In this document: piece after piece, positions 1 through 64,000 of the stretch
How positions within the stretch are numbered: position 1 is the first letter of the stretch
How the letters are laid out: each line of letters opens with the position of its first letter
Origin: Owenia fusiformis
Lineage: Eukaryota > Annelida > Polychaeta > Sabellida > Oweniidae
DNA: 64,000 nt
NCBI GenBank assembly: GCA_903813345.2
Contig: CAIIXF020000003.1
Location: 21,652,931-21,716,930, forward strand
Reading direction: 5' to 3'
The notes under the pieces: generated by a model
Seen by the model: the letters and a program-made list of their open reading frames with translations, nothing else
Told to the model about the DNA's origin: nothing
The model's database searches: none
Translations under genes and position numbers: made by a program

Positions 1-186
1 TGAACATATTGGTACGTTATCAGGCGTAATCTATGCATTAACACCGATGCACAAGAGTATCTAAATCAGTGACAACAACATGGCAAAAATTTAAAAATTT
101 GAATTCATTTTGGAGTTTTTCCAAAGCAAATTATAGACCTATAGCATGGAGCATATAAGACCATATTATGGTTATCAGATACATAC

Positions 187-304
187 CCTTGTCAGTTGGA
201 TGGTTCAAGTATGGTTTAAACTGAGTTACAAGTTCATGATTTTTCACTTTGCCCCCACTTGAAAGCATAAAATCTTTTATTATATCCAATCGAAAAGTTT
301 CCAT
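187..304 (-). CDS. Sowah: Sosondowah (Sowah) first coding exon, 5' partial gene running off the left edge
   Basis: Seen: reading from 304 down to 187 gives 39 codons plus one base, beginning METFRLDIIKDF and continuing through SSGGKVKNHELVTQFKPYL. It ends at a consensus splice donor (G|GTATGT on the minus strand, intron starting at 186). The start lies in a good context (A at -3, G at +4). The frame stays open upstream to about 400, but that part overlaps the promoter motifs, so the ATG at 304 is preferred. Known: Sowah proteins begin with a short winged-helix-like domain with the pattern hydrophobic-L-x(n)-GG-x-V-x-N-x-x-L-(V/L)-x-x-FK-x-(F/Y)-L, and carry ankyrin repeats further along. All those positions are present here. 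The molecular role of Sowah is not established. Inferred: the remaining exons, including the ankyrin repeats, lie left of base 1. Its divergent position beside Irx independently supports the call, because Irx-Sowah linkage is conserved in bilaterians. Confidence 0.78.
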
Positions 305-400
305 TTTCAATGGCGGATAACCGGAAATAGTATTTTGTATGGTTGATGCGCATGCGCAGTTTTTCCCGCGAAATTCGAACTGGCACGCACTTTTCATCAA
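305..400 (-). promoter_or_regulatory. Sowah core promoter with YY1, ETS, NRF1 and E2F-like sites
   Basis: Within about 65 bases directly upstream of the Sowah ATG are ATGGCGG at 310-316 (YY1 type; CCGCCAT on the minus strand), CCGGAAAT at 321-328 (ETS type), the perfect palindrome TGCGCATGCGCA at 347-358 (NRF1) and TTTCCCGCGAAA at 362-373 (E2F type). This combination is typical of ubiquitously active TATA-less promoters. YY1 sites of this kind usually sit just downstream of the transcription start, so transcription probably starts near 317-340, giving a very short 5' UTR. The exact start site is inferred. Confidence 0.65.
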
Positions 401-577
401 TGATTATGAATCTAGTTTGAATTCAAGTCATATGGAACTTTCTTTTAATCGATGAACTCACGCCGGTTTTAAACTAAGTAATATATGCTTATAATATAAA
501 AGTACTATATTTTGCCATCTCTATGGCTGTTTCAAGTCCCGGGTTTCAAGTATGCACTACAGGACTCACAGTGGGCT

Positions 578-882
578 CAAGGAGGATTGGCTCCCAGGAT
601 CGAAACTCGATATTTTCCAACAATGAAAACGTCGAAATGTCGTTATTTTCTGAAATTAAAACCGACTATAAATTCAAAATAAACAGTTCAAAAGATTCGA
701 ACCAATATCTCGATCATTTCTTGTGAGTTTTGGAATTTTTCGTTTGGAAATAAGACCAAAATTCACGATTTAAATGTTGAAGTGAACAAAATGGCGGCTG
801 TTTGAATTCGAATTTTGTATTACGACATACCCATATATGGGACAGAATATCGGTGGTGCACTCTGGGAGCCAATCCTCCTTG
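578..882. mobile_element. MITE, 305 bp, perfect 20-bp TIRs and 9-bp target site duplication
   Basis: Seen: the element begins CAAGGAGGATTGGCTCCCAG (578-597) and ends with its exact reverse complement (863-882). The 9-mer cagtgggct occurs immediately outside both ends (569-577 and 883-891). A further CGATATT block inside each arm extends the inverted similarity imperfectly. There is no transposase frame; the interior is AT-rich. Known: 9-bp duplications are typical of Mutator-like elements and are also seen in a few other superfamilies, so this is probably a non-autonomous MULE-like element. The intact termini and exact duplication suggest a relatively recent insertion. It lies under 300 bp upstream of the Sowah start. 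Confidence 0.85.
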
Positions 883-891
883 CAGTGGGCT

Positions 892-2659
892 CAAGAATGA
901 GATAGGTTAAGCATATATAAAAGCCTATATCTATCCCTGGTTTATATTTTATAGCATACAATAGTTCTAACCAAAACAGAATCTAGACTAGATAAAACAT
1001 TCGATTGGAATTTTATACCTGAAGAGGTCCCCTTTGGGCATGCCATAGTTGTCAAGTCTTCTGTGACCAGCTCCTAGGGACCTCTCACTTCAGTATAAGC
1101 CATAAATAACCAAAGTAAGGTGAAACACAACAAAAAATGACAATTTCATTTTGAAAAGAATTCATCATTTAAACCCCGAGGACAGAAAAAGATTGCCATC
1201 ATTATTGGTGATATTATTTTCCAGCCATAAATGACATATGGATAACGATATGCGTTTGCGGGTGGCCTTATTCTCGACAATCGCGTTTACGACCCTACGT
1301 CACCTTCTGTGTAAGTCTCCCGCATCTAGCTCCTAGCAGTTATGAAATGAACGTTAATTCACTTTTACAACTTCAACAATTTAATAATTCACTTTCAGCT
1401 ATAAATTACTTATATTCTGTATTTTTGAATTTACATACATTTGACATTGTTTTGACATTTGTAGAAATTAGTGGTTAAAATACTTCTATACGATCCCATT
1501 CACGTCACTCTCACTGGACAAGCTGGTGACAAAATCATATCAGACTCTATTTCCCGAAATGGGATGGGGCCATATCAAAACATTCTGCATAAGAAACTAA
1601 TTGACAGCTGAACACAATAAACCAAATAACATTCTTGAAACCACCCCTTGCAAATATCGTGACAAAATATGGTTTAAGTGAAAGTGTCTGGAAATCTATA
1701 AGTTAGAATTAGCGAGGTTGATAATTGGCTATTGGTCATAGAAGGGCATTTAACTCAGAGGGGGAGGGCGACTTCTCCGACCCACACTCGATAATATACG
1801 TCTCAATGGGTTTTCTCAGTTGGGGGCAAAACAGGTGAAAGTGAACGTTTAATTATTGTTTCAGAACCATGGTTTATACATATGGATGGCAATAGGAGAA
1901 AATGGGACTACACACGCGTTTTTGGACACCAGTGACGCATAAGAGTGATGTCAACTGTTTTGAAGACCCGGCCTTGCCGAAGGACGAAGCCACAGTCTGA
2001 AGAATGAAAAGATAACGAGAAATACGCATCAAACAACAAGGCAACAGAAGTTTATTTCACCAGAACTCAATAGAGTCAGTATGATGCACGATGCAGGACG
2101 ACAAAAAACAACAACAAAATACAGCCGCACAACCTTACACAACACGTTAGCCTACATCTGACGAGAAAAATTTAACAATTGAACGCATCAAGTGCATTTG
2201 CCGAACATTCAGTGAAAACAATGAAAATATAGAACTATACTAATACTAGTACTTCAAAGTAATCGGTCAGTCTAACACATGGCCATTATTAAATTCATAT
2301 TTCACTTTCTTCAACAACAGAATTATCTTTCATAATCACCCGCAATTTAAAATATAGGCCTAAACATCGGGCTAAACATAACAGAATACAAAACATCCAT
2401 AACTCAACTTCATATTTGCATGCATTGTTAAGTTGTTGAAATACAGGTGCACATACAGAGTGACACCCTTCTGGTTCTCACTACGAACAACAAACTCAAA
2501 CAGAAACGCAATGTAAATCATGCACAACTGCAATCTAATGTCTGTGCCAGATTCATGTCAATGTCTGACATCTCAAAACTCATTGCTCTATCCATTATCT
2601 TCTAATGTGAAGTTTTTCTAAAGTTACCCATTTGCCTCAACAATGACATACTGTAGCCA
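892..2659. other. Intergenic, no gene seen
   Basis: No exon with splice-site support or recognisable protein was found on either strand. The only structure noted is the small foldback at 1019-1093. This is the Sowah-proximal part of the Sowah-Irx interval and may contain enhancers that cannot be recognised without alignment. Confidence 0.5.
1019..1093. repeat. Short foldback with AGAGGTCCC / GGGACCTCT arms
   Basis: AGAGGTCCC (1023-1031) is exactly inverted at 1077-1085. The similarity extends outward as CTGA on the left and TTCAG on the right after a 3-base insertion, so the arms are about 13 bp. The flanks are tata-like on both sides. It could be a very small non-autonomous element or a chance hairpin. 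Confidence 0.4.
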
Positions 2660-2770
2660 CCCCCCCCCCCTTTCCCCCACTGGATCCATCTTTGGAACCG
2701 TCGTAACTTACCATCCGGTCGCATGTCATTGTTCGGAACTAGAAACGGTTTCTCGGAATCGTAAGTTACG
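2660..2770. repeat. C11 tract followed by a 10-bp inverted repeat
   Basis: A run of 11 C at 2660-2670 precedes a GC-richer segment. CGTAACTTAC at 2702-2711 is exactly inverted at 2761-2770, leaving a 49-base loop that itself holds the small palindrome GAAAC-G-GTTTC. TTTGCCTCA occurs on both sides of the structure (about 2631 and 2798). The arrangement resembles a dispersed repeat terminus, but no target duplication was identified. Confidence 0.4.
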
Positions 2771-5639
2771 CTCGTACCAATACGAACATCTGTATTTTGC
2801 CTCAAAAAATCTTGCCCCTCCCTCCCCAAGGACATGCACCTAGCCCCACAGTCACAAAACATACTACACCCAACTCTTCCAAAAATATATTATTTCTTAC
2901 ATGATCTCCCTCCAACAAAGCATACAGTACCGCGTAAACACGTTGGGGAAATACAAAGATGCAAGGAACCGGGTACCGGAGCGTTTATGAATAAAAGTAA
3001 ATTCATTAATTCCTGGAGCTTTACGCGAAACTGTAAATGCCGTGAGATTCGCTCAGCTAAATGTCAGTAGTCAGTAGACTGAGCAAGTACCATATCCACA
3101 TCCAGACTCTGGTGACATTTAGATTTGTCCCGAGTCGCCGGTAAATTGTTCTTGTAGACCATGTCCAGCCTATGTGACATACTCGCATACATTTGTACAT
3201 AAGTCATTAGCCTCCCCGGGAAAAACTGTCATCGTGTGGTCAAGAGATTCCTTTGTGTATTATTAACGAAACGTATAATTGATACACAGGTAAATGATTC
3301 GCATATTATGGTATTTACAAATTAATTAATTAACTTATATAATATTAGCTGATTAAATCCTAATGGATCCACAAATTACGTTTTGTCGGAAGGGCTGCAC
3401 GTTAAACTCGAAAATCCATGTTTAACATGATGTCACACAGAAATAAATACTTGTCTTATGTCACCTCACTTATATGTGTAGATTTTAATTGAATTCCTTG
3501 TAAATGAGATGTCAGACTAGGCTTTAATAACCGAGTTTGTGAAAATACGTGTCTCCATTCACTGCTCCATTGTGATAAATGAGTCAAAATGGGTAATAAT
3601 TTAGTAAATGGTCTAGGATTTAATTAGGGGATATTGGTATGACTAGTTACCTTAACACGCAATCAAACTGTACTTTTTATATTATTCAGGTGTAAACATA
3701 ATAGGGACATCACTCAAGAATATAAGAAACGCGCGGAATTCTGTCTTCCAAAACTCCAAGAGAGAACCATGCCCATTTGATCCTTTTAGCCTAGTGACCA
3801 GCTGATTACAAGTCAATGTCCCTGAGCAGGGAGGGGGCGACCACACCCCTTTTGTTTACGTTTGAAGAAAAGGCGACTAGGAGGAAAGAATGTGCTCTGG
3901 CGAAAAAAGTAGAGAAGCTACTAGGCTTCAAGTGCAAGCTGTGATGTACTTGTTTTTGTCCGTTTGGAATTGCCAGTTCTATTTGTTTAGATGAATATAA
4001 TACACACTCTCAGCTCCATCCATAAACATATTGATATGAATCCTTACGCAAGACATCGGTTGACTATGAGAAGGATGATAAAGACTTAATTCGCGCAGTG
4101 CGTTAACTGTAACTGCTGTGACATCTTGCTGAGAAAATCCCGGGAAAATATATAATTTATTGTTTTCACATGACAAGCATTGTTTTCACAGACAATCTGA
4201 TTGCACCATGCAAAAATAGCCTACTATTTCAATTAAAATAACATACATTTATTTTTTGGCGCAACCATAGTCATTTATCCAGGGTATGAGAATGGCCTCT
4301 CGCCGTAGTTTATCCTGGAAGGGATTTTGAATTCCGGGAAAGATTGCTCATTTGGACTAAGGTAACAGCTAAATAACATACACGTGCTGTAAGTCAACAT
4401 ATTTGTAATTAAAATACGAAATCTCTCAAAATTGTTACAATTCCCATGCCAGACGAGATCGATTTAAATGGCGATACAAAAGTTTCTCAATCGTGGTGCG
4501 TAAGTTCTGTGGTTTTCACTCCAAATTGAAGAGCTATCGAGAAATATCAATAGCTTAATATTTTCGCCACTCCAGTTAGAAAAACACACTCAACAAAAGA
4601 CAACATGAAGTCGTACTTAATCTTAAAATCGAATAAAAGAATCTGTGCTTATCTAGTGGGCGATAATAGATTAATGGCCACCAAAGTAAATATGGTGTAT
4701 CCCCAACGGAAAAGAAACCAGACAAAATCGTTGAGTTTTCGTTGGGAATTTAGACATTAGAAAGATTTTCTGACAAATTGGACGGTCATCTCCTCTGAAT
4801 ATCCTTCCTATGTGAGAAGGCACTTTATTTTAAGAGGTGACCAAAAGTGCCATGGGGTGTTTTACTAATATTATTACTAACATCCGGGTATCGGAACAAA
4901 GGCAAGGTTCTCACGGATACTGTTGTATCAATTGCTGAATGTCAACAGACAAGCAGAGATTTTTGTATTTATAATTTATTTGATTGAAATTGTACATATT
5001 TGGACAATTTAAACAACATGGTTTGCAATTATCATCGGGGGTTTGGATAATGTTATACAACTCAAAATATGAAACTGTTTATCTTTTTCGACAACGTTCC
5101 ACGGTTTGAGTTGCGTGTTTTCCAAATATATAACTATATCTAAAACCTGAGCAATCGTTGATATTCATTTTCTTACTTAGTCGTTTCTTTCACTAGTTTC
5201 TTTGAAAACATTGAACTGACCTACATTTTCCAAATAAGTATAGGACTTTCATTTAGGAATTGTTTTAGAAAATTCAGCTGAGGTCAGGTGAATTTCCACC
5301 CATGCTTAGGTACTTTGATGATCTTTCTGAGCAAGGATACTCGTTTTGGCCATTTTAGACATTCTTTGCTTTTGTTTAAGGTATATACCGTACTTTTATT
5401 AAAATACCATTCTGGGCATGAACCCCGGAATCTCGTCAGACCTATTTATTGTTGTATTGGAATTTTTTCACCCCCTGGGCTTACCCACGGTTCTGATCAC
5501 ATACTTAACAGCTACATAAAAGTCAGACAATGAAGCATCAAAGTCTTAACAAATCATTAAACAATAAAAAACTTTTAGTTGACTATTGATATTTGAAAGA
5601 TACACAGTTAATCACTAGCCCAACAGTTCCGGTTTTCTA
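2771..5639. other. Intergenic, no gene seen
   Basis: Only short chance frames without splice context are present. A tandem homeodomain-type core (attaattaattaa) lies near 3320-3332. No repeat family was recognised. Confidence 0.45.
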
Positions 5640-5705
5640 TAATAACAACTTGAACAGGCTTCGCCTACAGGTAAGGCCCGGTAATAATGCATGTCTCATG
5701 TAAAC

Positions 5706-6030
5706 ATGGCCGCCCGGGGTTACATTCCACCAGATTCAGTTCCTCTATGGTATTCACTGTCTTGTCTCCAGCGCTGAAGATTCATTCCTCCCGCGCAAAA
5801 CCTTAATGGTGTTCGTGCTCTCAAACGTGCAAAACAATCTTAAGGAGAGAAGCTGACGAGGTATCCAAGTACATAGATGTTGATCACATGGAACTGAAGC
5901 CAGGGAATCAATCCCTTCGTTCAAAATCACCCGAAAAATCTGGAAAATCCCGGAACTATTTTGAAAATGTTTGGACGGATTGTCTCATAGTCATCAAGGG
6001 TATTCTCTTTACTTGTCGGGATGGAATGTA
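5706..6030 (+). pseudogene. Coding-like patch, possible decayed exon or retrocopy, unidentified
   Basis: Seen: an ATG in good context at 5706 opens MAARGYIPPDSVPLWYSLSC and stops at a TGA at 5775. The same frame continues after that stop as RFIPPAQNLNGVRALKRAKQ, then stops at TAA. A second frame, open from about 5810 to 6030, gives a charged, protein-like stretch containing EADEVSKYIDVDHMELKPG. The segment is visibly richer in G+C than its surroundings. Inferred: one stop and one frameshift could separate pieces of a former coding sequence. No family was recognised, and the opposite strand of the neighbouring segment also looks coding-like, so strand and identity are uncertain. Confidence 0.22.
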
Positions 6031-6236
6031 AACTCTCTGTTTACAATTTCTATGAAAATACCGATCGTAGTTGACAATTGATAAACAGCCGTGAGAACTG
6101 TTTCGTTTTCTTTAGTTCTTGTTGGACGATATGTCGCGTTCACGTACACCATGTTCCCCCTCAGCCACATGTTCCTGATGCTGTTCGACACACCGTTTGT
6201 GACATTGGGAATCAAATTACGGTTAAGACCTTCGAA
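6013..6236 (-). CDS. Candidate orphan exon, possibly of an extracellular protein
   Basis: Seen: reading down from 6236, a pyrimidine-containing stretch ending in TAG (possible acceptor) is followed by a 224-base open stretch ending at a possible donor, AA|GTAAAG. The translation has three N-glycosylation sequons (NVT, NAT, NET) within 50 residues and a pattern of alternating hydrophobic residues, with many RNY-type codons. It has no recognisable domain. There is no neighbouring exon to join it to, and the plus strand across 6078-6332 is also open. It may be a fragment of a transposed gene, a lineage-specific gene or chance. Confidence 0.2.
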
Positions 6237-6330
6237 CTACGAGCAGACACATCTACGAGGACATTGATACGATGGGTTTATTTTTCTTGTAACGATGAGT
6301 GGGTTTTTAGAAACAATACACTACATATTT

Positions 6331-7220
6331 AAAGGGCAGAGTCAGAAATATGTTTTTCTTACTTGTAGAACGCCATGGGCTTATATAGTCATTCAGTCGA
6401 GTTTTGGTCATTTCAGGCCAAAGAATTTTATAGTTTCGCTTTATAGGCCATATTATTAACATCAGAAACACTTGCATAAAGAATGATGCGATGGACATTG
6501 GACACACCTTATTCTAAAAAATTCTTGAATAAATAGACACTTAATGTGAAGTGGTTTGACATGGACACAATACAACTGCCATTCCCGACCATCCGAAGAA
6601 CCAATCCAGTCAATCGACTACTTATGTTAGCATAAAACTGAAAAGAGAAAAACGCCACAAAATGACAGGGTTGACAATGCAAATAAAAAACTAAACGTGA
6701 GGAAAAAGACATCTCTATATACCTGTTTAAATGACGTTGTTGATTATCTACGATCTTCAAAACAGGTGTATATTGTATTATTTTATACTATTCCCAAGAA
6801 CTGTACGTATGACATGCCGATTGATCTCTTTACGTTCATTTCGCCATTGTGCGGCAGTCAACCCGCCAATCAAACCAGCATTTATCAAACTTTAGTCGTG
6901 ATTCTGCAAAATAACTTCATAATTTTTAATTTCTCTTTCATGCTTATTATTTTTACCTAGTGAAAGTTTCACTTTCATTCAACTATTCCCAGGTGTGGAC
7001 ATGTTTCTTTTAATTATGGAAAATGATATTAATGTATATTCAATGACCTTGAGCATGATAGAAATCGGGATGTTACTTGTATGTACAAGACATTAAAGAT
7101 ACACGGGCAAACGTACGTGTATCATACATCCACAGAAGTTTTCCATTAACAACAAAAGAAGAAACAATAAAAAGTGACGGTACCACCAGACATCGACAAT
7201 TTTACCCAGCAAGAAAACTG
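6331..7220. other. Intergenic, no gene seen
   Basis: Short overlapping frames on both strands, none with protein-like composition or splice support. It leads directly into the LINE fragment. Confidence 0.45.
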
Positions 7221-7762
7221 ATAGATTTAGATTTAGATTTATGAACTTTATTACACATTCATACCCATAAAAGGTTAAGTGTACACAAAGTAAACACTAA
7301 TTTTACAATATATCAATACAACAGAAAACAGTATATATAACAACACACAAAATTAACACTTCATAATAAATAAATAAGTAAATAAATGAACAAATAAATA
7401 TGCATCATGGATAAGCACATGAATGGTGATTGTGATACGCGTCCATTGTTTATGTCATATATCACACCCTTCTATGTTATATTACATTTATGAATAAATT
7501 CTGCTACAATTTCAATTTCTTTATTTTCACAAGACATACAATATTGGAAAAAAAGTGAATCGTCCTCCATGTTGAAAAGGTGTTTAATTGGGTTGCCGTG
7601 TGATACAAGTTTATCGAGCATTTTCTTTCTATATATACTGTATTTTTTACATGAACGCATTATGTGTTTTTCGTTTTCTATTAAATTGCAAACCTCGCAA
7701 ATTCTTTCATCGATCTTTATATGACGTGTCGATGTCATGAAAAACCATAAACACATAATTTA
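7221..7762 (-). mobile_element. 3' end of a CR1/L2-type LINE, 5' truncated
   Basis: Seen: on the minus strand, an open frame from about 7756 to 7472 contains ERICEVCNLIENEKHIMRSC followed by a Y-x(3)-R pattern. The CxxC...H...C arrangement matches the zinc-binding C-terminal tail found after the reverse transcriptase in many non-LTR retrotransposons. The 3' end has AATAAA (minus strand, 7252-7247) followed at once by a short tandem tail of the hexamer AAATCT (7241-7222), the kind of terminus seen in CR1/L2-clade elements. The frame is blocked by a stop at 7762, so the element is truncated to its last ~540 bp. No reverse transcriptase core remains, so it is a dead copy. Clade assignment is inferred from the tail alone. 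Confidence 0.65.
7364..7400. repeat. AAAT-rich simple repeat
   Basis: Imperfect (AAAT)n tract inside the 3' untranslated part of the LINE fragment. Confidence 0.6.
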
Positions 7763-8511
7763 ATTTTGCAACCATTTTCTGAAAACGGTATTCCATTTAT
7801 AAACATATAAATCCAATCAAAACGTACGAAGACTAGAAAATCGCCCAAAGAAAGCATCATTGAATTATGTTGTACTAAGGACGGCCGTACACTAATCGAC
7901 TCTAGAGTTTGTTTTCAAAATGTCAGTGTATCAGCCAGGGAAGATTAATTACCCCGAGCTCACAACTCTAAACAAATCAACTAGAAGGACTGCTTCAAGA
8001 TCTTGATCGTCAGATAAACAAAGATATGACCCATATTGTCCATGCATTAGCGAGGGATGGATCTGTAAATCCACTACCCCCAGAAATAACCTATATTTCA
8101 AGTGTTTTATTGAAGTAGTAATATACAAAAAGCATTATCACAAAATATCCTGCATTATATTGTAGTATCATTGAGTCAAACTCTATTTGGTCCTTTTTGT
8201 TTCTTTAGTGTTATCACATGTGCTTAAGTTCTTTTGAATATGGAAAACAGTCCAATCGTATAGTCTATGCATGAAAAGCACATGACCAGCACTTGTCCAG
8301 AGTGCAAATGAAGATGACTCGATTACTCGTCATAAAACTGATGGGCTAAGGCAATGTGCCATCCTACCGATGACACAGCGAATGCTTGCAATGTCTCACT
8401 AATCTTTATATGTTTTTTCTCTTCTTGATGTGTTATCTCGTTCTTAGAATATCTTCGGCCGTCTTCCTCGCCACCTCTTACTCGCCAACTCCACTCTCCT
8501 CCACATCATGA
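7763..8511. other. Intergenic, no gene seen
   Basis: No coding or repeat signal recognised, apart from a pyrimidine-rich stretch at about 8455-8510 next to the MITE-like insertion. Confidence 0.4.
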
Positions 8512-8520
8512 TATGCACCT

Positions 8521-8740
8521 CAGGGGCTAGGTCAGCTTTCAGTCAGGGGCGGGGGGAGGTGCGATCGCCCAAAATTTTTTGGTTTTCCGTCGGGGAGGGG
8601 AGGGGTGCGATCGTGGCATCAGAAACCCCCCAAAAATATTTTTTAAGATTTGATTTGAGTTTTACAAAAATTGATGCAACTTCCTTCAAAATTGAGCTAG
8701 TTGATGGGGAGGGGGGACCCCATCGCCCCCTGGCTACGCC
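8521..8740. mobile_element. MITE-like insertion, 220 bp, 9-bp duplication
   Basis: Seen: the 9-mer tatgcacct flanks a 220-bp segment (8512-8520 and 8741-8749). The left end begins CAGGGGCTAGGTCAG and the right end reads CCCTGGCTACGCC. The ends are imperfectly inverted (TAG near a CAG in both), and both carry G/C-run blocks around gcgatcg and catcgcc. The end sequence resembles a widely dispersed invertebrate repeat terminus containing GGCGTAGCCAGGGGG. It has no coding capacity of its own; the open frame at 8508-8894 is produced by the insertion. The superfamily is unresolved: CAGGG ends suggest hAT, but the duplication is 9 bp rather than 8. Confidence 0.55.
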
Positions 8741-8749
8741 TATGCACCT

Positions 8750-10952
8750 ATATTTTCCTCTTTATGCGATGGAGTTAAAACAAAATCAAAACACGGGACA
8801 AATTCAATTGGAAATTGGATGCCTGGAAAAACTTTATTTCGTTTTTGTTATGTTAGGTTTCACAATTTCCAGGAAGAACCTCGCTTCCCGATGAATGATC
8901 CGCCCCCTAATGGAGTTGAGCTTGCGTTGCGGTCCACGGACGAGAGGATTAAGGGTGATGATGTATGTAGCTACCCTCAAAGACATGTGTAGTTATGTGA
9001 CCTACGTGTTAATGGATTAATATAATTACTAGATACCATACCGACATATCTCTCCAACCAGAACAGTAACCAAAAAGCCACGATTTAATCAAATAGTTTG
9101 TGAAGTCGGTGAGTGGGTGCAATGTCTGGAATTTGGCAAGATCACATAAAGTCTTCATGGTATTTTACCGAAACATTGATATATTTTTTCAAATTTTCAT
9201 TTGTTTCTGTTTTGAGAGATGTTTAAAAGGTGAATATAACAAAGTTGTTACTATGAGATATGATTTTGTTTATTGACTATTTTTTCTCAAACGCTTGTCT
9301 GAATGTATTGTTTTCTAGTTTTGCGCGTATCGTTCTTCAACTATTAGGGAGTTTAAGCTTGCTCTTATGTTTTTCACAACCTAAACGTGAACGGAAAATA
9401 TTTTTAAAGCGAAGCATTTATATGGACAATTGGTCATACGTACAGGTTAATTTCAATTTTGTATGCCTATTGTCTAACGCTTTTGCACCTCCCACAAAAT
9501 GTGAAAGGGGCACTCGTACATTTAAAATGGGGCAATAATTTCTTAGACGACCATAATTTCTGTTACGTTACATTTAGTGAAATGTTTCTAAGTTCTATGT
9601 GGAGTTGTTGGCGAAGTAAAACCTTTTCGGACAAAACTTCTTTTAAAGAGCGAGCTTTTTAGCAATCCATACAGTTCAGTTTTCTTTGACATTCTGCTGG
9701 AGAAAAAGCACTTTTATAGACAATACCGCAAGTCTATTGAATGTATCCATGTATCGGTTATTTAAGCTTCGATTTATCAGGATTTTTGTTACTTCCTGCA
9801 GTAAAACAAACAAGAGGCTGGGTATTAAGTTACAATATCGAACTGTGGTTTCACTTGCTGCGCCTACCAGATTAACACAAAACCGATACATTTGGCCTCA
9901 ATGGAGCTCTAATCCTTTGAATTATAAAAATGACTTTTCTTGAATAAAAAAAATGAATTTTCTAGCTCGGTAATTCATCAATTTCCCATAGTGTGCGACA
10001 CCTGGGATGATTCTATAGAATTTCATCTAATTAACATTAAAAAAGTAAATTCGTGACAGTAGTATAAGAAACGTACAAGCGTTTCTATGATTTTGACTAA
10101 ATTCTAGTGGTCTGTTGAGAAGTTAGTTTACATAGGTTACTGATGTCTAATCCCTTCAAAACATATGTCAAATTTTGCAAAGATACTTTTAAAAACTTGT
10201 TACTCGTCCTCGCTTTGATCTCGCCGTAAATTAATAAATAAAAAAGACATAGAATGGGCATTTGCTTAAAGATCTTTTGACTATCTTCTGTGAAAACCTA
10301 CAATAATATTATAACCAAAAGCGCTTTTTGAGATCTTTGTTATCAATGTTTCAAATATGTTATTTTTAATCCAATATTTGTATGGCATATCATGTTGATA
10401 CATTTCAATAACAAATTAAGTCAACACATTTTCTTCAAAGTGTTTGGTATTACTAATAAAGTTGATTTCAAACATCTGTATGTTTATGAATTGATGCAGT
10501 GTACCAAGTCACAAAGATTATTCCTGAGTCAATAAGGAATTCACTCATACAGCACGACAAACAAATAGTATCATTTCTCTAGCAAATGAAACGCATCAAT
10601 GGCGAATGCATTTTTCAAACAATGAAAACAAACTTTAAATATTTTTTCTATTTTTTCAAACATTTTTGTTGCTAATGTAATTAGCTACCTTAGGGTACGA
10701 GATAATGGAGTCTGTCTACCCATATGGCGACCATGACATATGTGGACGTGTTGCTACTGAAAAGTCACCATCTTTTGTGATGCGTATTTGATGCAATAAC
10801 TGATAGCTAGAAATGCAAAATGGAAGGTGTTGTATTCAGTTACTAATATTAAAACAACGATAACATATTTTTGTTTCTGTGTAGATTCATCAGTCTGGTA
10901 ATATATTAAATAATTCAAGTTCATTTACTTGAGAGAAAAATGATTTATTTTC
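8750..10952. other. Intergenic, no gene seen
   Basis: Several overlapping short frames occur at 9260-9943 on both strands, all of low complexity and without domain signal. No repeat was recognised. Confidence 0.4.
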
Positions 10953-10987
10953 GACGTTTCGCCGGTTATCCTACCAGCTTTATCAAG
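10953..10987 (-). ncRNA. Decayed hammerhead-ribozyme-like motif (retroelement derived)
   Basis: Seen on the minus strand: TTGATAA, one A, then GCTGGT, loop AGGATA, ACCGGC (a complete 6-bp stem with one G-T wobble), then GAAAC and GTC. Known: type I hammerheads in Penelope-like elements and retrozymes follow CTGATGA, stem II, GAAAC, with GTC at the cleavage side. Here the stem II hairpin and GAAAC/GTC are intact, while the CTGATGA box has two substitutions (C to T, G to A). The second alters a conserved core base, so self-cleavage is unlikely. No reverse transcriptase lies nearby; it is probably a solo remnant. Confidence 0.4.
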
Positions 10988-12136
10988 ATTACATTTTAAG
11001 GTACACAATAAAACATTTTTTATAATTTTTTTGTTATTTAATTTCGGTATCTGAGTTTGCTCGACCTGAAAACCTTGGTCTAACATTGACTGAGCTGTCA
11101 AAATGTATCCCTTAAGTTTACAACCGAATTATTGAATAGAGGAGTCGGATTTTTACGTAAGATCGGGCTGCTAGGCATAACTGAAAACAGAAGAAATATA
11201 TGCTGACGAGATAACACCATGTACATCTATGTTAATAATCCAATTACAGAATGTAGACTTGTTTTGTACACAATGTAATTAGAAAAAGATTGCCTCTGGA
11301 TGGTTTCCGTCGATATCATTGCCTCTTGCTCTCGATATGTTAAACATCTGTGTAGAGCAGGTATTAACGCAGACCGTATAGCCGAATGAGGATCCATTGA
11401 ACGTGAACCCTTTGATCATGAAACCCCGGTATTATTTTTGTGAGTAGGTCAACTCATATAGAGTAATGTCGTTCAGTGTACTTTTGAATTGGGCGGGAAA
11501 TGTGTTTTAAAACTCAATGTTTGAGTTAGACCCAGAGGAACATTTAGGAAAAAACAATGTAGAGACCGGAGTATAATCCCATCATAGACAAGCTATCACA
11601 GTTTCTGCTGCAATGTTGCCAGTTTCATTCTGCAAGACATTGGAATTATTGGAATTAGCTAATTATCTATCTACCATAATATCAAATTGTATCAAATCAT
11701 AGCAAATGATGTTAAAACCATGTGCTTGATCCCAGTGGCAGAGTGTTAAACATATTTGTGGAATGGGCTTTGGAATCAGTAAATATCTGTTAATGAACGG
11801 TATCTGAGATGGGTATAGTACGTTATGTCCGTTAACCTCAGATTCAGATATCTAGTGTCCCAATCTCAGAAGAATTTGACACATGTAGAGAACATATCCT
11901 CCAATCATAAGTCAAATATTTGACTAATCAAATTCTAGGCATGCTGCACTTTGATACAATAAACTGATAAAACTGAGTAAACGTCATATACGGCCAGTCG
12001 GTCAAGGTCAATTCATGCGTGACATTTATAGAATGACCTTGACCTATTTATGAAAGCATTTGTTATTTCAGGATCTGAAAGCACGAACGGCAGCATCAGA
12101 AAAAACAACAAAAACAAAAATATTAATATGAATAGA
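10988..12136. other. Intergenic, no gene seen
   Basis: No coding or repeat structure recognised beyond the edge of the hammerhead-like remnant. Confidence 0.4.
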
Positions 12137-12280
12137 CAGTGAAACCTGTGAACTGGAACACCTCTAGAAGTGGAACACCTTTGTTAGTGAAACACGAATC
12201 TCTATAAGCGGAACACCTCCAAAGTGGAACACATTTTACACGTACCAAATGTGTTCCACTTAGAGAAGTTTCCCTCTAGT
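12137..12280. mobile_element. MITE-like element with GGAACACCT subrepeats and a foldback
   Basis: Seen: it starts CAGTGAAACC (12137-12146). Five direct copies of a (T/C)G(G/A)AACAC core follow at 12154, 12171, 12188, 12209 and 12225 (spacing 17, 17, 21, 16). An inverted copy then forms a perfect 15-bp arm pair, AAGTGGAACACATTT (12222-12236) against 12247-12261. The right edge is degenerate near 12276. The CAGTGAAACC end and internal subrepeats suggest a Tc1/mariner-type (pogo-like) non-autonomous element. A similar end occurs in the element at 14378. Confidence 0.45.
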
Positions 12281-14149
12281 CCATTTATAGAAACAATACA
12301 AAGCACTACTCGTTTATAAAATGAGCTAACGAGTAAAATATTTGAATTAAGAAAGCCTCAGTTTAACATTATTTAGAAATATCTAGTGATCAGAGTGATA
12401 ACGGAAGGTTGCCCGAAGGCTGTCATATGTTATTTAAGTTTGCAGGTGGAACAGAATTGTTTAGATTTATTTACAGATTTATAATGAAAACACCCTGAAA
12501 ACATACTTGTTCTTTCTATTTTCATTAATTATTCAACCAAACAACGGAATTCAACGTAATTGACAAATCATTTTCTGTTACCTGTTCTGATAACGATGGG
12601 CAAACTGGTAATTGTGAGATATTGCGCGTGCCAGTGAAAAACCGAACGTACTTATTGTGATATGTTTGATCCTGAAGCGCATGGTCCTGTTTAAATATTA
12701 ATTTGGAATAGTTTTAGATTCTAGATTGAAATATAACATGCAGCCAGTGTACTTAAATTGCTCACTTCAAATCATATCTATAACCATGATCACACGATGC
12801 TTATTGTCATCTGCAATAATCTTAAATGTCAAGATGTTCAAGATTTGGAGCTGAATGGATTATCATTTTGTGGAGCATTGAACAGCGCATGCGCAAGGAT
12901 CCTAAGTCATGTTCTAAAACAAATTTCATTAAAATAGATATATCAATAATATTGTCCCCACGTGTCTCAAAAGTAAGAATATGGGAACTTCTTACAATTG
13001 GACTTGACTTGAGAGTTGGCGTCATGGATGGTTGGTAGAGTCAGTGAAGACCATTGGGTTCTGGTTCGTGTACAGGGTCGTGTTAAACAATCCAAATTGT
13101 CGTAATTCCTGCAGTTAATTGTGGATTTACATCGATCCTTACATCTGTATCAGCCCCTATGTTAAAGTTAATCAGCCGAAATTGATGTAAACGAGTTTTA
13201 AAATATATTAAAGTCAGTATTTTACAAAGAGTTATGTGTTTATGGGACGAAGCAGATCTGCTTGATTAAATCACGGAGGACCTCCTTGCTCTGGTTACAA
13301 TCAAGCCGTTAAACTTTGACATTTACACACAAAGAGTTGTCTAATTAGAGACTAGTTTAGCAATATCTATTAGCTAGCATCGATTATGGAGCCTTGTATA
13401 CTATTGATAAGAACACGAGAAAACGAAGAGGCAATGGAGGCGAAACAGTACCAAGATTATCACGATCCTTACTTGGGGATTCTGACATCCCATTGGTAGT
13501 TAATAGCTTACGATCAGAGCAATGTATCCTGGGATGATATCTCTTTTGACAAATCGTCCCAGAAGAGCCAAAAAAGAAACGTTTATTAAGATTTGGAAAG
13601 GATGATCCCAGACTATTGAAATCCCCTTGGTCCTTTGAGAGACATTTAAAGATCTGGTTCGGATAGGTGTTAATGGTTGAATGGTTTATCACGGCATTGT
13701 TTCGTGACAAAATGGAGTAACACATCATGTATTCGGGTCACGGCAATGCTATTACTGAACGAAGAAAAAATCCCTATAAAGCATAGTAACGAACAATTTA
13801 AGAACTCCCCGCCGATTTCAAGTTCACGATCAAACAATTGATACTAAAATGATTTGATTATAAAAAATATGGTAATCAAAGTTACAAACGGCAATATTCT
13901 ACCACAGAATAACCAAAAATCCTCATATATCATGCAGCTGATTTTCTGCCATCAAGTCTGATACTTCCAGTATGATCAACAAGGAACCAAACTGGTGCAA
14001 AGTCCTTCGAAAACATGTCCCATTTAAACCTTTATTCGTGGCTAGTCGTTAGCCCACTAATCCTACAAGTTAATTAAATGTCATATTACTATTATGCAAA
14101 CCCAATGATATGACAAAGTTACTCGAGAGAAGTTTTGTTTTTTGCTGAA
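12281..14149. other. Intergenic, no gene seen
   Basis: No supported exon. Overlapping frames on both strands at 12822-13038 and a 114-codon minus frame at 13384-13728 lack recognisable domains. A palindromic NRF1-type site lies at 12885. Confidence 0.4.
12885..12895. promoter_or_regulatory. NRF1-type palindrome
   Basis: GCGCATGCGCA, the same core as in the Sowah promoter, in an otherwise GC-poor setting. No gene start was found next to it, so it may mark an unrecognised promoter or be chance. Confidence 0.3.
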
Positions 14150-14176
14150 ACAGATTTGTTGATTTAACAAATCTGT
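14150..14176. repeat. Perfect hairpin, 11-bp arms, 5-base loop
   Basis: ACAGATTTGTT (14150-14160) is followed by GATTT and then AACAAATCTGT (14166-14176), an exact inverted copy. It is not followed by a T-run on either strand and no gene lies next to it. Confidence 0.6.
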
Positions 14177-14377
14177 CATACAGTTAAGCTCTTATCAAAA
14201 TAGAAGGGTAAGGAAGCTGTTAACATAAGAAACGGTATAAGTATCGATAACTATCTCGGGAAAAAAGCTGGACAAAGGAAAATGGACACAGGTTGCCCAA
14301 GTTAGTGTACCCTTTCCAGCGCTTTACCTCTTAAAGTATTTATGAACTTAGTCATCATAACACGTTCATCTAGACTA

Positions 14378-14535
14378 CAGCAAAACCCGTCTAGTGAACA
14401 CCTCTCTCTACGTGGACCTTCCTCCGCACATACTTTACTGACTTCTGTATAAATTACCCTCTCTGTAGTGAACACCTACCAACACTGAACGTTTTTTTCT
14501 AGGCAAAAAAACTTCAATATACACAGGTTTTGCTG
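14378..14535. mobile_element. MITE-like element, 158 bp, 10-bp TIRs
   Basis: Seen: CAGCAAAACC (14378-14387) is exactly inverted at 14526-14535, and similarity continues inward (YGTSTA). Inside, GTGAACACCT occurs twice (about 14394 and 14468). TA precedes the left end; the right flank is AA, so a TA duplication is not intact. Its ends and internal motif resemble the element at 12137, and both are probably degraded members of one Tc1/mariner-type family. Confidence 0.45.
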
Positions 14536-17500
14536 AACTTTAAATCAGAGTTAGGTTTACATTTTCATGTTTAAATAAGTTTTTTTATAAGTCTTTTTTG
14601 TTATTTTCATTCTTATCGATAAATTTTGTTTCATTTTTTTAAGTAGACTTTGCTTTCTTTAAACACTCAAAGCCACGTGTTCTGAAATCCGAAAAGCAAT
14701 TTTGAAAATTGACACTCAGTTACAGCAGATGACATTGACCAAACTGACCAAAACGGTTACTATGGTCACTAAACACGTTGTTAGGGTCACCACTATTCTT
14801 AGCTATGGTCACCCGAGCAAAATCTTCACTGGATGCCATCCCAAAAGAAGCGATGACAGACGATGAAAAAACGCCAAATCTTCTTGAGAAAGGACAACCA
14901 CATCTGGTAATTAATAACATAACGTGTCGAGGGGAATAAAGGCTATCAGAGACGCTGAACCTTTTCTAATAGACCCTCGGTGACTATTACTTTGACAAAA
15001 CTGATAAATGCCCAAATAATTGTATTAATTGATCTGTAGCAGTTAGTGTTATCAAAGCGAACCAGTGACCCCTTAATTAAGGCAGTCTCATCTGTCTTGG
15101 AACCCATTAATCCTGCCTCGTGATTATGGAACGCCAGAATAACGTTTTCTAGAGGCCTATTATGGCCAGGATTTTGGAAACTTGTCTCATGGAATCCACT
15201 GATAAATGCTACTTATTCCCTACATTTCTCCGTAGTAAGTGATCCCCCGAAGCCTATAGTTGTCTTTGATTTCGCGGTGTAAGGTCCAATTTTTGTTTCT
15301 CTGATATTGCCATGTGTGCTAACTCATTATTTCAGACATCAAACAATACTTTGTATGAGACTTAAAATAATACAGCTCTTCCTAATCAGTTGGGAGCTCG
15401 AGCACTAACACATTTATTTTTACTCTAAAATGTTTATTCTCTAAAATTTAAAAAGTACATACATTGCTAGCACTTGACACTTAAATAAGTGTACCAGTGT
15501 GAAAGAAACTTATTTTGTAGTCCCGAGTCGCATGGAAATAAAAAAATTGTAAAAATATTTTTAGTCAGTCACGTATTGCAAGCTAATTGCAGAAGTTAAT
15601 AATAGCTGACGTTGGAAACACATTGCAAAGAATTGAAATTCTAATCAGCAAATGATTAACATTTGATCAAGAGAGCAAACCATGTGATTTCAAGTAAAAC
15701 AATGCCGACTTGTAAAACACATCGCGTATCACAGTAAATAGTACAATTCTAAATTAAACTGTAGTTGGGATATTACTGTAAGAGAGTTTGTACAATACGT
15801 AAGGGGAACGAGCTATAATTTATAGCCCCAGTTCACACGTTTTCACATCATCACGGCCCCCTGGTTGTTCTTATGGGATCTACATGCCATTTAAGAGCCC
15901 ATTAAGTGTCTAAGGGAGATTCCCCATAAAACAATGCACTCATTTAAGTGTTGACTATTTCGACATTTTGTAAAATTTACGACTATATCGAGTTTTGAGC
16001 TTGCAAGGTTCTGAGTGTATACAGACTGGTTTGTTCTGGGGATTTCACGACGATATAGGTCTGGTTAGAATAACTTATCAAGTTTTTAAGTAACTACTCC
16101 ACATTTCGTGCTTATCCAGCCCCACTAGTACAAGTGTTGCAGATAAAACACTCATTTCTACCATGCTCCGTTTATTCTTAAAATTGGAAGAAATTCTGGT
16201 TAAGTGTATGTCGATTTGTCCAAGTTAACCCTAAAGATAAACTACACGCAAACGTGCCGAACTTTTGTATGTCTGTATTAGGGTATTGCGAAGATCACAT
16301 ACTCACTCGCTACGCTCTCTCATGGATATTTTGATATTCATCCCTACCTACGTCGATATAAATTATATCACTAAAACCATCGGTTTGTCTTACCAAAGAC
16401 TCATACACTTTTATCACAGCCAAATAGATACATGGTATCATGTCACATTCTAATTGAATAGACACAATGCCAAAAATTACAGACATTAAATTAATCCCAG
16501 GATTTTTATTTTTATCCCAAATATATATTCTTGGATAAAATGCAGGGTATGACATCCAATATAGAGGCAATGCCCAAAAACACAATGATAGCAACGGTAA
16601 AAATGATTAAAAACACACGCAAATTAATTTCCGATTTAAATGTTAAGCTGAGCAGTAAGGTTCCCCTTGTCACTACACATACTACTATACTACTTCTATA
16701 GCCAGTTAGCAATCTACCTCAAGGATCTGCGTCTAGATAATAGGCAATAAGGGTCATAAAATAATCCTTATTTGATGTTATCAGGCCACTTAGCCAATAA
16801 GGGTAATAAAACCATCATTGGGGGTAAATATAACCTCACGTGAATGTATGGATGTTTTGATAGTTTTATTGCAGTGCAATTTAAAATCTATTAGCAAGCA
16901 AATACAGCAGAAAACCGAACGATAAGATTTTACTGAAAGTGTGTGAATTTTCTGGGATTTTTATATCAGTTGTCAAAGACTCGATACAATAATGTGGTTA
17001 CATAGTTTCCGCCCAATACATGTTCGCACTTTTTTAGCATAATTTCCGAACGATATTTTCTTTCTTCTAATGTTTACTGAGGTAATATTTTCCTGGTTTT
17101 GTTATTTCACATCTCCCGTCTGTTGGCTCCATTAGCTTTGTTTGTTTTCCCAGCTCAGAGAAACGATACATTTGGGTTTAGATTTCACCCTTTCTGCGTT
17201 TCACAGATATTTAAGGTCTAACTTAGCATTCGAGGATACATTAAAAATACAGCTCTTGCTGTGCAACAATTTAATGTACACATACCATTCACGAAAATCT
17301 CTTTGATATTGTTTTTCCAGTTTTCCATATTTTGACAATCCTTTTTGAACAACTATACAAATGTTTGCAACACAAACATAGATTCTAAAGGTTGTTTACA
17401 CTGCACGAAAATACGATTAATTAGCGCCAGAACACAAGTATCGTGTAGTGCGTGAAAACATCGGACATTGTATGACATTAGATTGTTTGAAAAAATCTGT

Positions 17501-18225
17501 AGTCTATACCTGTAAATCTGTATATCTCGTTTTACATAATTCATCTTCTGATTGAAATTATGATTCTTCGGATATGACCAACAGATACTGTAGTTTGTAT
17601 CTTCGGTTCGGATTATTGGGGTTAGTTTTCAAATGTTACCCTTTTTGCAAAACACCGATTGACATTATTATTATTGATGGTACTGATAGAAAAGATCCAT
17701 CAGCTGAACTCAATGGGAAAATGGTGATTACCATGGCAACATTATGGCAATAGGTAAACATAGAATACAATCAAGCTCGAGGGGCAACCCCCGGGGGCAA
17801 CCCCGCCCTATTCCCTCTTCACACCATGGATATTCATAGAGATGGAGGGCGGTCTGAACAGGTTTGGTGGACGGCCAAGAATGCGACGACTCAATAGTTA
17901 CTGTATTCCATCTGTATATTCTACTTGTATTCCCAATGGAAATAAGCTAACAAAACAAGGGGAGAAGAGGACATCAACACCAATAAGCACAGACTTTTGG
18001 TAGCTAGAGGACGTCAAATTCATTTAAACACAAACTACAAATTGAACCCAACAGAGGAAAATCGTACAAATCTATGTGCACAATAAGAAAACAAAGAGGG
18101 CTACATTAGAATAAGATAGTTCACTTACACCCTGTAAACAACGCAAGTTAAGCCAGAACAATTCTCCAAAAGTTAACTAGAAGTTGATATTGTGCAGAGA
18201 CACCATTTGTTGTCGAACATGAGTT
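14536..18225. other. Intergenic, no gene seen
   Basis: No supported gene. A direct repeat with AATAAGGGT occurs at about 16745 and 16796. GGGCAACCCC is duplicated near 17785. Confidence 0.4.
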
Positions 18226-18271
18226 CTACACAATGCCGTCGCTAGGGACTACACAATACCGTTGCTAGGGT
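18226..18271. repeat. Two-copy 23-bp tandem repeat
   Basis: CTACACAATGCCGTCGCTAGG plus two bases (18226-18248) is repeated at 18249-18271 with three differences. Confidence 0.7.
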
Positions 18272-21200
18272 TTATGAATGGATACAAGACGGGGGAAGTA
18301 ATCTTAACAAGTTTTCTGATTAACTACACCTGAAGATTTGGCAAGAAGCAAGATAGCCTATCAAGCCTAACAAATATAAGATGCCAGTATCATACTAGAC
18401 CAAAGCCCAGGAAACGCCGCTCTTAGATATAGCTTTGTTAAAGATGGGATTATGGAAAGGATACATTTGTCTCATGTCTCGGGGACCTACTATGGTCCAT
18501 AAATCACTCCCAATTAGTCAGCCCATACTTTTGTATCCTCATATAGTAAAACGCACCAGGGGTAACATTTGAGTAAAACAAATTAATACAAAATTCAACT
18601 TACCATTTCCCGAAATAAACCAACAATCAAATCCATGGCCCCAAGGAAGTTCATCCGACCACAAAAAGATATATTATAAATTTTATCTCGAAAACAGAAA
18701 TGTAGATTTCAAAGCTTCAACACATGAAGGCAGTAATTACTTTTGGATTTAAAAATACTTTGTTTCATTTGGATCTGGCATTGTTCTCTTCTGGTTCTAA
18801 AATTACTTTTCAAACAAAATTTCATAACCTTTGAATAGTTGGTACGTAATGCGTACATTCTGGCGTTAACCTTGCTTGCTTCTTACATCTTGGCCCCGAT
18901 GATGAAGATCACAATGAAAATCGAATATACCCGAGAGAACAATATATTATCAACGCAGCCCAACCCTTCTTTATGATTCACTTATTAAACAGAGCGCTTA
19001 CTTATCTCCGGGCAAGCCCAAATCTTGTAAGCAAACCGACCACCCCGTTCATACCGCTCATTAACACTTCATTACATAAACATCACGTATATCAAAATAT
19101 TTCTAGGATCATCGCATATGTGATGTAGAATAGCGATAACCTGCTATCAGGGTATCCTGATATAGAGGAGGTGTGTTCTGTTGCTAATTTGCAGAAAGAT
19201 AATAAGAAAGTAAGAACGATTTTGACTGATTAAAAGAGGAATGTGAGTCCCATGATTCTCTGTCCCATGATCCTTTGCCGTGTCTTTGTGGGTAGAGTGA
19301 CGTTATATGTCACCTAAAACAAAAACGACAGTACAGCCTCTTATACTAATACGATTTATAGTTTGACATATTCAGAAAGTACAAGAGGCAAAATTAGGAA
19401 AACGATAAGCCAATCCCAATAAACATACCAACTCATCAAACTACATATATTGCCAAGTTCTATAATCAAACACAAAGACAAAAACTCCATCAGTTCAAAT
19501 GCGACATTTTTCTCAAAGGAAGTTGGACCAAACTGCAATGTTCATGTGTCAGTCTACCACGGGATGTAGACATGTTGTTAACATGTATTTTGTAGTATTT
19601 TCCCATGCCATAACCAGTCTCGACTACACTTAATTCAATAAGAGCATAAACCTGTTATAATTAATGTTACGTCTTGTTTTGACCACCTTCTAATTAAATT
19701 AAACTAATTGCGATCAACAACACTGTTATAAGGTGTTATTTAAGTTATTTAAGTGTCTTGATCTGTCGTCGACTCCCTGGTAGAAGCACGGAGACTTGGA
19801 ACTCGGGCTCCTAGAGGGTTGATTAGGGCTATAGACAACGAGAGCAGACTTATAGCACAAGGTGCCAATTTAGTTGAACTAACGGAGCCTACACTTCAGG
19901 ATAAACCAACAGAGATTCCACACTGCGCCCTCAATCGTACTCCCTCTTCTAAACCACGTGTCTTTCATCGTCCAATTGAAATGACGATGCGATCAGAAAA
20001 GTTTGAAATATTCATGGGAATGATACATCCATTTGTATTGCTTCTTGGTGGCTATCAAGAATGATATCGGGGGCTGTCCGGACCCTGTCATGCTTGCTGG
20101 GAACGTCTGTACGAAGGTCTGTATCTCACTTGGGCGGTGTAACATACATACTGATTCTGGTGTTACAATGTCTTGTAACATCGTGAGTCACGCCTTTCCT
20201 GTTTAATATGTCGTGTACGGCATAATAGCCTTACCTAGGCAGTACACATGTTCCAATGATGTAAACATTAAGTTCAAAATGTCTTGCATGTAACTGAAGA
20301 AATAAACATTACTACTGTGGTAATTTCACTTTCTTATGATTGTTAGTGACATGTATTTATATTTATAGAACGAGAAAGCCGTTTTGTTTGTCTACCTCTA
20401 TTTTCCAATGTATTATTTGATATATAATTGCAATTAAAAACACATGACTGTTGGTTAATCGGGAATTTGAAGATTTAAAATACATTGTTTTCTTAAACTT
20501 TGCAAAGACCTAATAAAACAAAACTTGAACTAAGGTTGAAAGTTCCCACGCCAAATATACATGGGGTACCAAACTCTCTGAGACCACTAGTCTGCGACTC
20601 TACTACTACATCCTGTGATTGTGCTATACCCCCTGACCTAAGGAACCACCCCCTGTGACTACCTAATAGCTTGATTGAAGAAATATATTCTACAGAAAGA
20701 CAAGTTCAAGACAAGAAACGCAAAATCAGAATAATAAAAATGTTCATCAGAGTTTGAATTTATCATTATGATAAGTTCTATTAATGTACACTGTCGATTA
20801 CGCTCCATTTAAACTGTCTTAACTCCACCAGTTGACATTTTAATTTCCAGTTATATTTTTCACATAAAACCTTACCCCGGAAAATTCAAATTGGCGGATA
20901 AACACTCCAAAATCCGTAAATGTAACGGTATGTCCGAGACAGTCTACCGTAGCGGTCATCCAGACCATTAACGATTGAAAAAATACAGTTAATTTTGACA
21001 TTTCAGACAACATTATATCGCTTGATTATTTCTGATGGGGTCTTGATTGAATAATTGCACCAATAGAGCCACAATGGTAATCGAGTAGAATAATTTAATA
21101 ATTGGTAAAATGTAAATATTTTGATATTGTTGATCACGAAACAATGCGGGGACGTTGGAGCCTCGGGTCTTGAGATTTTAGACAGCTGGGTGACAACTGA

Positions 21201-23469
21201 AATGTTAATTTCATTTCGGATAGGTAAGGGTAACTTTTGAAACGGGGACATGGATTGTTTGCAGCCACAGACCGGCTATATAGCGTATAATATAATCTTT
21301 CCTTTTCAATCTCCCGGGTTCAATCTTAAATCGTTTTCGTTCACACCATTCTAAGCTATTAAAACGATTATAAAGCAACACACACAAACAATGAATGGTT
21401 TTCAATAACTTTAAAAAGTCCATGAGAAAAATAGATAATTATTTCAAAACTTAAACAAAATTATTCAAGCTAGTGCTATTCACTGAACTTATCCATGCTG
21501 TAATTCCAAAACGGTAATTCATTCAACTACATCAGATCTTGAATAAGAGTTTAACTGCAGTATAAAGCATCAGTAGATTCACAGCAAATAATTTGAGTTG
21601 CTTCTCTTGTCTTATTGTTCAAAAACGCAAACAAGGAAAATTATGAAAAAAAACCATAAGGGTTTTATGTTTGTGTATTTGTTTGTTTATTTGTTTGTTT
21701 ACTTGTTCTTTGAAGAGGTCATATAATTAAATAATCAACATCACAATAAGGTAGGATTATACACCAACATTTCCGTGTTTTCCACAAACGAACACGATCA
21801 TTCTGACATGCCCCGCAGTCCGATAGCCACTTATCAGGATTATCGGTTTGGATAATACATATCATGGCTTTATTTATCTCTCGATCCACCCATCCTAATT
21901 ACCCGAATCGTCCATCATCGTGTCCTGACTGGATCAACCCGAGATGTGTATTATGATCTGAGATGTGCATCTGGACATCACGTACAGGGGTCTAGTGTGT
22001 CGTAGCATTGTAAGTGGTGGATCTGATATCGGGATCTTACGTGTCACTACAGTCTGGACCCTAATGGATTTATGCAATGTAGTTGCTTTAAGTAGTATTT
22101 CATTGGTTCAATATGCGCCATCAATGTTGTTGAGAGAACAAGAGGCGACCTTGCAAAATAAAAACTAATCCAGGCCCATGTTACTAAAGCAATAGCACGA
22201 ATTGAATACAACATCCCCAAATGCAATTCTTTCAAGAAAGCAAGCTATAGTAGTTCAGGTAAATCGTTGAAAGCGAAAAATGATGACGTACGCTATTCAT
22301 TAAGGCTTTCCCAGAAATGTAAAGCTATGTATTGTGTCGTGTTTTTAAATGTCGCTGATTGTGCTGTCGTAGATCATTCCATTTGAATCAATGTCAGAGT
22401 ACAATGCATGTTTGATATTGTAGTGTATGAGGGCACATATTCAGCTGTGGGGTGTCAACGAGTTGGCTCTGGAAGATAAATGGGCATGGCACAAGACACT
22501 GAAGGCTTGCTTGACTCGAAAATGACCTCAACTGATAGGACATGTCTTTGTTTTAATTAATGAGCGTTTTAAAAGGAATGGACAGTAGGTTGATGAAATA
22601 ATGTTGTCCCTGTGTTTAGGTACACATTTACCACAATGCGGTGTTTTGGTTTAAGGATGGTATCTTGGGTGTGCTGGAAGATCATTTTGGGTCTATTGTT
22701 AAGTTTACGGACAAACGCACTAATTATAGCTGCTGTCCATTGGTCACACTCATGAGCGAAATTATAACATTTTAATTAGAGTTTGGTTTTGAGAGTTCAA
22801 ATAATTTGACTTTTTCAAATTATCATTTTTATTGGCATTTGAAGTATTTCAGGTTAATTTCTGATTCGTTTTATTTCACCTCTTAAAGGATATAGCTCTA
22901 ATAAAGATGTCAAGATGTGAAACACGCCACTATTTAGTAGTTTCTCTCCGACCATTAGCGTAGATCATGTCATTGTGATGGTCAAACCTTTGCTGTGCAT
23001 CTTTTTGTTTAAATGCACACCATCACCTGGTGACCTTGTTGATGATATCTACCGTTCATATTTAGTATTTTTAAAAACCGTTGATTGTGATCAAAATGTC
23101 GCAAAGGACCCATTTCGATCTCATTTCTAGTTTAAACCCAATCTAAGACGTCAGTGTCATCAAAATGATGATTATTATGCTCGATAAAATCTCTAGGTTT
23201 AAAGGATGCATTAGAATAGTTTTTTTCAATTTAGATTCATTTTACTATGTTTTGTAAGAATAAGGACTAATAGACATAACTTCAGCTTCATTAAATCTTT
23301 TGGGATTTCAAGTCTAGGGTCAAAGAACACTGATCATGGCATGCTAATGTTGTGTTTTACACGGGGAAACATACTTTGAATTTAAGCCAAACACATATTT
23401 TCTGACCTCATTGTATTAATAGAACCCTAACCAAATGATAAAGCGATGAACGATAACAAATCACAAATC
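18272..23469. other. Intergenic, no gene seen
   Basis: No supported exon on either strand. A TTTG-rich simple repeat lies at about 21669-21708. The stretch 21780-21990 is compositionally complex and non-repetitive, a reasonable place to look for a conserved element, but nothing definite can be read from it. Confidence 0.4.
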
Positions 23470-23603
23470 TCGTCTGCTTTCTTCCAATTTTATTCAAGTC
23501 AAGTATCTCGTCTGCAGGTTTCATTCAAAACCACCATTTTATTATCGTCTGCATCATTTTTAGTTTGTAATGGATTTGTCATGTTGTTTCTGAAATCGTC
23601 TGC
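23470..23603 (+). repeat. TCGTCTGC array, four copies
   Basis: The octamer TCGTCTGC occurs at 23470, 23508, 23545 and 23596 (spacing 38, 37 and 51). The intervals share degenerate ATTCAA and TTTTATT blocks, so this looks like an eroded tandem repeat of about 37-51 bp in which the octamer has been best kept. A related two-copy array lies in Irx intron 4 at 37531-37583. Confidence 0.6.
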
Positions 23604-26600
23604 GAATATTCAATGAAATGTACGAACGGCTCGTAACATTTAATTCTAGACATTTTTGGTGACATTTTATAACATGGACGTACCACATGAACAAAGGGAC
23701 GTTATGATTAGATTTGATTTGCGAACATATTTTCTATGGTAGTAACCCGTCATTAACAAGAGTGAGGTACAACAACGGGGTTAGGCTTGGGGACTGTCTG
23801 TCAAATTCCAACGCCATAACTAAAAATCACCAAGGGGCCCTCACAGGAATCCATTAACCTTCTGCCCCCATCGTAGCTATAGGACGTTAATCATAGATGT
23901 AATATTACGGCCATGAAGGTGTCAACAGCCGGGTTGTAGCAACATATGCCTAAAGCGAGTTAGAAATCACTAACAAGACCCATAGCGTGTTTACCTGGTA
24001 CTGTTTACTGTAACAACACCTCAAAATTGTTAGACTCGCAGAAATTTCTTAAGAATGTTTTCAATGAAAATGGCATGGCAAATAGTCGAAATTTCCTGTA
24101 CCATTAAGATTTGACTCAACGCTGCCCGTGACACGCTTTATTTTATCCAGGGGAGGGAAAGTTGTATCCCATTAAATAACGTTGTTTGAATGTTGTAATG
24201 TAATGATTTAATGCATTAACCACAAACACTGCACCTTGTACTTTCTAAAGATGAATTAATTCTTCACAATTAAATCAATTTGCTGTATTTCTTTGCATTT
24301 TCCAAATGTTGCCTATTGTGTTATCGGTAACACTTATAAACATGATACAATTATTTTCTTTGTAATAATTCAGTTCTGCTTGTACACACAAGAAAACACT
24401 AGCAATGTTCCAGTCTATCCTATGTATTATACAGATTTGTATGCTGTTTCTGGCGTGTATACGGAACTAATTCCAAGATTTGGATATCACTGATCTATGA
24501 ATGCGGTATAAAGTGCACGTGTAACATGGCAGATCATACCATGCCATTTCATTAATAAAATGTCTGTTCTTTGGTGTACAATACTATCTAATAGAATAGT
24601 CTATTACGTGTTTCATGTTTGTCAACAGTTGAGTGGTTGAACGGCGATAATCTTCGTCTTCCAGCGAAATTGTTTTCTGCTTTATCACAGGCTCTATTCC
24701 CTCCTTAGATTTGGGCAATTTTTCATTTTGCCTTTCAACAAAGCTGAACGGCTTTGCCTGCCCCTAAAGTCAATCACAGGTTCATTTATAACGCTTAATT
24801 ACCCAAAGATATTGTTCATACCATTAATGACAGCAGTGGCCATTAATGGTTACCTTAATAGGTATTCGAGTTGTTTTATTGTGGATTACCAGTCAAACAT
24901 TTCAATCATTTAATTTTCATTTCACTTTCCCCTTATTGTATTTTCGAAGTGTCGTTAATAAAATGGTAAATTAGTATATTAATCTGGCTGCATACTGCCA
25001 CTTGAGCAACGCTCCTTCCGGACTGCTACATTTCAAAGTAGCATCTATAGTAATAAAGTCTTCATACAAATCATTTTTATCACTGGAGGTGAGAAATTGT
25101 GGTTTTGGTATATCAGCGCTTTGTATTGTTGTTGTGTCATCTCTCCTATTATAAAAATGTCAACAAACGCATTTACCATAGTAACATCTAGTATTTCAGC
25201 TGAACTGTTACAAAGTGTGAGGTAATTATGACATCATGCATTTTGAGATATACCAGAGACAAGATGAAGTTTAGAAACACAGAAACTGTTGAACTTTGAT
25301 CTGAAATAGGATTAACAAAACACACCGAAATAAACAAGTTTGTTTTCTCATCAATCTTTACACCGGACAAAACATATAAGATCTTAATGTTATCATTGAA
25401 CAAATTCTAGGGTAAAATGTTCATATATAAGTATGATGTGACACCCCATTAATACATACTATTAATTTTCACTTGATTGACGTCGCTTTAATGCACACAT
25501 TTTGTCCACGATCTAATGTAGTTGAATGGATTACCACTGTGGTTATGCAGCATGGATCAGAACAATGAATGACACTAGTCATTCATTGAAAACATGAATA
25601 ATTTTGATTATCAAATTGGGTTGTTAAATTCGAAAGATTAACACTTTCCAAAACAATTAATTTTGAGATGTGTCGTGCATATTAGAAAATAAGCAAGATT
25701 TCTGAAATCATACAAAGGAAAAGGGGAAAAGAGTCAGTCAGAAATCATCAAGCTAACATACTTGATAGATATTTTAAAGCATATCATTTCAAATATGTGC
25801 ATTTGTGTTGCTCCCATGTCCTTTTGTTAATATATTCACAGATGTGCAGTGTGCATGTTGAGATGTATACATTGAACTAACAACAGGAACATTAAGGATG
25901 TGACTGTGTTTATTTTTCCTTGGATTTTCCCCAAAGATCTGACAAAGTATTGCAGAGTTTCCAAACAGCTGAATGCACCGGTAGATGTATTTCACTGTGG
26001 TATTTGATGTTATGCTGCAAAAGATACAGTTAGTTTGCACACTAATTTAACTTAATTACCTATATCATCAGAGTAAAACAACGCTCTGCGGGTTCGAGAC
26101 AAGAAGCAGCAACACTGCTTATTACTCCACATGACTTGGACGGAATCTACCGCCACACAAACTAGCCAAGATTTTATACTGTCAGGTATTGCAATTTAAA
26201 TATAAGTACAAATCAAATTGTCTCAAGAGTGAAATCTTGCAATCTCATTAAATAAAAAAGTTATACGTTGGTGACTATTTGTATTTGATGAGCAGCAAAT
26301 TAAAACAATGAAGGCTTACAGTTCGGCAATTGATGATAGCGATCCCTATTCACAGCGACGCTAACTAAACTACAATATCGGAACAGCGGCCAAATCAAAT
26401 CATAATCACTAGCTATTTAATATATGTCATGAATTTTGAAAATCTATGATAATAATATATGTCAAGTCCATAGCTTGCTTTGCAGTAGACAAGACACCAT
26501 GCTAGTTTAGTTAAAAAGCTAAACACAGCACACTTTGAAGTCATTCTTCTGCCAATATCGCGGCTAACATGCTGCTCAGGTAGACTCCGACCTTGCCGAA

Positions 26601-27173
26601 TACAAAATAACTAGACCATATTATGGAAAATGCAACAACGTTTAATCGAAATATCCAATTATTAGAGGCATATTATACCAAAAATAGTAAATTTATTACA
26701 AATTAAATTTAAAAGATTTAAAGTTTCTTTTTGAGATATGTTGATATAAGTAACTTGACCACGCTGTTATCCTTTGAGGGGATTGTGTTGTACAGGAAAA
26801 GCACGCCATGGACGTCTTGCTACCATATGTGTATGACTCTGATACCAAAAATATTGAAGATCTCTCTTAGTAAGATATCCGCAATATTGTTATGATATTA
26901 CAGCCGAAATTTTGAATATCCGAATTGCGCGTTCCCGATGTAACGTAACCAGTGATTATGTAGTTGAATTTAGAACGCTGCTCCCTCAGTTTCGGCACCA
27001 ATTGAATAACTGTAAAGCTGTGTCGCATAACAGCATGGAATAGACAGTAGTGGCTAGTATTATAGCTTCCTAATAATCACCTCTATTGTTCAACATGACT
27101 TCAACAGACACATCATTTATATTCTTTAACTTGACACGAAAACTTAAACTATGCCTAGGGGAGGTGTCAGTAT
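23604..27173. other. Irx-proximal intergenic, no gene seen
   Basis: No supported exon. A perfect hairpin lies at 25563-25588. This is the 3.6 kb directly upstream of the proposed Irx promoter and is likely to hold regulatory sequence, though none can be proven from sequence alone. Confidence 0.4.
25563..25588. repeat. Perfect 11-bp inverted repeat, 4-base loop
   Basis: CAATGAATGAC, ACTA, GTCATTCATTG. The arms match exactly. It could extrude as a cruciform or bind a dimeric factor; no transposon context was seen. Confidence 0.6.
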
Positions 27174-27183
27174 CTGTCAATCA
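27174..27183 (-). promoter_or_regulatory. PBX-MEIS/PREP composite site upstream of Irx
   Basis: CTGTCAATCA on the plus strand is TGATTGACAG on the minus strand, the exact consensus for a PBX (TGAT) plus MEIS/PREP (TGACAG) heterodimer. It lies 512 bases upstream of the Irx start codon and next to the TATA-like sequence. Control of Irx by other TALE factors is inferred. Confidence 0.45.
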
Positions 27184-27186
27184 CTT

Positions 27187-27228
27187 GATAAAAGGCGGAG
27201 CTTACGATGATAGCTCGCTGTTCACTCC
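27187..27228 (+). promoter_or_regulatory. Candidate Irx core promoter (TATA-like plus Inr)
   Basis: GATAAAAGG at 27187-27195 differs by one base from a TATA consensus. TCACTCC at 27222-27228 fits the Inr pattern YYANWYY, with the A at 27224. The spacing (about 36 bases) is slightly longer than usual. No cap-site evidence is available, and alternative starts closer to the ATG are possible. Confidence 0.25.
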
Positions 27229-27694
27229 AAGTTCCCAGTGTAAACTCGGTGTTAACACGTTAAACAAGCAAGATCATTGATCGTTTTCTAACCAATCAAA
27301 ATCCCGAGATTACTATTTGAAGAAAGCAAAGTTGGGGAATCAAGTGGATGGTTCAAGCATAGAAGAAGCACCAGCCAAGAGAGTCACGGTACCACATGCA
27401 TTGGAGTATGTACACGTACAACAAGCAGGGAACGTCTCGCTTTTAAATACGACTTTTCAAAAACAAGAGTCAAACCTGCAGAAGACATTGGTGACTTCAC
27501 TCGAGTTTTGTATTAACACAGAACCGGACAAGTGAACACATCTCACAGTGACTGGTTTACATATTGTCATACATGGGAACAACTTGGACTCAACTGACAT
27601 AAAGACTACAACTTAACAACATTAAGTTATATAACTTTACCTAGGATTAAAGCAGTGCAACTTTTGGAGATAACGGATACACGAGACATTCAGA
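27224..27694 (+). other. Putative Irx 5' UTR with upstream ORFs
   Basis: If transcription starts at 27224, the leader is about 470 bases and holds several short upstream ORFs: ATG at 27348 (4 codons), at 27396 (16 codons) and at 27573 (9 codons), each closed before the Irx ATG. These could dampen translation. The extent of the leader is inferred. Confidence 0.3.
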
Positions 27695-27766
27695 ATGTCG
27701 ACTTATCCGCAATTTGGTTATAGCTATCCTTCCGCAGCTTCAGCCCTAACTGCCGCTTCTTCTCAG
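27695..27766 (+). CDS. Irx: Irx coding exon 1
   Basis: Encodes residues 1-24, [20 protein letters not shown] and four more, ending at CAG|GTTAGT in phase 0. Reading past the donor soon meets a stop, which supports splicing here. Confidence 0.93.
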
Positions 27767-30700
27767 GTTAGTATATCATACAAGTCTCAGCCGGGTCATC
27801 AAATAGATTCCTATGGTTTATTTTTTATTTTTAAAATCGGAGATTTTTTGAACATTTATCATTTTTTAAAGTTGTTTTTATATGTTGAGTGGGTAGTTTA
27901 GGGTTATCGAAGCGTAAGTTTAAATACTTTGGAAAGTTAAGATAATTTGGGGGTACGCTAAACTAGTAGTTTTGCCCCCTGAGGTTCATGTGAGACGTAT
28001 CATTACAACGATGAGAGAAAGTGGGGTAGTTAAAACATTGAATCTTATCCATGCAGTTAATCGGTTGAAGTAATGTAGGTCTAATACTGTTGTAAATATC
28101 TCATCGCAATCCACGGCAATCTTCACCACTTTAGATAGCTTAAAAACAACAATTTATCTTTCATTTCCTATATAAATCAGGCCTAAAATGAATAGTCAAA
28201 AACAAATGTAAAAAGAACATCAAAAATCGATGCTAAAAAACTTTGCGCTAGCGATCGTACAAAAACACACATGAGAACATATTTTCCGATGATAACGAGG
28301 TAATTGATATTTTCTAAAATAAAAGTGTAAAATCAGTCATCTAAATCACAATAAATCATTATCAATGTGAGAATCGTTATTATATCTTGTTGTTTTCTTC
28401 TACGATTCTTTAGAATCTTTCAGTCCGGCTGACTTATTACTGTTTATCCACCATCAAATAATCCAATCGTCTTTCTACAGCAGAAACGTTATTACTGCTC
28501 CTATAACAATTGATCAATTTTCTGTCACTTTCCTTGTTAAATAATCATACAATTCACACATTACTTCTAGTCCTTTGAATACAACTTTCAAACGCTCCTT
28601 CAATAGTAGAGGATTGAATATTAAATAATTATGATAAATGATAATCATCTCACGGGAGAGTCCGATAGATGTAGAAATTGTATTGTAGATTTTCTAATGC
28701 AAAATGATAATATTTATGTGTTTTATTTTCCAGTTATTGATGCCAACCGTGAGTACTTTGAGCACAACAGTTTCTGGATCTACCCTCAGCTCATCATCAG
28801 CCCCTACCACATCATGTTGCGAATCGGGGCGTCCAATAATGACCGACCCCCACACCGGACAGACAATTTGCTCATGCCAATATAACCCAAGTTTATTGAG
28901 CTACCCTCGTATTTCACTAGGGGATACATCTGTGTATTCATCCGCAATTGCTGCCCAGGGATACATGCCATTTGGTGCGGATCCTTCCGCCTTTTACTCA
29001 CCATTGGTAAGTGTTTATTTTCTAAAAGCAATGTTCTTAATTGAACAGTCTGATATTCACTTGATTTAAATACATACATCGATAATATTCATTACTAAAT
29101 CGGTTTAAATAACATCTAAAAACTAGTTAAATAAATTTAAATAATCAATATTGAACGTCTGTAACATACTCGAAGATTTCAAACGCTTCCCAGAAAATAA
29201 AAAATCTAGACTCAACTATTGAATGGCGATCAACATTAAAATGACTTTTATTCTACATGGGTCTTTTCCAACAATAGATAAGACATTAAAGGCATCATTA
29301 ATTTTTAACCAAAATACAAGTCTAGCAAGAGTTTTGGAATAAAATACGAAAAGGTCATGATGAGAACGCTAATGTCCAGCTATTAAAAACCTAAAGAAAA
29401 TAATAGCATTTAAGGTTAATGTATCAGCGTGTATTATATTTACCACACACAGCACCCAGGAATAAGTAGAAAATAAATGACTCAAAAACTGAGAAATAAA
29501 TGGACAATTAATCGATTTCAACTGACCACAAAAATTGATTCTCTGCCATTAAAATCGTATATAAAATGATACAGGATTGGAAGCACTCGGGCAGGTGTAA
29601 AGAATACCTGATTCTGTTAATCTTAATTAGAACTATATGCAAATATCTAGATATTTTATTAATAAAACTGATTATCTGATCATGACTGTGGTAAAGATAA
29701 TTCTTATATAGTATGGCACCGGGACTTGCATTGCGCACAATTCTGCGCAATACTTGCATATTTCCCTCTCTATAAAACGTTTTTCTTGTATTTTACCAAA
29801 GATGATTTAAATTAAATTGGTAAAACAATTGTTTATTCCAATAAACACTAATATATTAAAGTGCTTCTCTTTTCCGCATGATTAACTTTTGCCATTGCTA
29901 TTTTAAGTTATTCAAGTTCTAATGTAGCTGAATAAATTACCGATGCTGTTTTATTACAGCATAGATTTCAACAAAGAATAATGTAGACTACTTTACCAAA
30001 AGTTGAATAATAACTTATTATTATTATAAAACCCGATAATTTTGATAAAACAGAAGTAGAGAACTTCACAATTTTATACACAACTGATAAAAAGCAGCCC
30101 AAAACCAGCACTAGTGTATCAGATACACGAACGGGTTTTGTTTTGGAATTAACAAGATTGACAGAGCTATCCATTCTTTTACGTACTTAGCTGCCTTGGT
30201 ATCCCGTGTCAAAAACAGACTTGCAAACAATACGAAAAGCGCTAAGAAGCTTCTTAAAGTGATTTGTTTCTGGTGTGTGAGTCCAAGTACTTGAACATTG
30301 ATGCCTTTTGATGCTATCTTCATATGTTTGGGTTAGATGGAATGAAAGTGAGAATGTTTTATATCACAATCCAGAGTTGTTTGCTTCTTAGTAGCATACG
30401 CTGTGGGTGTTGAAAACTGCCCCTAGATCCTCTGTGTAAACATTTTTACTTGCATTATTTCTACCTGCTGGAGGGGTAACAAAGTTTAGTTATAGGCTTT
30501 CCGTTGGTTTTGGTTTGGCTGAGGTAGCATTTTAGTGGGATGTAAAATTAATGAATCACATTCGGAGTTATGAATCTTGGCTTGTGCATACCATGTTAAT
30601 TTCATGTATTACAATTCCATTAACAAGATAAGTAGGTGGTTTGGTACCTGGGATATATGTAATTAGTCCCAGCTTCATTCATCCAGAACGCTTCTACCAG

Positions 30701-33700
30701 AACCAATTTAGGCCCCATCACTTTCTCCCCTTGCTATCCAGGTTTTCTACAGATTTTCAATTTGTTAGCAAATCGAATGGCTTCCCTCGTGAGTTTCTTG
30801 TAATCCAATCGCTCCCATTTCTTCTTCCCAACGTATTTCTTCCAAAACTAACCAAGGGTATTCTTAATTAATTTTCCACTGACGTTTTTATGTTTTTCGA
30901 ATGCACCGTTCGCAAATTATTTTGGTAAGGCTCAAGTAAATTATGATGATCGGAAGACATTTTGACAAATCGGTGACATATTTGAAAAATTTGTCAGAAG
31001 TTACAAATTTTTATCGGTTTTACTTTTAGGTGGACCAACATTCGATCCTATACGTATTCTATCAGTTCAATATCATTCACACTAGACACAACAGCATAAT
31101 CAACAATTACTTAATCTATTTGTAGTTCTTGATCTTATTTATAGCACAATGTCAACTTTGGAACGGAGGCCAACTGATCTTCTTACTCATCCTGTTCTAG
31201 TCAAGAATAATCAATAAATTTGTACTTTATCTTACACCACTGTTAACGTTAGGGTTTTATTTTGTTTTCTTCAGAATGGTTACGATTTAAAGGATGGATC
31301 TGCAAGTGCTACAGCGGATGCCTGGAGGTCGCTGTCCCAACCCATGGCCGGCTACCCTTATGACCCAACGGGCATGGCTGGCTACCCATATGGAAATAGG
31401 TAAGACTGACCAATAATTTTTAAATCAGATAATTTAGATTAATATATTTAAATATAATTTATGTTGTTTATGATTAATTTCAGGATTTTTTAGCAGATAG
31501 AATATTTTTTGAAATATTGACTTGAACGAATTATCGATTTAGACTATCTAAAGCGCCATCTATACCCTGTTAGTTTAACTAACAATATCAAATTATATTT
31601 CTTTCACTTTTTTCTAATGTCAAATAAATATTTGATAAAAACTGATGTAAATTTGGTTTCAAATCTCAAGTTTATGTCACAACGCCGTGTCACTGGACTG
31701 ATTTGTTACATTTTCTCGACATGATATTTTATTTTAGAATAAACTAATACTCCGTTTCTCATAGGTGCTGATATTGTGAAAAATACATTTTACAATGTTT
31801 ATTTGACTATTTGACTCAATGAAAACTTATTTTTAAAATTTGAACCAAGATTCACATAAATTTCAAACGCCTGTCTTGTTTTTAAGTTAAACTCATTTTT
31901 TACCAGTGCCCGACGTTGCCCTCTTTGAACGGAGTGTTGAGAATACAAAATGTAAAGTTAAATTCAACTTTGTTAACAACGCGAATATTAACTTCATTTC
32001 AAAAACAATTTTTCAACATAGCATTGTTAGCGAAGACACCAGGAGATGATTTATAAATATTAAATCTCATATTGCTGAACTGTTCGTGAAAGTGCAGCCT
32101 AATTTTTTCTTAAACAATTAAAAGTCGGTCCTAATGTCTACTCAAGTGTATGTATCATTAAGTAATAAGTATCCAAGCGTCATTAAAAATAACATAACGT
32201 AATAAATAAATGTTAAAGGTGTACAAACATCTGGTTGATGTTAACCAAGTGAAATTCTTATTTGATAATATTTATTAACAATTTTTATGAACATTTTATA
32301 AAGGTAACCACAAGTATTAAAGTCAGTCTATTGTCACCTAATAGCAATTGTTATAGTTATCAATAAATAATTTCAGTCTTTTTACAAAGTTTATGCATTT
32401 AACTCTACCTATAAATTAACTTTCTATTGAGAAGTCAAATACGTTAATAAACAGTTTAACTAATAAACTTGTCAATCCTGATATTAGAGATGTTAGAAAT
32501 GTGATTGTGTTGTGCAATTTAAGATCATCGGACTGTCATTGCTATATATTTAGTTATTCAAATGTCAGAATGTAGATGTACGAGTTTTTCCAATGTGGTT
32601 ATCTCCAATAGTCCAACTTTATGGAATGAATTACAAAATTATTGACTTTATTTAAATATTTTGATGATTATATCTATCACATAAAATCCAAATTAAAAAA
32701 TAAATGATAAATATTAATGGTTGCTATACCCAAGTTAATATAGATGCGCCATTTTCAGCTTCAATTCACTTTCTTTAAGCTATCACTTTTATATTTCCAG
32801 TTATGGTGGCATGGACTTGAACGCAGGGGCAAGACGCAAGAATGCCACAAGGGAAACAACCAGTACTCTCAAAGCTTGGCTCTATGAACACAGAAAAAAT
32901 CCATACCCAACAAAAGGAGAAAAAATCATGTTAGCGATAATAACAAAAATGACTCTGACACAAGTGAGCACTTGGTTCGCAAACGCTAGGAGACGCTTGA
33001 AAAAGGAAAACAAAATGACGTGGTCGCCTAGAAACAGATGTGGTGACGGAAGAGACAAGGATAGTGATGATGACGATGATGATATGGACGATGCTAAGGA
33101 TGACAATAACAACGCAGGTATGTACAGTTACGAATACATCTGATAATTTCAACAAATATTCGGATCTGCACCTGTGTTCAATCAGTGTATTTTAGTAAAT
33201 AAAATGGTACAATTACGTCCAACTGACTACCTACTTCAACACATATATTTTAAACAAGATGTCATTAGCTGGAAATGGCCAGTTGGTGGTTGCCCACTTC
33301 AAAATCAAATAAAAATTCAAATTGAGGATATGTTGTCAGGAGTCACCTGAAACTGCCATGGGGTCAGAATTGGACCATGGGAGGTATGTTCCCCATCTAC
33401 ATGTGCCCAGGCTGGCACCTGATCTCTAACAATGCGTAAAACATATTATTTCACTATCATACTGTGTCGATGATGTTAGTTTTTGGATACAATCCCCAAA
33501 CATATTATTTTATTTAAACTCGGCGTGATTTTGCTTGTTAAAAGAGTGATTATATGCGGATCGACTTAGGTAATTAACTTGGTTATGTTCTGGCTGAATA
33601 CCATCATATTTATCCTTCGAATCAGTATCTAATGTATCATTATCAAGTATTGTGCTGTCACCAATCTTTACATCGGCGCCTGGAAAACTCAGCGTTATAT

Positions 33701-36700
33701 GGTTTTAACCAAGCGTGTACACGTATCAAATTATCATCTTAAAGTTACATGACTTTCGATGACCACGAACGTCTATCTGTTATAAGCCTTCATTAGTCCT
33801 TTGACTGAACAAATCACATAATAAACAGGTACATTTGAAATGACTTATACCCTATAATATGTCAGGGATAATGATCAGTCTTAACTCTGTTTTTATAATG
33901 GGTAGACAAGAGGCATGGACAAGAGGTATAATTTCACTTCTCATTATAAAATCACAAAATCATCCCAAGCGGAAATGGAGACCAGGATAAACCTAGATTT
34001 TTTACCAGAAGGATAGGCAAGGGTGACTCTATTAAAACTGCGAAACACGGATACCAAGGCGCCCACGATAGCAAATATAGAACATAAAATTGTCCTAATT
34101 TAGTTTCATTTATTAACTTATTATAAGTCATATGCACCGCTTGGATTGCGATTTTTATCTTAGTTATCAATTTTATCTCTCAAATCATCTGAGTGACTTT
34201 TACCTCTGTCTGCCAGTAACTCAGTCCTGTCACATGCATTTTTAGATTAAATTAGTTCATACTTGTTTTGACCTTCAAATTGTCTTGGTTTTAATTCATA
34301 AATCATTTTTATAACGAGCAACAATTTGATTTAAATTAGTTGAACACATTCTTGTCTTTATTTGTGCGGTTATCTGTTTCTTTATGTTACTATAGCTTCC
34401 TGAAATGGACACCAAAGTTGGCGTTTTGTTAATTCCATCCTACGCCCCACATCCTTAAAAACTTGTCTCTTATTGGAAACAAGATATTAAATTCTTTTCA
34501 TGTCCCAAAATAAGTTATTTTGTGCAAAACCAATGTGATTCAAAAACGATTTATCAGTATAAATGTCAAATGAAAATAGAGAAAGTTCATGCTTGATTTT
34601 AGTTTTCTAAAATATGAACATAGGTAGAGAGTTCGCAACAATCATGAGCGTTTATCAATTCTGGACATCACAAATACAATTTAAGAAATAAAGTGCATGG
34701 GCACGTTTAGGAAACGCCCATCGAGAAAGAATTCATAATTGAATAAAAATGAAATAATTTGTGCTAATAATTTTTTTTAAAAAGTGGGGCATATAGAACC
34801 CCATTGACCTACTCCAGCGTGTTACGTCACATCACCTCATACTTAGATTGTCTGTCAAACGCTTTGCAAAAGTCTAGCGGTAAGATACTAAGGACACTTC
34901 ATCAACACATCTTTACTTCTAGTGGTCCTCAAAACATAAGGTATGCTAAGTTGATATCTGTTAAAGTTTTACACCAGTCATATCACATAATCACCTATAC
35001 TTGTACTTGTTTAGGCCCTAAAGGTTTAGAACAACATGTAAATTCACTCAAAACAAACCATATTATTTAATCATAAGTTTCAGTCGTTGATAATTGAACA
35101 TCATCAGTTATGAAATAATTCGTAAGTTAACGCAAGATAACTTAATTAACATTTATTTATAACAATTATTAAATTAGGTACAATATGGTCGCCCATACTC
35201 GTATGTTATCATTATGATGAGGAATAGAATTCCTTATCTTTGCTATAACTGTATCCTCTAAAATGTTGACACCCTAAAGGATAGATCATATCATGTATTA
35301 AGACTATAATAATCACCATTTTTACATGGGAAATATTGTTATACGACCTTCTCAGTGTGTTTACATTGATGGAATATGTGATAAGGTGTTATATCACAGT
35401 TTTAGTTCAAATGTTTTTTATTGTTCAATAGATAATATACTTGGTATAACTTTTTGTTGAAACTGCTTCACAATAGTTCAGTTGATTTCACAGCTGAGCA
35501 AAATCCAACTAAGACCTTATCTAATAATGACGCTTTTGGAAATATGGAAAATATTTGCTAAGTAGCTGTTTCGCTGGAATTAAGTGCTTGAAATACTAGA
35601 GATGTCCATCATGTCTCGAGGAACGCTAGAATAAGTTATAAGTGCATTACTTGTATTGGTATGCTATCTTAGACGGACTGCTAAATACAGACAGATTTGT
35701 TTTTGCTAATTTTGACATTTTTGTCCCGGGGGTTGCAAAAGCTTGTCTACGGCATTTTGTAACACTTAGTCATGTCTGACTGTAATTGAAACGAGCTCCC
35801 GGACTTTCTTGAAGACAAGATATGTATAGAAAATATACACAAATAATTCAAAGATTAATTTGTGAAAGCATGTCTTTACAGTTGGCATTTGGATCCGTTC
35901 TTTAGACTAGGGTTGTTGAGAAAATGCATACACAATAGTTAATAATATTTAAATAAATTATGTTAAGAATTTGTTCTTTGCAGTTGTCACTATGTTTTTT
36001 TGTTTAGGAGACTTTTAGCGTGGTATTTTACACCATGTAGCCTCATAATATGTACATAAACCACTCCAAAATAGGATTCCCTTTTAGGATACAAAGCATT
36101 GGCCCATAACCTCCCAAAAGTGACGTTTAATGCACATTCAGTTGAATTTACGTTTATTTTGCTAAGTCATGAATGCCAATTATAAATTTATTTCTGTGAC
36201 TTTAATTAGATTCCCTTTTAATTCCTGAAATATATGAGATTCACCTTTTTAGAAAACACAATATTACCCCATGTAATGGGCAATTTGTGATCCCCTTTTC
36301 TGGTATCTATTATCGCAAAAAACATAGTTTTAATTATGGACCAGATAAAAGGTACATTCCAATAAATTGAATGTAATATAAAAAATAAGTAATGTATCCA
36401 TTACAAATGCTTGAACTAGTCGTAAAGCCATATATTTACTTTATGCTTTATATTGTTTATTTTGTGAAGTAGCATCTCACCCTTAATTTAATTACAGCAA
36501 GTCAAAACAATCCCTCCTCATCATTATTGATAATGCCAATTTTCCAGAAATCAGGAAACATTTTAACTGAAGTGGTCATAAAGGCATCGATGTGCTTTGT
36601 TTTATCCACTTAGGCATAATGAATTGCCATCCTATTCGCATCTTAAATCCTTTCAATACTTCAATTAAATAATCACTTCATTTTATTGTTGTTCTATTTT

Positions 36701-39700
36701 GCCGTTTCATCATCGCAGAAGGCGCCCGATTCTTTAAGTAAAACATACCTTGTGGTTTCTTGAAAGAAAAAACACGAATTCGAGTCAGTTGAAATTCACA
36801 GATGTAAAAAGATCAGTTTTAAGTGTCCGGCCCCGGGGCAGAGCATATTGGTTTTATTAGAGCACGCTATGGGTGTCTATTGAAAATTACTATCGGGAGG
36901 TGGGGTCCAATCATAAACTGATCATCAGAGTCCCCGAGCTAGAGCAATTTTTAACCTTCACTCCAGTTCGTAATATTTCACAAACAAAATAATAATTATG
37001 ATACGTCAACTGAGGCTATCACTTGCAATAGTTCTGTAAGCAATCTCCCAGCTGTTTGGTATATCACCAGTCAAACACTACAAATAGCTCGGAAGAGGAG
37101 AAGCGCATTTATATCCGTATTCCTATTTCAATGCACAGCCGTTCTTCACTGGGCTTTTTTGTGTATGGCTGTTGGATGTAGAAATAATCATGGAAAATGG
37201 TGGTCCGGCATTGAACTTAAATGTTACTTGGTGGTATCATGGGGAACCGAGCCAAGATATTCGGAAAATGGTAAAATGTTCAAATTAATGATAATTGCCC
37301 ATTTGTTTGTCAATACTTTCACGTGACCATGATGTCTTCACCATATCACCAAGAGTCGACTACCATATTTCTCAATCTGGACATATTGGTTTATGGTGTG
37401 GACATTGACTGAAAAATAGTTCTCCTAAGATGTTCTGAAAAATTACTGTTCAGCGCAGTACCTTTACATCGTTTATCATTTTTGTCTCAAGCTATTAACA
37501 CTTGATTTAGCTTGTTAATCTTGCTTTGGGTCGTCTGCTAATATTTTATTCAATGGCGGGAAAATTGATGAGATGTCGTCTGCGAATTGCCTATAGCAGG
37601 TCTTTAGAGGAATCTTGACATGTCATCAGCTCTCATCCAATGCAATGAATGGTGTGTACAACCTAGCAGAACAACAGGGGAAAAATAATTGGCAAACCGT
37701 GTATAAATGAGACACTCATCTCATAAATTTCACTGTCAGTCTTTCAAATTTGGAAAAATGGGCGATAATAGAATGATGAGCATAAACTTCGATAAATGTC
37801 ATAATGACCAAAAATGTTGTAATTCTATGTCCAAACGCTCTCAGTCCTACCTCAGTACCACTCCGAGCAGATTGATCAAGGGTGGTCACAGGATGGTGTT
37901 CCATAACGTCATTCACACCTTGTGAATTTCACTTTCATCACTCGCATTGTTATGCGTTTCTTCATTCTAGAAGGTTTTATGTCAGAAATGATGGTTTTTA
38001 GACAGTAAGATAATCTACTACCTCTAAATATCACAGACACAGACTGTAAGTTAGTTACTAAGTTACGACTTGATATACCTGTTACTTACCGCAAATTGGA
38101 CAAAATGCACTTGGAATAAGTTGAAATCTCTAGTGATGAAATGTTGGTACTACACGGCATTTCAAGAGACTCTTAGGATCGGATCAATCATCCATAGTAC
38201 TTTACATCAAAGGCTTGCTTTTCTGAGACCCATTCAGGCCTAAAACCGAATAGTTCCTTAGATATAACATTGTTGAAAATTTGCAGTGTACATGTAATGT
38301 AATGTAAATTTATATCTAAATATTTACTTGTAAAACTTATGTTAAAATGGTTGTAAGATTGAAAGATAATTATGTTAAATTGACTATGATATAACATGAC
38401 TACATAAATTGGTTGAGTATTATCATTTTCTTGTAAAAGCACAGACATTCAGAACACATTATCAATTTCTTGATTCATAATTTAAAATTGAATTTGCAAA
38501 GCTCTTCTGTTGGTCAAAATGTTGGCATAACATGCTCAACCTATAATAGACGCTTGAAAGTCATTTGTTTAAGAGCTCAATGTTAAATCACTAAATGTAA
38601 ACTCTAGACATATGTTTGGATATCTAACGATGACTTTCAGACTCGATAGTTGACATTATCTCAATTTTTACACAAACATATCTTCTTATCTCAACTTCAT
38701 TTCTTCATTGAATGTGACTCGATGTTCCATCTTCGATAACTTAAATAAAGGTTAATAGTGCATCGCTGCCCTTCCTAGGACATTGAATAAGCCTAAACCC
38801 ATTGTACAATCATTTTCCATTGAATTGCATGCAGTAGGGATTCCTTAAATACATTCAATTTTACCCCTGTTTTTCCGTTAATACATTTTCATTTTACTTT
38901 TTTTTAGTGTACAATATTCTATGAAGCTAATATTTGAAGATTCTGCTATTCTTGTAGGGGAAAGTAATATGGACCTCCTTGCTTGGTCCCTTATCAAAGC
39001 CAAGACAAACTTTAGCTCCCTTAACTGATACTGGATCGCGTTTATCTCAGTCTCTCTGGACACACAGTGGTCAACTACCAATGATTAATGATCGCCCAGA
39101 AATTTCTATTTTAAAATGTTTGACAATTTTGGTCTATCAAATGCCTTTAGATAAGCTGGCAGATGATAGTCAAACCTCCACTCACTCTTAATTTATTCAG
39201 ATTAGTGTATTACTAATTAAACACCGGATAATGTGAAGTAAATAACACTACACATATATACAATCACAAGAAATAGGTTAATGTTAAAAACATTTCAATT
39301 GTATGTCGTACCAGCTAGTTTAATTTGCGTATGAATAATTTGTTTCATTACCAAAACTAATGTACAAATTGGAATTTCATGAGAATCGAGCCTGGGTTGA
39401 TATGCATAAGGTTGTAGTTAATAATGCATGATGTCTCAATGTAAACTCTAAAATTTTGTCGACCATATGTTCAATGTGCGCTGGTCTTATGGTGTGACTT
39501 ATTTGTTTCTCGCACTTAGTAGGAGCTGCTTTTTGGTTGTTATGTTCTACAGGGCTCACATTATGTGGTTAGTGGGCTGTAAGATACCACTCAGTTCTGC
39601 AATTGAACAATTATTTTTAGATAAGTCAAAAGTTTATACGTGTATTTTCTGTGAATCAATGTTGTTCCTGGGCAAACAAAATGTTTATACTTCAAACTCA

Positions 39701-42700
39701 TTCAAATGTGTCACTCGATAAAGTGTTCTAAAACAAGAACACAACTTACCAAGAGGTGATTATTTTCTTTAGCGCATGTGTAAAAACCTGGATACGTGGA
39801 CTGTCCACAGCTTAGTGACAAGTGCCGGCATAGTCAGCTTAATTTCTACTTAATTTATATTGCTAATATGTGTATGGTTTAAGAGACCCAAAATCAAACG
39901 AATTAACCTCCGATTAGAGCTAAGCACAGCCTCTTCAGTGGTAATCTCTACGTTATCCCATTTTCTCCTGATTTGTAAATTTATTTTTCGCCGAACAACA
40001 TTAAACTTTAGGAATTTAAAGTGGGTGATAGGGGTGTTAAAATGCTTTAATTCCAAGAGTATACACGACAATGTCTCCACCCTCAATATTCCTTAAGGAG
40101 AAAAAATCAAGTATATATTTGTTCCATGTAATATTTTGTATACATATAATTTAATCCTACCTAACGTACACCGTCAAAGTCTAGCGTTCTGTATACATTG
40201 CTTCAGATTTAACATATTTTAAACATACTATTTTGGAATGCAAACCATCCCATTCCACGATGTTACCTATTATCGCCCACAAGAAATGCAATCTGTCAAG
40301 CATCCCTTTGTTACGTGTCAGACTTCACCATCGAGATGAACGTTATTAAGCTAGAGGACTTTCGATTTGTTGTGAATGACTCTTGATATCTCTGTAATGC
40401 CAATTGACTCACAATGAGCTCCAGAACAGTCATTTAATTAAACTCTAGAAAGTCTACAATATATTATTCACTTCTACTTCAAATGAGTTAATTGTCATTT
40501 GTTTTACAAAGCAAGAACAAAGCTGATCCCAAATTCATATTTCTTCAAAGTGCGCGCGTCTGTAGTGTTGTGTTACGGAACGGTATCCGGCCAAGCACGA
40601 TGTTTCCAAAACACCAGAGATTTCGTCACGGCTACTGGTTTAATAAATTAATGAAATAATTAGTAGTGATTATATCAAAATGATTATCATCATCGTTATC
40701 ATTATTAGATTAACAGTAGGTTATAAATTCCGAGCCGGTGATTATCCCATTTTCATATCACGTTATTTCCATACAATGTAATTATTTTGAGAGTCTGGTG
40801 GTTTAAACTAATTAAAATTATAGGCAATAAAACCTAATAATGTTCGTCAGATCGGGGATATGACCACCTCACCGCACATGAAATGACGATGACAGCAGCA
40901 TATGTATAGATGAATCAATACATTACAATTGAAATCATTTTTCAAGAAACAAATCATGATCAATCAACAGAATTTTAATTTACACATTTCCAATCCAATG
41001 TTCCAATCAATGATCATGCCTGTGGATTTTAATGTGGATGATATAAGGAATTCCGAGCACAAATCAAATTTGACTTTCAATTCACTTCTGAGTGACAGGG
41101 ATCATTCGTCACAATGACCCCTTCTCTCAGGAAATCAGTGATCTCTTTCTTTCGGGTCTACTTCTAATCGATCCCAGGCAATCTTCCTAATGAAACGTCC
41201 AGATCATGGCCGTAATGGATACATCAGTTATTTGAAAGATCTAAACTAACCGTTCGGCTATCATTCTCCAAGTTACAACACGAGTTACCGTTCAGTTCGG
41301 ATCTCAAGATCATGTTCCACATCTGAGTTTGCTTTATCTTGATGTAACAATTTTATTTGATTTTGCGCTGAATGCATCAAAAACTGCCTCGTCAAAGAAA
41401 TTGCCGCCGATGCCCATTTTAATATTGTTACTTCAGTTGATGCATTGATACGTTTCAATTACAGAAAATGAGAAATGAAAATCAGACTTGGTGGGAATGA
41501 CGCTCAGTTCCAGGTTTTTAGAAATATAATTCCATCAAATCTGTGGTTTGGGTTTTTGCCTTTCATCAACTGAAAATAAACACAGTGTAATCCTGGACGA
41601 ATGCTTGCATTTTCGAACTGTCTTTTTGAGGTTCATCTTTGACTCATCTTTGTATCTCTTTCCTTTGATCTTTCCGCGCCTGGGTATTGATTTTAAAACA
41701 TGAATAGAGGGCAGCACCGTACAGGAATAGTTCCAATACATCTGGCATTGCACATATCCATGTGGGAATTATTTGTTGAAAACTTTTATACCTCATCAAC
41801 AGGAGCGAGTAGAAGGGAGGTGCATGTTTATGGTTTTACTCCTCAACCCAGGGAATATGATATGCAGATAATTAATATGTGCACTAATGAAATATTTATA
41901 AATTTTCTACGCTTCTTTCAAATTACTAGTAATTACAAAAGTCAAACAAATACATTAATTATGAAGGAATAAAGTCCTAATTAAGAGTAATACACAACAA
42001 AGAATTGGCTTTTAAATTACAATTGTCTGAGAAAAATGCTTAGAGTACCTGGCTCCCCTCCCGCCACTCATTTACTAGATGCAAGGCAGCACATCCTGTG
42101 GTTTTTGGAAAGTCATTTTTTATATTATCACCAGGAGAGGACGTAATTCGCGTGGTACGGGTCTCCTAATCTTAGTTTACACGACCAGATACCCAAAACA
42201 CAACAGCTAATCTTTTCCACGTCTCAGACCCATAACTCTTCGTGGCCTAATAGCATGTTGGACTTGTTCTCTAGCGTTTAACTAATGTGTCTTATCCAGA
42301 AATCTCTTGTACGTTCTGCTATCATAGCTTATGGTATCCTGTTTCTGGTTTTGAACATTTACTTTTTTGACATACCGTTTGACAGGAACGTAAATTCACA
42401 AGATTCTGATTAATGTTCCGCGAAAGCGTTCCTGACAGAAATCGAAACACGTCTCTTATTGTTTGACATTCTACTTTAAAAATACTTTTCTGGTGACTAA
42501 TATATAGATTAATATGAGAATTATAGCAGAACAATTTGTCTTCTACAAGGTTCTTACTTTGCTATATTTCTAACCTATATTTAAATTATGTATTTGCAGG
42601 TTCCGATGACGAAGACACAAAACTGAATGACGAAATCAAATTGGGCGGTGACGTGGATAAAGATGTTAGAAAAGACTCTCGCCTGCCAGATTTATCAACA

Positions 42701-44944
42701 TCAACGGCATCAACAACTGTTACAAACTTACAAAATAATACAAATGGTGACTCTGCGCCCAAGCCAAGAATTTGGTCTTTGGCGGACGTTGCAACTTCTA
42801 CCACTCCCTCATCTGGTAGGCGTTCGCCTAGTTTAAGTACAAGCACAATACCTCCAAAAGCCGAACATTTTAATTCCCCAATGAACTCTTTACGGCAATG
42901 GGTCGACGGGGCATACACGACGAGTCAAAGTAGTCAATCATCACACCCTAGTTTCAGTCACCCTTATCTATTCAGTTCAAACCCCTCTGCAATGGGACTC
43001 CCATCAACTTCTCTGGCGTCATCAAATGGTAACCATGGAAACAGTGTGGACACCCCACCCAGCACCCCTCCCACCGGAAGCAGAACTGGACTGATGGGAC
43101 TAGGGTCGCTAGGCTACGGCAACCCGCTACCAAACGGCTTAGGTGAGTGGGGATATTGTTTAATTACGTCAAGTCCCTCTGATATCTTGTTACTACAGTT
43201 AGATCCCCCTCGGTGTCAAGGAAATGGAATCACAGAAATCAATATATGTTTAACATGAAAATTAGATGTTTAAAATTTCCTGAAAAGTAATCAGAATTCA
43301 TATCGTCTTTAGCAAGTGACTATAGAGTTTCGCATAAAAAGACAAGTTAATACGAGTCTTAGAATACTATACCAGAATAATTGGGCTCCGGAAATTAACA
43401 CTAGTGACCCCGACGTAATTATATTTGCTTTATCATCAAACAACGTCAAAAGATCGAAGTTTCATATGCCGCGAATTTTTTATCCAAACATAAGTTAGAG
43501 TACCTTATTCAATAAAACTTCAGTGACACAAACTTGATAGGAACTATAATTAACCATGCCTCATGCTTAGAATTGATTGACTGTTTATTATCAATTCGAT
43601 GTATTTTGATTTCCTTGTGCAGTTTTCCCGATCAGATCATAATTACAAGAGTTCTTCCCTTAGTATCTTGCTAATAACTTGTTAAACATGTACATTGTTA
43701 TGTTGAGAGATTTGTTGTGTTGTGCCTCTGCTTTACACCTACATTATACACTTTTCAGGCGACTCCCGTTTGGGCATAGATCAACTGAAGCCTGATATTA
43801 ATAAAGCTCTGATGGAAAACCAAGCCAAAACAGCCTTTAAACCAGTCCAACCCGTCTCAAGAAGGTGAGAGTTTATTACAAAATTAAATCACTTCATCAC
43901 GACTTGGTTTCAACATAAACGATCACAATATAAGATTCGCTGTAACACTTTCCCACACTTAAGTTGTTCGTTCTCGATCTTTATGACGTGTATGAAGGGG
44001 CAGAGGGTCGGAGAAACCAACATGTCAACATGAAGTCAGATTGTTACTTACACTCACATACTGTTGCAGGCGAAACTCTGGCATGTTTGCCGAGATATTT
44101 ACAATTGTGTTTGCAATAGTTCACTGATGAATAAAGACCCGGAGTTTATCAGCGAAAAGGACTATGTAACTTTACCGTTAGCTATTTTGCCTTTGCATTG
44201 TGTTGAAGACGCGTTGCAGTTGGATTGTTTGTGTAGGAACCCTCAGATTGATTTACAAAACCGGCGTTCATAAAACAAACCGATATATTTCGATTTCGTG
44301 TCAATTGAGGGAGGTTTGTCTTATAGGCTTACCTACAGGGTATATAAAGGAGACAAGAATATTCTTACGAATCCTTTAACAATGTTGACTTTGGAAACTA
44401 TGTAATGGTGTTCACCAAAGGCAACTTCACTTCCAGGTTCATTAATTACATCGCGTGAAATATAAACATTTAGAAAGTATCAAATATTCGTACTCCAACT
44501 ATTCTCTTCAGTCATTGTGTACCAATATCCATAACAAGAAAGCAATAATTGAAATAACAAAGGCGACTAGGCCAGACAATACAACAAACTTATTGAGAAA
44601 TCATTCCATAATTTCTGTCACTTGCAGAAGTCACCAATGAGTTCATTAATGAGTAAATATTTATTCCGTAAATATTTGGCCCATAATAGTCATGTTTGAG
44701 CTATTAAGCGTATTCCTACCGTTGTGGAAACCGACCACTTGCTCAAATCGCAGTATTAATTACACAAATAAGAAATTATATATTATTCGCTGTCTAATAG
44801 GATTAACCCTACCTGTTCATATATGTACCAGATCCTATTATGCACTCTTATGTCGTAAGAAAACAGTAACTAGAATTATAGATTAATAAATTGTTTTTCA
44901 TATTTTCCAGTCCGTACCTACAAGATACAACGATAAAAGTATAG
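27695..44944 (+). CDS. Irx: Iroquois-class TALE homeobox transcription factor, complete, 7 coding exons
   Basis: DNA-binding patterning factor of the nucleus. Joined exons: 27695-27766, 28734-29006, 31275-31399, 32801-33117, 42600-43142, 43759-43864 and 44911-44944; all introns are GT-AG and phases run 0, 0, 2, 1, 1, 2, giving 489 residues. Residues 1-24 open with the family-like YPQFGY. About residues 51-71 carry the conserved [17 protein letters not shown] block and CSCQY. Residues about 166-228 form the TALE homeodomain, with [10 protein letters not shown] in the loop region and [15 protein letters not shown] in the recognition helix. An acidic stretch follows (about 244-275). The Iro box, [13 protein letters not shown], is at 317-329. 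The tail is rich in Ser, Thr and Pro and ends [11 protein letters not shown]. Length is normal for the family. Family function (tissue patterning, neural prepattern) is established knowledge; which paralogue this is cannot be told. The start is chosen from the YPQFGY N-terminus and A at -3. Confidence 0.97.
28734..29006 (+). CDS. Irx: Irx coding exon 2
   Basis: Acceptor TTTTCCAG before 28734, donor TTG|GTAAGT after 29006; 91 codons, phase 0 at both ends. Carries a Ser/Thr-rich lead, then the conserved [17 protein letters not shown] and CSCQY block, and ends [11 protein letters not shown], as expected for the Iroquois N-terminal half. Confidence 0.95.
31275..31399 (+). CDS. Irx: Irx coding exon 3
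   Basis: Acceptor TTCTTCAG, donor AG|GTAAGA, exit phase 2. Encodes [20 protein letters not shown] followed by a repeated GYPY motif, the conserved lead into the homeodomain. Confidence 0.95.
32801..33117 (+). CDS. Irx: Irx coding exon 4, homeodomain exon
   Basis: Acceptor ATTTCCAG, donor GCAG|GTATGT. The exon holds [18 protein letters not shown], the entire 63-residue TALE homeodomain and an acidic run of Asp residues. One residue in helix 1 reads LYEH where vertebrate and fly proteins usually have LNEH. The antisense open frames over this exon are shadows. Confidence 0.97.
33118..42599 (+). other. Irx: Irx intron 4 (9.5 kb)
   Basis: The largest intron, directly after the homeodomain exon, with no nested gene seen. 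It contains the two-copy TCGTCTGC repeat at 37531-37583. A stretch at about 36460-36640 with clustered homeodomain-like (TTAATTTAATTA), TTGATAA and ATCGAT motifs is a candidate enhancer. Two CACCTG E-boxes lie at about 33340-33420. All regulatory suggestions here are inference. Confidence 0.6.
37531..37583 (+). repeat. TCGTCTGC repeat, two copies, in Irx intron 4
   Basis: TCGTCTGC at 37531 and 37576, 45 bases apart. The first is followed by TAATATTTTATTCAATG, close to the sequence after the fourth copy of the upstream array (GAATATTCAATG at 23604). The second shares the 12-mer TCGTCTGCGAAT with that copy. The two arrays are therefore related. Confidence 0.6.
42600..43142 (+). CDS. Irx: Irx coding exon 5, Iro box exon
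   Basis: Acceptor TATTTGCAG, donor TTAG|GTGAGT, entry and exit phase 1. Starts within the acidic stretch ([11 protein letters not shown]), then carries the Iro box [13 protein letters not shown] and a long Ser/Thr/Pro-rich transcriptional-regulation-type region that includes [11 protein letters not shown]. The 110-codon minus frame over the same bases is a shadow. Confidence 0.95.
43759..43864 (+). CDS. Irx: Irx coding exon 6
   Basis: Acceptor CTTTTCAG, donor AAG|GTGAGA. Encodes [20 protein letters not shown] and then [14 protein letters not shown], resembling the conserved AFKPV element near the C-terminus of other Irx proteins. Confidence 0.88.
44911..44944 (+). CDS. Irx: Irx coding exon 7 and stop
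   Basis: Acceptor ATTTTCCAG at 44910. The split serine codon is completed and followed by [10 protein letters not shown] and TAG at 44942-44944. It is short, so it is the least certain exon, but it is the first good acceptor in frame after exon 6 and is followed directly by a long AT-rich 3' UTR. Confidence 0.75.
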
Positions 44945-46130
44945 AATTTGAGGCAAGAAAACAAAGGGTGACTTGGGCCAAACTTCAGGAAGATCGTCGG
45001 AGCGTCCTGTAAACCATCAAGCCAAATTGAGACTTTATGATGCACTGATTCAAATATCAGTCATCGTGATATGAAAGTCGAGAAGCAAACTTACACTAAA
45101 ACATTGAAATAATCATAAATAGGTCGACTAATGATGCTGGAAAGACATTAGCCGGAACATTCTGAAGTTGCAATTTGAGAAATATCTTGTTTAGGTATTT
45201 GTGAACGTTACCATAAATTGCATGGTTGTTCTTCAGTGCATCTGCAAACTGTCATAATTTTAAATTGAAATAATAATATTCAACGATTTAACAAGTGGTT
45301 AGATCTTTAAGTTACATCTTACATAAAAAATATATGTATATGCAGTAAATGAATAAACCGTACACAGGGTGTGTAAATTGCACGTCATTCCCAAAATTAT
45401 ATGATGCATAGCAAACACAATACATGTATAATAATTAATAACAAACGTAACATACGTTTCAAGATGTAACGCACTTACGTGTCCAAACTAGATTATGTGG
45501 AAAATGGGGCTATAGATAGATGCTTCAATAGAGTTATGTGCCATAGATATCACTGTGTGTCAGGTCCAAGCGTTTACAATAATAATACTGTATATTAAAA
45601 ATGATGAACTGTCCAACAATAGCCTTACAACGACAAGCCTAGTTTATGATAATCGATACTTCATATTAAATTAATTTTAATTCAATGTATAACTTGGAAT
45701 TAGCACGATAGATGTGTCAAAATGAATATCCATCAAAGGCTGATTTGCAAACTGGTTCTGATTTTAAGTTATTAGCATACTGTTATAATGATTTAATCTA
45801 GAAATTTTACACATTCACTGGCTTTCACGCAGGCATACTGTCTTTATTATTGACTGATTAAATGTATGTCTTTCTGATAATATCAACTCTAGAATATTAC
45901 AATGTAATGTTTATTGTATTATGTTGAAATTGTATTTTTACGATTCGAAACTGTGAATAGGTTGTACGCTAGCTATTATATTATATACATAATAAGTTAT
46001 AAAGTGATTGTACCACGTGTTGTCCTGAACCTCTCATTTCTTCATTGTAAATATCTAGCTTGTTTCTTACAAGAGACACTTTCATGTATTTCATCTAATA
46101 TCACAATAAAATAAATCTTTATTATACAAA
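44945..46130 (+). other. Irx: Irx 3' UTR
   Basis: AT-rich and non-coding after the stop. An early AATAAA at 45352-45357 could give a shorter form. The main candidate end is set by the double AATAAA at 46105-46115. The end point is inferred from these signals. Confidence 0.6.
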
Positions 46131-46160
46131 TGAAAGAAAAGATTTTGTTTTTTTGACTTG
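46105..46160 (+). terminator. Irx: Irx polyadenylation signals
   Basis: Two overlapping AATAAA hexamers (46105-46110 and 46110-46115) are followed by a T/GT-rich stretch at about 46143-46160, the usual layout of a cleavage site near 46130. Confidence 0.6.
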
Positions 46161-48745
46161 TGAAGAAGATTCAGTAGGCGCGCCATGGTCTGTGATCAAA
46201 CCCAAACTTATTGAATGAGTGATAATAGACTATAGAACTTTAAAGCAACTTAAAATGCTTTCATCATGACAAGAACCAGGGAGTTTTAGATAATACTCAG
46301 AAAGTTTTTGTATATACTTATGTATGTAGCTACACGTACGAGCACGAGAACAAATTAAACTACAACGTGCGAAAAATGTTTTCAATTCTTCCTCATTAGA
46401 ATAGTTTCATTATATCAAAAATGAGAAAAATTAGGTAGTGAATGATTAAAAGCTAATATTACAAAATAACATCATTTAATATAATTGAAGTTTACAGTTT
46501 TTGGTCCTCTCCCTTTGGCATTTGTGCTTAGATATTAAAGCATAACTCCCCTTCTTCTATGATAAAAGCACAATTTAAGTTGAAAGCAAAGAGCCCGAGT
46601 CCCTACATATATTTGAGAAGTATCAACATTAACAACATTTAGTGGTTTCACTGTCAAGAAGCCATTATAGAAATCAGGGCAAGGAAATGCTTTTTGCCGT
46701 TTTAGTAGAAATTACAGCTCCCACGGATTAATGCGCACGTTCTATATGACCCACTTTAGTATAGAAATGCTATATAGCCGATAAAGGTCTATATGTCCAA
46801 GATCTTTAATTCGGCGAAATGATAATACTCAACAAATTTGTCAGTCATAATTTTGAAGTAAGTTAGTGATCTCAAAAATTATCTTTCAACTTTAAAACCA
46901 TAAACACTGGGTTTTACCTATAACACTAAGCACGTAGGATGACATGACCAACATTACTAACACAATTCCGTTTGTATATTAGGTTAACATATGTTCAGTA
47001 ACATCGAAACCTGCCAGAAAGACATTCAAATATGTATGTTTATGAAACACAAATTAGGATAGCAAGCAAGTATGTCTACTATTATGTGTATTATTATAAA
47101 CATGACATAAACCTGAGTTAACTTTTCTTTAAATTAGAAGTACAAATGATACATATGTAAAGTGGTAAACCCGAAACTTCGCAGGCCTCGAATTACATTT
47201 CAAACACAGTAGACGGATCATGTCTTTTTGTGGAATGAGGCGGCTACCTTAGTTCATCTACATGTAGAAATGTAGCTACATGTTTTTCACATTTGTCAGA
47301 CAAGAAAAATAATAGTAAAATACATCGCATTAATGTCGGTAGGGACTTTAAGTTAAAAGGTATACCATGTAAACCATTTGCAAATTTAAAAAATGATATA
47401 TAATGGACACCTATATAGTTAATGTGACTGTGGATTGAATAGCTGTAGAAAACCGTATAATGACAAATGGTTGAAGGTTTAATGTTACACAAATCTTTTG
47501 AAAGCAAAAATGTTTTAGATATTTTAATGAACTCAACTAGATATTTATTATTATTTAGTATTTTATTTTATTTCTCGAAATTGAAAAGATTTGAAAAGTA
47601 TTTTTGTTCTTTTAAAGCAATATTCGTGTTGTGGCTGTGAATGAGTGGCGAAGAAACAACTCAAACCACAAGAAGTAAATAACTGTCTGTTATTTAATAT
47701 AATTTAACATATCTCAAACTCTGAGACAACATAAAAAACAAGAACCTAATCAAATCAAAACAAATTCTCAATTCAATAGCAACCTCATAACATAACCAAA
47801 TTAAAAATTGAAAATTGAAACCGCTATGCAGACATGCATGGCAAGATGACGTCACAAAATTAACAACTTCTAATGAGCCATGCCAAGTCCATATATATAG
47901 ATTTGGACAGCTGAAACTGAAAGCATTCATTGTCTAATTAACCATGACATATAAACTACGCATAACTATATTAAAGCATCAGCCATTAACGTGTAAAAGT
48001 TACATGTTGCATCAATTTACGAGGTGTGTTTATGAAACATTGTCATTTAGATAACTATTATTGAAGCTAATTCGCATAAACCATCATTGTTTTTTATTTA
48101 AAACACAAATTTATAACATAATAACGACTTAGTTAAGATGAGATGTAAAAAGCCTTTACAGGTGTTTATTTAAATATTTATTACAGTCTAGCGTCTTTCA
48201 CCGTTCATGTCTTGTTTTTATATCAGAAGAAATTTTATAACCACATGAACGAGTCCGTAATACATTATTACATTACTTCTTGAACTTTGAAAAAGGAGAT
48301 AAGCAATCTGAAAACCTACTACAAAATGTTTTAAAAAGTTAAATTGACGTTATCAATGAAAAGCATCTCAGAATTCAACACAACATTCAATTAAACGGGC
48401 TTTTTCTACTTTTCGCTATACTCTAGTCTGTAGTTTTGATAATTTTCATTTAACATGTGATAACTTTGATAACCTTTCTATTATCATATTTCTAATATGC
48501 CACTTACAGTTCGCAAAGTGTCTCCTTATGTCTATACGTAGTTATGAAATATGGGTTTAGGTAAATAGATTTACATTGGCGTTTGTAAAAAATGAAGATA
48601 GCTTGCAGATGGAAAATGCAATATTGGCTATAGATATGGAGACGTTTACAGGTGCACCAATAATTCAACAAGAAGCAAAGGCGTACTATTTCACGTTCTG
48701 ATAGTTTAACTTCAAATTGCTGTTTTCCATTTCATAACGTATCGA
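46161..48745. other. 3' flank of Irx, no gene seen
   Basis: No supported exon on either strand. Contains a perfect CRE palindrome at 47847-47854. Confidence 0.45.
47847..47854. promoter_or_regulatory. CRE palindrome TGACGTCA
   Basis: Perfect CREB/ATF site within GATGACGTCAC; the same 11-mer recurs at 50806-50816. Confidence 0.3.
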
Positions 48746-48799
48746 GTTGCATTCTGAATAAAATGAGAAAATGTTGCATTCTGAATAGAGTGATAAAAT
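48746..48799 (+). repeat. Two-copy 27-bp tandem repeat
   Basis: A 27-bp unit starting GTTGCATTCTGAATA occupies 48746-48772 and is repeated at 48773-48799 with three differences. No other copies were seen. Confidence 0.75.
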
Positions 48800-50807
48800 T
48801 TGGCTAGGTAATAGTGCACGGTAATTCCTTGCTTCCATAACGTTATATTTGTATATTTTACTAACATTGCAAATTTTCTTGACAAAGAGATCATTCAAAT
48901 AACCACCCAGAGAGCTTAGTGGCACATAGGTATCTAAACACAAGACCATTCATAAATGAAGCCTTCTGGAATTTAGACCGCCTCCAACGGGGAACACTAT
49001 TGACTTTTAACAGATATTTTGTAGCAGTCTTTACGGATACACAATAGTGTAATTCTATACCCGAAGCCAGAGTAAAACTTTTCATAACATTTTGAGTGGA
49101 CAAATAAGGTTGAATGTTGAGCTGAAATTTTGGAACTGATGTCTTTTCATGATTTAACGCAAATATAGCCAAGTAAAGAAACAATTATAAATGTAAGTGT
49201 AACAAAGATGATAAATATGCGAGCTATTGAAACCAAATAATCCAACTCTAAAGTAGTAAAGATTTTTATAATCTCACTATTCTAACTTTACTATAGAGGG
49301 TGCCGGTCTGCACGTACCATTATAGAATTCAAAAATGACAAAGAGCAACACTTGAGAACTCAAACATTAAACCCCTGAACTTTCTTCAATGATACATTGG
49401 CTTGATATAACAAAGTTCAGATATACCAACATAAAGCACTTCATTTAGAAAATGATGAACCATTGGAAAGACAATCTGACCTTTGCTCTGAACAACTTAT
49501 TCAAATATTTCAACAATAACACAATAAAGTGGCGATCTTAGAGATATTAAATAACAACCCATAACCATCCAAACCTATATAATAACCCCATACACATATT
49601 TATAACTATTGTTATTTATTTATTTACTGAAAAACAGTTGTACACACTTGAAATAAATTGTTGTATCTAAAAATAAAATAAAAATATACAAAATTTAAAA
49701 TAACCAAATAGGAGGAGTGTTTTCATGTAAACATCTGAAGCTGTTTCTTACATATTGATCTTATTTGAACACCCCGTGGTCACGTGGTTTTTAGATTGTG
49801 ATGATGGTTAGTAAAAGCTGGAGGAGGGGGTATTAGCCATTGCTTTTTGTGCTTAGATCATCTATTTGGATAGTGGGGATCTTTTTATCGTATGCTTGGT
49901 TACGTTCTTAGTGAAATTTATATGTAGTGTATAGTTATACTTTTTTGTTGGTCTTTCCCACATATGCTTACACAGTACATATTTATTATCAGCTGGCCTT
50001 GCAAAATGGGACAAAAATTTCAAATTATGTTTAGCCTCTATTTAATAGTCGCAAATTAGACTGTTAGCTTTTTTAATGGAAATGGTTTCTCATTATTTTT
50101 TCATTGTAGGTGAATATTTTTGAATCACTTTTATTAAATATATTTACTGTGGTATCATACATTTTGTGAACAAGGTGTTGAAATCAAGTAGATATTAAAA
50201 GCATTCTTTGCCATGGTGCAGTTCGAGTTCCCATTCACGAAAATGAACAAAGGGTTGAGCGTTGAGGAGTACAGTTTAATTTAGAGAATGAGATTCCAGT
50301 AGACTGGCCAAGACTGGATGATCACATCGTTCATTGATTATGATGGCTGTGTCAAATGTCAAGGCCAAATTTGACATATCGTTTTTACAGAATTACATAT
50401 GTAATATCCATTTTCCAGTTGTTTTAACTTCAAAATGGTAATTACTAAAACTGTCGAAACAATAAGATACAAATGTATCAAGTAGTTCTCATTCTCATCA
50501 AATTCCAAGCGATTTCACATCATCTAAGGGTTTCTTGTCAGAAATGAAGATTAATAACAAATTCTATTTGGATTTTCCCCCTCGATTCATTAAACCCATA
50601 TATCATTATGAGCTAAAATAATCGACTTTTAATTTTCTTTAGATTTCCTTACGGATATATTTTAAAGCTTTGTTTGGGCAGAGTTAATGCAAAGGATATC
50701 TGTATCAGTAAATGATCATCTGACATGATCGAACTACCTGGTCCTTGGATAGAGACAACCGGTAATGAACACAATCCACAAATCAGAGTCATTCTTCCTG
50801 GATTTGA

Positions 50808-50815
50808 TGACGTCA
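50808..50815. promoter_or_regulatory. CRE palindrome TGACGTCA
   Basis: Second perfect CREB/ATF site in the 3' flank, sharing the 11-mer GATGACGTCAC with the one 3 kb upstream. Confidence 0.3.
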
Positions 50816-51480
50816 CTCGTTAGATTGTAAAAATGAAGGCATCAGAAAATAATATCAAAATTGGTCTAAACAAGGGATGTCTACAGGAAAAAATGTTCAT
50901 GTAAAAGAACACCCGGAGGGCATATCCAGTGTTATGTAAACACATATAGCAATATTACAAATATACCACACGCTCACAACTCCCACGAATCCTGCATGTG
51001 CTTGCATAAACATAATCACTAGAGCTCGGGAATTCTAAAATAAAATTCACATCATTTTGTTTCAGTATCATATTGTTATTTAAAGTGGTTCAATAAGTTT
51101 GTTTTCGAATGTTGTTATTAGAACTTTCTCTTAATCAAATCTTTTCACCTGTTCATTAAGTTAAATGATCTGATGTCAAATTATTTGAGCAAAAGCGGTT
51201 TTCTTGGTAATCTGAGAACTTCTCCAGATATTTGCATATCTCAGAGCCGAGCCTCTTAAATGTCAGGGGATTAAAATAATGCAATCCTCATGAAATGTTA
51301 GCATCCGAAACATTTATATTAGGAATAAGGAAAGGTACAATGGCATCTGCTAGTGATGTTTATCTCTTTTAAAAATACCCACGCCTCTTTTGGTTTAACA
51401 CTTGGACTGATCCTCACCAGTTACAAACTATATGATGAGCTATTATTAAAACTGACACATTCTCTGAAACACCACATAAT

Positions 51481-51612
51481 GGATTAAGCCTGATCTCTAT
51501 TTTCATTAAGATCATCCCTAGGTGTTCTTCATGTAATATGCATGAGGTTTATACATTAATAGATTCGTCTTCTTCTCGCTTATCATGCTAAATAACACAG
51601 CTTTAACAATGG
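51481..51612. promoter_or_regulatory. Candidate enhancer with Otx-, POU- and Sox-type motifs
   Basis: GGATTA at 51481, TTAAG homeodomain-like cores, TAATATGCAT at 51534-51543 (octamer-like), CATGCTAAAT at about 51586 (POU-like) and AACAATGG at 51605-51612 (Sox consensus) cluster within about 130 bases of compositionally complex, non-repetitive sequence. Function is inferred only from motif clustering. Confidence 0.25.
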
Positions 51613-54600
51613 GTTCAATTGCCGTATGTGGTTTTGCAGTGTTTAGTTCATTAACATTCTTTTAACTCACTCAAAATGATTATACTTATTAAATTATTTC
51701 AATAATACCATTGAGGCTAGGGGGCGAAGTTCTCAATAACAAATTGGAATAGTTTTCAAAGAGCTTCTCTTGACTCCTTGTCTTCTGTATTATTGTATTG
51801 GAATCAGCAGACGAGCATCCATTCACACGTGTATAAGGACTTTTAATAATGTGAAGCAAAATGCCCAGAAGGTGTTAAAAGTAAAATGAACAAATTTTGA
51901 CAGAACTGTCCAGAATTATGTAAAATACATGAGTTTTGACAGGAGGCGTGTTTTGGGAGGATCGGTATGAATTTACACAGAAATGAACATCTAATAAATA
52001 TATGGTACTGATCTGTTGTTGGTCATTTGTTATGAGTTGTGTTGCCTTGGGTGCGTTATGGTATCGGTCCTATTCCCACCATTTGTTAACAATGTTGATG
52101 AATGGTTGATGATATATGCTAAATGTTTTCAATCAAAAATGAAATGATAATATCCAACCGTTTCATGTAGTCATTATTTAGAAGTCAAAATCATTTTTAT
52201 CCTTCACCAAATTTTAGATACAGGTTTTGAGACACTATTAAATGTATGTAGTTAAGAATAAATATATATTAGGATTGAAAATGACACCAGAATTTGAATG
52301 GGAACTTTGGTTGAAATAACTTATATGCTTTAATAACCAGCTAGATGGTTGGGTGCGGGACATCCCCTAACCCCCTTTGTAATTAAACCAGTATTAGTAT
52401 TTGACACAATTGACTAACTTTGTAATGCGACTGTAATGACATTATAAGATTCACTAATAATGTTGATCAACTCCTATGACCTTTATAAAGATATTTCAAT
52501 TTTGTAGTGTTCAAATCTATCAACATTTTCTTCATGCCGAATGTTTCAGCCATTGCATGTTTGGAGACTAATTTATTTGGCAAACAAAAATGAAAAAGAG
52601 CTTATTAATCATGAAGGTTATTTAAACCTAGACATATGTTATGATTGTTTCATCTTTTGTCTTACAGGAACTGTATTATGAGCCTTGAGGCACACGATTA
52701 ATTGAAAAAAACGTATCAATATGATAAGATGAACCATCCCATACTAGCATTCAATAATATATAGATTATGTCTCGGATTTCTCGCCCCTTTCTTCATCAC
52801 AGCTGCAGAAGTATGTAAGCAAACCCATCGACATTGTTACAATTGTAATTCACCCATAACCCATGTTTACCAAACCTTTCATTAGGTAAAGAAATATTGG
52901 TATATGTGTAGTTGATCTTTTATGTTTTAAGGTGTTCAACTATATAGTCAATTGAATCTATACGCCCCTAGGCATGCGCTCCCGAAACAATGGGTAGAAT
53001 GAAATACAAACATTGAACAGCGGACATAGGAATGGCAACGTACCAGGCGCCAGGAAATATATAAAAATACATCTTTTGCATAATAACAATTCCCATGACT
53101 TATTTAGATGGTTTTGGTTTAGCCCAAGGAACGCCTAGACTAGACAAAGATCAGAGAGTGCAAAGTGGTCATGATACAAAAGTCAAAAATCACTGTTGTT
53201 AAGCAAAATCCTTTTATTAATAACAAAAATGTAATTTCATTAATATATAATAAAATTTTATAAAAATTATTTGTTTTTCATTTTTTCCTCCACATAATGT
53301 TAATGTTATATTTAGTGCCAGGTGCACTTTTGGCCAATAATCAATGGAGGGAAATGCCTATATACAAGAGTTAGGTACCTCAGTATAAGCAGGATAAATA
53401 TTTAACTAACGTCAGATATACACGATGTAAGAAATGATGCTATATCGATAAGGTAAAGACAGACAGTTCAATATATTCCATATGCTTAGATATTTAAACA
53501 GAAAATAATTTGATCCGACAGGAACAATAGTGATACAATGGGAAAACACAAGTTCTGCAATTGAAAAACCTGTCAAATCAAAAAGCCCATTAATCAATTA
53601 ACAAATCGTTGAACAGATCGAACAAGAAAAGGATAGCAAACATTAAAATTGACTGTCTTCAAATATTCAAAACAACAGACATATATTTGAACGTAGAACA
53701 TACAAACTTATACAATCCAATTCATTAATTCCATTTCTATCGACCCAGCAGTGTCCATGTATCAACTGGTAAAATTAAAAGTGTCACAACGTACTGCATG
53801 GAACAAATAGCAGTTCTAGCCATTCTATATCTAGAAAAGTTGACAAATATAACATTTCGGTTTTAGTTTTCATTAGGTGTCAATTCCAAGACAGTCTTAA
53901 CACCTAGGCCGATTTTAAATTTAAATTAAACATATGTTGTTTTTTAATAAACACGATTTACGCTTTACACCTGTTTTTTAAAACGCAACCCAGTGGCAAC
54001 TCATCAGCTAATTAACAAAAAACGTTACTAAGCTCGTTCCCCCACATGTTAGTTAGTCATAAACGTTAAATATGTAGTTTCACCCAGCATGGCGTAAGAA
54101 TATACGCGAAATAACAAATACGATTTCGTTAATCTCTCATTAAAAATGCAAGCATATCATCTGACATACAATGTCTTAATCTCAATAAAATTAATCCAAT
54201 TGTTTCTATGATGTTTTACGGCATGGTCTTGTACTCAATAAGCCATAACGCTGTATAATGGTTACCAATCTGATGTCTCCTTGTCTTACTAAATTGGTGC
54301 CAACCTATTGTTTGATCTTTCCTCATTAACGTTCAGTCTTAGGATTAAATTAAATTAAACTTTTATTTTATTCATTTGGTTTCATATATTATGATGTCTT
54401 TACTTCTTTGAGGTGGATGCCACTATAGAAAATGATCCAAATGGTAGGATCAATTCCACAACCGATTTCAAATTAATACTATCTGTGAGTCTGTGTCTGG
54501 AAGAAATCAAAATTAACAATATATTTCAGTGTTAGTATTTTGTTTAGAGTTGTGTTGTTCAATTTTGAGGTTCAAATGTTGCTTGTGCTTTCTGATGGTA

Positions 54601-57600
54601 GGAAATACAAATTGGAATACATCATTGTCATTGTCAACATATATAGGTTTGTCATTCAACTTTTACTGAAAATGCCTCTCTACTATTGTTATCCCCTAAA
54701 GTTTCAGTTAAAGTTGGACGATGAACCAATGTCCAATATAAGTGAAGTGCATATATGTTTTGTTCGGAATACATCATTCAAAACTTACTGATGTGAATAT
54801 TTCTGAATATACCATGTTTTCTGTACAAAACACATGTTCCGAATGTTACAATTTACCAACTAATTGAAGTTACCGTGCTCAGGGAGGCGTGAGTTGACAT
54901 CAAATCTACCACTAACAAAACAAATCTAATTGAATACAAAAATGTTATTATAAAATTACATTAGAATATTATTAATCAAACGGTGAATTAAACGATAATC
55001 TCGCGGATACTGTCTCAATGCGCCGTTCATGAAACTTCGTCTAATTCAATAACACTAGGGAGGCTAGTCCCAGTTTTCAGTGCTTACAAGCACAAAGGGA
55101 TTTTGATTAAACATTGTGAGTTTATTTAATAAAGACCCTGAGATCTAAGCCTTTTAGTATGATATTCATATCTTGTCTTCCATTATTGAATTATGGAGTA
55201 ACTGAAAACAGATTAATATCCTAATAGGATATGATATATCACTCTTATTAGATGTGTATTCGAAATAGCATGATTTGTTCACACATATTTCACCCAACCC
55301 GTAGCACTGAATGTTATATCTAAATGATAACTTGCAAACCGTATGTTTATAAAACCTTTATTTATGTAGTCATATTTTGATTTAGTCAACGTCATATAAA
55401 CATCCGCATAACCATTTTGACGGTGACCAATGAATACTCATATACACAACCAATTTTATGTAAATTATAATAATTTCACTTCCTAACATTATGTAAATTG
55501 GAAACCATTCGATTGTCTTTCTCAGACACGTACACTCCACCGTCGTACATAGTTGTACCGAACGTATGATAGAAGAACAAGCGCCTTCTAGAGCAATTAA
55601 AGCACAGTATAACCAGTCCATAACTAATCCCACATCGATTCTAATCATAAAAACTGTCAATTTAATTTGGCGGGATTTCAGGCTTCGCTGCGTGGAAATT
55701 ATCAAAATAGGTAAAAAATTACTTTCGTAATTTTCTAGTAATAAAGTATTTATAGTATTAGCTAGCTAAATATGTAAGAAGACAGTGTACGATTAATCTA
55801 GGGCCACAGATTGGGTTCATAGCCTGATTCATTTCAAATCAATCTGACAAATTAATCAAAAAGAAATTTTGCATGTATCAAGATATTTTGAAAAATTACA
55901 ATAGAAAGAGATTATAATATTTACGAGGTCAAAAGGGATAATTATTAGTTATTTTTGTATTGTGAAGAAATTCAAATTTCTTTATTAGACATTAGACATG
56001 AACATTTTAGAAACTGTTTCTTCTCACGTCATGATAATGATTTGGGAAAGTTGTGGTTTGTTTTTCTTATGACCGGTGTCCAGTGTCTGGTGTATTCTAA
56101 GATGTTTTTTCTTGCTGTGTTATGTTATAATTTTTTGTTCTTTCCATTTGGCAATTGTGCTATCATATTCCCTTTTTCGTAGGAAATAATCTTGCTTTTA
56201 AATGTTGCCATGCGTGCCTTAAAGTCGGCTGCAGTCTAGAAATGCGTCGTCCAAGAGGTGCAAACGATGGGAATATTTGCTATTATGCCAAAGCAGCGGA
56301 AACTAATTACAATATATTCTCGGCAATGCTTCAATCAATGTGTCAAAAACTTCACAATGATCACATTATCTCGATCTGTAATTCTATTAATTATATTACT
56401 AGGATATGATTGAAAAATCGGAACTTAATCGGAGTACGATATTGGCTAATTGATATCGATCAATCTATACCGTGCTTTTTGATGTCTGCACCATAGCGTG
56501 ATTGTTCATTGTGATTCCACAAAATGGGTGATTCAAATTTTTATTACATAGAATGAAAAAAGTGTCTCAATTTGGTCGATGGGAGACGCATGTGCCGACT
56601 GTAACTATGTCCTTTAAGCCATAGTTTTTTTAGTTTGTAGACAATGGATCTATATTTTAGTGATCATATCTACTCACTTAATGATCACAATTAAGTTGTG
56701 TATATTCGATCACAATAAAAATTATTTTTCCTATATTGCCTCATAAATTGTGCGTGTCTTGTGTCGACAAAATCGTTTTCACTTTTTATTTTGAATATCT
56801 ATTGGTGCATTTGTAATTGATATGACTCAATCATTGTCGAGATGAATATAATTGAAAATTGAATCCATTCAACGTTGTATTCTCAAGTTTTGAAAATTGA
56901 ACAACGGTTGAAAACAATCATAGCAGAGAAAATAAAACAAGAGCAATTAAGAACAAAAGCATCAATTCAGGTACTGTCACAATGTATGTGTCATATTCAA
57001 TTGTACAAACTAACTCAATGTTATGAAGAATCAAACATCACGATATTTAATAATCCAATTTTTTGCTGCTTACATATGCATGATATGTATATAAAAATAC
57101 ATTTTTATTATAAAACAGGAGAAACCCCAAATACTCTTTCAAAGTATTATATTTATGTTAAACATATAAGAGAAGTCCTCTATTTCATGTAAGCAATGGT
57201 TAATGTAGAAAACAGGAAGTCAAATCACAAGCTTATCAATCATTGTAGACTATTTTGGAAAGTCATTTGTCCCTAATGATTAGGACATGGTTGCCACAAG
57301 AACAGCTCATGTTCCTCAGTCAAAAACATTCATCATAGCAACAGACTACAGCAGTAGAACATCTTTACTATCTTTGTAATACATCAATACTTTACTAAAC
57401 ACTTTGCCTTATTAGAACTCCAAAATAGACAGGCTTGGAATTGATCTGTTTAATCACTCGACAGTGTTTAGATAATGAAAAGCACTTATATTTATTAGGT
57501 CCCAACGTAAAATGCTCAATAATTAAGACAGTGTTGGATGTTGTTTTTAAGATTCATTCCACGGAATTGGCATTTCGGTGTCCTTTGACTGATTGGAAAG

Positions 57601-57824
57601 GTTCTTAGGATTGTGGGCTTACAAGCATGTGACAAGGGAATAACGATGTGAACAATTACTATACACAAATCAAATTGTGGTTCTCTAACTATGTTTTCTA
57701 GTAGTGATCATCACTCTTCATCTTCTGGACTCTTGTTCAACTGGAAAGGTAACTACTGAGAGAGTTCTCGACCCGGCCGTCTATAGAAATATGTCGCCCT
57801 GATTAAAGTCCCAGTGGGTATAAT

Positions 57825-58298
57825 CATTTGAAATTGGAATGGGCCCATGCATTTGAAAGTCAAGTATACTACAGTTAGCTAAAAGAGGTGGCATCTGAGA
57901 CCAGAAATTTTATCATTAGTGAGTAGAGACAGCATTTGAAAGCACATTGGGCAACACTTGGAAGTCGCCCAATATACCCAACATTTGAAACCACAATGCG
58001 AATAATCTTATAGCGATTGTCTGACGTGTTGTCATGAAAAAGTTCTAACATTGATAAGCAGAGGCCTAAATTTAAAGCTCATTAGTAAATCCAGTCTAAT
58101 TTTGAATGAGTATTATTTGAAAGTCTATAGTCTGGCAAGAGGCAACCTCTGTTATGTGGACATCCAGACAATATTTGAAAGCATTGGGCAAAATGTTCAA
58201 ATCCATATCGCATTTGAAACCACACGTCACGTGATTGCGTTTAAGAACACAAGTATAGAGGCATCATTTGAAATTAAAGAAATGTTGAACATTTGAAA
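57825..58298 (+). repeat. YATTTGAAA array, nine copies in 474 bp
   Basis: CATTTGAAA occurs at 57825, 57850, 57933, 57982, 58211, 58265 and 58290, and TATTTGAAA at 58114 and 58172. The next three bases run att, gtc, gca, cca, gtc, gca, cca, att, gct, so the order of variants repeats. GCA copies are followed by cattgggca-like sequence and CCA copies by caca/caat. This indicates a higher-order tandem duplication of about 230-265 bp in which the nonamer is conserved while the rest has drifted. Confidence 0.65.
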
Positions 58299-61200
58299 GC
58301 TATTATTTTAATTAGCTGCTACTGACCATGGGCATAGATGACATATAGTTGATTGCTATACAATATAAAGTTCCCCAAAATGTGTACAAGTGAGTGAAAC
58401 AGGTTAATAGTCTTGAACTCGTATTTGTTTGAACACCGAACCTGTATGTTTATCCCAAATCGATGTGTAAACGTCCTTTTTTTATCTAAACGACCTCTAG
58501 AGGTAATTTCTTATAAAATTGCACACTAATTACGATATATGTATTAATTAAGGTACTGACAAGTAGTTTATATCTTAAACACGTCATTATTTTGCTTTCT
58601 TTGAAGAAAAACAGAAATAATATGCTAGAATCTACGGGGTACATTTCATTTCTCAATAGCCTGCCGATTCCTAATTGTTTGTACTGATATTAAAGAACAA
58701 TTTTCTGACTTAATAACATCTAAACTACATCATGAGCATAAAAACAGCATTGATCCCATTGAATAAGTCATTAATTCTCTTCTTTTATTGCCAACTCGAG
58801 AGATTAACGCTACAATCATGCCCATTGGAAATAATGTTCTACCTTGCTTTGTCCCGAAGAGTGTTTTCATAAAGCGTGTAACTACATTTATCAATTTAGT
58901 TTAACATCGAGACCCTGGTTTAGTTTTCTTTAATTGTATAGAATACCTATGAATTTTCCATTAGGAGACGGGAAATATACATCTTGCGTGTCAGCTTCTT
59001 TGAATGACTGTTTAAGTTCACCATTAGATTTTTACTGATTGAACAAGAATCAAGAATATATTTCAATAAACAATAACTATTAATTGAATGCTCTGCTTAT
59101 CACCCATGGAGTGATTGGCTCGTGGAACGATTGAATCATGAATATTGCCGAAGAATAGTCTTAGAATCACTATTCTGTGACTACAGGACTTCCGGTTTTG
59201 ATATATCGTATTCTTGACTCTTTGACTCTTCCTGATAATGTATAATTCATAATCAATTGTGCTTTACTGGCTATTTCAACGGTAGTTTATGCAAATCTCA
59301 ATCGCGCTGTTCTGTCACGTCAAAGCAGAAACTGAAAATGACCCTGTAGATAAACATTCTGTTTGACCATAGTTTGCTTGGAAAATCTGATCGAAAGAAA
59401 ATTAACTAATGCCAAATGAAAACATTTTTTGAATCAAACGCACCATCAATTTAAAGATATGATGACATTTCTTGTTTATTAAACATGTTTTGAAATGTAC
59501 ATAAAAGCATGGAAGGGCTAAGTTATTTTTCACCATGCTAAAGCTTGATTGTACATTGATATTTAACCCTTCTGCATTAATCCTCAATTTACCTGACACA
59601 CAAATTGATATAATGTCAAACATTGTGGATTGACTTCAAAACAATATATCGCATGTTTTCCGAACAATACCACAAAGCTAAACCAGCAAATCTTTGATGA
59701 CATATTAATGTAAATTTGAAACTGCCAGGGAAATCGTATCCGACACACAGCCATCGAGCTAATGCATCATTCCCAAGCTCTCTGTCCTTAATTGCTTAGG
59801 TCCTAATAAGAGACATTAAACAATTAATAGTAAGGATAAATTCAAAAGTGATTTCAGGTGCAGTATTTCTTAATTGGTAGTGATCGTGACTAATGGTTGG
59901 ACTAAAGACTTTCTTGCATTCCAGCATTTCCTTAGTGGTTTCACCACGCAGTGATGCTTAGTTGCTTATAACATTTATATTTGGTGGGGGACAGACAATG
60001 GGGCGTTTTAGAACATACTCCTTTTGTAATTCCAAACTATTTCCACGTGTCACGATGACTGTGTCACACTGTTGGTACATTAAGCGTTTTATTGTTTGGA
60101 TATTGGGGACTGTTTTCTTGTAACATGATCGATCATGATTGTGTTGATTGTGCTTTTTGATATTTTCATTGCTTCCCCTTTAATGTTTTTTGTTATAACT
60201 CCTTTGCCCATTGTTCAAAAAATATTTACAAGATTGCCATTAATTTGCAAATATTGAGAGTGATCTCTTTGGACCATGGTATTTTTCATTATTTTGATTT
60301 TAATATATCATATTTTGACCAGTTTCCGTAGAAACCTATGTGCTTTTGTTAAGGTGTTTTTACGTTATTAATTCCCATCAATTCATTTTAGGCAATTAAT
60401 AAGAATCACCATCGTTGGATGAGAAGTACGCTAAAACTTCGTTATAACACTCAAATCCAATCTCCTTTACTAAAACAAACTAAAAAGACCAATGAGGTTA
60501 TTAGAGTCGAAACCAAATATACATTAATTTCTCCATCATGTTGGATTGGGGAAATTCTCATGTTCGGTCAATAGATAAAGTTTCGAAAAGGGTGATAACT
60601 ATTTTACCCAAGCCTTTATCAATAGATTTCTTTAATAGGCCAATAAAAAGTTTAGTTTGAATAGGGTGCTCTATTTACATATTAGGGGCACATATCAGTA
60701 TCTTCGGATATTATATGTAGACTTGTTGCAAAACAATGTCAATATATAAATTAGGTAAAGAAATAGAATCAGATCATTTTGAAATGGAGTTATCTCTCCA
60801 TGCAATGTAAACATTGCTTACTATTTGTTCTTCTTATTGTCAGAGACCACTTAAACACAAAAGCGAAAAAGATGTGAGAATTTTTTGACGCCAAGTCACT
60901 AAAATGTCGAAGGTAAGTCATGATAACGATTGATCCACTGTCCTTAATCTGATATGAGTACAAAATGCTGCACTGAAGTATTGTCTATTTTAGGTCGTTG
61001 TTTGCAAAACTTATTAGGAGGACACCCTGGGTTTATCAGTGGGCTAATTGTGGTCATCTTTTTACTGCATCTTATTATCTAAATCCCCATGGCAGACATA
61101 TTGTATTGTCTTAACTTTTTCACCCTATTTGACTTTTGACGTTCCTATTTAGGTAAAATTAGATCTAGGGTTACACTCCATACAGTAAATTTATTTCTAA

Positions 61201-64000
61201 AGATTCATAACCTACACAGTTTATTTGAGGAAATATTAAGAATTTCTTACAATTCTCATAAAGAATAGATGATGTAAATATCTACATTTAACTTTTTGAC
61301 CACTTGCAATTTAGATCAAAGGCGAGTCTTTTCATAATATTTCTTAATTTCTTAATAAAGGAATGTGTTAACTTTTTAATAACTTTTGTATGCCAACATA
61401 TAATACGAGATTTGTGTCAAAATTATAAAAATTTGATTGGTAAATGTTGGACAATTGTGTCACCCTGCATATCTTTGACCAAATAGTGTTCTTGTTTTCT
61501 TAAAATTAAGTATATTTGAAGCAAACCTCATGTTTAAGTCATATTTAGCAAAGCTAGTCATCATCATCAAGCGCAACAACCATTTACAACCTTTTCATAT
61601 ACAATATGTCTTAAGATCACGTCACAACAATGCATGTTTGGTGGATATATCCAAGCATGAAAACGGATAAGTAAACCCGTAACATCAACATAGCAACATT
61701 CCCACCCTTGGCCCCCGATAGTGACCATTATCAAATAGTAAGTTATTACAAGTATAACGAGCCATTGTTGGAACACAATACACAATGTATTAACTTGTCT
61801 AAACTTTACAGTTCTCACTTGATCCTTGGGAAAACAGGTATTTGACTCTGTATGGAGCCGCATCAGGTGGAGGCCCTTCATATCCACATAAGAATGTATC
61901 AAAGCTCCGAGTTTTGATCGAGAGCCATAAGCTTATTTGATTTTCAGTACAAGCGACAATACTAGGTGTTCAATTTCTTGTTTTGTACATAAAAATATAT
62001 TGTTTGGTATTGTAATGTACGTAAAGCTCTTGTAACAATTTTATGAATGGGTTTCAATTAGCGGTCTCTCTCGAGGCGGTGGGGCAAACACTGGGGAACA
62101 TGTGTTAATAATGCTAACGTCTCATTATTTAGCCTACACACGTTAATCTCTTTTTAATTCAAAAATACTTAATATTTTTGAGCTGAAGTAAATTTACATT
62201 TTGACAGGAGATTAGGCTATTACAATGAAAGAATTTAAGACATTCATGTCTATGTTTACCAACGCTAGTACTTGAGCAAAACTTGATGAGGATATATATT
62301 GTATGTAACATTATGGGAACCTTTGATGTAATTGACATTTTTACATTTTCTAGAACAGCCTGGTATAATATAAAGTGAATGTAACGGTGCTTAAGATATC
62401 TGTGAATAGAAATATATTATTAGCAATATTTCAAGATTATTTTAAGGTCATCTCGACCCGCATTTTCGCTTGTATTTTTTCACGTTTCCTCTCGTGTATT
62501 AAAATCTATAAAATAATATTATCTTACTTTATGTATTGAACATAATTGTATATAAGCATGTTCTTTATATGTTGTAATCCCTCTTTAACATTACGGGTCA
62601 GATCACTATATTTTTTTGTTATCATTAGTCGTTAACATGAGTTTAAAGTCAAATTACCACAAAATGGAGTAATTTAAATTGTTACAGCCATGTAACGCCG
62701 CAAAGACCTCTGTTTCACTATATGCCGAATTAACTTAGTTTTTGTAGCTTCTTTCTGAAGACAAAAGGCGAATTGAAAATATATGTATTGCTCCTGGGGA
62801 TCCTTTAACACAGTGATGTTATACGACATTAAGCACAATACCTCGACAAACATGAAGCATTTGAAAGTTGAAATATTGACCAAAGGGCTAAATTGTTGTT
62901 GGTGTTTTTGAATTGTTTTTACAAGAGATTTGGGGCTCATTACACAAGGTTTATTTGGCAATTCTGACGGATGTATAAGACCATTTCATTGGTTGAGATA
63001 TTCTCCTTTAAGCATTTGGCAGAAAATACATTCAATTACAAAGAATTCATACAAAACGGTAATGACCTCGAAATGAACCTTTTAGTATTTAATCGTTTTA
63101 ATTGTGATATTGAATTAAAAAGTATAGAAAATAACAAATAATATAAATTCAAAGAAAAGTGTAAATCTGAAATTCGTCTTGACCTCTCGTGGCTTACTTT
63201 ATTCATATAATTGTAAGAAATTTGATTGACGTTTTTGATTTTCAATATTTATTTTTTCAGTGAAAACTTCAGAATATCAAAATATTTATCTGTTTATATG
63301 TTTTTAGACTTATTTATTTATTTTTTGATTTTGGCTACAAAGGAATAGGCTTCGATTGTTGGCTTTTTTGGTAAACACGGTAAAATGTTAAATTGCTTAT
63401 TTACAGTGTCAAATGTTGCTCCTGTATTCTATAAAAAATCATATACTGAAAAAAAAAAAAAAATTTAAAAATCAAATATGTGACACACTAGAATCCAAAT
63501 AAAACTTTGTAATTGGACACAATTTTGGCGAAAGATGTTTGAAATGACACTTTCGGGAGAGCAAGGCTGGAGAAAGCGTGGCTCAGCATTCAGAAAACTG
63601 ACAGTAAGAACCATTGAGCAGCGATCAACGATCAACATGATATTAAAAATGAAGTTAAGAGTGAAGTACTTGAAAATCGAGTTGAAATGGATAACTCTCA
63701 GAGTCCAGCTGTGTGTAACAAACAGCTTAGCCAATGATTGGGAGTGAAGAGGCCCATCAGACATTCCCGCTAGTTCGAGATCACGAGTTATGATGTTACC
63801 CCGGGACACGCTATACATACTTAAACACTACAGACCGTCTAGAGCAACGTTAATACCCTTCTATATTAAATGTATCATTTCAAAGTGCCTGTAACATGCT
63901 CGTGAACTGTATATTTACAAGAGGAAATTTTAAATGGGTTTACTTTTCAATGGCGGGGTTATATAAGAAATTTGGACGGCCACAACGCCCAGGTGTGTTT
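58299..64000. other. Right-edge gene desert
   Basis: No supported exon or RNA gene on either strand. Frames at 61567-61902, 62674-62961 and 63465-63818 have no domain signal. A run of 15 A at 63449-63463 is the only simple repeat of note. Confidence 0.4.
63449..63463 (+). repeat. A15 tract
   Basis: Fifteen consecutive A. No retroposed body or target duplication was recognised beside it. Confidence 0.8.

Follow-up and report, generated by a model that had tools for sequence, protein, structure and literature searches.

A divergent Irx–Sowah gene pair in the annelid Owenia fusiformis, followed beyond Sowah by a putative RPGRIP1L homologue

Does the annelid Owenia fusiformis carry the bilaterian Irx–Sowah genomic regulatory block, of which Maeso et al. 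2012 reportedly gave the founding account, and which gene stands next to it? Linkage of Irx and Sowah is conserved across Bilateria according to PMC8767184, PMC5585340 and PMC5803294, and enhancers of the Iroquois complex sit inside the introns of Drosophila sowah (PMC12311624). The window analysed here comprises 64,000 nt of contig CAIIXF020000003.1 (hereafter C3; C3:21652931-21716930, assembly GCA_903813345.2), to which we added flanks of 160 kb on the left and 30 kb on the right, the latter viewed as a list of frames of at least 60 aa. The genome examined amounts to 498 Mb in 525 contigs, with C3 holding 7% of it. Splice sites, intron phase and matches to domain models served to build the gene models (Table 1).

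Table 1. Features of the locus and how each was recognised. Positions without prefix are those of the window; positions with prefix are those of the contig.
Feature	Position	Strand	Remarks
RPGRIP1L, RPGR1_C frames	C3:21495126, 21496639	-	over Pfam cut-off
RPGRIP1L, C2-C2_1 matches	C3:21504247-21507890	-	3 matches, two over and one under cut-off
RPGRIP1L, coiled-coil frames	C3:21541158-21541379, 21540409-21540606, 21533464-21533682	-	no Pfam match over cut-off
Sowah exon 9	C3:21561703-21561942 (3' end provisional)	-	chosen by eye from frame list; splice sites, phase
Sowah exon 8, ankyrin	C3:21574694-21574774	-	matched by ankyrin queries; splice sites, phase
Sowah exon 7, ankyrin	C3:21578874-21578946	-	matched by ankyrin queries; splice sites, phase
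Sowah exon 6, ankyrin	C3:21588434-21588523	-	matched by ankyrin queries; splice sites, phase
Sowah exon 5	C3:21622966-21623067	-	motif pattern; splice sites, phase
Sowah exon 4	C3:21636774-21636923	-	chosen by eye from frame list; splice sites, phase
Sowah exon 3	C3:21645814-21646023	-	chosen by eye from frame list; splice sites, phase
Sowah exon 2	C3:21650678-21650739	-	chosen by eye from frame list; splice sites, phase
Sowah exon 1	187-304	-	ATG at 304-302, 118 nt, donor GTATGT
Divergent spacer	305-27694	.	27,390 bp between start codons, 5' UTRs and promoters inside
Irx exon 1, start codon	27695-27766	+	splice sites, phase
Irx exon 2	28734-29006	+	splice sites, phase
Irx exon 3	31275-31399	+	splice sites, phase
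Irx exon 4, TALE homeodomain	32801-33117	+	PF05920 E 2.7e-19
Irx exon 5	42600-43142	+	splice sites, phase
Irx exon 6, stop codon	43759-43868	+	splice sites, phase
Gene-poor stretch right of Irx	43869-64000	.	frames of at least 90 aa: 9 of 10 scanned (all but 63465-63827), no Pfam match

The right-hand gene of the pair is complete, with six exons spread over 27695-43868 and encoding 479 aa from start to stop; all five introns are bounded by GT..AG and their phases fit. A preliminary description of this DNA had announced a complete Irx some 27.4 kb from Sowah in the opposite orientation, and so it is, the start codon lying at 27695, two bases off the 27697 given there. Homeodomain model PF05920 matches the joined protein at E 1.3e-18, compared to 2.7e-19 for the exon 4 frame. 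Searching the genome with the homeodomain gave 17 matches, of which this is the only Irx-like one: the second-best has E 3.5e-11 and is 50% identical, and the other 16 are at most 53% identical, most of them over short stretches. The assignment to the Irx class draws on this distance and on motifs that we take to be those of Irx. TALE homeobox genes also form a tandem cluster in this genome.

On the opposite strand, Sowah leaves the window leftwards. We found nine exons spanning about 91.5 kb, with introns of 2.4-34.4 kb, so that the gene is not a retrogene; the locus as a whole does not bear out the word 'compact' used in the preliminary description. The eight junctions all follow the GT-AG rule and keep phase, giving 375 aa free of internal stops and with an incomplete 3' end. 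About six residues are missing between exons 5 and 6, where three patterns tried for an exon of about 18 nt found none, and the exon 9 coordinate runs one base past a GT. Five candidates for the terminal exon were seen in C3:21541400-21561690, none of them convincing.

The preliminary description had staked the name Sowah on ankyrin exons lying left of base 1 of the window. Exons 6-8 do lie there, 64-78 kb away and on the same strand as exon 1, and the joined protein matches Pfam Ank at E 4.6e-17 and Ank_2 at E 7.3e-16. It also has sub-threshold Pfam matches of the kind expected by chance, such as Zwilch (0.0073). For the family assignment we used a SOWAH-like ankyrin query, composed independently of the DNA carrying the ankyrin exons. 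Among 6276 frames this query picked exons 7, 6 and 8 (E 1.5e-8, 3.6e-7 and 0.025, respectively), with exon 5 matching weakly (E 2.9), and against joined exons 5-8 it scored 107 bits with 52% identity. The best match elsewhere in the genome scored 45.9 bits, among at least 122 matches and with 150 of 797 candidates scored; the comparison favours the Sowah locus, which was scored with joined exons while the other matches were scored unjoined, although a number of these lie in long open frames. None of those 122 or more genome-wide matches, again from 150 of 797 candidates, fell at the Sowah locus itself, where the domain is split over exons. Searched by motif and by consensus, the 60 kb adjoining the window on the left gave no ankyrin match, and the weak exon 5 within that range was missed. 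In PDB, exons 5-8 matched 420 different sequences of ankyrin type with E values up to 0.001, which is uninformative for SOWAH specifically.

Exon 1 on its own is a different matter. Exons 1-3 gave no Pfam match and, in PDB, only a chance-level E of 1.2; their likeness to the SOWAH N-terminus, including that of the 39-residue exon 1 from which the preliminary description had named the gene, is presumed. Judging by the gene model, Sowah identity is carried by the ankyrin exons spliced to exon 1 and not by exon 1 itself; the earlier assignment of 187-304 stands by way of the phase-consistent junctions that lead to the ankyrin exons, and the resemblance it invoked is a presumed one. Might 187-304 belong to some other gene? 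Such a reading could appeal to the lack of a Pfam or PDB match to the exon itself, and to the choice of exons 2, 3, 4 and 9 by eye and of exon 5 from a motif pattern. Against it, GT-AG junctions in consistent phase tie exon 1 to eight same-strand exons, the ankyrin exons included, and a query made of exons 1-3 matched Sowah exons 1 and 2 only in the whole genome, with no second locus. We therefore consider another gene highly improbable and retain Sowah.

Irx and Sowah stand head to head, with an ATG-to-ATG gap of 27,390 bp, and about 135 kb separate Sowah exon 9 from the Irx stop codon. No other locus of either gene was found in our genome searches. The spacer had been described as gene-free, and our scans agree: none of its 16 frames of at least 90 aa passes a Pfam cut-off, a size limit above the length of most Irx and Sowah exons, so that a gene of small exons would escape, and the window contains no Rfam match at the gathering threshold and no tRNA. 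The best sub-threshold spacer matches were to a viral guanylyltransferase model (E 0.0044) and SET (E 0.018). We suspected a mobile-element remnant at 7472-7759 and set it aside, its Pfam matches being sub-threshold only. The gene-poor stretch to the right of Irx is possibly further Irx landscape.

With both genes and the divergent orientation in place, the locus belongs, as the preliminary description had proposed, to the published linkage: it is a real Irx–Sowah pair of the kind already reported across bilaterians, a known pattern now seen in a further genome. As in the bilaterian block, Irx adjoins a multi-exon, ankyrin-repeat Sowah with long introns. The divergent orientation is common to Drosophila too, as inferred from the deletions described in PMC12311624. 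While Drosophila has several Irx genes, O. fusiformis has one.

A difference from the known Irx–Sowah block is that the first gene encountered past Sowah is an RPGRIP1L homologue, and the order on C3 reads RPGRIP1L–Sowah–Irx. RPGR-interacting protein 1 has C2-C2_1 as the first of its C2 domains, and all three matches to this domain in the whole genome fall in this locus. C2-C2_1 and RPGR1_C occur on the same strand, which points to one RPGRIP1/RPGRIP1L homologue adjoining Sowah with its 5' end facing Irx. The coiled-coil frames, which begin about 20 kb left of the last Sowah exon found and in which nothing passes the Pfam cut-off, are presumably its N-terminal exons; the 20 kb between them and Sowah exon 9 were viewed by eye only. 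A literature search that had Maeso et al. 2012 outside its range gave no report joining RPGRIP1L with Sowah, or RPGRIP1L, Irx and FTO in invertebrates, and the part available of a paper on Hong Kong oyster homeobox genes (PMC7566022) contains nothing on Irx neighbours.

The arrangement invites comparison with human 16q12.2, where FTO lies between RPGRIP1L and IRX3, and RPGRIP1L has its 5' end towards Irx. Two features are then common to O. fusiformis and the human IRX3/5/6–FTO–RPGRIP1L domain: RPGRIP1L stands at one edge of the Irx landscape, its 5' end on the Irx side, and a long-intron bystander lies between the two, FTO in human and Sowah in O. fusiformis. In human, RPGRIP1L borders the IRX3/5/6–FTO domain (PMC4671217, PMC2906751 and PMC9002814), and FTO and RPGRIP1L are both called bystanders of the IRX3/5 regulatory block (PMC9002814). 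Genome searches with FTO_NTD and FTO_CTD gave no match, a type of search that does not show absence; the lack of a match fits the finding of FTO homologues in vertebrates and marine algae (PMC2906751).

Several further genes link the two chromosomes. All matches to the RB family (3/3, at 17.47 Mb, about 4 Mb from the Irx locus), VPS35 (12/12) and NUP93 (7/7) are on C3. For CHD9 we searched the BRK domain, which is also present in other remodellers: of its four matches, two lie some 25 kb from RB on C3 and the other two on C1, in a search in which two prokaryote controls matched below the cut-off. AKTIP beside RPGRIP1L found no support: of 54 ubiquitin-conjugating matches C3 has two, one at 23.4 Mb and one at 27.3 Mb, neither of them near. 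The human counterparts of RB, VPS35, NUP93, CHD9 and AKTIP lie within 16q11-13. C3 makes up so small a share of the genome, yet the RB, VPS35 and NUP93 matches all lie there; this distribution suggests a common origin of C3 and human 16q.

What could keep Irx and Sowah together? Probably, in our judgement from the layout of the locus and the published blocks, Irx is the regulated target and Sowah a bystander of Irx enhancers in the spacer and the Sowah introns. Irx would be the regulated developmental gene; its distal enhancers would be distributed over the 27 kb spacer and the ~90 kb that the Sowah introns make up, and might reach into the gene-poor stretch to the right of Irx. The exons of the bystander would thus stand among enhancers acting on the Irx promoter, and because of this interspersion breaks between the two genes would be selected against. 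What is observed is the genes, their order, their orientation and their exon structure, whereas the enhancers, the gene they act on and selection against breaks are inferred; the single loci, long Sowah introns and long spacer frames without Pfam match are consistent with the bystander model. The same two genes could also be neighbours simply because C3 has stayed much as it was in the bilaterian ancestor, regulation playing no part. Since the homologues of RPGRIP1L (3/3 matches), VPS35, NUP93 and RB are on C3 as well, old linkages have been kept there in general, and Irx–Sowah adjacency alone need not mean regulation. However, these homologues occupy positions between 3.8 and 31.9 Mb and gene order on C3 has thus been shuffled, yet Irx and Sowah are adjacent; their adjacency is reported in many bilaterians (PMC5585340), and genetic work in Drosophila shows that regulation acts through the introns of sowah (PMC12311624). 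An explanation by chromosomal conservatism alone is therefore unlikely in our view, and we favour Sowah as a bystander of Irx regulation.

The position of RPGRIP1L calls for more caution. It could have come to lie beside Sowah by local shuffling, a coincidence and not an ancestral trait, which we regard as a distinct possibility, if short of a likely one. Given a shared chromosome, the chance of RPGRIP1L falling within 139 kb of Irx is about 0.8%, or about 3% when other human neighbours are allowed for, both figures being rough and post hoc, and its 5' end faces Irx in both human and O. fusiformis; both points speak against coincidence. In its favour, one genome only is at hand, and AKTIP and RBL2, next beyond RPGRIP1L in human, do not follow it here, neither AKTIP nor RB being adjacent (RB 4 Mb away). 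Moreover, in Drosophila the genes given as neighbours on the sowah side are CG4096, Pmm2 and CG34242 (PMC12311624).

Only tentatively, then, and as a rather doubtful proposal read from one genome, do we suggest that the bilaterian ancestor may have had the order RPGRIP1L–Sowah–Irx, the introns of Sowah harbouring Irx enhancers, and that FTO took the place of Sowah in vertebrates. Should other phyla share the RPGRIP1L neighbour, one edge of the human IRX–FTO–RPGRIP1L domain would predate vertebrates, and an exchange of the long-intron bystander at the IRX locus would become testable. If the ancestral order holds true, the obesity-linked enhancers in FTO introns would sit in a regulatory territory that predates FTO and formerly belonged to Sowah.

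On the upstream side of Sowah, approximately 270 bp from its start codon, lies a short element, which, with its inverted ends and flanking direct repeat, looks like a MITE-type insertion. One of the Sowah introns contains a tandem-repeat stretch with one frame free of stop codons; its translation has the look of repeat DNA, not of a gene. Two longer open frames, which resemble each other, are located between the exons of RPGRIP1L, on the strand opposite to this gene; both contain an apparent membrane-spanning stretch, and the longer one carries repeated tyrosine-rich motifs.

Features of the window and of other stretches of the genome (C3 and C5, contigs; L002, L017 and L018, DNA pieces from beyond the window)
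Feature	Location	Strand	Detail
Short element	window 569-891		
Inverted ends	window 578-614 and 846-882		37 nt each, 78% complementary
Direct repeat	window 569-577 and 883-891		9 bp
Tandem-repeat stretch	L002 7708-8421	plus	open for 237 codons
Open frame	L018, C3:21510858-21514109	plus	1084 codons
Open frame	L017, C3:21521119-21522678	plus	520 codons
BRK-RB region	C3:17442946-17471321	same for both	
TALE run	C5:39469751-39483441		

Elsewhere, seven TALE homeobox matches form a tandem run within 14 kb, resembling the spiralian TALE expansions. Finally, a BRK-domain gene and the only RB-family matches detected in the whole-genome search lie ~25 kb apart on one strand, an arrangement that recalls CHD9–RBL2 on human 16q12.
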